This document shows positions 1 through 64,000 of a stretch of DNA of 64,000 nt, piece after piece (position 1 is the first letter of the stretch; every line of letters begins with the position of its first letter). Source of the stretch: Phlebopus portentosus (lineage: Eukaryota; Basidiomycota; Agaricomycetes; Boletales; Boletinellaceae); the NCBI GenBank assembly GCA_037892935.1, contig JAYXKI010000001.1, positions 3,100,001-3,164,000 of the forward strand. The letters run 5' to 3'. The notes beneath the pieces were generated by a model. The model made no database searches, was not told the origin of the DNA, and worked only from the letters and a program-made list of their open reading frames with translations. Position numbers and translations under genes: made by a program.

Positions 1-13
1 GACAGCGATGTAG

Positions 14-3000
14 ACCTGGATCTGGAGCAACGCATCTTGTGGCATTGATCCCTTCTGTGCGTCGTTGCCTGACTATTCATGCTTTTTCCCGACGAAATCC
101 ACACAGTTACCGAAGAATTTCAAAAGCTTTGTGACGCGGATGGTGAAAGGGAAAAAGGTTACACCCGACCTGCTTGCTCATTGCCGACGCGAATTGGTGC
201 AAGCATGTTGGCGAATAATGCTCGACGACGCATTTGTACAAGCATGGGCTACAGGGGTGGTCCAGACGTGTAAGGATGCAGTCCTTCGAAAATGGTATCC
301 GCGGATTCTTGCATATTCAGCAGACCTTCCGGAGAAGTACGTTCGCGAGTTTCACTCGAATTACGCGTGATTTTCACTTCTTTTGCTTCGTATAACCAGA
401 TTCCTGATGTCATGCTTGCGAGTACTGGGCAGATTACCGTGTCCTCGCTGTCTCATCCCGGCGAACGAAATTATATCGGTTTTAGGAAAGAAAAAAGACA
501 TGAAATATCGAACCAAGTATAGACGTATAGATGACGATAGGAATCGGCATGCTGTCGCGACGGCTCGCTCTTTCATCTATGGTCAACGAATGGGATTAGG
601 CTCTGTCGCTGTCAAGAATCAACTAGACCCCTGTTCGCTAACCCCTACAGAGAATGCCTTCTCGAATCGGCTTTCGCATCTGGGATTCAATATCTACGAC
701 GTAATGGTTGTCGACGTTCTACATGAATGGGAGGTAGGCATTTGGCCGTCTATACTGAGACACCTCGTCCGTATACTAGCGACGTACAAGGACGTTGATC
801 GAGTTCAAGTTATGAATGAGCGGTGAAACTCCTGTGGACGTTCTGATGCCGGACAGGGAGTGTATAGTTCGAGGGGCTGCCCTAGAATACCTTCAAACGG
901 TCAGCAGAGAATTACACCGGAGCAAAGGGCACGAAGGAGTAGAGGGAAATAGGGATAGACAATGGAAGGGCTTGGTGAGAACCGGGGATATGAGGGAAGC
1001 GCTCGAGGAGGAATTCCGAGGGTAGGCTTCTCCCGAGATCGTCGGTGGCGGTGCAAAGGTTAAATCGACTCTCCGGCTCAGCTGCGAGCTCTGGACTAAA
1101 GCCGACTAACCCAAGGCACAAGAACTAAACTAACAAAGCTACGCTAGTCGAACCACCAACCCGAACGTGACTAATCGACTGTGCTAACACACTGGTAAGC
1201 GACTGCAGCCGATCTCACTCGTAGTCTAAAGTGTCGGAACGCGGCGTAACGGTTCGAAACGCGATACGATGGACGAAGGACAATAGCTGAGTGTGTCGTA
1301 ATGTGATGCGAGGGATGGAGGTGCACAACGATGACGGAAGGGGACTGAGAGAATCGAAGGATATGTGTTGGACGATGAAACCGACTGTTTCCGATCGAAA
1401 CGATGCGGAATAGCACCGGGCTGGTCTTGAGGAAGCGGAGAGTGGAAAGTCAAGAGGAAAGGGATGATATGGTGTCCTTTCCCGACGACAATGGAGAGGA
1501 GAAGGTGTTGCGAGACCAAATGCAAGCGGCACGCAGAGTAACTGGGTTACGAGCGAAACCGGGCGAAACGGATCGAAACACGTGAGGGGGTCTTGTTTCG
1601 GGTGAGAGAAGATAGAGAAGCCTTTATACGATGACGGCGAACTATACGAACGCACGAACGGCTCTACTGCGAAGAGAGATCACCGATCGACTGTACAGAA
1701 CACGAAATGTCGTATATTAGACTATAGAGACGAGAGAGTCCACTACGAACAAGTAGACTAGAGGTCGAGAGGCTTTGAGACGATGTGAGAACTGCAAGCT
1801 AAGCTCCCACTCAGCTCCCCCTAAGCTCCCCCTCTACTACGAGAGTCGTGCTATATTTATACTAAACGTCCAAGACTGAGCCTCCCAGCGGTCAGAGAAC
1901 CTACGTCATAAGGAAAAGGGAACGCATATCGCTATCTACAAAGGAGAGGAGTGCATAGGAATGGTTTAAGGGACACATAGGTCAAAAGAAACAATACTAA
2001 GCATGTCTGGAACGAGAGCATAATGGATTAAAGGGGACGCATATAGAAAGGTCAGAAAATGTGCGGAACCTTCGGAACCGGGTCTCTTTGAGCGGAACGA
2101 AGCGGAACTCGGGGAAACGACTCGGAAGGGCTCTGGCTAGCCTGACAAAGTAAGTCTGCGATGTTTAACAAAGGAGAGGGACTGAGGACGAGGTTGCAGG
2201 GTCAAATCTCTTTGTCTGGAATGCGGATCCGAGGTCCGGAGACTTGTGATCGACGCGTGCAAACTCGATGCCGTGATTCTCCCGTCTTGATGGCCGATCA
2301 AAGAACGGTGCACGTGCCATCTGGACTATGGCGTTCTTGCTAAGTTCACTCGTTCGAGCGAAACCAGTCGAAACCGAGCGAAAGCAGTCGGAATACCGCG
2401 GAACTGGTCGTAACGACTCCGTTCGTTCCCAAGCTTCAGACTTACTCTTCAGCGGTGCGTGTACCTGACAGGTTACGCTGTACAACAATTAACGTCAACA
2501 TTTAACGACATCACAGGGTGCGCTTCACGCCAGGCTTTGGTGAAAGCCTTAGAACATATAAAGGCAACCTTTCCGAGTTCAATCAAATGACAGGATATAA
2601 TTACGAGGACGTGCTGCAGGTAAATTCTTTGCTTCGGTCACGTTCGCAAATGCATATACCGTATTTACAGTGCGCGTTACCTATTTTCGACGGACTCTTC
2701 GACGACCTGCACGAATCCATAGTTCGGTCCTTAATTTATCGGACGGCGACAATGCATTCACTGTCGAAGCTCCGCATTCACACGGACGCAACGGTTGCTG
2801 CTCTTCACGAGGAGACGCAACGATTCGCAGACTCAGTGCGCAAATTCATAAATGAGACATGCGAAGAATTTCATACGACAGAACTGCGTTCGGAAATCGA
2901 AAAGCGCCTGAGACGGCAGGCAAGGGCGAAAATGACGCGAACAAGCGGAGACTCGACGAACTCCAAGAGCTCAGGCGGAAAAAAGAAGTTCAATGCAAAC

Positions 3001-4474
3001 ACTGCGAAGTTCCACGTCATCGGAGACTACCCACGATCTATTGTCGAAAGGGGGTCAACGGATTCATACAGCACTGCCAATGTCAGTGGAAATACTTCCA
3101 TCGTCTGAAATTACATGTAACTCTTTCTCAGGGAGAATCGGAACACAAATTTACTCGCAACATGTACCTCAGAACAAATCGTGTAAATTACGTCGAGCAA
3201 GTCTCTCGGTTCCAGAGGCGACTGGACAGCGTGGGTCGTATTGATGAGAGGGATGGAAATCAGCGATCTGAAGCAGCAGAAGCAGATGTCCAAAGCGCCG
3301 AGCGTTTGAATCCTTTCATGCGCGACACTTCACTTGACGGGGACGGAGACCAGAAAATTCTGGAGAACAGCAGGTACTCTGTAGCGATGAAAGGCTCGGT
3401 CACTCTAGATCTTCCTTCGTGGTTGACGACGTATCGATTTGACCCAGCGGTGCAGGTACGTATGCGGAAAATAGACACTTAACACATTTGTAATATTTTT
3501 TCACGCACAGAACTTCCATAGTGACTTAAAAGCTCATTTGTTTTCCCGATTGAAGGGATTAGATTCTGCGGACGACGACATTCAATACTCAGATTCGGAG
3601 AAGAATGACGTGGTGATCAAGAACAATAGATTGTACTGTCATCCTCGGATAACCATAAAGTATACCGCGTACGACATGGAAAGGGAAACAGACTCCATTG
3701 GACCGCAGGCCGTCAAAAACGACATCATGGTATTAGCAAGAGACAGAGAAGTCATTGATAACGCAGAGTCCCCGTTCTGGTACGCTCGGGTCCTACACAT
3801 TTTTCACGTTGATGCGCACCTTTTAAGCGACCCAGGCAGCGCACCGGCTCGAGTTGATTTCCTGTGGGTGAGATGGTTCGGACGTGCAGTAGAAGACAGA
3901 TATGGAGATAATGCGTGTAGATTAGAACGCATCAGGTTCGTAACAGATGAGGATGGCACGTCCCCGTTTGGATTCGTAGATCCATGTCTCATCGTCCGAG
4001 GCGTGCATCTTGTGCCTGCGTTCCGCTACGGCCGCACGAAACAGTTTCTAAGGCCGTCTGTCTTCGTTCGTGCTAAAGAGGGAGCTGAAATTGTGGATGA
4101 CTGGGAATCATTCTATGTAAACAGGTGAGTTGCGCGAAACGAAACAGAGGCTCAGGAACTGACTTCGGTTCTTCAGATTTGCAGAAAGAGATCTCTTTAT
4201 GCTGTTTCGTGGAGGGGGCATCGGACATACATGGAAGCATAACTCGTCCCGAGCGAACGCAGTACCAGCAGATTTATACAAGATGCTAGGAGTCGCATCT
4301 TCAGACGTGGACGACGTTGACGAGGAGGAAGAAGTTCATGAGGAAATGGAGCGATCAGAGCCGCGAACGAACGAAGACGTTGTCGATTCTGCGGAATATG
4401 TCGATTCCGATTGGGATGGCGAGGAGTCTGAAGAGAGTGAGAACGAAGCAATGTCAGACATGGACCTGGATTAG
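14..4474 (+). CDS. Transposon-type multicopy agaricomycete protein (5' end outside window)
   Basis: The function is not established. I recognise a protein family repeated many times in agaricomycete genomes, probably the product of a DNA transposon of the Plavaka/EnSpm kind. Exons read 14-336, 400-822, 2517-2619, 2671-3081, 3132-3455, 3511-4124 and 4177-4474. All phases agree, giving at least 831 aa with no internal stop. Family landmarks in order are LLAHCRRELVQACW, CPRCLIP, VVDVLHEWEVGIWPS, LPIFDGLFDD, RTATMHSLSKLRIHTD, GSTDSYST, DFLWVRWFGR and VRGVHLVPAF, followed by an acidic C-terminus. The reading frame is already open at base 14, so earlier exons lie to the left. The odd feature is the third listed junction, where exons 822 and 2517 are joined across 1694 nt. 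Family membership is fairly sure; the enzymatic role is inference. Confidence 0.6.
823..2516 (+). mobile_element. 1694-nt intron, probably containing an inserted element
   Basis: Splicing GTGAAA at 823 to CACAG at 2516 joins MNER to VRFTPGFG in frame, as expected for the family. The intron is about 30 times longer than the other introns in this window. Inside I see no long ORF. There are many short GAAAC/GGAAC-containing direct repeats around 1540-1580, 2070-2130 and 2350-2410, and a purine-rich/CTCCCC tract near 1800-1830. I could not identify terminal repeats or a target-site duplication by eye, so the element class is unknown. Confidence 0.45.
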
Positions 4475-4783
4475 TTCCACGTTCGGTTCGAGCAGTTATG
4501 ACGTGTGTACCATGGTGCTTGTAAAGCATTCATGAGGTCGCTCAGTTCCATGAGAACAGCAAATACTACAGTGCGATAGCGCGATATATTTACAATTGTT
4601 TTCTTTATTGAAATTTCGAAGGAGAAAAGGGGGAGGGAAGGAGGACGACATAAGTCGCAAAACATCAAAGTACCGCACGACGTCTACGTCCCGCACCTCT
4701 GCAGCGCTCGCAAGTGAACCACCCACTAACGGCGATCCCTTAACCGTCCCATCCTCCCTTCCCTTCATGCCCATCGCGCCGCG
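4475..4783. other. Convergent intergenic spacer
   Basis: This is the 3' space between the transposon-type gene and the small minus-strand gene. I see no further gene or repeat in it. Confidence 0.5.
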
Positions 4784-5138
4784 CTACGGACCATCGAGAT
4801 CAAAGTTGGCGGGGCGCGGGCTCGACTTCGCGCGAAGCATCTTGTCGAATGGATCCATTGACATCAGTTCCGTTCGTATGTCGTTCAGGACAGACAGACT
4901 CACGGGGATGAACTTCACCACCCTCTCTTTCTCGACTTTGGTTTCGCGAGGACCGGTTTCGGTCTCGGTGACTGCTTCGTGCTATCGCCGATGGTCAGAT
5001 TTCGACTACGTTACGTTAAAAAAAAAGCCCTACATTGAACCGGGCGTGCGAGATCCGATCTGCGCGCTTGACTGCGGCGCGCACGCGTTTCTCGCGTGCT
5101 TTTCGGTCGCGGTTCTCGCGGCTGAGAGCGTTCCCCAT
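4784..5138 (-). CDS. Small putative N-myristoylated protein, 100 aa
   Basis: I do not recognise a family. Two exons, 5034-5138 and 4784-4981, are joined through a 52-nt GT-AG intron in phase 0 and encode 100 residues. The protein begins MGNALSRENRD: Gly2 plus Ser6 fits the N-myristoyl-transferase consensus, and the next 25 residues are strongly basic, a usual membrane-targeting pair. The second exon is mixed charged sequence with FIPVSLSVLNDIRTEL and ends PANFDLDGP. The start was chosen because this frame gives a coherent protein across the intron; two other frames are open over exon 1 but have no plausible continuation. A perfect 40-bp palindrome lies 18 bp upstream of the ATG. Whether the gene is expressed is unknown. 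Confidence 0.5.
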
Positions 5139-5156
5139 GGTTGAAAGATCGATGAG

Positions 5157-5196
5157 GTCGACACGCTGCCGCCAGTACTGGCGGCAGCGTGTCGAC
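5157..5196. repeat. Perfect 40-bp palindrome
   Basis: The 20 bases from 5157 to 5176 are followed directly by their exact reverse complement, 5177-5196, with no spacer. The arms begin GTCGACAC and the centre is AGTACT. It is immediately upstream of the small minus-strand gene, so it would lie in its promoter or 5' UTR. Confidence 0.95.
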
Positions 5197-6064
5197 GCTG
5201 TTGCCCGAAGCGGCGACGCTTCTCAAACTCAGACATGCTTCTTAATGATTTTTTAATGATTTTTCAGCAATTATCCTCAACATCAACACCAGGGAACCGA
5301 TACATACCCTACAGTCGGACAACATTATAAGGCGACGCGCAGCAAGGTATGGGCACCGTTTGAATGCTCGATGGTCATGATTCCCGTTCCCTGAGGACTT
5401 CAGCGCTCGGGATAGGTATAGATTAATTGTCGGTTGATAACGAGACGTTTCGCAAGGATCTCGTGCGCGTACGATCCGTCTTGAAAGATAGGAATCGGGA
5501 CAGACCGCGAAGGATATGTAAGGTTCAAGATATCGCCCGATCGTAGATCCATTCTCATTTCTAGTCACCTGGCTGCTGCATCATCTTATTTCACGATCCA
5601 ACAGCAAAAAAAAAACAAATTCAAGATATGAAGTGCGTTCCAGTAGCCTGTGATATATAAAGTCGGAGAACTGACTGGATATTACCTTTTTTTTTTTCTT
5701 TACTTGACGTTCGAAAAAGAAAATAGGGCTTTACTTTCGGACTGGCCGCGTCGCCAGGTACATTCACTATCTGTCTGCTAGACTGATCCAGATATGCTCT
5801 GTAGGTCTTGGCAGTGCTCCATGTGGGACTTACGATACTCTTCACGCACACGTGAAGAGTTGCGCGAGTCTGGTTTGGTTTGGTTGTCGACATGGAGTTT
5901 GAATTTTGAAAGTTGCATCGCTTTCTTTTCGCCTGGAAAGATATAAAACCCCATACTCTGACCTCTACACTCCAGCAGAGCACTCCGAACTGTTTTGTTA
6001 CGCTTCCCCCCATTTCTCTTCCTGTCAAGCTTATTCACTCCGAATCGATCTCTTCCTGCACAAC
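5197..6064. other. Intergenic region
   Basis: This is a divergent spacer between the palindrome-linked gene and the DUF6698 gene. It contains several homopolymer A/T runs. I see no gene with family support. Confidence 0.4.
5942..5948 (+). promoter_or_regulatory. TATA box of the DUF6698 gene
   Basis: TATAAAA stands 117 bp upstream of the ATG at 6065 and is followed by a pyrimidine-rich stretch up to the start codon, as in many fungal core promoters. Confidence 0.45.
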
Positions 6065-7579
6065 ATGCAGCCAGACACGATCCCCTCGCCCCCCTCCAGC
6101 GATTCCGACGAGACGGCCGCCTCTCGTGGACAGAAGCGTCCCCTAGAGGGAGTAGTCCTTGCCTCTGGTCGTCGTCGCATACCGTAAGTTGTCGACATTT
6201 TTCTAATGCACAACATTACACTGACTAGCCTATTCTCAGGAGGTTCTCCGCCTATCCGTTGTACAACAGGGCTGGACGTCACATGGCACGTACCGAAGAG
6301 CCTTTTGATCAAGCAGGTGGTATAATCAATGCTGCCATTACCCGCTCGAACAACGAGCTGGAAAACCGAGTTGTCACCATTACGCCTGCGTACGTACCAT
6401 CGTTTTATGTTTGATGCTCAACCTTTACGCATACGTTACAGTGAGCAACGTCGCCTGGATGTTTTTGACAGGACCCTTGGATGTGATCCTGTGATACACG
6501 AGGGCATCATGACAGCGAACCCGGAACAGCTGATTCATATTGTCGATGCAGTAAGTTGTATTTCATTGACGACCTCGAGGAATCGATCTTGTCACTCACC
6601 AATGCATTTCATAGATTCGCCAGGGTCAGCAGCTGGCCCGTAGTGATGACACGATTCTGCTGAAGCGTCTCGTTACTACCTGGGTGAAGTATAAGTATGG
6701 TGAGAAGCCCCCTCATCTTGATCGCAAGCACGAACGCGGCTTCAACAACCGCTCCATTGCGGAACTCTTGCGCCCCGTTGAAGTGATCCCTACTGAAGAG
6801 TAAGTCGTTTATTTCATCCTTTCCTTTCCACTATCCACTTTGCCTTCAAGATATTACGCTCGTCTCAGGGATGGAACCGCGACTATTATGGATGAGGAGG
6901 AGGAGCGCCTCGTTAGCGGTGCTGATTATCGTGTTCTCATGTATGAAGGAGGACAATATAGTTCGGTCGAGCCGCTTCGCGGTTTTCTGAAAGGGCAACA
7001 TCTTGTCAAGGTAAGCTGTTGTATTACTCTTTCTATACATAACTAACTTGTATTCACTCCAGGGATACAAAGCCGTCTTCACCTGCCCGTCGTCTGCTGA
7101 CATTGAAGACCCTTCCCTTGCAAGGTCTACGAAACGTGGCAATGCTGCTCTCAATGACATGAAGCGCGTGACACCATCTTCCATAGCTTACATCACGATC
7201 CAGGTAAGTAGTTAGTTACTTTATCATCTCTTCTTTTGAACTTATGGATTCGTAGGTTTATTTCGCACTCAGCTCACGCACAGTCTTCTCTGTCACATGT
7301 GCCCCTGAGATACTTGAGATGTACCAGAGTATCATGTCCTTCTTCAACTCGGACGTTCCTTACATTCAGCGCTATGCTCAAGAGCTGATAGAGTGGTGGA
7401 ATGAGTGAGTCCTTTCATACGCAATCTCATTCGTTTCTAATGCATTAATTTGTAGTCAGATTTTTCCTTCTCATGCCAGAGCGCTCCAGCGCCATGGAAG
7501 AGGCACAATCTGCCGTATGGAGGCTAAGTATAGAGGCCTAGACGTGAATGGCTTCCGCCGCTTTGATGATATGGTATAG
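6065..7579 (+). CDS. DUF6698-type fungal protein, 378 aa
   Basis: Eight exons (6065-6183, 6240-6389, 6442-6550, 6615-6799, 6851-7010, 7063-7203, 7256-7404, 7456-7579) keep phase throughout and give 378 aa. The pattern is that of the agaricomycete DUF6698 family: a disordered N-terminus rich in Ser/Pro, a GxxGRxSDD-like helical part (IRQGQQLARSDDT), the central GFLKGQHLVKGYKAVFTCPS, the RVTPSSIAYITIQVYFALSS block, and ELIEWWNDQIFPSHA near the C-terminus. The function is unknown; these genes occur in large lineage-specific families and often lie beside transposons, as here. The spacing to a clear TATA box supports the start. I am confident of the model and fairly confident of the family name. 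Confidence 0.75.
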
Positions 7580-8217
7580 ATTGGTAAGTTCAGGAGATTC
7601 ACGTGTATTGTGTGTGTGTCTCTCTCTTTCTTTTTCCGACTGGTACTCTAAATTTCCAGAAACCTGTATATCATGTAATGTGCTGAAGCGATACAATATA
7701 CCAAACATGATGTGCCCTGGCCTTTTTACTATACAATTCTGCGAATAACTGTGAATCTTTTAAAATAACTGGAACAATTGAGTATTAAAACCTTAATTGT
7801 ACTCTTATTGCTTTCTCTTCTCCTCGCTACACAAGGATATTTACTGCTTCTGATCTCTAACTCAGACTTCTGACAGCATCATACATGACTGAAGTTTTGA
7901 TTACATTCATGTCAAAACTGTTGCACAATTCCTGTCACGTTCTTTCATTTATCTTGTAATATACTGAAATTATTGTTGCAATATTTCATTCACTGTACAA
8001 TTATTCTACAATTCTTGTGGAACTCTTCCGACTCTCTTGCATTCAGAAGACAAGACTTATGTAATTCTTCTGCAAGCCTTCCACACATTGAGAATGTCTA
8101 ACTGACTGCCACATTGCAGTATAAGATCATTTACAAGACTTTCATATATTTTTCTTCTGCTATATCTTCTAATGTCATATTAACACTTCTCAGACTGTTC
8201 CGAATTTCGTGATGTAG
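7580..8217. other. AT-rich spacer with no epimerase 5' exons
   Basis: These 638 bases are AT-rich. I looked here for the missing N-terminal exons of the epimerase fragment at 8218 and saw none. The bases just before 8218 (GATGTAG) read as a splice acceptor, so a breakpoint probably lies in the ancestral intron. Confidence 0.45.
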
Positions 8218-8760
8218 CGAGCACCAGCTTAACACCGACTTACACGTAATCAACACCTCATCGGACCAGCCATTGACCTTCCAGGCTCTTCTGCACACGT
8301 ACATTCGTGCTCCGAAAGCAGCGGCTCATATTGACGGTCTCCAGAACCTGACTTTTTTGGACAAGACGATCGCAGGGAATCAGAAGTTTCGCGAGAGCCG
8401 TGCTGTCGCGGACGTGCACCAGTTCACGGATTATGTGTATGAGGACGGTCCACGCGAATATACTGTGACCTGGCCCGATGGAGGTTTGAAAGTAAAGGCA
8501 ATTGGATTCAAGGACGTCGTGCTTTGGAACCCTGGTCCTCAAAAGGGAAGCGAAATAAGCGACATGGAAGAGGGAGGATGGTGAGCAGTCCAATGGTACA
8601 CGGATAGTGCTTCGAATTTAATAGATTTGATTCCAGGGAACGTTTCTTGTGTCTCGAGCCTGGTTATGTTGCCGATTTCAACACTATCCGGCCCGGAGAA
8701 ACTTGGATTGGAGGACAGACACTCACACCAATACGTTCGCCTGGAACGCTCTCAGTATGA
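8218..8760 (+). pseudogene. 5'-truncated glucose-6-phosphate 1-epimerase gene
   Basis: Two exons, 8218-8580 and 8637-8760, encode the C-terminal 161 residues of a D-hexose-6-phosphate mutarotase (YMR099C-like, galactose mutarotase fold), which interconverts alpha and beta glucose 6-phosphate. Visible family motifs are FQALLHTYIRAP (catalytic His), FTDYVY, DVVLWNPGPQKGSEISDME and CLEPGYVADFNTI (catalytic Glu). The normal protein is about 300 aa. The first half, including the strand bearing the other conserved His, is absent, and no usable start codon precedes the first exon. The first base pairs with a splice acceptor, so the upstream exons were lost or displaced. It is convergent with the GST gene. 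It could still be the 3' part of a gene whose 5' exons lie beyond the window after an insertion. Confidence 0.7.
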
Positions 8761-8846
8761 AAAAGAAGCAATCAATCAAGATTCCTTTCATTTTGTACAA
8801 TTAAACCAGAAATTCGTTCAATCTGCTTGGTCCTTCATATCGGCGT

Positions 8847-9786
8847 TTAAGCGCCGTCTTTGACTGCCTGCCACGATGGACGAGAAGTGATGTCTTTCCA
8901 CCATCTTGGGATCATGACAAGGATCAGCTGTAAGAAGAGATGAAGAAGAACTGGGGGTATGTACCTTGCTACATTCGGCTTGGAGTTCAATGCATCAATT
9001 CCAAGACGCTGTAGCATTGAGGTCTAATTAGCAATCGCGAAGCTAGGTAATGAGACCAAGGTTCACCTCAGTGATCATAGTTCCGTAAGGAAGGTGGAAT
9101 AGGTCAGCAAGGGTAATGGTCTGAGAATAACGTTAGCCTAAGTCCGCATTATGAGCTTTAAGCATAACGGTAGCCATGTACATCACCAGCCAGGTACTTC
9201 CTCTTGCTCAGAATCACCTCATACGCCTCCAACTTCGCGTATAGAGTGTCCGTGAGCTCCTTCACGCGCTTTTCGTCAGTGGTGCCACCACGCATACTTG
9301 ATAAGACATGTATCAGTATTCGAAAAGGAACGAGTCAGGCTATTCCTTAGTACGAACAGCTTGAAGATCTTTTCGCCCGAAATACCACTTGCAAAAGGAT
9401 CAAAGTTATTCTGCTCGATGCTTGCGGCTTCTTCGAAACGACCCCACGCTTCGAAGTCGGACGGAGAAGGGATCAGTCCTGGTGTTCCCTGGTTGCCGTA
9501 CTTGAGGGCGATGTAGCGTCCGATAGCACGACTCTCATAGATCGTGAAGTCTCCATCCTGGATCAGCAGATCAGTGAACAGTTATTTTATACGTGACATG
9601 AAGAGTCTTCACCTTGAGAACCGGGACTTGACCGAAGGGCTGCAGAGAGGTGAACTCTGGTTTCTTGTGTTCTCCCTTCCCAAGATCTATGGGGATCAGT
9701 TCGTAGGGAACGTTCTTTTCCTTCAGGACAGTCGCGACACGACGGGTGCACGTCGACGACGGACTTCCGTAGAGCTTGACAGTCAT
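8847..9786 (-). CDS. Glutathione S-transferase, phi/Ure2p-like, 214 aa
   Basis: Six exons (9613-9786, 9358-9557, 9182-9296, 9067-9120, 8965-9008, 8847-8904) give 214 aa, the usual GST length. The thioredoxin-fold N-domain starts MTVKLYGSPSSTCTRRV and includes QPFGQVPVLKDGDFTIYESRAI, the glutathione-binding PV/ESRA region. The helical C-domain has MRGGTTDEKRV, KYLAGDTITLADLFHLPYG and RWWKDITSRPSW. It is expected to conjugate glutathione to electrophiles in the cytosol. Start 9786 matches the family start. The frame stays open upstream through codons at 9927 and 9999, adding a hydrophobic stretch. One donor (GTTCGT at 9357) and one acceptor (CCCAAG at 8905) are unusual but are required by the family sequence. 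Confidence 0.85.
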
Positions 9787-10209
9787 GTTGTGCGTAGGTT
9801 TCGCAGAAAAAGATGAAGTATCAAAGTAAGTCTTGAGATTGAGACTATTTGACGCGAGATTCAAAAGGGCAGCGAGAGCGAGGACGAGAAGAGAATGAAG
9901 AGCAAGAGAGGAGAGCTTTGACGCCATTTTTAAAGCCGAGAGGTCATGTGTGTGCTTAGGAAGTATTATTATACGGATGGAGGTTTTGAAAGCAGCCACT
10001 TCTCAGCAACACCGAGTCGGGAAGATGGTTGACTAATAATTCCAGGTTCTCAGCGATGGGAGTTTAGTCGGGCTAAAATAGCTAAAATAGGAGAATCAGA
10101 CGCGTCGAGAACGCGTTATTTGTCGTTATTTGTGCCTTCCATTTTCTCACGTGTCGATCACCTTCCACGTTTGAGCGGCTGAGATTCGCGACTCTCACGT
10201 CCTGAGGCG
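9787..10209. other. Divergent promoter region of GST and MED9-like genes
   Basis: These 423 bases separate two divergent starts. The part next to the GST gene is open in the GST frame (see findings). I identify no discrete motif with confidence. Confidence 0.4.
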
Positions 10210-10700
10210 ATGTCTGCACACTCATTCCCAGATCCTGTCTTCGAAAGCTTGCTAGAAAGGCTCGCACGCGCAGTAGAAGTTGCGCAAACTTCGGACTCAA
10301 CGCTGAATCCACAAACTCGGCAAGCTATTTTCCAAGCAGTGGGTGAAGTTCCGTAGTATCGGAGTTTACGTACCTTCTAATGCTCCTTGCGAATAATCAC
10401 ATTCTCCGCACAGACATCGGCTTTCAAGGATGGCCTTTCGAAGGCGAAGGAGCTCGCAAATACACTGCCTGGAGGAGAGATGCTTGTTAAGGATCAGGAT
10501 GAAGTGATCGCCATGCTTGAAAGTATGCGAGACCAAAAGCTGTAAGTGGTTTCATCGCTGTCTGCCGGACCTGGCTTGATTCAGATATCAGCAAACAACT
10601 TGCACGGTTCTCTGAACATGCTCTGATGACGTCCGGACCCCCTACAGACCAGCAGATCAAGATGGAAGTAGATTCTACCGCATCCTCGCCTCATGACTAA
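10210..10700 (+). CDS. MED9-like Mediator subunit, 121 aa
   Basis: Three exons (10210-10338, 10414-10541, 10592-10700) give 121 aa. The centre is helical and resembles the Mediator subunit 9 (CSE2) domain: ESLLERLARAVEVAQ, then FKDGLSKAKELANTLPGG followed by an acidic helix KDQDEVIAMLESMRDQK. MED9 sits in the middle module of Mediator and bridges activators and RNA polymerase II. The tail (EVDSTASSPHD) is disordered. The acceptor at 10591 rather than 10584 was chosen because only it keeps the frame open. The family assignment rests on the short helix pattern alone; a generic coiled-coil protein is the alternative. Confidence 0.5.
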
Positions 10701-10893
10701 ATGCTTGATTTCTCCACTTCACATTTCCGAATTAATGTGACTGGTCGACTTAAAATTACTAAGTATTGTTCTATTCCGTGCAACAATAAAACGAACGTGG
10801 TAATATGTTTTACGAGGTATAAATGGAAGGAAATGGTGACGATGGTATAACGGTCATGATACTCATAAAGGCGTGTCGTGGAAGGGAATTCGT

Positions 10894-13800
10894 CTACACG
10901 ATGTTTTGACCGTCCGCGGTAAGACATACTGCACGCATGGATATCAGACGTCCATCCGTGCTGCTGAAGGGTAGTTTGACAATAAACAAGACGTCGCTCC
11001 GGTCATTGTTGAGGTAAACAGGCAGAGTGACCATATCGTTGGATGTCTCTTCATTGGGGTCGATCTGCACCCACCGGATCTGAGATGGATTAAGGCGCAT
11101 ATTCTCGCCATTGTTCAAGACGAGTTTGTCTGATGACCAAGAAGCACCCTCAAGGACCAGACCTTTCATTAAACTAAGTAAATTGGAAACATAGAAGAAA
11201 AACATTGGACTCACCGTCCACAATAAAAGCATTAGGATCGTTTACCCGCTCGATATCGAGGCGCAGGTCAAGTGTTTCTAGACTCCACCTCTTGCGATGT
11301 GCAACTGCTTGACGGGTCGCAGTGACATATGCTTCAGGGAAGAACAGTCCGCCCAACCAGACTTCGACATGGTTCAAAGAGTCTAGGCCAGCAATCCGAT
11401 CGAGTTGCGCAAGGCGTCTAGCAAGATTCGGGATCCACTCCGATACGGACATCATCTTCTTGACCTTATAGCGCATCCAGTGGGATGGTATTGTGCCTTT
11501 CGTCAATGCACTAAGAAGACTGCGCAAATGGTTCGTCTGCTTGAGCGATCCTTCGCAGACTTTGATCACATCTGCAAGATCTCTTCGGACTTGACTCAAT
11601 AGCTTACGTCCGATTTCGCCTTCGCGCAGGAAGAGTCGGTTGAGCGGGTCCTGGTTATCCGCCGATTGCTTCGCAAGAGTATTGAAGGACTGCAGATATG
11701 TAAGTATAACTGGTATGACCGTCACAAATAAATATATACCAACCTCAGGAAGAGCTGTTAACCATTCCCGACAGCGATCGAGAAGAGCCCGCATCCAAGC
11801 CGGTTGTTCCGCTGTCAGAGACTTGGCTGGTCCAGTCGGCTTGACCTCTTCCACGTCATCATCAACGAGACTCTTCATTTTCCGCAACTTTGTGAGTAGA
11901 TCGTTGCCTATAAATCCGTCAGAATAGGTTCATGCCTGGGCCTGGGAAGGACTTACTTTGCGCAAGGGCAATGACACGCTCAGCTGTCGGGGGCAGACTC
12001 AGCCATGAAGGTGGCTCGCGATCAGGGAGCTCCTGCACCCAGGATAGGAAGTGGTCTACCTTCGTTCCTTCAGGGACGGTCAATACTGCTTTTCCCTCTG
12101 AACGAGGCACAAGGTCGAAGCCCAAGTTGTAGGCCGCCGGTGTGAAGAGAGAATCGACGAATGTATCGAGCAGCTTCTGGTCGAAGTCGCTATCAATCCG
12201 GCCACCGTACACGGATTGTTTTACAAGAGTCCGGACAGCATCCCAAGGAATGGAAACAGGATCCACGTTTGCTCTGCCTTTTGCGACCGAGTTGATCCAG
12301 ACATCTATCGTTCCGAAAGCGGCATTCATATCCGAGTCGTTGAAATCGTATTTCTTACTCCAACCGAGTGGAGCATAGCGCAAACGCTCTTGGACGATAG
12401 CATGGAACCAAGCCAATAAGAAATACAGGCGCGACTTCTCAGCGGGACCTTGAGCAAGACGACCTTGTGGGATGCTACGGAGGGAGTCCAGGAGGTTAGC
12501 CTTGATCCCTGGAGGAGGCTCGTTCATGATGATTCGAGACTGTCGCAGGATATTAACAGGAATGACCGGATTGGCCTCCATCGTCAGGAAGAGACGGAAG
12601 TTGCGATTAGGGTTCAACGTCTGTAACTTTTTCTCTAGTTGACCTAGCCACGATGGCGCAAGATGAACATTCTTGAGAAGCACCCATGTACCTTGTCTCG
12701 CGGCAACTGCGATCGCCTGATCTGCCAAAGAGAAGCCTTCCTGAGAACCCATGGCGACCGACGAACACCTGATACCAGAGCTTTGGACAAGAACTTCGAC
12801 ACGATAACTGGCGTCATAACCAGGTACGGATACTAGCGCGAGAGGAGTGGCCGGAGGAACCTCATGTTGGACCACATCGGCTAAGTTGTAGTCCGATTCT
12901 AACGTCAGATCTTTCTCAAATGCAGTGCGAAGGAATGTGCCCATTGACTGCACGAGTCGATCCGGTCGGAAACACTTAATCAACAAGACGTAGCGTAAAG
13001 TGTCGATGATAGCTGCCCGAGGATTTTCAGTATGAAAGTCATGGAGTATGCAAGCCTGTACTAACCTGAATTTGGCTCCCAAGGAGACGGGGCGTATTTT
13101 TCGGGTTCCGTCGATTGAAGGAAAGGTACCCATTCGTCTTGGTTATTGTGCACATGGTCCAGAACGGGCTTGAAGAGCGGATGCTTCGCATAGTTATTGA
13201 GACGTTCTTGCTGTTCCGTTGACAAAACGGTGAGTTCATGAGACTCGCTGGCGCCTCCAGGAGGAAGTACGCTTTCGCCACTCTCAAGCAGGAACTCATA
13301 CTCATCGCTGATATCGTCGGCTCCGCGGAGCTTAGCTTGGGCAAGAAGCGTAGCAAGCATTACATGGTCTTGGTGCAAGAGCGCTCTCGACGTGCGCCTG
13401 AAGACGACAAGGAAAAGATCATCGAATAGAATCCGTCTTCGGGCCACGTGGTCTGTGACGCTTTGGAGATGAGGATTGTGGTGCAAGATATAGTCGAAGA
13501 TGTCAAGGAAGAATGATAGTGAGAACTGATAGAAATGATTCACGAGATTGAGCTGTTCAAGAATGAAGAAAACAGAACTACAGGCTTGCGCGATAGGCAT
13601 ATATTCGGCAGTCACTTGTTCAACCTCACGCATAACAGTATCTGTTTCTTCGACCTTTCTGGTGATTTCGGCAGCTTCTTTCTTCAGGGTCTCGAGCGTA
13701 TTGATGACTTTATCATCGTCCAGAATATTACCCGTTGACTCGTTCAGCGCTTGCAACAGGAGTTTCTCCAAAGTTCTCAAGCGCAGGCGGAATTCACCCT

Positions 13801-16800
13801 GGATCTTCATGAGATCGGTCCTCTTGCGCTCCGTATCTGGTCTTTCGACCTTGAGGACCTGATCTAAAGTCTGGCTTTGCAGGCTGCTCCGAGTCATCGT
13901 GAAGTTGACGAATGTAACTCGACTGCAGATATCAGGAGAAAACTCCACCGACGGGTCTCTTGTCGAAAGGAACATGGTAAACGATGGAGAAAAGTCGATA
14001 TCCTGGCTGCCAAGACGGATGAGGACACGACCACCGGTCCTTCGTATCTCCTTGTTAAGAACAGCGTTAAGAATTGGATCCAAGTGCTCCACGTCCTGAA
14101 TCAGGAGAGGATTGCCGAAGCGAAGTGCGCTCTCCAAGACCTTCAGGAATGCATCGTCCAGGAAGCTGGTGACAGTAATCTTCCGATCTTTATATTCATT
14201 CAATAAGAAAGACGTGGCTTGACCGGTCGGATCAATGATCAGAGGGTACCGGTTGAAACGCTTGAGCATGATAGCATTTTCGGTACAGAGGCTGTCCGCA
14301 GGAAGGGACTTCGACTGCCAACTGAGACGTTCGTCTGCAGTCGACAAATACTCGGGGAATGCCAATTCTGACTTGAACTTGATATACGCATCCGAAAGAT
14401 GAGTTGACCACTCGTGCCACATGATTTCTCGGTAGTGCTGGTCGAAGAATCCGCCATACGCGAGGAAGGCAGCGGAAAGTAGAACATCGCCCACGATGGT
14501 GCTCATTTCCTCGTCAAATGTTTGGCTTCCGGCTTCCCAGCGAGCTCTCTCCGACGACAAGCTGTCAAGCATGCGCATACTTCGTTCTACCTTGTTTTCG
14601 ACCCTCTCCATTTCGGATTTGATTGATTGAGTCTCACTGATAAGGAGAGCGTACTCCTCCTTGTAGGTGTGAATGCTTGCCTCTAATTCTTCGATCATCT
14701 TAATGATCGTCCCAGCCTGTTTCTTGGTATCCTCGGCCTGTTCTTCCAAAGATTGGACCTCATTGCGAAGGGGCTCAACCTTGTCCAAGATCTCGGAGAA
14801 TCGTACTTGCGCTATGACCCATTTCACAAGAGGACCACAGGCTTTGCTGGCGCGATTTACGGTCTCGAAGTTGAAGGATGGCCGAGAAAGATATTCGCGT
14901 TTCATGAGTTCTCGAACTTGCTTTGTCATTTGGGCATTCGTGTCGAAGTTGACGATCCTCTGAATGAAATCGTCGCGTCGAATGATACCTTGGACCGATC
15001 GCCAACTATCAATCTTGTGTCCGAGGACCGTACAAACAGACTCCATGGCAAGTTTAACTGCCTCCGGCGGGTTGGCCATTGCTCGCACTTCCTGAAGGTG
15101 CTGCCTCTTGATATTGCCAACAGCCGCTTGGGCTTCCAGGACAGCGGGCTCAGCGTCAGCAAGATCAGCCATGACAACTTCGCGTCTTTGCTTGATGTGC
15201 TTGTCTTGCTCCACTAGCGCGGCTTGAATTTCAATCGAGGCCGCCTTCTTCTGTTCAGCCTCTTGTTGATCGGAAACCATTCGCTGGAGCTTCTCGTTTG
15301 CCTGAGCATTCTTAGCCTCAAGTTGTCTTCGTTTAATTGCCAGGCTTTTTCGAAGCTCCTCGACCTGCGTAACCGTGTCCTTGAGTTTGTCAAGACCGAC
15401 GTGAAGGTGGCGTTGTTGCTCTTCTAGTTCATCCCGCTTCTCGTTGTAAAGCCTGACATAATGAGAAATACTATAGTGCAGTACATCAGTTGCCATCGTC
15501 TGTGATTGGATTGAAACTATAGATGCTCACAAATCAAGGTAATGCCTCGGTGTTACATAGTTGTAACGACCTTGACGTCTGCTTAGCTTCTTGTTAATCT
15601 GATAGAGCGACTGGTGGACGTAAACGAGTGCATTTACAATAGCCTCGCGATGAGAGGGCGGTAGAGTCAGTTGTCGATACGCGATCGGGAAGAACCGAGG
15701 CGGCTTGTACGATGGGAGGTCGAGATCAAGAGTGCGTGTCAGCTCGGAGCCAACTTGGTAGAATGCTTGGTCCGGCCAATCCCCGAACCAATCCAAGACG
15801 CAACGATTAAAGAGGGCAGGGGATGTTGCTGCACGCGAGGCAAGACCGTTCTCAGGAGGATTCATGGTAAAGACTACATGCAAATTCTTCGCGACTTGCT
15901 GGGTGAACCATTTATACAGTTCTTCGTGAGAGTCCAGCATGAGACCGTCGCGTTGGGAACCCTCTTTACAGGCTGTCATCAAGGCCGAATGCTCGTCGCC
16001 TTCGAACAGACCTGGAACTTCAGCGTTCGCGAGTAAGGTATTCATCCTCTCTAAGAATCCAGACTCCAGGACGTTGGATTCATCCATAATGAAGCAGATC
16101 TTTTCTCCTTTACAGCCTGCTCTGCGTAGTACTGTGCGCAGATCTTCATCGAAATCTTCTCCTGTGTACTTGTTTGAAACCTTGATCTGGAAAATACTGA
16201 GACCATTCATCCAGGCAACAAAACGGGAGAGGGTGGTCTATGAAAAAACACATTAGAGAATTGAAGGTGGAATATAATGGATCATCTCACCTTGCCACTG
16301 CCACTCACACCGATCAAGAGTAGATGACCCTGGATCTGCCTGAACACCCGGTCTATACGAAGAACATGATCCAAGACGTCATTGAACAGGACAAGCTGTA
16401 CATCCAACTCTTCCTCATGGAAGACCCTGAGGCGTGCTTTGATATAGTCCCTAAGGATCTCCCTGTCAACTGAGACATAGTGCTTAGAAGTCCAATTGGA
16501 GAACAATATCGGCCTTGTCAATGCCTCTTCCTCATTGATCGTAGGGAAGTACTGCATAGCAGTAGCGTTGATATTTTCGTCCGTCCAAACCTTTTCGTCT
16601 TCAGATACAAGCCTATCCTGGAAAAGACGGAGAGCTTCATGGGCCCAGACCCGGACGAGGCCCTCAACGGAAAGCATCTCGAGGGGCTTGATAGCTTCGT
16701 AAATGCCGCGCACCCAGCGTGTGAGCTCACGAGGACTGTAAATGTAATGTGCCTGAATATCCGACGTGAATCGCTTCTGGGACGCCAAGTAGAATGTGAC

Positions 16801-19800
16801 CATAGCATCTGTAAGTGGTTCCGAGTACGCACGCAAGTTCGGTACGACTTTGAGCATGGCCCGGTTGTAAGTACCATAAATTTGCTTCAGAGAAATCTCG
16901 CCAGGATAGTCGACCATGACCAACGGTGCATGGCGTAGGAACCTGTGAGAAAGAGGAACACGGCCAGGATCTGTAGGAGGATTGCAGGCACCGACGAACT
17001 GGATCCTCTCCAGCCTGACCCACGCCATATCCGACGTTCGATAAAATCCACCACATTCAACGAGTTGACGCAAAAAGGAGATAACTCTTTGTGTTCCGTA
17101 TTTGTCGGTGGCTGGCAGGTTAATCTCGTCACAGAATACGACGAGCCATCTTCCAATCTGGACTGGAGCAAGGATGACACCATTAGGTGTCTTCCGGTAT
17201 TCACAGTACTGCTCAAACGTCTTCAATATGAGCTCAGGCGTCGTCGCACTGGAGAAGTTCAAGCCGACGACCTCCATGTCTGGAAGCTTCCGTAGTGCGC
17301 TGAAGAGTGTCATCGTTTTACCGGACCCCGGGGGACCACAGAGCATCAACGGTTTGTGCTCCGATAGCCATGAGTATAAGACTTCCTCATGACGGATAGT
17401 GTCGATTGTAGGCACCACAACATCCGAAGCCGTAACAGCATGAGCCTCTATCTCGATAACAGGCACTCGAGACGACCACGATATCCATTCGCCCGTGGTG
17501 ACTTGAACATCGTAATCAATTAATGAGCTACCCGGTGTCATCAAAGGCAAGTCAATGCCAGTTTGTTTTTGCAGAAATTCACCAAGATCAGCACGCAGAT
17601 CAAGCCGGGCATCGCCTGCAAATGCCCAGATGATGTTCACGAGCAACCGTTTAGCCACGTATTGCTCGATCTTATCGCGACTGAGGGGGAAATCTGAGTG
17701 CTGGATGTTGTACTCCACGACGTTGCGCGCTGTCTTGTTGATAAGGGAGAAGAGTGTGTTAAGGGCCCTCGTAGTCGTGAAATCCATGATATGTTCTACA
17801 GACTCCGCGAATGAAAGCGCAGAGCTTACGAGATCGCCTTCCGCGAAGTACTGCTCAAGGATACCCGCAATTTCCTTCTGGGTACGGAGATTTGGTGAAT
17901 CCGAAGACTCGGAAGTAATCGTATCAGTCCGTCTCACTGCGGATGGCTCGAGCGATTCGTCTTCATCCGCATCAAGCGGAACGGTCGAGAGTGTGTCCAG
18001 ATAGTGACGGCATACCATATCCGGCTCTACAACGTCTTCGCTGAACCAGATCATACCGCAGCGACTGACGGTGGCAAGTGTCGCATACTTCAGATGTTCA
18101 ACCTCGAACATGATACGGACGTTGGGAGGAAGGTTGAGTCGTTCACCGTTCGGCAGGGTTAAAAGTTTATTATCGTCGAGCACGCTGTTCAAGTTCTCTA
18201 CCCATTCTGGATCGACATCTCCGTCGAATATAATCCAATGCCGCTTGCCACTTTCGCCACGGACATCGTCGACTATCTTACGCAGAAGGTGAGTGAAGAG
18301 ACCGTCATTCCATTCGCGAGTGGTCGGATCCAAAGTCCCATAGAGATCCTCTTTATGAATCGCTTTCGGGTCAATGACATAAGGAACACCCTCCACGCCA
18401 TCCAGACGCTCCAGCGCGGCCAGCAACACTCTCCATGCATTTGTCTTTCCGCTTCCGGAGGGACCGACCATCATCAATCCATGCTGAATCTTCTGAATCT
18501 GGTAAAGCTGCAAGATCTTGGCTATCCAGCGTTCACCCGGTACCAGACGGCGTTCAGCGCATACTCTCAAAATCTGTTCGCGCAGGGCATCTAAGTCGAC
18601 AGGCACATAGTCGACACCAGGGAACACATCGGCAAGGAGGCTTTCCAAAATGTATAAACAAAACAACCGCTGGTAAAAAGTTCTCTGAGCACATACCTTG
18701 TGAGTAATGGAACATCATCCGCCACTAGTTTAGGGACAATGGTCTCGGTTACGCTCTGAATGAGAATAACTTGCTCTTGAATGGAATCTGACAGGTCTGT
18801 CGCTTGATCCATCTCGTCCGTACCGGCATTAATGAGACGCTCTCGTTTGAGAATACCAGCACTGGCAAGAACAGCCTTCAAAGCACGAAGGCCGAAATCG
18901 TAGTGGGGCTGAGGCGAAAGCTGCTCGGCGCAAAGGTTGAAGAAAGGAACGATCTTCGAAGCAAGTACTTCCGCCGTCCTAAAGCCTTGTGAGAATAACA
19001 TAACTTGAGCGATAAGCTCGCGGTCCGGACGGGTCATTGCCATTGGCCTGAAGAGCTTCGTCAAGTTAGGAGGCAACGCGGTACGACCAGCATAACCAGG
19101 ATTCGTGGTGATGAAGATACCGATATTCGGATTGATCTTCAGGCTCTTTCCGACGAGCTCGATCTCCGTCTGTGGGTTCTTCGCTAAGGAAGCCAGACCT
19201 TGCTGAATTGTTTGCACTTGCTGAGATACGGCACTAAGGATGCGTTCTTCAAGACGATTGAATTCGTCGAAACAGCCCCAAGCTCCGACTTGACAAAGCC
19301 CGACAAAAATACGTCCCATCGCCTGGAAATCAAAAGTCTCATCGCAACAGAAGACAAGTACGAAACGTCCCAGCTGTACACCCAGTGCCTTGACCGACTC
19401 CGTCTTCCCAGTTCCAGCGGGTCCAAACGGAGACCCTCCAAGCTGACTGTCAAGAGCCTGCGTCAAAGTCAGGTAGCATCTGTCCGTTAGAGGCGTCTGG
19501 ACAAGTCTGTCCGGAACACCAAGATACTCCCATCCATATGGGAACGTTGCATTTGCTACTCTGATTGCAAGTCGATTCAAAGGGTTCTCAGCGGTACGAT
19601 CCAAATAGAAACGCATCTGGTAAAGCCATGCGAAGGACTTGCTATCTGTGACACCCTGTTGAACCAACGCCCGGATGACATCGCGTTCATGTACCAACTC
19701 AGTGATCAAGTGCTCGCATTTTCTACGAGTAATGGGGTTAAGGTCTGTGAGCACGACATCGGCAAGGAGGTGTAGCCCACGACGGACAACTTCAAGGGGA

Positions 19801-22031
19801 ATGCTTGGAGACTGGCCCTGTTCAAGACAACTCTCCACTGAGGCAGTCCATGCAACTTGGATGGCAAGGGAAACGAGCTGCGCCGGATACTTCTCTATCC
19901 AAGCGATAAACGTCTGAGCAGTGAAAAGTGCTTCGTTTCCGTAGAACGTCTGCAGTTCCTCGACTGCGTCGCACAGCAAATACGCGAGGTTATTTCGCAT
20001 TTCCGACTCTAACTTTGCGAGCCAGTCATTGATCTTCGGATAGTCCTTGAGAATGATTGGTGACCGGAACTGGATTTCCTCCCCTTCGCGGGATGCGATG
20101 CCGCTAATTTCAGTCTCTTCCTCATCCAACATCATCGTGGCAATACCCGCGAACATCTTCTTCAAATGCTTCATAATCCTAACGATGGTCTTCGAGTTAC
20201 CGATAATTTCCAGAAGGTCTTCATCACCGACGAAGTAGAAGCGAGGGAATGAAGCCCGCTCTCGTTCGAGATATTCACCCAGAGCCTTCTGGATCTTGCT
20301 CAGAAGATCAGCGAGACGCTCTAATGACTTCTGGATACCAGGAATATTCAAGACTTCCACGACATATGGAGTTTTGTTGACCTTCTTCATGACAGTCAAA
20401 AATTCTGAGTTGATGCTTTGAAATCGGTTGGATTCAACGGGAAGCAAATGCTTGATGTCGGCACTTCCGGAGAAGATGCCTTCGAGATATACCCATTGGC
20501 GTTGCACATCGATCCAGACATCTAAGGACAATAGTCATAAGCAAAATCACGAGATAATATTTCTCTCTTATACTCACCGAAGAGAACATGGATCCTGTTC
20601 AGCCTGTCTTCCCAGGCCGACGCATCTTCCTCGAAAACTGAGACGAAAAATGAGTGACAAGACGAGTATTTTATTTATCTCGTCTTCACCTTTATAATAC
20701 GGGGATAACTTCATGGCCGTCAGCGAGTTCAGGTTCTCGCTACATTTAGTGAAGAGATCGTCCCAACCTCTGCCATTATCGAATCAGAGTAAGCATTTTA
20801 GAAAGTACGAAAATTCTTACCGAATAAGTCTGGTTTTGTTCTGATAATTGACTAGATCAAGTGCATAGGTAGTCCATGTCTCCTTGACTTGTTTGATATA
20901 CTCTTCGAGTGCCATCTAGAGTATGCTTCGTCAGGAAAGACGAACTTGACAAATGTTTCAATGCGAGTACCTCTCCTTGTGCTTGAATGATGACCTCCTT
21001 GATGAGTGATTCGTTCTTCTTTAAGTCCATGTCATACACATTCCCGAGAGTCATTCTATGTTCTGCCAGGTCAGAAGAGCTATAACAACGAAACAATCCT
21101 TCAACTCACGTCGTAAGCATGACAGGCGACATGCGCAAGACTTTGAAAAGCTGCTTCCAATGCCTGTCTTTGAGTGCTTCCGATTTCAGCTCTCCTACAA
21201 TGATGTTGCTCTTTAGGAGACCGCGAAGAGTCTCCTGAACATATTCAAACGCAGCATATTGGCGCATGCGAGTTGGCATTTCCTTTGTAGAATTCAACAG
21301 AGCGTTAAGCTGCTCCCGCAGCTTGCGCGGTTGTACACTTGCCCAGGTTATTTCTCGAAGTTCGTTGATCTGTGCCCAGATACCAGACAGAGCAGTCCAT
21401 ACTGCCTTCAAGTCGCGTAACTCCTCAAAGACGGGCTCCAAACGCGTATGACGCGTCAGTTCAAGGTCGAGTGCCTCTTTGGCTCGACAGACAAGGTCGT
21501 ATTCCTCCTGGACTCGGTTCAGCTTGCCCTCGAATACGTTAATGGTGTTCATGGCAGTATCGGCGCGCATGTTTCCCTGTACAGGTCGTGTCTGCTCCCA
21601 TTCCGTAATAATGTCATTGATCTTATTTTCAACGATCTTATCCTCCGCAACAATCTTCAGCTGCAGTCCAGCTATATTCAAGTTTTGAGAAATGCAGCAG
21701 TTCTTACCGAGGGAAAGGGGTACGTACCAAGTTGCTCCTGAATTGAATCGCTCTTTCTCTTCAAAATCTCGTTGTAGGCGCTCCATTCGCCTCGCAGCTG
21801 GTCGCTATACAGCCAATCATCCGGGAACTGGTATCTAAATCGTTCCAAAGTCTTCTCTCCGTTGGCACAAAGATCTATGAGCGGACCCCAAGTCTTTGAC
21901 TTCTTTTTGAGGTCTTGCACGAATGTGATGAACGTGACGGCCGCTGCCGTCGACGAGTTTGAAGGCGCGAACACCTAGCATACAGCTCAGTTTATGCATA
22001 TAATATGTTTAGTAGAAGGACTCGCCTCCAT
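10894..22031 (-). CDS. dhc2: Cytoplasmic dynein heavy chain, motor half (dhc2), 3461 aa
   Basis: Fifteen exons: 22026-22031, 21728-21974, 21110-21671, 20971-21055, 20821-20915, 20690-20769, 20578-20637, 18697-20521, 16291-18640, 15531-16237, 13066-15470, 11957-13012, 11744-11907, 11215-11689 and 10894-11162. All phases agree. It encodes the linker and full AAA+ motor of dynein 1: linker from about residue 1 to 690, AAA1 P-loop GPAGTGKT near 745, AAA2 GPSGSGKT near 1046, AAA3 GPPGSGKT near 1421, AAA4 GVSGSGK near 1764, stalk coiled coil with microtubule-binding domain about 2010-2330 ([14 protein letters not shown]), then AAA5, AAA6 and a complete C-terminus. The tail is missing and is supplied by dhc1 at 52336. 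The first exon (ATG GAG) and its GC-AG intron are inferred, because a stop precedes codon GTG at 21974 in frame. Minus-end-directed transport and nuclear migration are its known roles. Confidence 0.95.
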
Positions 22032-22230
22032 CTTGCCTTCCAATGTGGAAGTTTTGGCAAGAAGTCGTTACGCGCGTCTTCTGTTGTCGTGTCGCGACTG
22101 GTGTCCAAAGAAGGAAGGTGGTCGGTTCACGCTTCTCCACCTTTCTTCACCCTTGCCTCTGACTCCTTCCACGATCCGGACTTGGGCAATCTCACTCTTA
22201 CACTTTCTTCCATATCCCAACATCTGAAAA
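22032..22230. promoter_or_regulatory. 199-bp divergent promoter of dhc2 and SmE; inferred inversion breakpoint
   Basis: The inferred dhc2 start (22031) and the SmE start (22231) are only 199 bp apart and diverge, so both genes must share this interval. If the dynein gene was split by inversion, this is where the motor half acquired a promoter, probably the existing SmE one. It is pyrimidine-rich toward SmE. Confidence 0.5.
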
Positions 22231-22844
22231 ATGGCTTCACGCCAGCAGAAAGTGATGGTCCAACCCATCGTACGTAATCTTCTTAACATCAGAATATCCC
22301 AAACTCATTTTGTCTCTATAGAATGTCATCTTCAGACATCTACAACAAGTGAGCGCAAACTTGCCTTCCGATCGATTGTGCTTTGAGTCTGACGCGCGAT
22401 TTCATTTCAGAAAACAAGAGTATCAATATGGCTCTACGACAACAATGAGATGCGATTGGAGGGACGTATTATTGTGAGTAGAGTGCCTGCATTTCTTTTC
22501 CTCTCCTATCGAAACATTTCTTTGCACGACGGCAATGTAAAAGCAACGCAGATCTTGGACCACATTTCAAACCCCCTAAGAATTGAATACCTTCTTTCTA
22601 GTTCTCTCCTGCGCACCTGCCGTCGCATTGTACTAATTCATATTATTCTCACTAGGGCTTTGATGAATTCATGAACGTCGTGATGGACGATACTGCGGAG
22701 GTATATCTTAAAGAAGCGAAGCCTCGTAGAGAGCTAGGTATGTGCTTCGACAGCTCGCTGGTTTCTAGCGCTTCATACAACCTTTTGATAGGGCGTCTGC
22801 TGCTCAAAGGAGACAACATTACTCTGATCCAACCACTTACATGA
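22231..22844 (+). CDS. Small nuclear ribonucleoprotein SmE, 87 aa
   Basis: Five exons (22231-22269, 22322-22348, 22411-22473, 22656-22737, 22792-22844) give 87 aa, the standard length. The Sm fold is complete: Sm1 with [30 protein letters not shown] and Sm2 with GRLLLKGDNITLIQP. SmE is part of the heptameric ring on U1, U2, U4 and U5 snRNAs in spliceosomes. The intron at 22474-22655 is long for this window (182 nt). The gene is divergent from dhc2 and convergent with PEX10, leaving 113 bp between the two stops. Confidence 0.93.
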
Positions 22845-22957
22845 CGCCCGGCTTAAAACATCTCGTTTCCGTGTCATATTTCTCATGCTAGTTTGTACTT
22901 TCTTGCACGATCATGAATGCAATGCATTAATAGAGAAGACTGGATGAGAGACTATAG

Positions 22958-24281
22958 CTACAAGTTATATATTGGAATCAGACGAGTCAGGTTCAGCGCT
23001 TGCCGACAAAGCGGGCATTCAGCCTTCATATATCTTGTAAGCAACCGTCATCAGCCTACTAGTAATATCAAACATACCTTTTCTCGCCCCCATCCAATGA
23101 TACACGGCCAGCAAAAGAGGTGCCCACATTCAGTTGCACAGCTCGAAGTCCGTTCTTCTAGGCACAGTGTACAATTCCGCCTTGCGCGAACGTGTTCCGG
23201 GATCTGCGCGAAGTCTAGTACCGTGTTTTCATCCTCCTCTGCGGGTATAGGTGCTGAGGACTCGTCAGGCGTGTTCTCCAGGACTTCGGATATTGGTATT
23301 CCGTCGATCGATGCTTCTGTCAAACTTGGCGGTTGTATGGCTTGCTTTCCTTTTTCTGAGGTCTGAGATGACTCTTTAATGTAAGTTCTCCGGAGCTCGC
23401 GTATAGCCGTGGATAAACGGTGCAAAAGCCGGATTATGATGAGAATCCCTAAGAGCGAATATGATGGAGGTCGAGAATTCGGATTCTCGGGTATTGAGGA
23501 TATCTAAGAGAAACGCACGAATAAGTATTCCATCGATTGACAGAAAGAGCAAGGTGTACATACATTCTTCACTCCAAGTACTCTGTTCGCCAAATTATAA
23601 TACACGCCTCTGAAATAAAAGGCAGCGAGATTCATTTCAGATATAACATTCAGAATGCTCGGTAAACGTCGTAAGACTCGTGCTATCCGTTCGTTGCCTC
23701 CACTTAGTCTGTTCTCGAAGCGTGAAATGGCATATGCCGGGAAGGCAGGGAGGAAAACGAGTGCAGCACGCTTCTATGTTCATACAGTAATCAACTAAAC
23801 AAGTCTTCTGTATACATTCAATGAACTCACCCGAGCTGAGGGCGTGCCATTATCGGTGTTGGAGTATTGCCAGATATTCGTGTACTCCTCACCAAGAGTC
23901 TGCTGGGCTGAATGAATAATTAGAACTCATTGGACCAAGAAGTGTGATTACATGAGTATACCTCTGCCTGTCGTGAGTCCATAATATAGCAACTTGGATA
24001 GTAGCTCCAGCTCCTTATCCCACCGCGAGAGCCATCGGTTTCCTACACGAGATATCTTAGAATTAATTCAAGTGCCCTGGAAGTGTTGCGTACCTAACCA
24101 TGACCTCAAAACATTCTCCGCCTGCTCTCGCAGCGAGTAAACATAGAATAAATCGCGTTGATTCGCTCGGACTGATGAGGAAATTAGGTAAGTCACTTAA
24201 GACGTATTGCAGCTTCTCACTTATTTGAGCCTGCTGAGCAGCAGGGAAAGCAGGTAATTTATTTGCTTGTGAACCCGCCAT
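22958..24281 (-). CDS. PEX10: Peroxin-10, RING-finger peroxisomal E3 ligase, 332 aa
   Basis: Seven exons (24221-24281, 24094-24171, 23962-24042, 23831-23907, 23564-23773, 23078-23503, 22958-23023) give 332 aa in phase. The N-terminal Pex2/Pex12-type membrane domain contains [37 protein letters not shown] and [12 protein letters not shown]. The C-terminus is a C3HC4 [29 protein letters not shown] continuing to [13 protein letters not shown]10 forms, with PEX2 and PEX12, the ligase that ubiquitinates the import receptor PEX5. The last intron falls inside the RING. Start 24281 gives the expected N-terminus and shares a 119-bp divergent promoter with the MGR2-like gene. Confidence 0.92.
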
Positions 24282-24400
24282 GGTTGGGCAGAAAGGGGGA
24301 GGATATTCACGTGCACAAGCGTCGATCCAGCTGGCCAGAGAAAGGACACGCCTGACGTGCCGATTGGCTTCAAAGTTCAAGTTGCTCAGCTTCTGCGATC
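24282..24400. promoter_or_regulatory. 119-bp divergent promoter of PEX10 and the MGR2-like gene
   Basis: The two start codons face away from each other across 119 bp, so the promoters and both 5' UTRs must overlap. I see no TATA box. Confidence 0.55.
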
Positions 24401-25048
24401 ATGGCGCAGCGATCACCTCAACGTATGGAGGGCCCGACGGTATGGCAAAAGAGCAAGTCATTTCAGATTGATTGTTGCACCTTAAGATCATGGCTGACTT
24501 CATTATTTTTTGGTTTTCAGTGAAGTAAGCGTGTGTTCTTTCTATCCTGTAGCTCACCGTGTCATGACATGATGCTCATTTCTCTATTGAAGAATGGGCG
24601 CTATGATGGGTGCAGGTGTCGGTCTTACCATCGGTTTTCTCTTTGGGTCGTATAGCATCTTGAGGTAAGTTCTCCGATACTCGAGTCACACGAGACTCGA
24701 TATTCACAGAATACGGCATAACCCTCCTTCAGAAACGGTGCTGGACCAAGAGGTGTCATGGCCACGCTCTCGCAATACATGCTCGGTAGCGCGGCCAGCT
24801 TCACTTTCTTCCTCTCCATTGGTTCTGTGCGTTCAATTCCCTTTGTCTATAGACTACGTCGAATGACCCGGAGCTCTTGACTGACACTCTTATTCTTCTT
24901 TCTCGTCTGGAAGGCCATCCGTAATGACGCACAAATGGACGATATACAGTACCGACTCGCCCAACCCGTTATGCACTCCAGGATTTCCGGCGCATCTTTA
25001 ATTAGAGCGCGCTGGGAAGCTGAAAAACAGAAACGGAACGATATATGA
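24401..25048 (+). CDS. MGR2/ROMO1-like TIM23 complex subunit, 118 aa
   Basis: Exons 24401-24452, 24521-24524, 24593-24664, 24733-24826 and 24914-25048 give 118 aa. The family signature is clear: KMGAMMGAGVGLTIGFLFGS, NGAGPRGVMATLSQYMLGSAASFTFF and SIGSAIRND. These are two short glycine-zipper transmembrane helices of the inner mitochondrial membrane. Mgr2 gates lateral release of preproteins at TIM23. The N-terminus VWQKMKMG fits the family WDKxKMG only if a 4-nt exon is used behind a GC-AG intron (donor A/GCAAGT). A two-exon alternative with donor GTCATT gives VWQKSKMG and skips it. The charged C-terminal tail of about 40 residues is longer than in yeast. Confidence 0.85.
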
Positions 25049-25837
25049 AACAAGTAGCCCCGGATCAAAAAGTCGTTAAGGAAGTGGAGGCCTTCGAAGT
25101 GAAATGATCTATTAGTTTTCCCTACTCTACCTTTACCGCTTTGAACGCATTGCTTTATTCACGCATTCGTATCCTTACTTACTCTCACTTCCAGTAGGAA
25201 TCACTACTCTGCTCTGACTTCAATATTAATAGGAGTAACGTTACTGGTCATTTGGTTTGCAAAAGAGCATCCACGGTTGAACATAAGCACAAACTCCCTA
25301 GCATCAGATATCCGAAAGAATGAGAAGCTGCAGGAAGAGATACGTATAAGTGTACGGTACGGTACGGGGCGTCGCGTACTAATGAGTGATTGTACAAAAC
25401 GTCTCAAGACTCGAACCATGGACATGACGTGCATGAGTAGTGATGATCATTGACAATTGACAAATGCTCTGAAGTGTACTAGTCCCGGGGAAACATATGG
25501 GAGTTTGCAGAGAGCAAGAGCTGGCCTTGCTCGGAGCGCAATGCGGTGTCTGGTCGAGCCGGCTCGATTATGTATATCGTACACTATCCTTGCAGTGTAG
25601 ACGTAGACGAACAGATGAAGTGGGTGCGCGCATATGATGATCGTGAGTCGCTGAGAGTTCGCCAGCGGGTGGAAGGGGAAGAGGGGCGCCGCATGGTCGG
25701 AGGCAGATTAGGGAGTACAGCAAATTGACGAAGGCGTGCAGGCGTAATTCATGGGTGACGTAACAGTGCAAGCTGTCACTGGAAGATAGTTTTTCAGTAT
25801 ACGACGCAAGGGAGCTGCGAGAACCGGGTCATCATTT
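25049..25837. other. Intergenic region
   Basis: Convergent 3' space. It has a small TACGG triplication near 25354-25370. I see no gene. Confidence 0.4.
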
Positions 25838-26903
25838 CTATCCGCAAAACGACCGGAGAGAAACAGGTCTCCTCTTCCTCATCCGTCGCTGGTTTCGTCC
25901 TTCACGGACCACTTCAACACGGCACGGACGAGGCATGAGTGGTTGCGGTCTTGAAATCATAGGTCTCCTTTTCTCTTCGTCAATCGTATATCTCCGTCTA
26001 CCAGCGATCCGACGGAACCACGCAACGAAACGGCTGATCGCGCCCCATCGTCGTTCCGAAGGGATCTCCTCCGGCAGCTCGAACGAAAACATGTCGTCCT
26101 CGTACCCGCTAAAACGATAGTCCTCGTATAAGCACTCGCCGTTGCAGTCGTACGGGAGCTTGCAAAATGGCGCGTGGTGAGGCGGGTGCGGGCAGGTGCA
26201 GAAATGCGAGTCTCGGTATGAGTAGTCGTAGTACACGGGCTCGTCTGAGAACTTGACCGAGCGCTTCGCAGTGAGTGTGCTCTTTCCACTCTTTCCACTC
26301 GATACTGAGGGTGAATGCTGGAGGATGGAACGAGGCGGAGGGGGAGGTTCCACCTTCGTCTGACTTGATGAATCGGATGCTGCTTCTGAAGAGACGGAAG
26401 CGCGTCTGAGATGCTTCGGCGTTGGCCCGTCAATGTCGAGCCCGCGAAACGTGCTTCCTGCTACCGAGCCTGGTAACGTTGAAGTATCCGACTCCTTGCG
26501 CTTGATTGGCCGCGAGATGAAATTTGGCCGCTTCGACCAGCGTTTCGCCTTTGACGAGGACGACTCGGGAAGGGTATCTTCCTCGACTTCGAGGATGTCT
26601 TCAGGAATGTTGAGTACGGATGCCCTGCAATTCGGGCAAGTTAAGGATAACTAGACAAGGATGCCGCAGAGGCCGTAAGAAACAATACACGAGCCACGTA
26701 ACAAGAACCGCAGACAAGGACATGTCAAACACTCACACGTCTTGATGGCAAGGCGGCCCCATCCGAGCTATAGCTCGATCCACCAGCCACATAATGCATA
26801 TATCGATCTGAAGCTAAATCATGCAAAATATTTAGTTTTGCTCTATGGGCTCATTGGTGGATGAACTGACCTGGATAGCGTGCTGTAGGGTGTCGCAGGA
26901 CAT
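25838..26903 (-). CDS. Hypothetical protein with RVxF-like motif, 298 aa
   Basis: I do not recognise the function. Three exons (26871-26903, 26737-26813, 25838-26624) join in phase to give 298 aa. The N-terminus is ordered and hydrophobic (IDICIMWLVDRAIARMGPPCHQDV), followed by the acidic ILEVEEDTLPESS. The middle is Ser/Pro rich with PPPPPRSILQHSPS. Then comes KRSVKFSDEPVYYDYSY, an RVxF-like motif that could dock protein phosphatase 1, and a Cys/His cluster (HFCTCPHPPHHAPFCKLPYDC) that could bind a metal. The C-terminus is strongly basic. The start at 26903 is the only one that carries the frame through both introns. Confidence 0.6.
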
Positions 26904-27361
26904 TTGTGATGATGTCTGGGATGGGCAGCAAGAGGAGAAGATAACGACACAGGGACCATTGGCTCGAGCGGAAAGTGAGTACTAATAACCGCTGGTGAAG
27001 TACTGTACACGTGTATTGTGCATGTTAGAAGGGCATGCGGCTTCGGTGAGTCAAGCATGACTTCACGGTGTATGTAAAGACCCTTCCGCGCTTCTCTCTT
27101 ACATACTCATTCCCCTGGATATTATGCGTCCGCGGTCCGAAGAATTGATCGTGTACGAAAGGCGCAAGGTGTTGGGGTTCAGCATGGTGCTGAGGTGAGG
27201 ACCACGATTATTCGACTATTCGACAATGCACCGAAGATCGACGCGACGCAGATACTTTCCACAAAAAGTAATTGCCTTATGGGAGTCACTCCATATTCAA
27301 CAGAGTGAAGGGTCGTCGTTCACGATGTTCTTCTACACCAGTCTAAGAGTGATATGTACTT
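26904..27361. other. Intergenic region
   Basis: Spacer between two minus-strand genes. I see nothing in it beyond presumptive promoter and 3' UTR sequence. Confidence 0.4.
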
Positions 27362-28519
27362 CTATTCTCTTCTAATCAAATGATCAAGTAGCCTTCCACA
27401 CTTCCCTACCGTTCTCCTCGACAATACTCCCTGGACAAACTTCAAGCAACTTCCAATCACTTCAACGCCCTTTTCTCGAAATATATGCGCTGCATCCGAC
27501 GCGATTTTCTCGTATCCTTCCATCGCAAGGGCCAAAATTGTCGGTCCGGCGCCGCTCAAACAAATTCCAAGAAGACCTGGGTGCGTCGTGGGAGTTAACT
27601 GCGACGTGACTTCAGGAAGACCTGGAATGAGTGCCCTTCTATACGGCTGGTGTACCCGGTCCTGCATTGCATCGTAGATAAGCCCTGGATCGGGCGGTGA
27701 TTGAGAAAGTGCCGTGGTTAACACGGCTAGTCGCTGTAAATTGAAAACCTAACGCATATATGCTGTTACTTCACACTCGAATCGAATGAAGAGTCAGGTG
27801 GGACTTACTAGATCTTTTCGAGAGTAACTTTGAGGTAGCACGTCTCGCGCCGTTGCAGTGCTTAGCTCAAACCGCGGCACAATTGCCACGGCTTTGATGG
27901 ACTTTGACCATCCGAACCGCACGTAATGGCCAATGCCTTCCGGTGGATGCGGTGGATTCTTTCCCCAATTCTCTCCAGCATCAGGTGGGTATTCGGGTAA
28001 GACTTCGCTCAGTGGAACTTGGGCCCGCGCCTGCGCATCGTCATCAAGTTCACGAAGGTAGGATCCAACAAAGCCTCCAATAAGCGCCGCAGTCACATTA
28101 TCCGGATGACGCTCTACCATCAGTGCGAAATCAAGCATGCGAGTAATGGAGAGGTTGAGTCGGGCTAACGAATTTGCCAGGAGAACACCAGCGACGACTG
28201 CCGCACCAGACGATCCGAGTCCGCGACCAAACGGTATTTCATTATGAGCATGGATAGCAAGGTGTTCAGGGAAAGAAGAAATATCATGACATCGCAGGAC
28301 GTATAAACAGACTCGCGTAGTCAAGTTCTTGTACGGATCAAGCGGAACTTCGTCTGCACCTTCTCCGGAATACGAGATAGTGGGCGGATATCGAGGATTG
28401 GAATCTGCTATAGATGCTTTCAATGTCAGATGTAAAGATAAAGACAGGCCAACGACGTCGAACCCTGGGCCGATATTCGCAGATGTAGCGGGCACTCGAA
28501 TGGTGACTGTTTGAGCCAT
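27362..28519 (-). CDS. THR1: Homoserine kinase, 365 aa, with probable C-terminal frameshift
   Basis: Two exons (27809-28519, 27362-27748) give 365 aa. This GHMP kinase phosphorylates homoserine on the way to threonine. Motifs are VRVPATSANIGPGFDVVGL-like at the start (reads IRVPATSANIGPGFDVVGLS), the ATP loop PFGRGLGSSGAAVVAG, and the GHMP C-terminal GICLSGAGPTILAL. After REKGVEV the frame reads IGSCLKF and a tail unlike the family. The next frame reads WKLLEVCPGSIVEENGREVW and stops at 27384, which is the expected ending. So one base appears to be missing near 27443. The enzyme may tolerate the altered last 20-30 residues, or this may be a sequence error. MET2, which competes for homoserine, lies at 56848. 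Confidence 0.9.
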
Positions 28520-29393
28520 GTTCCAAATTTTTGGGTGAGTCAAATTTAGGACCAGCGTCGATCGTTGGCCTAACTTGTGTACATTACGTAATTATATTGA
28601 AAGTAGTCTGCCGAAAATCCAGAAACTCTGAGGCCTAGCTCTGGAACTTAAGCTCTCGACAGCTTTCTTCTGGTGACAAGACTGCGTATGTCTAATTCTG
28701 AAGGTTCTTCAAGAAAATGCTCTTCCTTTCTGACAGAGAGCGAGCTTCGCGGAGTCGACCAAAAGCAAAGAAGTTTTCATCCGTCAATGTAGATGTAGAT
28801 ACGGACAAGCCGCCGCTTCGTCATGGTCCCTCGAGAAGACGTCTTGTCGCAGTATCGTGCGGTTGTGTAGATGTGAAAGGGATATATTCGAGATTAGATT
28901 ACCTTTTGGAGGAGGAAAGCTATACTTACTGTGAATGACTGTGGGAAGAGCCGAGACCTCGTGGGCAGCGGAGGGTGACAGGGAGCGTCTGTGTGTGGCA
29001 GACAAAGTGACGAGCGCTCATATGCAACGAAGGAATCAGTCAAATTTAAACAGACAGACGACGATGACATCTTATTATTTTTTGTGACAGATGAATAACA
29101 TTACCCCGGATATATTGGACGCCGAACGCGGTAAGAATGCCCCGAAACGGTCATCGGACTGTCCTCTTCACTTCGGCGACGATCCGATCCCCCCCCATCC
29201 ATGATGTCGCGTCGCGGAAAGAAAGCTAATATATGTCCCCCCGAAATAGGTCCTCATAAATCTCCTTTGGCGAGCGTCGTCACGGTGTGCCCAGGCCACT
29301 CAAATACTAATTAACATCCCCGTATATGCGTCCTTCCTCCTTGCGCCCTCTTTCCCCTTCTTCCTCATCCTCCTCTCACTCCCGCCCCGTGCA
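28520..29393. other. Divergent promoter region
   Basis: 874 bp between two divergent starts. It contains a C-run (CCCCCCCC near 29190) and a pyrimidine-rich stretch of about 60 bp just before the ATG at 29394, typical of a fungal transcription start region. Confidence 0.4.
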
Positions 29394-32300
29394 ATGTCCT
29401 CGCGCTCTGTCTTTGCAGATGCTAGAGGTCATGTGCGCGATCGTTCTTTCACCGTAGAGCAGTTCGAAGAACTTGTCCACTCCGCCCTTGATGCTCAGTC
29501 TTTACCTGACAACGCTCTGTCCTTCTCTTTCGGAGGTAACACTTACCCATCCCCGTTACACTCACCGCATTCGTCGCGCGCAAAGACGCGTCTCGAAGGA
29601 AAACAGGCCCGTTCTCGAGACTAAGAGGCGCGTTTACAAGAAAGCAAGGCTTGAGCGACGCGTCATTCATTGTGCCACCCGAGACGCGTCGTCTTGCTTC
29701 ATCTTCTGTTCCCACTCTCGCCCTCTTACAATCGAAGAAAGCACCCACCTCAGATTCTTATATCAGTTTAGACATACCGACGTCGCATTGCAACGCTCCT
29801 TCTAGCCGGACCTGGACAGCCGGGCCAAAGTCTTCCCTTGGAACTTCCCTTTCTTCATCCGATTTTACCAATGGTATTTTCTTCACTCACCTTAAACTTA
29901 GGATTGCATCTGAATCCTTTTTTCAGGTTCGCAAAGTTATAGCTGCTCCCCTTCGCTGGATATTTCTCCGCGCGAACGGAGTTCCTCTAGTTCTAGATCC
30001 CTCCTCGGTCTCAAGCCACTCACCATACCCAAGCTGACCAATGGAGGACTCTTTTCCTCAGGTTCTCTGCCAACGCCACCTGACTTTGACGCCATTCGAG
30101 GTGCTTCTCCGGCGGCCACCGATGACTTCGTGAGCATTGAACCCGAGAGCATGTACTCTTTCTTTGACGACAGTGGTTTCGAAGATCTGTGCACGCCGAA
30201 CGTGACAAGGAAGAAATCTAAAGCAAGCTTCCGTTCTCTCTTCTCTTCGGCTGCGTCAGAGGGCAATGCTAGTTCTCACCACTCAGGTTCCAAACGCGAC
30301 AAAGCTCTCCCACCTACTCCTGCCTGCGACAGAACAGTCGACGGTCGTCGTCGTAAATTCAGGCCCGAAATAGAAGTATTGAACTCTGCTGCTGACGATA
30401 GAAGAAATTCTTTATTTTATTCACCTCCTACCATTGAGCAATGTGATCCGGGGAAAACTTCTACGAGTGAGAGGTCGGACTCCAAATCAAACCTCGACAA
30501 GGAATTTAGGAGCAATCGGATGACCGACTGGATTGTCCGCTCGACATCTTCTACGCCGCGTAAGTTGAAACGCCTGTCTCGCAGCTCCGCGCCTGCATAT
30601 CCAAGTCCTACATCGCCGCTCCCACCTACACCGAATCTTCCATTCACGGATCTCCCGGTCGACGCGTTGCGTAAAGCAAGCCATGTCCAGAATACAAATG
30701 ACGTCGGCAATTCCACTGAGGAATCTATCGACTCAATGGAAATCTTGAGATGGCGTATGCCGAATTTGGAGCAACAAGCTAGCAAGACGTCGACGACTTC
30801 AAGCGCTCGTGCTGTAAGTAGCTTTTGTACACTGCAGTGGTTTTTTTTTTGCTATGTTTGACATCTGAACCTTAGCACGCACTCGGTCGCCCATCGCGTG
30901 GCTCCATCCGCGATCGACTTGGTCTCGGCCCCCGCCTTCATGTACATGTCCCCCTTCCGTCCCAATTTGTCGTTGATCCGACCAGAAGGTCGAAATCACA
31001 GCACGGAATTTCTTCAGAGGCAACAATCCGGAAAACGAATTCTCCCCCTCCGATAGCGCCTCCATCATCCAGCCGGCTTTCTTCCTCGTCGAGAATTCCT
31101 TTGCCGAGACTCGCATCTGCTTCGTTGGTATCCTTGCGAAGTATCACTACCGTAACCGCCAGGAGCAAGGGGTCTGGTGGAGAGAATGAGGAAGACAATC
31201 GAATGGATGTACTTGACATAGATCGGGCGTTCACCCCCGAGGATGACCCATTTGCCGCAGATCCGCCTACACCGCTCACACCTCTTACGCCTGTGAACCC
31301 GACATACCAGACGCAGACAAGCAAGGAAGAGAAGTATCATTCTTTCATGCGGCTAGGAAATGACTCTTCTGCTTCTTGCGTCCCTGAAACGCCGATCTCT
31401 GCTCCAGCATCCTTGCCGAGTTGGCACTACCGCCTCGGCTCGAATTCTAATATCTCCTCGCCAGTGTTGATGCCATCCTCATTATTACCTGGAGCTACTC
31501 CCGTTCCGAGACGGAGCAAAAGAAACGCAAGCCCGTCAAGTGTACGAAGTAGACTCGCTCCCTCGCTCGTAGAGCCATTAAGCATTCGTCGCAGGTCTCC
31601 GTCTGCACCGCCCAGTCCGCCAAGTGGCCGTCAGACTCTGACACAAGTAATTTCAAGAGTACGTAGGATTCAAGGCAACCAAATCGAGAGCGGAATAAGC
31701 AATTTGACGGGAAAAGGACATACCTCTGGCATCGTAGGTCATACGGAGAGTCGCCCTCATTCGCCATTTCCAATGCTTGTTACTCTTACACCGGGTTCAG
31801 TGAAAGCTGCTCCGAATGCTTCAAGTGACAGGAGATCAACCGCTGCATCATTCGTGTGGAGCAGAATGGGTGAACAAGATGCGGTCTATTCACTGGAAGG
31901 TCAAGCAGTCGAGCGTGTTCAAGCACCTCTGGGACAGATAAAACATCCGACATCGCCGAGTGTAGTCGAAATCGATGCATTCGGCCCGGTGTCTGAAAAG
32001 TACGCACATCGAATACCCGATCGTGATATGCTTTCTCCGACGGCCTGGCTCTTAGATTCAGACGACTATGATGATAATAATGACATGCACGAGCCTGAAA
32101 CTCTAGCCGCCAAATCTAATGTGCTTGCGCTTTCTTTCAACGTTATCGATGAACCAAACGGACAACTCGGCGGTAATGGGACCACGGGAAGAACAGGTGC
32201 AGTGCTCGCGAGCAATTGTATCTCCGATGCACGAAGCGTTTCACCATCCCGAGGGGTTTTCGATACGGAAAGCGAAATTGAACCGAAAGCGGATCTTGCG

Positions 32301-33027
32301 CGTCTACGTGCCCCTCAAAACTGGCCACTTCCGCCTCATCGTACGGTGGTTGTTGACGAGGAAAGCGGGGAAGGTTTTCATCTTGTCGAACCCGTGCTCG
32401 AGGTAAGTATCTGTTGATCAATTCAATTTAAGCACGCGACGCAATTGGTTTGTACAGTTCATCCAGACGGGCTCAGCCATGCATTCTCCGAGACACTCTA
32501 TTCGCTTTCCCAAGAGATGTTCAGGTTCTATGTCGATTGAAAGCCTCACTAGCCATCTTTCTGGTGGTAGCTCACCAATTTCTCAGAGGTTGAATAGCTC
32601 TCAGACACGACTTATTGCAGAACAGTTCGGTAAACCAGCTCTCAGGGTCGATAACGATGCTACATCTCCGTCTAGTATGCAGGTACCTCAGGCTCTTCCG
32701 ACTCAGCACTTGAAGCAGCGATCCCGCTCAGCAACATCGCTGGCTTCGGTCAGCGCCTGGTCTGCCAGGACTTCCAGAACTGCTTTCTACTCTGCCCGTT
32801 CTACTGTTTCACGCGGATCGGACAAGTCCGCCTATTCCTTCGCACAATCACGCCAGGTTGGGAAGCTATCTCGCGAAGGATCGTCTCGCTCTGCAGCATC
32901 TTCGCACAGTCCCCCGAGTTCTGCGGATCACCATGCGAAATCTTCGTCTTCTCACCGGATGTCGAGTGGTAGTGTCCTCGGTCCAACAGCGTCGTCCACT
33001 TCACTCCCTCGCGGTAGCGCTATTTAA
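29394..33027 (+). CDS. Large Ser/Pro-rich disordered protein, 1137 aa
   Basis: No known domain is visible. Five exons (29394-29535, 29586-29873, 29927-30813, 30876-32402, 32458-33027) keep phase and give 1137 aa. The N-terminus (RSFTVEQFEELVHSALDAQ) may be a short helix; the rest is low-complexity Ser, Pro, Thr and Arg. Recurrent proline-directed sites include SPLPPTPNLP and PPTPLTPLTPVNP, and there are clusters such as SRSATSLASVSAW. This composition is usual for phosphorylated scaffolds of polarity, cell cycle or signalling in fungi, but that is only inference. The single aromatic/acidic island MYSFFDDSGFEDL near residue 210 is the most structured-looking part. Orientation and model are well supported by the open frame over five exons. 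Confidence 0.75.
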
Positions 33028-33725
33028 TGCAAAGTCCGCGTTACCGGGATGCATCGTTCTTTGTTCATCGACGCCCGATTCAATGTTCTTTACCATTGGT
33101 TGGGAGCGGGGCGGGCCATTTTCGATTCTTGAATGGTATGGAAGCACTTGTATTGATGCACCTGGAATGTGGACAAACATAAGTCGTCGCTGAAATCGGT
33201 AGAAGACGTTACAGAAGTTATGGCGGCGACACTGGATGCCTTGGAAGGGTTCGCGCCTGGTCCCAACCTTCCATTCATCACCTGAAATTCACGGACAGTC
33301 GATGTTCAAGTTTTAACCTTCTACTTGCCTCTCTTAGTATGCCCAGCGAGGACTCGATATACCCTGACAAATTCAGCCATTGCTTGATTTCCTGACGCCA
33401 TATTTGTCTTCCTTTTCTTCATTCTTTCGTCGTGTGCTATAGTACATCGTGTAATGCTGTCGTTTCTCCTCCAGGACTTTACTTCTTGGCGATACATGAA
33501 TACTTTCTTGTTAGTGTGTTTTGTAACTTGTCTTGGTATTCTCGCTTTCATCATAATCTCTCTCTCTCTTTAACCATGTGCTTTCTGCCAGTAACTCTGC
33601 TTTCTTGTTGAAACATATCAAATATGTGTAATTACGCGATGTAGCAAATATACCACTGTACGTCTACCAGCGAACGCAAAAAGTGGAAATCGAAGAAGTT
33701 TTGGTCATATAGGATCGGGGAGAAA
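33028..33725. other. Convergent 3' region
   Basis: 3' space of two convergent genes. A TCTCTCTCTCTC run is present near 33560. I see no gene. Confidence 0.4.
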
Positions 33726-35531
33726 TCACCACGAGCAGTGGCTCCTTGCATACGGGGAAGTGTCAGCATCGTACGAATCATACGATCGATTATACCGATG
33801 GTATCGCATTTCAGGTGCGGTCTGCCTGCTGTGCGAGCGCGGTGGTAATCGTGGCTGCGCCAGATATGGATCGCGATGGGACAGCATGGGAGAATGTATT
33901 GATGGTGAGACGTAACCTGATAAAATAGTATCCGTCGATGATGAGCCATCATCATTATCATCGTGGTCGTTGTCGCGATTGCGATCATGATCACGATTTG
34001 AGCGGAACGTTTGCATAATGTTATTTCTATTTCGTCTTTGATACCCACGCGTTGTCCGTGAATATCTTTCAAATGACGAGCGCGGATGGTAGTAACTCGG
34101 CCTTGGTGACGGATGGCATACGTATCGGTCTGAAGGGGGTCGACCAAACCTTAGGTTATGGTCATAGTCGTGGTCGCACGGCCATTCGTACGTGCGCTCT
34201 CTGCGGACGTCTGGACGTGGGATATGATAGTGGCTCGAAGCAGGCACAAAATCCTCCCTCCGGAGACTAGACTGTCGCGATGACGCCCTGCTATCACAAC
34301 CGCAAAGTGCACCAATAGCCTTCTCAATATCAGGATCATCAATCAGAGCCGGCTTTGAAGTATTTCCACTTGAGATGGATGGTGCCTTGCTCCCTGAAGT
34401 GCGGACAGATACATTCCGCTGGACGTCGATGAGATGAGCGTTTCGAGCACGTTGAGCCGCAAGCGAACGCCGGTGAACAATCCAGAGCCCGAGAGATACA
34501 AGGACTGTTGCCCCAACAAGTGAGATGGGCACAGCTATAGCTGCAGTTGGCACCCCTGCTCGAGACAGTCGTCCATCATGAGGGGCAAAGGAGTCTCCGC
34601 TATTCGGGTCGTAGGAAGTCGAACCCGACTTGGCGCCTGGTGCGGTTGGAACGGTGCCTGCTGCAACCGGGCTCGAGTGCGTTTGTGGAGCTACTGGTGA
34701 TGCGTCGCTTGAAACTTCGCCCTTTGCACGAGAACCGCCCGATGCCGCTGGTGCATTATGTTGTTGCTGAGATGGAACTGACCTTTCCGAGTCGGATCCA
34801 GGTGCAATGGAATTCGATGCTTCTGACGAAGATGATCCAGTTTGCGCACCGCTGTTCTCAGTTGCATCATTTAAAGGAGTTTGAGCAGAGGAGCTCTCAT
34901 CTGGGGATCCAAACCCGCTTTCCCCATTCAAGCTGTCTCCCTCTGATGTGCTCATTGGCAGATCACCATCGTCAGACCCCTTCGAGCTCTCCCCGCTCTT
35001 TTGAGATGCTAAATATATCACGTTCGGCAAGAGTCGAAATATATCACAATGATTCACTTACGATCCAGTGCGAAAGTTGGCGAATTGACGATGTTTCCAA
35101 AGTCATCTTTTACTCGAAGACGAAACCCTGAAGCTGATGAAATATCGGGAACCGCCCTAAGTTAAAAGTAATGTCAATACAAGGAAATAAAGGTAAAAAA
35201 ATGAGTATTACAAAGAGAAAGAATATGAATGTCCATCTTGCGAAACTTTTGGCCACACACTCGCTCCGCAGTCGCCTGCATCGTCCACATCATCTGCCGG
35301 AGAAGATTGAGAACACAAAGCAACGGACGGCGAGACGATAGCCTTCTCAGACGACCACTGTGCAACAATAGTGTCCCCTGAACCGAAGATGTCTCCGGAA
35401 GAAGGCTTTTCCCAATTTAACTGTAGAGATTCTCCATCCTTGGATCTAGCGTGAACAGTGCGAAAAGAGAAGCGGGCAAGATAAACGGAGAGAGAAAGCG
35501 CCAGGCTTCTTCCTGTGAATGTCATTTTCAA
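33726..35531 (-). CDS. Single-pass surface protein with Kre9/Knh1-like ectodomain, 565 aa
   Basis: Three exons (35212-35531, 35062-35156, 33726-35008) give 565 aa. Residues 1-28 form a signal peptide (MKMTFTGRSLALSLSVYLA...). Residues about 30-140 look like the Ser/Thr-rich GPI-anchored/Kre9-Knh1 N-terminal beta domain: SGDIFGSGDTIVAQWSS, four Cys, and GFRLRVKDDFGNIVNS. A Ser/Gly/Ala-rich stalk of about 150 residues follows, then one transmembrane helix (VPISLVGATVLVSLGLWIV) with basic stop-transfer RRS. The cytoplasmic tail is rich in Arg, Tyr, Asp and His, with runs such as DHDRNRDNDHDDNDDG. The architecture suggests a cell-wall-contacting receptor or sensor; no enzymatic motif is visible. 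The second ATG at 35525 is an equally possible start. Confidence 0.75.
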
Positions 35532-36106
35532 TCAGAACGAAGAACAGGCCAGCCTGTTTCGATCGTGGCAGTAAACTCAGCAACGAGGAAATACGAAAGA
35601 GTTGATTGGGATTGTCACCCAAGCCCAAGAGAATTGAGATTAGTCGCATGTCAGCCCAGACCAGCATTCGAGTTTGTCTCAGTTCTGTGTGTATGTTTCA
35701 AACCATGGTACGAAATAGTCGAGACCTTCGCATTGCGTAGTATTGGACGTGAGTACAGTACGGTTGAGAGGACCGAAGTATGTGGCTCGTACACGGAAGC
35801 AAAATGTGTTCAAGATAAGATACGGATAGTAGGTCCAGCGCCGATCACAATCTATAAGTGGCATGTGAGTTTCTCACGGAGAACCAAGTCGCATTTCTGG
35901 CGGGGACGTTCACATCTACATATATCTACATGACTTCGACTTCTAGGGTCAACCCACTTGAACTTTGCTATAAGTAGTACTTCGTTTCTGGTCCTGTGAT
36001 CATTCTTGAATCTTAATGGAGACCACATGAACAAGGAGTCGACGAGTTCTGGTGACCAACCAGCTTGAAGCACCTTGTCAAGACTTGACCCTTCCATCCA
36101 TCTACG
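35532..36106. other. Divergent promoter region
   Basis: 575 bp between divergent starts. I see no gene or repeat. Confidence 0.4.
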
Positions 36107-37189
36107 ATGCCTTCACTCCTGAGCCCGAATGGCAGTGCAAAGTCAAGCAGAGATGATGCTCTCAAACCTTCGATGTCGACTAACTCGAGATCTGCATTCC
36201 CTCGCCCACCCGTCTTTGAGGATAAACTGAAAGAGCGAGAGTTTCTAAAGTTCAGGCTCGCACAAGCGTTTCGCATTTTCGGACACCTGGGCTTTGATGA
36301 AGGGGTAGCAGGTCACATCACTGTCAGAGTAAGGCCCGGAATCTTTGTATCAACTTGATCGTACCATAGATAATGGGTTTTCAGGATCCTGTCAGACCAG
36401 ACTGCTTCTGGGTCAACCCATTTGTACGTCTTGAATATCAATATTACTGTTCCTGATACCATTATTCTCTTCAAAAAGGGGCTCCATTTTTCTCTCATTC
36501 AGCCCGCGGACCTGCTGCTCGTGGACCACGACTGCAACATTCTGGATGAATCCGGTCCGAGTCGGCTCCTGAATACTGCTGCCTTCGCAATTCATTCCGC
36601 CATTCACGAGGCTAGGCCTGATGTACTATGCGCAGCTCACACTCACTCCGTATATGGACGAGCATTCTCCACCCTTGGACGCGAGCTGGATATCATAACC
36701 CAAGATTCCTGCGCCTTTTACCAGGATCATGTCGTGTACAAGCAATTCAATGGAGCGGTTTTGGCCGAAGAAGAGGGCAAACACATTGCTGAAACGCTTG
36801 GTGACAAAAAGGTATCATCACTTTACTAATCTTAGGCATTGGTTTGACATCATATCAACTCGTCCAGGCTATCATTCTTCAGGTAAATATGCAATGAACT
36901 GTCCTCAACACGGATATTCGCTTACATCCTTGAATGCAAGAACCATGGTCTGTTGGTTGCCACAACGTCCATCGAAGCAACCGTTCACTATTTCGTTTCG
37001 CTCGAGAAGTGTTGCAAAGCCCAACTGATGGCGGACGCCACCACCGCACAAACAGGGATCAAAACCGTCCCTATCGGAGAGAAGGAAGCCGCTGAAACAT
37101 ATCAAACCGTTGGCGTTGGAGGCTGGTTTTCTGGAAGAACGCATTTCCAAGCGTTGGAGAATCGTGAGGGTCAGAAATTCGCCCTTTAA
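36107..37189 (+). CDS. Class II aldolase/adducin-domain protein, 285 aa
   Basis: Five exons (36107-36328, 36385-36423, 36479-36811, 36868-36882, 36941-37189) give 285 aa. The fold is the class II aldolase/adducin domain, found in fuculose- and ribulose-phosphate aldolases and many fungal proteins of unknown substrate. Visible motifs: GFDEGVAGHITVR, CFWVNPFGLHFS, AHTHSVYGRAFS (two zinc-binding His), and NHGLLVAT with the third His. The 15-nt fourth exon (AIILQ) is required to join the two halves in frame. The first 45 residues are disordered. It is probably a cytosolic metal-dependent enzyme; the substrate cannot be told from sequence. Confidence 0.88.
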
Positions 37190-37364
37190 CGAAATTGGAT
37201 GCAAGGAAACATAAATAACATGAACCTACGATCATTGGAAGTAAAGCCACAGATATCAAAATTGATAGTACATTTCACGAATAACGAATATAGTTGAAGA
37301 ATACTAGTCCACAGTCTTTAAACCGGTTCAAAGAATGGAAAGCATCACCATCTTCAAGATTTCT

Positions 37365-39345
37365 TCAGTCAGATTCGTAACGCTTCTCGGGGTAGCTATC
37401 GCAATTGACTTTTTCATACGCAGATCTTCGGTCCTGTTCTGGATCCCAGAAGTCTGGGATGTGACACTGGTCTAGTTCGTTATCCTTCTCGAAATGTGCA
37501 TGTGGAAAGTCCGACGCGGAAAGTCTGTTCTGGACCATCACTGTAGCGTTGCGATGTGATTAGCTCTCATGCTAGAACCCGATCGTGCAGGAAACGCTTA
37601 CAGTAATGATCGAGATTTTTATCAAAGTTATTTCGGCACAGCGCAGCCAGTAAAACAGCGGCTATTATCAGAATTACTGAACAGATGTACAGTGTGCCGA
37701 AGAACCGCCATGTCGTGAATGTCCAAATAAACATAGCCGATCCCAGTCCAGCAAGTAAGGAGCACAGGAAAACAACGCCGAAACCGAGAAAAACAGACGT
37801 CACTCGTTTCCATTCACGACGCAGAGCAAACCATCCCTGTGGCAAAAATTAGAAGTACCCGCCGGACAGAAAGGGAAGGCATCTATCGACTTGCCAGTGC
37901 AATCCAGAGTGGAAGCGTCTGAACGTGACATTACTGACGTTGAATGTTATTCTACGCGATCATCTAAGGATATACTCACAACTGCCATGAACACAAGAAC
38001 AGCCCCGTATATGTATTTGTGATCCTTGACGATCGAGCTGAAATAAGTGTTGAGTATTTGATCCACAAAAAATGCCATCGTTGCGGGAAGAATAATTCCG
38101 GCAACCTGTGCAACAACGGAAAATCCAAGAAGGACCTATGCATCAAAGAGCGTCATTAGCGGCAGCAGAATCAGTAAGAGACAAAGGATCAGTTACTCTG
38201 TACATCCGGCGCATCTCGCTAGAGACTTGCACGGCGCGCCATGGTCTCTTATTATAAATCTGATTTGTGACATGAGAAGCGATCAATCGGTAGGACACTG
38301 GATCCCTTCACTTACATGACACAGCTTGTATGCAAAATAGGCTTCGGTTACAATCGACAACACAGATCCCCCAAGCAGCGCCCCCTGATGACCGTCAGTG
38401 ACTCGAAGCTTAATGGGAGAAGTTAACATGTACCTCAGCAATATGCCGGTGGCGAAAGAAGTCGATTCCGAAGAACTGATCTTCTGAGCCACATCTTGCT
38501 TGGTCGACCAAGCGCACGAGAGATGTCTTCACGAGAAAGGTCACTATGAAGCGTGCCAAGGCCCATACTGTCGATAAGCAGCGAGCCACGAAAATAAAGA
38601 TGCTGGCAATAGTAAATCACAATACTCGTATGAATGATTGAAGATGATGTGCTTACATATGAGGTATGGACTCTCTCGCCAAAGCGTAAATTGTCACGAG
38701 AACAAGGTAAACATGCAGTACGATGAAGACAACATCCTCTAAGCGATTATCACGAAAGCTTTGAGTGCATCAGCAATACGGAACTTGAATAGTATTGCTT
38801 AGGGTAAACGTACTGATTAGCTGTAAAAGAAGCAAGCATTGGGCATAATTGCACTCCCTTAACTCCTATCTCGGACAAAGGAATCTTTTGGCAGTTCAAG
38901 GAAGGAACGTCGGGACAACTTTCAAATCCGCCATCAGATAATAGACTGTACAAGCTCTGTGTTGCGTTCAAGGGGGTAGGATAAGCAGTCACTCCTTTGC
39001 GACGTGCTCCATTGTCGTCGATTACGAAAAGAGCTGTTCGAAGGATAACCTGAGCACAAGCAGAGAGAAAGGAAATGATGAAATATGCAGTCGAGCGCTG
39101 AAAGAGAATTCGACGAATCTGGTGGTTTCAACGTGGGACTAAGAACTAGGACATAATTATGAAAATAAGCTCACAAAATCTTTAATCATCCAGACTAAAT
39201 GTCGGTTGCGCCAACCTGAAAGGGAATGAAAGAAATGCCAGTCAGCTGTCGGCTGACGCCAGGTCGAAGAAACAGAAGAAAGGAGGAACAGAGGAGACGC
39301 GTCGCACAGTGCCCTTAGGACAATATATAACGACGCCCACTCCAA
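37365..39345 (-). CDS. Polytopic membrane protein of unknown function, 489 aa
   Basis: Ten exons (39175-39345, 38814-39118, 38657-38758, 38434-38602, 38316-38384, 38197-38259, 37980-38135, 37895-37918, 37602-37836, 37365-37540) keep phase and give 489 aa. I do not recognise a named family, although similar multi-pass proteins are common in agaricomycetes. About six to seven hydrophobic helices are visible, including FIISFLSACAQVILRTALFV, VFIVLHVYLVLVTIYAL, FSVVAQVAGIILPATMAFF and two back-to-back helices in 37602-37836. A loop with several Cys (ESCPDVPSLNCQKI) lies between helices 1 and 2. The C-terminal about 60 residues are soluble and acidic. The intron at 37837-37894 is GC-AG (GCAAGT donor). 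An in-frame 42-nt segment in exon 1 could also be an intron. Confidence 0.7.
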
Positions 39346-40110
39346 TCTCAGGGGCCAAAGCGATGTTCTGATAGTCCGATGGTATACTTCTCTTCTAAAT
39401 CAGATTGTTGGACGTGAAGCATAGATGCCAAAAATAATGCATGCCAGTGTCCCGTACTGCATCTGACGGCTGAAATGATACATGGACTGATGAATACTTC
39501 TCGGGACCTTGAAACCGCTGATGCTTGAGTAACACCATAGGTGGTTCATAGGTCGTGGCTACTGGAAGAGAGCTGATAGTTTGTGGCAGGCATCAAGAAG
39601 CGATGCAGAGCGAGCAGAACTGTGTGTGATTTATGTTATGAAGGACATCAAGTTGATGAGATGGATTGCTGAGCTACGGTCATCAAAAGGCTGTGAAATA
39701 AATGCTCAGATCTAGACAGAAGAAGCAGATGGCCGACGAGAATGACAAGTCAACGACCATCACGATTCTGTTGGAAGGGGACAAATTCAAGTTGAAGTTG
39801 AACGGCTTCAAGTTAACCAAAACACAATTGCATAAGATGATCCCTCTATTTCCCGATCCCAGCCGATCACATGTTTGGCTTGGCAATGGATAATGGCATG
39901 TTTGTTTCGGCCGAAAGTACACCTACAGAAAGGTGAAAAAGACGGAAAAAAACTCCTAAAAATCGGTATGCGATATCAGAAAGAATGCATTTCGTCAGAT
40001 GCATGTCAATTACGACTCGAGAGGGCAAGGCCAATGAGAGAGGCGAGAAGGAGTCGCTGCAAATATCTCGACTCTCTCGTCGGAAAGTGGAAACAGTGAC
40101 GACCTAGGAG
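39346..40110. other. Divergent intergenic region
   Basis: Space between the membrane protein and the ammonium transporter. Short ORFs at 39702-39893 and 39875-40099 lack family support, and I do not call them genes. Confidence 0.4.
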
Positions 40111-40160
40111 CTTATCGGTCCAATGGAAGAAGTCAGCCTCAGATAAAAACTGCTTTATCT
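40111..40160. promoter_or_regulatory. GATA-factor motif cluster of the ammonium transporter
   Basis: CTTATC at 40111-40116, then AGATAAA at 40141-40147 and TTTATCT at 40154-40160. The last two form a perfect 7-bp inverted repeat with a 6-nt spacer. They lie 75-125 bp upstream of the transporter ATG. HGATAR sites are the binding elements of AreA/NIT2/Gln3 nitrogen regulators. Confidence 0.6.
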
Positions 40161-40234
40161 GCACTTTAGAGCCGTCGGTCGTTGGAGAGTATACAACCCG
40201 ACTCGACTCTCTCTCTTTCATCGCACCGTCGACA

Positions 40235-42089
40235 ATGACGAACAGTTCAGGACCCCTACAAACTCGTGCGTCCCTGCATGGCTCCAACCTTAAATGCTAA
40301 TCTTCCTGATTGCTGTTGTCTTGTCCTGTCTTAGGTGCTACCAGCCAGTCAGCTTCTTTCTTGTCTCAGCTTCTTCTCAACTTATCTCACCTTTTTTACA
40401 CAGGTACAATGGAGGCGACGTGGCATTCATCATTCTTGCTGGCGCACTCGTCTTCCTTATGGTTCCCGGACTTGGTAATTCTTTCTCTTAACGTCAGCTC
40501 TTCTCCGGCATCTCTTGACTTTTTCTCGGCATTCAGCTTTCCTTTATTCTGGTCTTGCGAGGCGGAAATCAGCACTTTCATTAATTTGGGCGGTTTCCGC
40601 GAGCAACGCGGTCGTGATTTTCCATTGGTTTTTCTGGGGTTATTCTCTCGCGTTTTCTCCAAGCGCGACAAACGGCTTCATAGGAAACCTAAATAGATTT
40701 GGTCTTCGGAATACCCTCAGTGCCCCGAGTCCAGGCTCTCCACTCATCCCGGATCTCCTATATTCGTTCTATCAGATGGAATTCGCATGTGTCACTGTCG
40801 CCATTCTAATGGGTGGCGTGGCGGAACGTGGTCGTGTCTTTCCGACAATGATATTCGTCTTCTTGTGGATGACACTCGTTTACTGTCCACTGGCATGCTG
40901 GCCATGGAACATCAATGGATGGGCGTTCAAGTGGGGAGTCCTTGACTATGCCGGTGGTGGACCGGTAGAAATCGGTTCTGGTGTTGGCGGTCTAGCATTT
41001 TCCTGGATTTTGGGTCGCAGAAAGGAGAAGGAGCTATTAAATTTCCGCCCTCACAATGTTTCCATGGTCGCTCTCGGCACCTTCCTCCTGTGGTTCGGTT
41101 GGCTGGGCTTCAACGCAGGTAGCGCTTTTGGCGCAAACTTGCGCGCGGTCTTGGCCGCGTGGAACTCGATGATCGCTGCAGCACTTGCAGGAATCGTCTG
41201 GTGCTTGCTCGATTGGAGGATAGAACGCAAGTTTACAATGGTCGGGTTCTGTTCCGGAACGATCGCAGGTCTAGTCGCGGCAACGCCTGCGAGCGGTTTC
41301 ATTGAACCTTGGGCATCGCTCGTGATGGGGATCGTCGCTGGTGCCGCTTGCAACTTTGCAACGAAATGTGGGATATACTTTATTCACAACGTGGATTATT
41401 TTTCACCTTTAATGCAGTGAAGTTCCTTTTGCGTATTGACGATGCTCTTGATTTGTTCGCTGAGCACGCGATAGGTGAGTTCTCTTAAATTAGCATGCGC
41501 TAAACGCATCCTTGACGGACTCACCAACAGGTGGCATTATTGGTCTTCTTTTCAACGCTTTTTTCGCGAAGACATCTCTCATTGCCCTTGACGATGTGAA
41601 TACTTCAATTCCCGGGGGCTGGCTCGATCACAATTGGAAGCAACTCTATATTCAGTTCGCGTATATCTGTGCAGCTTGCGGATATACCTTTGTCGTGACG
41701 GCATTGCTAGCAAAAGCAGTAGATATGATTCCTGGATTGCACTTGCGTGCTTCAGAGGAGGCTGAGCACAGAGGAATGGATGATGATCAGGTTTGACGTC
41801 CTAAACAGGTGATCCGCGAGGTTGTCTCATTTTTCTTATACAGATTGGAGAATTTGCGAGTGACTACATCGAAGTTCGCAGAGATTTCGACGATTGGACG
41901 CCTCCGGCTGCTGTTGAGAAGAAATGGGCTCTCCTTGCAAATGGTCAGACTACGATGCCTGTCGCAGCTGGCGACCGGCATGGATTCGCGGAGACGGGAG
42001 AACACCAAGTGCGAAGAGTTGGCAGTGGGACGCAGCCTGCCGTTGGACAAAATGGGTCGTCTCTCGGCACTGTTCAGGAAAAGGAATAA
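40235..42089 (+). CDS. Ammonium transporter (Mep/Amt family), 502 aa
   Basis: Seven exons (40235-40265, 40335-40347, 40404-40474, 40537-41367, 41418-41474, 41531-41790, 41844-42089) give 502 aa in phase. The Amt fold is clear: YNGGDVAFIILAGALVF, FLYSGLARRKSALSL, FHWFFWGYSLAFS, AERGRVFPTMIFVFLWMTLVY, LDYAGGGPVEIGSG, NFRPHNVSMVALGTFLLWFG and IDDALDLFAEHAIGG. It imports ammonium at the plasma membrane. The first twin-His position is Glu (about residue 183), as in yeast Mep1/Mep3 but not Mep2; the second His (about 332) is kept. A 13-nt second exon is needed to reach YNGGDV. The cytoplasmic tail is about 95 residues. GATA motifs upstream fit nitrogen control. Confidence 0.93.
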
Positions 42090-42510
42090 AATACCTTTTG
42101 ATTCAAACTAGGAACATCTAATGGGTAATATTAAATGTATGATGTGCATGCATCCGTGTCGCCAACACTCCTCACCTCAGTCAGCTGAAGCCGAAGCTTT
42201 GTATCTGCTTTCAATAGCATATATCGTCCACTGATAATTACATCTTGTCCCGTGTAACCTATCTACTCATCAAATAAAAATAATAGTAGAACACTTTTTC
42301 CAAGCCCTGCGTTTGATTGTGGTGCATGCAAATCACTGATCCAATTATAGTTATGAGAACCACGTGAGCAGCTTTTTCCTTCGACTCACTCGATCTCGAG
42401 CCTTCAGGTTTTAGCATTTTCTCTTGCATCCTTGCAGTGGATTTTTGCGGAAATATCGTAAGTATCGGACTCCCAACCCTTCTAAGCACGAAGTCGATGA
42501 TCCTTTCAGC
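42090..42510. other. Intergenic region
   Basis: Spacer between two tandem plus-strand genes. The frame before 42511 is open back to 42424, but family comparison places the start at 42511. I see nothing else. Confidence 0.4.
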
Positions 42511-42978
42511 ATGCCGCTTCCGTACGACCTCTGCGCACGGGTCCAAAACGCCTTTCGCGGTCGACACCCGCGCGTCTGCGTCGACCACACGAAGCAAAAC
42601 CTCGGGGTTCTATCAATCCTGCTCCGCGCAGGCTTCATCTCAAACGTAACGCGCGGCACGCCTGCGGGACCCTCTCCGGAAGACTTCCTTGCAGAGACGA
42701 ACGAGGCGCGACGACGAATCTGGGCAGACCTCAAATACCGCGATGACCGGCCCGTGCTTACCGACATGGAGCTCATCAGCAGGCCTAGCAAACGTATTTT
42801 CTTGGATATCGACGAGATTAGGAGGATATGTAGCGGTAGACGGGCGCAGCAGATGAAGCCGCTTGGTATGGGTGAGATCGCTGTCGTCCATACTGCGAAT
42901 AAGGAACATGAGTGGTTAGAGGCGCGGGAAGCTCTTCGACTAGGTCTGGATGGAGAGGCCGTGTGTCGTGCCCGATAG
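42511..42978 (+). CDS. Mitochondrial small-subunit ribosomal protein uS8m, 155 aa
   Basis: A single exon encodes 155 aa. The S8 pattern is visible: LCARVQNAFRGRHPRVCVDH at the N-terminus, the helix NLGVLSILLRAGFISNVTRG, the central DLKYRDDRPVLTDMELISRP, and the C-terminal domain with SGRRAQQMKPLGMGEIAVV. S8 binds 16S-like rRNA and is needed early in small-subunit assembly. Fungal mitochondrial S8 often lacks a cleaved presequence, consistent with the start MPLPYDLCARV; an in-frame ATG at 42424 would add 29 residues with unlikely composition. It is one of only two intronless genes here and is convergent with the prenylcysteine oxidase gene. Confidence 0.88.
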   Translation: MPLPYDLCARVQNAFRGRHPRVCVDHTKQNLGVLSILLRAGFISNVTRGTPAGPSPEDFLAETNEARRRIWADLKYRDDRPVLTDMELISRPSKRIFLDIDEIRRICSGRRAQQMKPLGMGEIAVVHTANKEHEWLEAREALRLGLDGEAVCRAR

Positions 42979-43266
42979 AGCGATCTTCGCGCAGGACTTT
43001 TCGTGGTGAACAACTTATTCTTGGAGCTTCGATTCATTTTTTGCTCATGTACCTTATTTTGTAGGTCCATTGCAACTGGTCGTTGACACGCTGTCTATGC
43101 TATCTACGATTCAAGTAGTGGATACCTTTACTCATCTCCCCAAAATACGAGATTACTGCTAGACAATGCGTACTATCCAATGATTATATGAAAATCCGTG
43201 CTTATATCCGCACAGAGGACATGTTGTTCTTCAGTCTCTTTCGCGTCTCATTCAAGGGTGCAAAAC

Positions 43267-45289
43267 TCAAACACAATCCCAGCCAAGTACGAAGTTGTCC
43301 TTGACCTTCTCGAACTTCCCTTCCGCCTTAGAAGATTCCTTCAAGACGTCCGAGAGTACCAGCTGCTCCACCTCACCTTCAAGAACCACAGCAGGCTCTG
43401 GCTGTTCTGCTTGTGCTGGGATGAGCGTCCCGCAGATGTCCGAGCCGAAGCGCGTTCTGAAGAGTTGATCAACGATATTTCGGGAGGCAATGGTCTCAGT
43501 CTCCATTGTCGAAATGAATCTTTACAAGGCAGTTAATATTGGTGCCCTTTACTATTTTCTTTCCTAGAATCAGAAGGGAACTCACGGCTCGAATGCATTC
43601 ACGTAGTAAAGGCCCGGCGCTAGAACCACAGGCGGGAAAGTTGTTGTTGGGGGTAGTCGGGGGTATGCATCCCACTTAACAGTATGTTAGTGATCCAATT
43701 TCCCCAATGGAATTCATCCTCACCTCTTTGCGAAGCACCCATCCAACTTTGCCGCCAAATACAGTATTCAACCATTCATCCGAAAGGGACTCGTTCGAAA
43801 ATATCTTTACGACATATTCTTCCCGAGTTGAAGATATTTTGCCATGATACGTTAGTGAGTTGAACTCCGGAACCTTCCCACCATGACGTACACCCTCATA
43901 TGTCGTCAGTATGGACTGCGGAACGTTAGAACCGGGCCTCAGGCCAAAATATGCAGGATCCGGGTGCAAAGAAGTCGTGGTAAGGAGGGTGACGTGGAGG
44001 CGCACGTAGGGTTGAAGAGGGACTTCTGGGGCCGAAGTAGGCGCAAGTAGACCGTTTGATAGCGCAACGTTAATTCCCGAAGAATGATACGGAGCAGCGA
44101 TGATCACATCGTTATAGTTCTTAGACTCTCCACTGGAGGTCTTTATTGTCCAGTGGTGTTGCTTCTCAGTGATGGAAATTACCTGCAGGTGAGAATCCCT
44201 CTGAGTTTACTGAACGGAGGGTAAATCGGGAGAAGACCTACGGAGGTATTCAAGAACACGTTTGCTCCCGAATGTCCTAAGAAATGCTTGAAGATCTGGA
44301 AGTTGCCGCCCTTCACACTGGAGGCTCCAGAAGCAGCCATTGATACGGAGCCTTCCAACGCGTGTATTTCATCAAGGTTCTGACCGTAATTGACACGCGT
44401 CGCTGCCTCTATAATTTCTCTCGAGAATTTCGGGGAGATGTCCTGAGCATCGAGGTACTGCGCCGAAGTCTGCGTTATGAGATCTTCCCAGCCCAGGACG
44501 GAAGCCAGTTCGGTGATATTTGACCACGAGGGACTAGCCGGTGTGTACAGGGAGACAAATTTGTCGACTACGGCTTGTACTCTTAAGGAACAGATGGCGG
44601 GCATCAAGAAATCGCTCGGAAGACATGTCTAATGAGAATTCTCACAGGGATTGGGCTTTAGCCGGAGACCTATACCCGTAACGCAATAACGCCTTAATGG
44701 TATCTAGCCAGCCAAATATGCCTTTGCCCTCATTCATCTGAGCAATAGATCAGAAAAGTTCTTACAACGAAGACCGTGAGTATGAAACGTACGGTGAATA
44801 CGAATTTCTCGCCGTCCCAGAAGCCAGTAACGCCATCATTGTCGTTAAAGCCTATTTTGGTAAGGTTAAACTCCTGGGTTGCTCGCCATAGGTTTTTATT
44901 CGCGGCAACGAAAATGGATGCGCCGAGCTGCGGAAAGGGGATGAGTATTCAAAATGAGCTTAGCATGCACGTTCTAAGATTCTCACTTCTACGGGATCTA
45001 GCGTTCTGTCGTCATAAGGAAACACGGTCGTACTACGACCGCCTACGTATTCTGCGCTTTCGTATACGTCAATCTCGACCGCGACACCGGCGCGAGACTT
45101 TGCCTTTGAGGCCCAGAAAGCGGCCGATGATCCACCAGCCCCTGCACCAATAATAGCAATCTTATGCTGGACAACCTGACTTGAAACGCTGAGTGAATCT
45201 GAGGATTTAGCGAACCAGTCGAACACGCTGAGAGCCGAAGCGGATGCTGAAAAGGAGGAAAGAGCGAACAGGGCTAACGACGGCCGCAT
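43267..45289 (-). CDS. Prenylcysteine oxidase/lyase-like flavoprotein, 557 aa
   Basis: Seven exons (44987-45289, 44793-44927, 44676-44737, 44242-44614, 43724-44182, 43586-43674, 43267-43519) give 557 aa. Residues 1-20 are a signal peptide (LALFALSSFSASASALS). The FAD-binding Rossmann motif AIIGAGAGGSSAAFW starts near residue 45, followed by VYESAEYVGGRSTTV. The C-terminal prenylcysteine lyase part includes GLYYVNAFEPFISTMETE and ends LGWDCV, the family's GWDC. The enzyme oxidises farnesylated or geranylgeranylated cysteine from degraded prenylproteins, probably in the vacuole or secretory pathway. The exon 4 acceptor at 44614 is uncertain; another at 44588 also keeps frame. Confidence 0.88.
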
Positions 45290-45700
45290 GTTGTGGAGCA
45301 GAAAAGCGAGCCAATAATCTCTGCCGTCGCCTTGTCGTCGCGGTCGTGGATAGAGGGCAAGGAGGAGGCAAGGCCGGCCTGTATATGATATGAAACGAGC
45401 GTTGCAATGGCGGATGTGCGCGTCCAGAAAAGGGAATATCTACTACGTAATAGATCGGCAAACAGCGATGATATTGGACCCGTACCCGTACCCGTCAGAG
45501 CTCAGAGATTGAGTTCGTGATGCGTGACGCGTTGAGTATAACAAGCGTGACATGCCCGATCCCGTAAGTCACTCGCTCGCTGACCTGACCCTCGGACCGC
45601 GTTACTTCTGTGGGCCATAATACAAAATCTGCCCAATCTCTCTATATGCGCTCTCACATTTCTCTTCTTTCTTTCCCGCACCCTTTCTCCCCCTACCTCA
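45290..45700. other. Divergent promoter region
   Basis: 411 bp between divergent starts, ending in a long pyrimidine tract before the ATG at 45701. I see no gene. Confidence 0.4.
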
Positions 45701-47838
45701 ATGCCAGACTTGACAACATCCATATTCGACATCCCGCAGGAGATCACAGAGCATGCTCTCGTGCATGCTGAACCCCGCGACGTAGCCAGCTTTGCACAGA
45801 CTTGCAGAACAGCCCGCGCTCTCGTGTACGACCAGCGCGATCAGCATCTATGGCGTCGCTTGTTTCTTGAGCAACCCTACGACGACCCGCGCAGGTCTGC
45901 AGCTTTCGCCTTTCATTCCGACTCCGACTCCGACTCCGACTCCGGATCCACCATCGACTGGAAAAGAGCCCTCCAGCAACGTGTCTATGCTATGCGCATC
46001 GTCCAGAAGATAGCCATCCATCCCCCGGAGCTTGCTACTGCTCTCTCTGCTCTCATCTCGGTGGCTCGCCATGTCCCGCCAATGCCGGAACAGTCTGACG
46101 AATCCAAAGACCTCATTTGGCTTAACAATCTCGTTCGCGAGAACAATGTATTCGGCCTCACCGCGCCGGAACATAAGTGGACTTTCGAAGAGCACCAGCG
46201 TATCGCGGAACTGTGGACTTATATCGGCTGGCGTGATAGCGTGATCAACAGGAATGGTGCCGAGCTGCTTGATGTGAGGAACCAGGCGCGTACCTTTGTG
46301 TACGACATGCGCAAGTACGCTCGTGAAAATAGTTGGGGCCCGTTCATTTCCGATAAGAGTGGTTCCATCAATTGGACGCACATTGAGGCAGTCATTACTG
46401 TCATTTACTGCAACTTAATGGATCTGAACGATCTCTGGCCCGATACCCGTCCTCCGGCACGTCTTGACGCTATCCGGGCATACTCGGCGCCAAAATCTCA
46501 CCAGCGGGATCCACGAGATTGGGCAGGAGTTGAGGGAGCATGGCGCCGCTACGTTTGCTTCATGGACTATCGGTGAGTTCTGTATTTCGCCAGCATTTGA
46601 TTGGCCGCCACTCACGAAAAAATTCTACTTCCAGCGATTTGTTCAGTAAGTACCGAATTATCCAGCTCAACCACCGAGCCATTTGCTAGGTTCTAATTCG
46701 CCTCCGACGTGCTCATTAATATTGATTCGCTCCAGCTTTTAATGTAAGTGGCTTCTCCCGTCTCCCGTATCACATTGGATTGTCGGAGCTGAACCAATCT
46801 TTCGATACATATGCCAGTATTCGGCAAACGCATATGATCCCGTGTTCTTCGAGGATGACGAATTTCAAGAAGCGACACGTCTTATCGAGCTCAATCTGAC
46901 TATCACTAGAATTGGTGAGAAGAAATCCGCCGCAGGCTCGGTTTCGCGGATGTCTACCTTTTCGCCGGATTCTTCGCCTTCAACGTCCTCCCCGGTAGGC
47001 TCCCCCTCCAGCGATTCATCGCATGCCGGATCGAGCGCTACGAACATCTCGAAGCAATTCCCCGTAATTTACTTTGTCGGACGATCACGCGGCGGGAACG
47101 GAAATGAATCAAAGGTGCGCGGATCGGTACGCATGACTCCCGATGGACACATCCGATGGCGTTTCGTGAGTGTATGTTCGGATTTGTTTCTTGCTTTTAT
47201 TATCTGTCGTTCTTTCTCGTCTTTATCACTCTACCTTCTTGAGTTTTTACTTTATTCCTTCCCCTCATATACCGTTCTGATATTGAGTGCAATCGTTCCG
47301 AATTGACGAGCTGACATTAAGACACCGAAGGCATCCATCTATGACGGGCATTCACAATGGAGGTCAGTACACTTTCCAAAAATTTCGGTTCATCAATACT
47401 TCGCCCCCTCCTTTCTTCTCTTTTTCATTTCCGAGTTCATTTCGTTTCCCGCTGACGTCACTTCTCACTTTCGCGGCCGGGCTCATTTAATTCATTTGTA
47501 TACGCATTCAGTTCGGAAGGAATCCAAATCGGAGGAGTGTGCAGTGCCGCTGGCGTCGTAGGTACATGGACTGGAGCTCATCACGAAGAAGGTTCGTCAA
47601 GCATTGACGTCTCTATGTGCTAAACGCGAACGTGCACCGTACTTACAATACTGTTTTGCGCTTTCATACATATTTTTGGAAATCAATTAGGTGATCCCGC
47701 TGGTGAGTTTCGACGATCGATCCAATTCGTTTTTTCTTAGTTTGGTGTGGAATTTGTATTGATGGATGATGTGCGTGCCTAGGTCCGTTCTGGCTTTGGA
47801 AAGTGGAGGACGATCACCCAAGCCACTTGCACAATTGA
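45701..47838 (+). CDS. F-box protein, 475 aa
   Basis: Eight exons (45701-46572, 46635-46645, 46736-46743, 46818-47165, 47322-47362, 47512-47591, 47691-47702, 47783-47838) keep phase and give 475 aa. The N-terminus is an F-box: FDIPQEITEHALVHAEPRDVASFAQTCR..LW. It should recruit SKP1 and make this a substrate adaptor of an SCF ubiquitin ligase. A run of four CCGACT hexamers (45918-45941) encodes a Ser-Asp repeat. The C-terminus, assembled from small exons, carries the conserved block IYDGHSQWSSEGIQIGGV (spelled across a junction), GVVGTWTGAHHEEGDP and GPFWLWKV. That block is a recurrent C-terminal module of agaricomycete F-box proteins whose ligand is unknown. Exons of 11, 8 and 12 nt are required. 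Confidence 0.85.
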
Positions 47839-48305
47839 CGTATTGCGACTACGTACACGCTTTCCCCGAGGCGTCACGGATGGACAGAATACCCTGCCAG
47901 CTTCGTTGTCGAACATCTCCGTCATTGACGTTCGAGACCAGACGAAATATCTTGGATGCAGTCTGATTTTTTACCTATCAATACGAGTGGACCGCTTAGA
48001 CGTTGTATACTGATACGCTCATTGTTACCGACATTGTCGGTCTAAACCACGAAAGAGAAGCGAACATTGACACGGACGGAGAATGTTTTCTATTTTGTCT
48101 TGGATATCAGTTTGGGCTTCTGGGACGGAATTACAGTTAATGGATATGTATTACTGATGATATTTTCATGTTTCGGTTGATGTTGTTTGTTTTACATAAA
48201 GAATCAATGCATTTCGGTATGGTTGACCACACAGCAGCATATCAGTACACAATTATCAAAGAGTCTGTCTTTCTTATGATCATCTGAATTCACATATTTT
48301 GAACT
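47839..48305. other. Convergent 3' region
   Basis: 467 bp between two stops. I see no gene or repeat. Confidence 0.4.
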
Positions 48306-49325
48306 TTAGAGACGCGTCTCGGTACCACCCCGATCGCGTTCAAATGCGTTTTTGAAGAAGGTCGTGAGCTGATTGTACGCATCCTCAAAATCTCTCTTGT
48401 TTTCCTCGTTCTTGAGGTCTGCACGAGCTGCTGCCCAGCCGTGATGCCTTAAATATGCTGTCAGATGCTATTGTCAAATAAACTGGCAGATATGCGTACA
48501 TGTTAGGATAATACTTGTAGGCAATCTTGTCCGCGAAGGACTTAGTCTTGAGCTTTTCAATCATTTTGTCGTATTCGTCTTTTGGCTCGTCTTCTGAGAT
48601 GAAGAGACCAAGTGGGACTTGGAGGTTGTCTGCATCAGCTGCAGAGAGCATACTAAGGATATAGATTGAAATGCATAAGAATTAGCCCATGATTAAGTTG
48701 GTAATAACACCTACGCGGGATGCAGAGAAGCAACAGCATCGAATACAGGGCTCTCCTTGGAGCCAGCAAGGATGGTAACCTTCCCACCCCAACACAGACC
48801 GTACGCGCCGACCTTCTGCGCTCCATCCTTTCTCAACTCCTCACCGACACGAATTAATCCCGCGACAGCCTTCTCGGGCTTTGCAGGGCCAGCAAAGAAT
48901 GCCTGCAATGCATCCTTATCTCCCTGGGACTTTGGAGGGTACCGGTCAACGGGGAACGGCTTATCGGGCTCGAATAAATCCGGCACGACGACCCTCGCGT
49001 TGAGCGTTTGCGCAAGTGCATCCGCGCCCTGCTGAGTCTGTGGGTAGAAGCCGAATATGTCGAAGACTGTCACGATTGCGAGCGAGCTTTTTGGTGGACC
49101 GGTGACGTATACGCGCTGGAAGCCTGCGAAGGGGGTATACGAGCCCTCGGGAGTGTAGTCATGCTTCACAGGCGGGATGGAGCAGCAGGCAGCGTTTGTG
49201 TTGACGACACGTTGCGTGCCTTGGGATGTTGTCGTGCTTGACATGGCGCGTGCTGGAGCCTGGGGATGAGCGGATGTGTGGGACTTGTTGATGGTGTGAA
49301 GGAGAGCACGGAGGCGGGTAAACAT
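48306..49325 (-). CDS. Dienelactone hydrolase family protein, 301 aa
   Basis: Three exons (48715-49325, 48500-48652, 48306-48447) give 301 aa from the ATG at 49325 or 274 aa from 49244. It is an alpha/beta hydrolase of the dienelactone hydrolase family: YVTGPPKSSLAIVTVFDIFG, the nucleophile elbow AYGLCWGGK with Cys, and the catalytic His in MHHGWAAAR. Family enzymes hydrolyse cyclic lactones or other esters and thioesters; the fungal substrate is unknown. The longer form begins MFTRLRALLHTINKS, basic and amphipathic without acids, which resembles a mitochondrial presequence. The shorter form (MSSTTTSQ) would be cytosolic, so dual targeting is possible. Confidence 0.88.
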
Positions 49326-49906
49326 AAGTGATAGTGATGGGTACGCGGATGGGACTGGTATTGGTATATGCATGCGATCGACAGACAAATCCAACCCCGT
49401 GCCGATCATCCTATCACTGTATCCGTATCCGTGCAGAAGCCGGCCCTCAACATGCGCTCTCTCTTCTCGTCGTCAAGAATAAGTTGATATTGATTCAGAA
49501 CCATCCTCGACCAGCACCTGGTAGACTACTATACCGGGCGCAACTCTCTGTCTATTCTCGTGGCTGCGGGTATTTGGCCGTTAGGAGAGAGTGAAACTTT
49601 TTGAAAGAGTCCAATTAAGCCGGAGCGTCTTCCAGGCTGTCCTGTCCTTTGCTGCAATGGAGGAGGCTTGACTTGGTGACTCGTACATACAATACATACA
49701 TTAATATAGTCTGTATTTACATTGGTCGAGTCTGTTTCCCGATACAAGACACTGCATTTCATGACCTATCGGAGTAGATGTGGGTATGATGACGCTCCGG
49801 AGACAGAGCATCATACTCGACGTCATCATCCCTGTCACCCTCTTCATACAAAACTACTTGTGATTTTCTATTTTGCGGTTAATTCTCCCTCCATTATATC
49901 CACACG
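49326..49906. other. Divergent promoter region
   Basis: 581 bp between divergent starts. I see no gene. Confidence 0.4.
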
Positions 49907-50373
49907 ATGCTACGTTCAACCTTGTCTACTACTTTACCTCGCCGTTCAGTCTGCGCTATAAGGTCTCTCCACGCTTCTCCGATAGCCTCCAAGACAGTAA
50001 CAGAAAAGGTCAAGGAGACAGCGCACAATGTTAGTCCAAGGCGTTCCCGGCCAAAGTTTGCCGTCCTATTGACTTCATTTGGCCCCAAGGTCAATTTGAA
50101 AGTAGGGCAAACCCTTGCAAAGGGCTTCGAAAAGGGTGAAGAAGTAACGGAGAAGACTCAGCAGGCAGCTGGCACAGCCAAGTCGAAAGCACAAGAAACA
50201 GCTGGCGCCGCAAAGTCTAAAGCAGACGAATCCAGTGAATTGGCGAAGCAGAAGACTAATCAGGTCAGTAATATCCAAGTTTTGGTATGATAGTGCTGTT
50301 TTTATTGTTGAATTAGGCGTCAACGGGGGCGACGGAAGCAAAAGAAGACTTCAAGAAGGAGATGCATAAGTAG
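49907..50373 (+). CDS. LEA-like mitochondrial protein, 117 aa
   Basis: Three exons (49907-50029, 50090-50263, 50317-50373) give 117 aa. The N-terminus MLRSTLSTTLPRRSVCAIRS is basic and hydroxylated with no acidic residues, a typical matrix presequence. The rest is Ala/Lys/Glu-rich with 11-mer-like repeats (QQAAGTAKSKA, QETAGAAKSKA, DESSELAKQKT), the pattern of group 3 late-embryogenesis-abundant proteins. Such proteins fold into amphipathic helices on drying and protect membranes and enzymes. No catalytic residues are expected. It is convergent with the dehydrogenase gene. Confidence 0.72.
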
Positions 50374-50517
50374 TCGAAGCTATAGCCCTTCTGCGGACTT
50401 CGCGTCTTTATGTACAAGTTTACTGCATCCATATGTATCAATATCTGCATTCCTCAGCAATTATGTCCGTGATGAACCGCTCGTCTCGACAGCAATCATT
50501 GAATATATCATCAAAAT

Positions 50518-51664
50518 TTATGGATAACGATACTTCTTTCTCGCAAACCACTCAATCAGACCCGGACATACAGTGTAATACAACATAGGCACAACGCGAT
50601 TGAATGCATGAATGAAGACATCGCGTTCTCCTCTGTCAACTGCAAGAATGCACCTCTGAGCTACGTCCTCGCGTTTCAATCCGTGTCTGCTAGGATCCGC
50701 TTCCCGCACCGGACCGGCGTCTACGGCAGAAGCTCGGAAGTTACCTTCGATGGTCGAGGGAAGGACAAAAGAGAAATGGATCAAAGGATGTTCGATGGCG
50801 AGAGATTGATAGAGAATGAGTGAGGCGGATTTGGTGGAGCCATATAGTGCGCGTGTTGGCGCGGGTGTGACGGCTGCAAGGGACGAAAGGAGAAGGACGG
50901 AAGGCGAAGGCGAAGTACGCTCTAGAAGTGGAATCTCCGTGGAAAATAGATGATTAGAAAGTAGTCCTAGGAACTTGAACTATGGATAACTCACGAACGA
51001 AAGTGCAGCTGTGAGTGGTCCGTAGAAATTCCCTTGGAGAGCTGCACCAGCGATTCGAACACCTTCTTGGACGCCTTCCAAGTTCGCGTCTGGTAATGGC
51101 TCGCTGTCTTTTCGCTCCAATCCAGTAGTTTCGATCAGAGGTCTAAGAGACGAGACGCCTGCAATGACAAGTAGCGTATCAAGGCGTCCCCATTCTTTAG
51201 AGTAAATACATCAGCGACCAGAATAATTCGACTGTCGCTCCAAATATGAGGGCTACAGAACGCTCACCATTTTCAATCCTCTCTCTTATCCGTAGCATAT
51301 CTTCCGCATCTGAGAAGTCTGCGACCTCAGAGATCACCTTCTCGCCTTTCCTCGCCGATTGATATACGGATACACATTCTTCCCTCGCGTGCTCTACATC
51401 GTTATTCCTAGCAACCAGAAACACGTATGCTCCTCTTCTTGCATACTGTAATGCGATCTCTCTCCCTACTCCTGAGCTTGCACCGAGGATAAGAACGCGT
51501 TCTTCGGCTTGTGGGATCTTCTTTTGCCTTCGTGTTTGGCTACTGGATCGCCGATGGAGGAAGAAGAGGAGGGAAAGGAGAGGGAGGGATGCGAAGAAGT
51601 ATTGTCGGTGGTTATGTGCGAGATCTGAGAGAGTAGGAAGGTAGAAAGAGGAACTCAGATTCAT
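50518..51664 (-). CDS. Short-chain dehydrogenase/reductase, membrane-anchored, 337 aa
   Basis: Three exons (51268-51664, 50995-51194, 50518-50934) give 337 aa. Residues about 20-38 are a hydrophobic anchor (YFFASLPLLSLLFFLHRR). The NAD(P)-binding motif is LILGASSGVGRE, followed by LVIAGVS (the NAG position). The active site is SSLAAVTPAPTRALYGSTKSA, with Ser and the Tyr-x-x-x-Lys pair. The C-terminus is hydrophobic with a basic end (ARKKYRYP). The arrangement resembles ER-anchored 11-beta-hydroxysteroid-dehydrogenase-like or ketosphinganine-reductase-like enzymes; the substrate is not evident. It is divergent from dhc1, with 671 bp between. Confidence 0.87.
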
Positions 51665-52335
51665 CTCTTCGAGAGAGGAGAGTGCTCAAGTTCAAGAAAG
51701 AATAAACACTGGATCGACGTCGATGATCAGCACTAATACCTTACCTGAATTTGGAAATGAAGAAGTGCATACGCACTGGAACTAAAAAAATCCGCGGTCA
51801 TAATCGGTTTATGAACACAGAAAGGAGAACCAGAGCGACCACTATCGAATGTATCCATTGAATTGCAAACATTGATACAAATGGACGTCTTGCTTCAATT
51901 TACACAAAAAAACTCATTTCCGAACCGTGAAAATGTTACCCAAAATGGAAAAAGAGCCAATCGGATGAGAGCTTACTCGTGCCGATCAAAATTTCTAAGG
52001 GCTCGGAATGACGGTGAATCATGAGGGTCTGGACGCTTAGTCATGGCTGCCTTTTACGGGCAGTTACCGACGCGTATTGCACGTAACGCACGCAAAGGGT
52101 CGCTCGACATTCACTCGACGCTGTAGACGGTGATAGTGACTATACCCAGGACAGCGACTTCAAATCGCTGTATACAGCTACGTCTTCTCGTCGTTTGCAC
52201 AATACGCAGGCGAAGTGGGCGTACTTTTGACGCACGGAGGCTCTTTCATAAATTTCTTTAACGACCAAGTAAAGCACACGTCAATAGTTCCTGTTACGCG
52301 CTCCTCAAGCCTCAGTATCACGATTCTCACGCGAC
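51665..52335. other. Divergent promoter region of the dehydrogenase and dhc1
   Basis: 671 bp. If the inversion model is right, this is the original promoter of the full dynein heavy chain gene. A 7-bp-stem hairpin lies at 52151-52171. I see no gene. Confidence 0.4.
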
Positions 52336-55300
52336 ATGGCCTCGCTGGAAGCACCAAACGTGCCATTGACTCCGCCGACAAATGGTACACTTGGGTCGGC
52401 GGATGTGTTAGTCGATGGCGCGTCGCCCGCGCCTGCAGCCTCGACATTCGACCCCTCGCTCATGCGGTCGTATCTCCTCGCGCTTCTTCCTCCAATATTT
52501 GGTGCATCACGAAACGAGGTAGATGAGCAAGTGTTCGACGCCGATTTTGATGAGCGCGTTGTGCGTTTTGCTGGCGAAGGAGGTGGGCCTTTGTATGTCG
52601 TGAAGAGGAAAGAGGAGGTGGAAGGTACGTGTACATGCTCGCCGATTTGCCTGTAACTCCTAGTTTGGATCCATGCTGATGCCGGATGTGCCTTTAGATG
52701 ATGCGCCGCCTCCATATACATACCACGTAACTTCATCCTTAACCTACTCTCCGGCACACGTTATGACCATCGCACTCATCAAACGAAGTGCAACGCTCGA
52801 TCCCCTTTTACCGCTCGCACAACAGCTACACGTAATAAACTTGTTTGGTGGGGACGAGACGCCGTATGAGAGTTTACATTCTTTGGTTAGCGGCGCGGTG
52901 AAGCCTTGGTTCGAGGCGTTTGTTGGTGCGCGAGGAGGTGGGAAAGATGGAGATAGCAAAATGGGTACGCAGCAATACGTACCTACATACTGGGGTTACT
53001 ACTGATTTTTTACAATGAAGGGATACCAATAACGAAGAAAAAATTCGCTGAACTCGAGCTTTCGCTACTCCACCTCCAGCAAAACGTCGAGATACCCGAA
53101 ACTCATCTGATCATCCACCCCATCATCCAGCGAGCAGTAGAACAGGCGCATGCGCAGAACATCCGTCCAAACATCTCTCTTATCCCATCTAAGACTCTCA
53201 ACGACTCTACGTTCCTCAACACCCTACAAGCGCATGTAAACACGTGGATTAAGTCCATACTGGCTGTCACGAAGCTCTCGAGAGATGTATCATCAGGTAC
53301 TGCGTCCCAGGAGATTAACTTCTGGTTGAGCATGGAGCGTGCGCTGGAAGGCATCGAAGCCCAACTCAGGAGCGATGAAGTGAATATGGTGATGGATTGC
53401 TTAAGAAATGCTAAACGATTCCATGCGACAGTCAGCTTCATCGCAGATACGGGTTTGAAAGATGCCACGGATATTGGTACGTTTGAAACTCTTGTTTCCA
53501 AAGCGTCAAACTAATCACCGTTCCAAAAGTGCATAAATACAATCAGCTCATGAAAGATTTCCCACTGAACGAGCTGCTCTCCGCTCCTGATCTTGACAAA
53601 ATCCAAGAAGCTGTAGTGCTCATTTTTGGGCACATTAACCGCAAGCTCAAACTTTCTCCCTATCCCGTTCGCCGTGCTCTTCCTCTCGTGGAAGCTATTT
53701 CGCGCGACTTCAACGACCAACTCCTTCGAGTGCTTACCTCACATCGTCTCGCATACCAACCCTATGACACATTCGATCGATTATTATCACAGACCATGAC
53801 AATCTTTCGCACATGGGACGATGAAATCAAAGATTTCACGAACGTCGCTCGTGAGGTGACCCGAAAACGTTCTGAGCGGTTCATCCCTATCAAGATCCAA
53901 CCCGCGCATGCCAAGCTACAAGAACGAGTTCGGTATCTTCGTGAATGGCGAAAGCAGCATGAGCAGCTCGCCGTGATGACAGGCCCGACGAAAGGTCTCG
54001 GAGCTATTGGGAAAGACGTTGGTGGCATGGACATGGAGGAAGAAGTGAGGGAAGCTTACGAAATCATCAAGAATATCGACATACTTGACGTCTCAACCGG
54101 TATGCAATCTAAGTGTTTGGCATGAATATTGCCTTATTATTCATTTCAGAGGGAGCGGAAATATGGGTTACTGCCGAGAACGCATACAACGAGCGAGTAG
54201 CGCGGGTGGAGAACCAGATCATCTCTAGATTACGTGACCGTCTTGGTACGGCAAGGAATGCCAACGAGATGTTCAGGGTGTTTTCCAAGTTCAATGCACT
54301 CTTCGTTCGCCCGAAGGTAACTACTGATTCTTGATATAAGTTGGACAAAACTGATTTTCAAACGGTTCAGATCCGTGGAGCAATCCAAGAGTACCAGACA
54401 CAACTCATTGATTCAGTGAAGGAAGATATCAAGCGACTTCATGACAAGGTACGGGACTCGAAGTCTACCGTAATAAAATTTATTCACTCAAGTCTTTGCA
54501 GTTCAAAACCCAATATCGATTCTCCGAAGCCTACCATATGTCTCAAATGCGTGACCTTCCTCCCATAGCAGGAGCAATTATTTGGGCGCGTCAAATTGAG
54601 CGTCAATTATTAACCTACATGAAACGCGTTGAAGATGTTTTCGGGAAGGGCTGGGAACTGTATGCTGAGGGCCAAAAGCTCCAGTCAGAAAGTTCAGCTT
54701 TCCGAAAGAAGCTGGACACTCGACCTGTGTACGATGCGTGGCTGCACGACATCAATCGTCGGGACATGGGCGTCAATGGTCGTCTCTTCGAAATTGTCCG
54801 GTTACGCGGTGGAGGCTATCAACTTGCTGTGAACTTTGATCCACAAATAATAACGCTCTTCAAAGAGGTCCGAAATCTTCTGTGGTTGAATTTCCAGGTC
54901 CCACATGCCATCACGAATATGGCAAAGGACGCGAAACGCGTCTATCCACATGCTGTCAGCTTAATGGAGACCGTGCGAACATACGGCCAGACTCTTGACC
55001 TCGTGGAGAAGAATAGAGGAATCGAGTGGTTAGTTGCCGAGTATCGTAATGACGCGCAGCATATGATCACGCGGGGGATGAATATTCGCTGGGATTACTT
55101 TGTGAATCAGTATGATACTGCACGATATGTTCCGTCAGCAGATGGCCGGGATAATAGGCACGTTCAGTTTGTTCGGGAGTTCGCCAGTGTTATTTCTGTC
55201 TTACAAGTCTGTCCCATCTCATCCGCTTAAAACTCCATCTCTGATTGTCCTTGATTATAGGACAAAACGAACAATCTGATCGACTTGTACAAAGACATTC

Positions 55301-56365
55301 TGCGAGCCGTGGAAGACTTGTCGACTTGTCCATATAGGCACGAATCGTTTGCTGAGTTACTTGGACGCATTCAAGCGGCGGTAAGGACTTGATATGCTTC
55401 ATTGTTGCTTATTGCTAATTTTGTTCTCTGAAGATCGATCGATTAAACTTGGAAGGTTACGCGAATCTCGAACACTGGGTAGCCGAGCTCGACAAACGCA
55501 TCGAGGAAATTCTTCAGGTTCGATTAACAGCGACCATCCAACGATGGTGCAGCGAGTTTGATAGGACAGACGACGACACTCGAACAACTGTGTTGCGTGA
55601 CGTTACAAACAAACAACGAGGGGACAAGAGACTAAAAGACGACAAGCACCAGGATGGGCATCTTGTCATCAAGCCTATTGTCCATGAGATCCGCATACAG
55701 AACCAAGTTATCTTCCTTGATCCGCCTATTGAATATGCCCGCCAGACATGGATAAAGCAGCTGCATGAGTGGCTTGCAGTAGTCTGCAGGCAACAAAGGA
55801 TACAGAGTTCGCGGTACGAGATTGGCTTGCAGATGCAGGTTGGTGTTGTCTCGGAGACGACATACACTTCCTTGGTAAGTGGACTGTAACGCAGGTGATG
55901 GGATTTATATACTAACAGGCTGCTTTTTAGCTAACGCGGTTTGCTGACAACACGCTCGAGCGACCCTTTGCTCTCATAGAGAGCAAGGTGCAGCAACTAA
56001 AGGACTACGTGGCAAAATGGCTGCAATTCCAATCTCTATGGGACCTAGAAGCCGAATACGTATTTAACCGACTAGGCGACTCGCTTGCTCATTGGCAGCA
56101 ACTGCTTACGGAGATCAAGAAGGCGCGCTCGACGTTCGATACGTCGGAAACGCAGAAGTCGTTCGGCGCCTGCGTCATCGACTACGAACAGGTGCAGGCT
56201 CGGGTGAATGCTAAATACGACGCCTGGCAGCGAGACATACTCAGTCGCTTCGGCGTGAAGCTCGGTAACGCTATGAAAGAGATGCATGCGCAGATCCTCA
56301 AAGCGCGTAACGAGCTCGAGCAACATTCAATCGATGGTCTCACAGGAGCATCACGAAGATTCTGA
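52336..56365 (+). CDS. dhc1: Cytoplasmic dynein heavy chain, tail half (dhc1), 1175 aa
   Basis: Ten exons (52336-52624, 52698-52964, 53021-53476, 53530-54099, 54150-54316, 54371-54448, 54502-55206, 55261-55380, 55434-55874, 55931-56365) keep phase and give 1175 aa. It corresponds to the N-terminal tail (DHC_N1), which dimerises the heavy chain and binds intermediate and light intermediate chains. Landmarks are [58 protein letters not shown] and [18 protein letters not shown]. There is no AAA module. The last residues, [19 protein letters not shown], stop where the family continues into the segment found at the start of dhc2 ([16 protein letters not shown]). dhc1 and dhc2 must pair to make one functional heavy chain. 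Confidence 0.93.
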
Positions 56366-56847
56366 TTTGCGTCCGAGTCGTCGTTGTCCTTTCAGTTTGG
56401 GCTGTTCTAGTACAATACATGCCCTATAGTCACGTGCTTTATCATCTACTCTGGCTATTGTTGTTACACTTTCTTTTTTTTTTTTTCATTCCTCCATCTG
56501 GTTATTGATGATGCATATGTCACTCCTTCCTCTCGACACTGTCTATACACACTCCTTTCTCTTTGTTGTCACGGCGCAATTCTGTTTCATAATCATATAT
56601 GTATTTGTTTTTGGCTCTGGCTTCGGATACCACATCTCCACCCGGTAATGATGTCTATCGGATAGAAATTACTCTTCTCCGTTTTCTATATCTTCGGATA
56701 CTATATGTTTCATGCTATGCGTACATGCTCAGATGTCCGTGCATTGATTACAAGAAAAATAAGCAAGCCAAGGAAAGAAGTATCACTTTTGAGACATTAG
56801 AAAGCATCTGAGTTGAACAGACGCGGAGAAATGTATGCATAAATAAA
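56366..56847. other. Convergent spacer; inferred right inversion breakpoint
   Basis: 482 bp between the dhc1 stop and the MET2 stop. It contains a long T-run near 56470-56487. I see no remnant of dhc2 sequence in it. Confidence 0.45.
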
Positions 56848-58305
56848 CTACCAGCGTGTGATATCTGCCTCCGCCTCGCCAAATACACTAGTCTTCTTTA
56901 CTTCGAAGTCTTCCACAGGAGCCTCATCCATCCCCGTGCCGTAGTACGAAGGGAACTCTCTTTTCAAGTATCGAAGTATGTGAGTATTGATCTGCTGAAA
57001 CTCCAGAAGGAAGCCATCGTGACCATCGGGAGAGTCAATTATGACGAGCTCAGCGTCAGGTACGTGTTCTGCGATCTCCTTTTGTTCGGAGACCATGAAC
57101 AATCCGTCCGTTTGTATGCCAATGACTAGGGCGCGAGGAGGAAGAGTTGATAAGACATGTGCAAGAGCGCGAGACTCGTCTTCGGGAGATTGGATATCGT
57201 ATCGACCTCGCGAAATGTCGTGAGTATCCATCTTGCGAGTGATGTGGATATAACAGTTCGCGTCAAACCGCGAGGTGAATTTATCACCCTGGTAGCGCAA
57301 GTATGATTGCGCAGAGAAGATCGAAGGTGTGGAGAAAGGGGCATTGACGATCGCTCCCGGTGAAGTGGGTCTTGAATCCTGAGCGCCGCGCGCCGGACGA
57401 GACTTCGCATACCTGTGCCCGTCATTATGTGCTGCAACGTGTAATCCTACAGGTGACTGGGGCGGAGTCATGATTTCGCCGTTCTTCGAGGTTTTCTGCG
57501 GCTTGCGTCCAAAGCGCGACTCAAAGCTATCTCGCGAGCGATAGGTGAGTAGAGCAGCCATACGCGCTGCAGCAAGACCTGAATGTGGCTCCCGGCCAGG
57601 AGTGTAGTATCCGTCGTCGTATGCTGGGTCGCTATAGATGCTCTGCCGTTGAGCTTCGCCCCAGCTGATGCACCACGCAGAGTGTCTTGCGGAGGTTGCG
57701 ATGGGGATTATGCGCCGCACGAATCCTGGCGTTGTGCAGAGTGGCCACTCGAGTACGGTCATGCCTCCCATAGACCCACCAATTACTACAGCAACAGAAC
57801 GAATGCCTAGGTGATCAAGGACGAGTTTGTGTAACCTTGCGAGTCATGGGTCAGAGTCACTATGAAGATAAACGCGAGCGGACTCACAGAACATCGTCTC
57901 GGATAGTCGTAGCAGGGAACTCTGGACCATACGGCTCACCAGTGTCGGGATTGGTAGTTACCGACGATGCGGAGCCGTATGGAGAACCCATGGTATTAGC
58001 ACAGAAGATGAAATATCTCCTCGGGTCGAACGCCTTGCCAGGACCCATCAAAGGTCCCCACCTACCCATACAATTTCAGCTTTCTTCCTCTAATCAACGG
58101 AGTTTACAAACACATACCAATCTTCAACATCCGAGCTACCCGTAAATGCATGGCAAATGACCATAACATTATCCCTCTCTGCATTTAGCTTACCCCACGT
58201 CTTGTACGCAACGGGTACTTCACGCAGAACGACGCCTGACTCGAGCATAAAGGAAGGAACAAAGAAATATTGTTGGTTAATCAGCTTAGCATAGCGGCTG
58301 GTCAT
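56848..58305 (-). CDS. MET2: Homoserine O-acetyltransferase, 449 aa
   Basis: Three exons (58118-58305, 57888-58061, 56848-57835) give 449 aa. It is an alpha/beta hydrolase-fold acyltransferase that acetylates homoserine for methionine synthesis. Motifs are VAYKTWGKLNAERDN, VICHAFTGSSDVEDWWGP, FCANTMGSPYGSASS, the nucleophile elbow GGSMGGMTVLEW, ATSARHSAWCISWGE, VIGIQTDGLF, and DSPDGHDGFLLE with the catalytic Asp/His. A fungal-type insertion of about 60 disordered residues (GEIMTPPQSPVG...) follows RKPQKTSKN. Start 58305 gives the family N-terminus. It shares its substrate with THR1 at 27362. Confidence 0.93.
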
Positions 58306-58858
58306 TATGGGAGAAGGAGGAAAGAAAAGCAGGGTCTATCGGAAGTCAAGTAGCCTTTTATACATATAGGTAGATGCGTATCTATAGAAGGAGAATGTAA
58401 AAGAGAGGCAAGTTGTGTTTTGTGTGTGTCGATCCATGGTCTTGCGCCGATCTCAGACTTTTGTCTTCCGCGGATCACCTTTACCTGAAAAAAATAAAAC
58501 AAACAAAACAAATATTATCATTATATCAGACATCCTGAGCCCAAACGACATCCCTCATATTTAACAGACGTTTGTGTCTGTCATCAGTTGTGGATCTGAA
58601 TCCAATCCCGTGCAATCGATGACGTGCTGCAGGAAAAAGATTGCCTCATTCAATTCAATTCAATTCAATTCAATTCAATAATTCCAGTCTAGCAAAGTAT
58701 AAGGATTAGAAAGTACAAAACCCACGTGTATAAAGGCACGCCACGATGATCTTGGAATATGGGAAAATAAAATGCTATGTAATAAGTAACGCAAAGCAAC
58801 GAGGACTATGGATGGGCATGACGCCGATACTGAATGTAGAAAGAGCAAGAAATCGCAG
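58306..58858. other. Intergenic region between MET2 and VPS4
   Basis: 553 bp between two minus-strand genes. Apart from the pentanucleotide repeat at 58647-58680 I see nothing. Confidence 0.4.
58647..58680. repeat. (CAATT)n microsatellite
   Basis: Five perfect CAATT units at 58651-58675 are flanked by one imperfect unit on each side. Such pentanucleotide tracts are slippage-prone. Confidence 0.95.
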
Positions 58859-60651
<1,793 letters not shown>

Positions 60652-61138
60652 CACGAGAGGCTTTGAGGCGATGTCGAAGCAAAAGCGGAGAGATCTGGTG
60701 AGCACTCTGTATCTTCACGCCGGACGCTTTGCAGAACTTTCCCACGCATCATTAGTAACTTTAAATCCTAATTCATGTATATTGTCTATTTTCTTAGGCC
60801 ATCAACTTTAGTAAAGTGCAAATGTATATAAAATAATGACAGTAACAAAAGTACATTGAGGCTCTTGAAAATTATTTTGACACTCTCATAACATCTCTGG
60901 ATGGAAAGCAAAGTACTGCATGAAAAGCTGCACATCAATGGCTGGCACTTACACAAGATATCACCTGGTGAGTGCATGACCAAATGATCATACGCGAATT
61001 CGAGCCAATAGGCTCCCAAAGCCCCCATAAGGTGGCAAGAATGGTCGACAAAATACTTGGAACATGGAACTAAAGCGGAGGGGGAAAATCGTGATGTCGA
61101 GACATGTCCCGAACGTCGTGACCGATGTGAGTGCCGTA
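60652..61138. other. Intergenic region
   Basis: 487 bp between two tandem minus-strand genes, AT-rich near 60820-60890. I see no gene. Confidence 0.4.
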
Positions 61139-63027
61139 TCAGGAACTCTCGCGCGCCTGTGCTTCGGCAAGCGCACGCGCATATACGTGGACATGAGACG
61201 GTTTCTCCACGGCGTGGCAAACTTCGATGCCCTGCACCCAGGGGAACGCTACGATATCTTCTATCGTCCAACGATGCTTGGGATCAGGGTCGAGCATCTT
61301 GCGAATCAACGGCCGACAAGCACGGGGTGACAAATTATTGATTGTCGGAGGACATGCGGCAGTGGCTGGATTTGACGAAGAGCATGCCTGCACATATGCG
61401 GCATACAGAGGGTCCGACGACTGCGCTACTCTCCATGGAAGTTCTTGAAAGTGTAAACAGTAGTACACAACACCGCAAGCCCATATGTCAACCAAACGAG
61501 CGTCGTAAGCTAGAAAATTGTTACTTAAGCCTCAAATCGAATTAACACGATTGTTACTCGGCCCGACATACGTTTACCAGCGAATTGCTCCGGAGCAATA
61601 TACGGCTCGCTCCCACAAAGACCTGTGGACATGTGGACCGTCGACTCCCAAGGAAGACGGTATACGGTGGATGCACCGTAGTCCCCAATCTAGGAATGAT
61701 TAGCATAAGAAACATCATTTGGAAAGAGCAAGGAATAAGACCTTCAGCTGTCCCTTCGAATTGAAGAACAAATTCTCTGGCTTGATATCCCGATGCGCAA
61801 CGCCTTGGCTGTGCAAGTAAGCAACACCAGTCAAGATCTGCTTGAAGCAGCATTCGACCTCGCTTGGCGACATCCCGCCCTTTTTGATTGCGGCATACAG
61901 ATCGCCACCCGGACAGAATTCCATCACCTCGCACCAGTGTTTATTTTCGTCCTGAATCAGGTCAACGGTCTCGACAATATTGACATGATGTAACGTTGAC
62001 GATATGCAAAATTCTGCGGTGAGTTTCTTTACGTATTCCTTTTCCGACTCATTCTTTCGCCTCTTTCGGAATTCCTACAGGAAAAAGAGTTAAAAATACA
62101 TATCAACAATAATGTATGCTGACTAACCTTGACAGCGTAGAGTTTCTCATCAGAACGGTCCCACTTGTGAGCTAACCGAACAACTGAAGTGGCTCCTTTC
62201 CCAATAGCAAGCCGCTCGCATACACCGTATTTCTGTGACAGACTGACGGTGCTTTCGCCGGCGGTAGAACGTCGGTCACCATCGGAATCTGCTTTACTGC
62301 TAGCTGAGGACCTCGCAGACGACTTTCGGTGTAGCTTTGGCGTCCCGGCTAATAAGTCCTTAAGTTGGAACTTATGTCCCCCTTCCGAATGGACAGACGG
62401 CGGGCGAGACGCCGGTTTGGGTCGCGAAGGCGTTGGTGTAAGGGTCGATTCCGAAGGGCGCGATGGAAGTTCTCTCGAGGGTAAGGCCGAACTGACGATG
62501 CCTGTTTTTAGCCTTTCTTCGGACTTAGAGGACGACGCCGACGGCCGCCTAGAGCGATTCGCTGGGACCACCGTTGAGCGGCCATAGTTCACACTTGGAA
62601 CCCTGCTATTTGCGCGGCTGTGAGGACGGGACGACGACGCGCTAGGCGGCCAGCTTTCTTCGTCTGACGAGGATTCCCCTGGTGACTCAGCGGGAGGAGT
62701 CTCCAAGCCAGTTGATGGCACGATGGTCGTCTGCTGCATGACAAGATGACCTAATTCACCCTTCGTGTAACCCGGTTCCTTTGGGAATGCGCCGGCCTCG
62801 GGGGGAGGGAGTGGAATCGAGCTGGGTGACGTAGGAGCAGTAGGACGCGCTGTTGGTTTTGCATCACCACGGGGAGTATTTGAAGAGGGTCTTGAGAGGT
62901 TAAACTTGTTGAGGAAAGAGTTCCGACGAGACTTGGGCAATCTTGCGAGACTGACATCATGAGGGGGTTTGTCGGACCCATCGGCGCCCTCACCCTCAGC
63001 CTGTGCGGTTTCCTGAGAGTCTTGCAT
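61139..63027 (-). CDS. Ser/Thr protein kinase, HAL5/NPR1-type, 571 aa
   Basis: Four exons (62128-63027, 61742-62074, 61578-61689, 61139-61509) give 571 aa. The first 260 residues are disordered and Ser/Pro/Arg-rich. The kinase domain starts near residue 270 with the Gly loop LAIGKGATSVVRLAHK and the ATP lysine in LYAVKEFRKR. NESEKEYVKKLTAEFCISS is typical of the fungal HAL4/HAL5/NPR1 family, which controls nutrient and K+ transporters at the plasma membrane. The catalytic loop is VAHRDIKPENLFFN. The metal-binding motif reads GDYG rather than DFG. The APE segment is SEPYIAPEQF. Family members act on permease trafficking; an ammonium transporter lies 20 kb away, but no link can be claimed. Confidence 0.9.
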
Positions 63028-64000
63028 GACTGGGCGGACGTAAGAAAGAGAGGAAGGGATGTCGTGGGGTGCCAGAATAGAAATTTACGAAAGCCGCAAA
63101 GATGGAAGAAGTTTGTGAAGAGCAAAGGGATTCAACCGAAGTGAGCTAAGGCGCTGAATACTACAGAAGGATGTTTATTGACACGACATGATGCAGGAGA
63201 GAATCAAAAGGGGCGCGGTGCAAGCAGACAAGCGATATACGGCGCGATATAGGGCTTAACGTGCAGACGAGGTGACCAGGCGAGGCAAGGCAGGCCAACC
63301 TCGTGCACAGACGAGATGTGTCGAGACGACTGAGTGTTGCAGCCGCTGGTCGTGGTCGAAAGCAAAGGTAAGTCCGGTTGACCGTGCCCGTGCCCTCTGT
63401 TGCAGCTCCCTATGCTGGTCATGCATTCCCACCTCGGCTCATTCCGGTAACGGTCACGCAGTTCTCACGTGAGTCACATTCCGCTTCCTGCTCCCTCCCT
63501 GAAGCATCTATTTATCCCGCTATCTCCACCTGTCTCGTAACGCGTGTCATTTGCCGCATGTCATCCCCAATTATCCCACATTTTATTCTCCTTGTTCAAA
63601 GCTTCCTGTTCACAATTTCTGCATCATACAGAGGACACGTAAGGGCGGGACATCTCAGCACCGAGCGGCCGTCCATGCAAAGTCTGCTTGTTTGCCTATT
63701 TGCACGGTCATTAAATCTCCGAAGCACGTTTGTCTTGGCAACGAAGACCTGGATGTGACACGAGGAGGGGAACAGACGGAACAGATTTAGTTACCATAAG
63801 GCACTCCGTGTTCGCCGCGAGCTTGCTTACAGGCGCTCCTCGATCGGCGGTTTGAATTTGAGCAGGAGGCAAATGGGAAGATCAGCCACGCAGCGGAAGA
63901 AGTTCTTTTGATAATAGATCTGCTGATGTGAGGCAGAGAGAACTTTCTGCCATTCGCGCCGGGTCGCTTGTATTGTCGTGCTTTTTGCATGTTCGGAGTA
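63028..64000. other. Upstream region, no gene recognised
   Basis: 973 bp at the right edge, upstream of the kinase. Short ORFs are present on both strands, but none has family-like sequence. A neighbouring gene may begin outside the window. Confidence 0.35.

Follow-up and report, generated by a model that had tools for sequence, protein, structure and literature searches.

The cytoplasmic dynein heavy chain is encoded in this DNA by two genes, dhc1 and dhc2, and the pair belongs to the split dynein heavy chain of agaricomycetes and Dacrymycetes. What is new here is that the genes beside the two cut ends, judged by sequence comparison, often stay with those ends in other mushrooms. The agaricomycete split, its position and the linkage of the halves were already published (Brunsch 2015, PMC4540427, available text). 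In the window, the whole stretch of 64,000 nucleotides that we analysed, the halves lie about 30 kb apart in opposite orientation, together with the following features.

8847-9927, minus strand: glutathione S-transferase, 3' of dhc2 (gene model and domain search)
10894-22031, minus strand: dhc2, motor half of the cytoplasmic dynein heavy chain (15 exons, 3461 aa)
22026-22031, minus strand: dhc2 exon 1, 6 bases, ATG GAG (spliced model and match to the relatives' start pattern)
22032-22230, no strand: dhc2-SmE spacer, start codon to start codon, head to head (199 bp)
22231-22844, plus strand: SmE, small nuclear ribonucleoprotein E (5 exons; Pfam LSM, E=4e-16)
22958-24281, minus strand: PEX10, Pex2/Pex12 domain and RING (exons placed against P0121, the final one by eye)
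50518-51664, minus strand: short-chain dehydrogenase, 5' of dhc1 (gene model and domain search)
52336-56365, plus strand: dhc1, heavy-chain tail half (10 exons, 1175 aa; Pfam DHC_N1)
56336-56365, plus strand: codons of the added C-terminal tail of dhc1, GLTGASRRF, and stop (comparison with relatives)
56848-58305, minus strand: MET2, homoserine O-acetyltransferase (alpha/beta hydrolase match; S. weigelae relative named MET2)
58918-60651, minus strand: AAA ATPase with MIT domain, next after MET2 (gene model and domain search)

Motif placement and spliced models bear out the initial annotation, which had described a heavy chain in two linked, opposite-facing halves totalling about 4636 aa (1175 + 3461 = 4636). 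All four Walker A motifs are present in the spliced dhc2, and its first 600 aa match Sanghuangporus sanghuang P0121 with 100% identity; dhc1 is 98% identical to S. weigelae P0001. Both ends at the split required correction. The annotated dhc1 stopped at GAS and missed the RRF that closes GLTGASRRF, and the annotated dhc2 lacked its 6-base first exon, which precedes a GC-AG intron (21975-22025). Six-frame family searches of the window's own 38.37-Mb assembly returned four DHC_N1 and two AAA_6 exon matches, all at the dhc1/dhc2 locus; by these searches each half is single copy, and we rejected the presence of another heavy chain elsewhere in the assembly.

The junction lies near residue 1160 of human DYNC1H1, between the tail and the motor. 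Sanghuangporus weigelae dhc1 aligns to human residues 22-1161, the dhc1 residues SID pair with human SVD (1157-1159), and the dhc2 residues SST correspond to 1161-1163. The halves therefore meet without overlap and with at most one residue missing, close to the seamless join first claimed for them. With the corrected dhc1 end and dhc2 start, 9 dhc1 residues and 8 dhc2 residues lack a human equivalent. Residues on both sides of the split are conserved: among 120 dhc1 relatives listed, out of 304 found, 105 end exactly in R[RK][FY] and 115 have R[RK] within their last 5 residues, and M[ED]..SSTAxAV starts dhc2 in 97 of 120 relatives listed (of 2162 found). The linker ahead of the RRF end varies in length among relatives, and a near-fixed end after such a linker may mark a candidate contact site between the halves. 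The AlphaFold2 model of dhc1 is helical up to residue 1164, beyond which the tail has low confidence; the model's mean pLDDT of 49.5 is too poor for judging that tail.

We considered whether the dhc1 and dhc2 RNAs are rejoined by trans-splicing, as for Giardia Hsp90, whose gene likewise lies in distant chromosomal parts (split over 777 kb; PMC8494341, available text). The intron acceptor of dhc2 sits directly at the start of its dynein-homologous part, as trans-splicing would have it, but dhc1 has its own stop and conserved tail, dhc2 has its own start codon, and antibodies reveal both the Dhc1 and the Dhc2 protein in Schizophyllum commune. In addition, dhc1 has a single GT within its final 48 coding bases, and this GT has phase 1, whereas dhc2 resumes in phase 0 once its 6-base exon has been passed. 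Given this phase mismatch and the conserved stop and start, we rejected trans-splicing as highly improbable; unlike the Giardia gene, the window's pair carries no sign of it.

Both cut ends have close neighbours, and the positions first given for MET2 and SmE held up, with an alpha/beta hydrolase match for the one and an LSM domain with exactly spliced exons for the other. About 0.45 kb past the end of dhc1 comes MET2, in a tail-to-tail arrangement (an alternative MET2 model ends at 56807). SmE lies head to head with dhc2 across the 199-bp spacer, which likely serves as a shared promoter, and PEX10 is the next gene after SmE. Farther out, the short-chain dehydrogenase at 50518-51664 is presumably 3-ketosphinganine reductase-like, and we take the AAA ATPase/MIT gene at 58918-60651 to be VPS4-like.

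To follow these neighbours outside the window we let PEX10 stand in for SmE and counted shared contigs for the species among the matches listed; the counts concern co-location. PEX10 and dhc2 share a contig in all 21 species that appear among the matches listed for each gene, some of these contigs measuring no more than 64, 131, 179 and 182 kb, and in Hohenbuehelia their tags are three apart (007403, PEX10; 007406, dhc2). MET2 and dhc1 share a contig in 10 of the 22 species among the matches listed for both and are apart in 12. By order, again among matches listed, this pairing occurs in Hymenochaetales (5/5), Gloeophyllales (3/3) and Polyporales (2/11), with none in Boletales (0/2) or Agaricales (0/1). 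When the halves are parted, PEX10 goes with dhc2 in 7 of 7 species listed, and MET2 goes with dhc1 in 2 of 7 and with neither half in 5 of 7. Heliocybe and Abortiporus carry dhc1 and MET2 on one contig and dhc2 and PEX10 on another, so both pairs persist despite parted halves. In Sistotremastrum, MET2 and dhc2 share a 374-kb contig. In aggregate, these comparisons suggest that the neighbours at both stumps are old.

That the arrangement is a false inversion introduced by assembly we regard as exceedingly improbable. The window was read from one assembly, but Coniferiporia weirii has consecutive tags for MET2 (000324) and dhc1 (000325) with dhc2 14 steps off on a 208-kb contig, and Rickenella has dhc1, dhc2, MET2 and PEX10 all on one contig; both cases support linkage and say nothing on orientation.

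Our best explanation, to which we give an even chance, is that a two-break rearrangement, probably an inversion, cut a single heavy-chain gene, after which the stumps tended to keep their new neighbours and became two genes, each expressed on its own. One break would have fallen inside the tail part of the single gene, at about human residue 1160, and the other in the spacer that separated the MET2 3' end from the SmE promoter. In this way dhc1, the truncated 5' half, would have gained a downstream end in its tail-to-tail position beside MET2, and dhc2, the orphaned 3' half, would have obtained a start codon and a divergent promoter in its head-to-head position beside SmE. In many lineages, subsequent shuffling would have changed how far apart the halves lie and which way they face, with each stump tending to retain its new neighbour. 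Dhc1 and Dhc2 would assemble without a peptide bond, perhaps aided by a clasp formed from the Gly-rich linker of Dhc1 ending in RRF and the added head of Dhc2, ME...PSN. The analysis shows the split, where it falls, the neighbours in the window, their conserved co-location and the conservation of the added ends; we infer that an inversion took place, that dhc2 was given its promoter by it and that the added ends form a clasp. More tentatively, and short of an even chance, a single inversion in the common ancestor of mushrooms may have cut the heavy chain and provided the MET2 3' flank, the SmE promoter and a lasting clasp in one event. If so, the two scars of that inversion would be today's conserved gene neighbourhoods. 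Conserved neighbours at cut ends would make the manner of a gene's breakage testable: for an essential 500-kDa motor that survived a cut, they could show the break, the sources of promoter and end, and the lineages that keep the scars.

The initial annotation had read the locus as the footprint of one inversion of 22.0-56.4 kb and regarded its inverted geometry as new. The apparently old neighbours at both stumps fit the first of these claims, but opposite orientation has no diagnostic value, because a single inversion separates every pair of halves that face opposite ways on a chromosome. Nor is a size of 34 kb general, with 14 tag steps between the halves in Coniferiporia and 53 in Hohenbuehelia. 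As for novelty, the S. commune halves had already been published in opposite directions, 413 kb apart (PMC4540427, available text). According to the same text, Brunsch et al. reported both genes on one scaffold without exception, with intervening genes and orientation not conserved. Mapping of linkage, which the annotation had suggested, gave a mixed outcome: among the matches listed, dhc1 and dhc2 share a contig in 11 of 45 species, spanning Hymenochaetales, Corticiales, Amylocorticiales, Boletales, Polyporales and Agaricales, and lie on different contigs in 34. Among these 34, the dhc1 contig is shorter than 300 kb in 23, which carry little weight, and longer than 400 kb in 11. The window's halves thus lie less than 500 kb apart on one scaffold, as in the published family, a rule that is not universal: in Agaricus bisporus H119p4 they are on separate contigs of 1.93 and 3.46 Mb.

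These linkage data bear on two further accounts. A reciprocal translocation or three-break transposition in place of an inversion, with linkage secondary or partial, would yield the identical two new junctions and would suit the 34 species with parted halves; we consider it improbable, given the exceptionless linkage in the available text of PMC4540427 and the shared contigs across six orders. Alternatively, the geometry may be a later accident, in that the gene was divided in place (by a new stop and promoter) or otherwise, and the halves were later moved or turned by within-chromosome shuffling; the conserved neighbours would then have arisen soon after the split or be the ancestral neighbours of the region. 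Spacing and orientation do differ among species (tag positions and the available text of PMC4540427), the A. bisporus halves are parted, and chance alone gives opposite orientation half the time. The stumps in Heliocybe and Abortiporus, however, retain their own neighbours though parted, which is simplest if the junctions are as old as the split, and we hold this account to be possible but doubtful.

Among published cases, S. commune is the closest likeness to the window. In the available text of PMC4540427 it shares the split at about aa 1180, one scaffold, opposite directions, a genome without further heavy-chain sequences and added ends of the same kind, GLVGAPRRF on dhc1 and MPQATASPSNSST on dhc2; the halves are 413 kb apart there versus about 30 kb in the window, and that text contains no description of the break neighbours. 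The basidiomycete Ustilago maydis (dyn1/dyn2) and Wallemia likewise have two-gene heavy chains, but these splits are independent and differ in position, within the fourth AAA module in U. maydis and after aa 1979, at the AAA1/AAA2 boundary, in Wallemia (PMC4540427, available text).

For an unsplit outgroup we turned to Cryptococcus neoformans, in which we take CNAG_05894, the unsplit gene, to adjoin CNAG_05892, CNAG_05893 and CNAG_05895, assuming that tags run in gene order. Tags in papers identify CNAG_05892 as phosphoglycerate mutase, CNAG_05893 as hypothetical and CNAG_05895 as CFT1; neither a dehydrogenase nor a glutathione S-transferase is among these neighbours on that gene order. Papers give the name homoserine O-acetyltransferase to two genes, CNAG_05122 and CNAG_02270, near which the few tags in papers place only CNAG_05124 (SEY1) and CNAG_02269 (ATG18). 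The literature yielded nothing usable on Cryptococcus PEX10 and SmE tags. The SmE-MET2 adjacency, the key prediction of the initial annotation for the time before the split, did not turn up in any species covered, and the few Cryptococcus neighbours named in papers do not include it. A scan of prokaryote and viral collections for an outgroup contig of fungal origin yielded 16 loci, all under records labelled as bacterial MAGs; the viral contigs had none.

Comparison of the two 3.1-kb break regions revealed no inverted repeat, with a best match of 12 bases; repeats at breaks are not expected to last so long. Our literature search found no paper joining dynein, mating type and mitochondrial intermediate peptidase. 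The matA locus is on the same contig as dhc1 and dhc2, with the peptidase M3 and homeodomain genes about 2.03 Mb away, compared with 586.5 kb between dhc2 and matA in S. commune (PMC4540427, available text).

In the window, positions 3100001-3164000 on contig C1 of a 38.37-Mb assembly of 23 contigs, the cytoplasmic dynein heavy chain is encoded by two opposite-facing genes, a tail half (dhc1) and a motor half (dhc2). These were modelled with a small splice-aware gene finder made for the window, corrected by eye and then checked.

52336-56365, + strand: dhc1, 10 exons, 1,175 aa
22031-10894, - strand: dhc2, 15 exons, 3,461 aa

As the initial annotation had observed, the spliced halves sum to 4,636 aa without overlap. 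A motif check of the models recovered four of four P-loops in dhc2. Residues 1-600 of dhc2 match Sanghuangporus sanghuang P0121 at 100% identity, and dhc1 matches S. weigelae P0001 at 98% (P-numbers denote database proteins of relatives), which identifies the window as Sanghuangporus DNA. Family searches found no second copy of the heavy-chain tail or AAA1 region elsewhere in the assembly.

The split, the linkage and the inverted layout are not new, because all are described in the available passages of Brunsch et al. 2015 (PMC4540427). These put the break point of Agaricomycetes and Dacrymycetes at aa 1180, report separate splits in Ustilaginomycotina and Wallemiomycetes, and put dhc1 and dhc2 on one scaffold, <500 kb apart and linked to matA, with neither intervening genes nor orientation conserved. 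The opposite-facing geometry, initially thought novel, is already present in Schizophyllum commune, whose halves lie 413 kb apart in opposite directions (PMC4540427). The window adds one more instance of a split gene already known.

The initial annotation read this layout as the footprint of a single inversion. Opposite orientation alone is uninformative, because one inversion is enough to unite two halves that face opposite ways on a chromosome. If 22.03-56.37 kb were flipped, SmE, the gene nearest the dhc2 start, would come directly after MET2, the gene downstream of dhc1, in the same direction, with the second break falling between the 3' end of MET2 and the start of SmE. Such a break would have supplied dhc1 with a downstream end (MET2 is its tail-to-tail neighbour, ~0.45 kb off) and dhc2 with a divergent promoter (the start codons of SmE and dhc2 are 199 bp apart). 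We infer that one break donating both would be a simple way for a cut gene to stay expressed.

Evidence bearing on this reading comes from the neighbours of the cut ends. We counted co-location only for species in the best 120 matches per protein, as contig sharing inferred from equal contig sizes within a species (sizes are those of the longest contig of a cluster), with PEX10, which follows SmE, standing for that side. Among the matches listed, dhc2 and PEX10 shared a contig in 21/21 species with both, on contigs as small as 64 kb, in what we take to be Hymenochaetales, Gloeophyllales, Polyporales, Boletales, Agaricales, Corticiales, Amylocorticiales and Jaapiales. For dhc1 and MET2 the count was 10/22, presumably divided by order as Hymenochaetales 5/5, Gloeophyllales 3/3, Polyporales 2/11, Boletales 0/2 and Agaricales 0/1. 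Of the ten shared contigs, five are longer than 2.6 Mb and carry little weight; the stronger cases are Coniferiporia (consecutive locus tags), Neolentinus, Abortiporus, Heliocybe and Rickenella. MET2 lay apart from dhc1 in the other 12/22 species with both listed, which counts against the inversion, and with dhc2 in 3 of 14, Sistotremastrum among them; in S. suecicum (P0219, P0308) a 374-kb contig carries both.

Where the halves are parted, PEX10 accompanied dhc2 in 7/7 species with PEX10 among the matches listed, and MET2 accompanied dhc1 in 2/7, dhc2 in 0/7 and neither in 5/7. Because of these counts, and because Heliocybe and Abortiporus keep both pairs intact on separate contigs, each cut end tends to keep its neighbour while the stretch between is reshuffled. 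A single inversion is thus partly supported: conserved neighbours at both cut ends favour it, and the geometry itself lends nothing. Our search (titles and abstract starts, with few subscription papers covered) found no published account of the neighbours of the break.

The two halves are not linked in every species. They share a contig in 11/45 species among the matches listed; in the remaining 34 the dhc1 contig is <300 kb in 23 and >400 kb in 11, including Agaricus bisporus H119p4. The A. bisporus halves (P0107, P0156; tags 10055 and 704) lie on contigs of 1.93 and 3.46 Mb, in conflict with the published claim that larger contigs never separate them. Nor is the 34-kb distance provably ancient, because the halves are 14 locus-tag steps apart in Coniferiporia, 53 in Hohenbuehelia and 413 kb apart in S. 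commune. Here matA and dynein share C1 but lie ~2.03 Mb apart, far more than the 586.5 kb in S. commune. The matA-like locus (C1 1070947-1081004) comprises a peptidase M3 gene adjoining several homeodomain matches; another strong homeodomain match lies on C14.

In Cryptococcus neoformans, taking tags to run in chromosomal order, published passages place phosphoglycerate mutase (05892), a hypothetical protein (05893) and CFT1 (05895) beside the unsplit heavy chain (CNAG_05894, 4,630 aa). One nearby gene is known for each of two genes termed homoserine O-acetyltransferase: SEY1 (05124) for CNAG_05122 and ATG18 (02269) for CNAG_02270. The predicted neighbours are absent among these known genes, which counts against the inversion, but gene order between Cryptococcus and the mushroom classes may be largely lost.

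At the junction, S. weigelae dhc1 spans residues 22-1161 of human DYNC1H1, an unsplit reference chain; SID of dhc1 aligns with human 1157-1159 and SST of dhc2 with 1161-1163. The halves do not overlap, and each carries extra residues: dhc1 ends in [12 protein letters not shown] and dhc2 begins with [15 protein letters not shown]. The initial annotation of the dhc2 start had overlooked a 6-base first exon (22026-22031) and the GC-AG intron that follows (21975-22025). In S. sanghuang and Coniferiporia weirii, the public dhc2 models (P0121, P0122; 3,770 and 3,768 aa) appear to overlook this exon as well and run on into PEX10. Because SmE separates dhc2 from PEX10 in the window, this fusion is probably an annotation error arising from the tiny exon and GC-AG intron.

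Among the best 120 of 304 dhc1 relatives, an S[IL][ED]G anchor occurs in 117, R[RK][FY] forms the exact C-terminal end in 105, and R[RK] lies within the final five residues in 115; some of those that deviate may be faulty gene models. The stretch beyond the anchor, which includes the Gly-rich linker, ranges from 7 to 20 residues, with 8 or 9 in 95 relatives. Because the end is constant while linker size changes, these comparisons suggest a role for it, most simply keeping the halves together. The available passages of Brunsch et al. 2015 (PMC4540427) report no added interaction sequence and raise a possible role for similarities at the break. On the dhc2 side, 97 of the best 120 of 2,162 relatives start with M[ED]..SSTAxAV; 7 of the other 23 begin further in, at MIELC.

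Other features of the window include a GHMP kinase gene (26851-28519) ~28 kb from MET2 (56848-58305). It presumably resembles homoserine kinase, which with MET2 would make two homoserine-using enzymes. By eye, the small gene adjoining PEX10 (24401-25048, +) resembles what we take to be the ROMO1/Mgr2 mitochondrial membrane protein. A gene-poor 3 kb (36700-39700) is single copy in the genome but for two weak 100-115-base matches (74-76%) on C9.

6065-7541: DUF6698 domain gene, E=5e-45

In the prokaryote collection, 16 contigs filed as bacterial MAGs (loci L018-L033) look like eukaryotic contamination because they encode dynein heavy-chain pieces.
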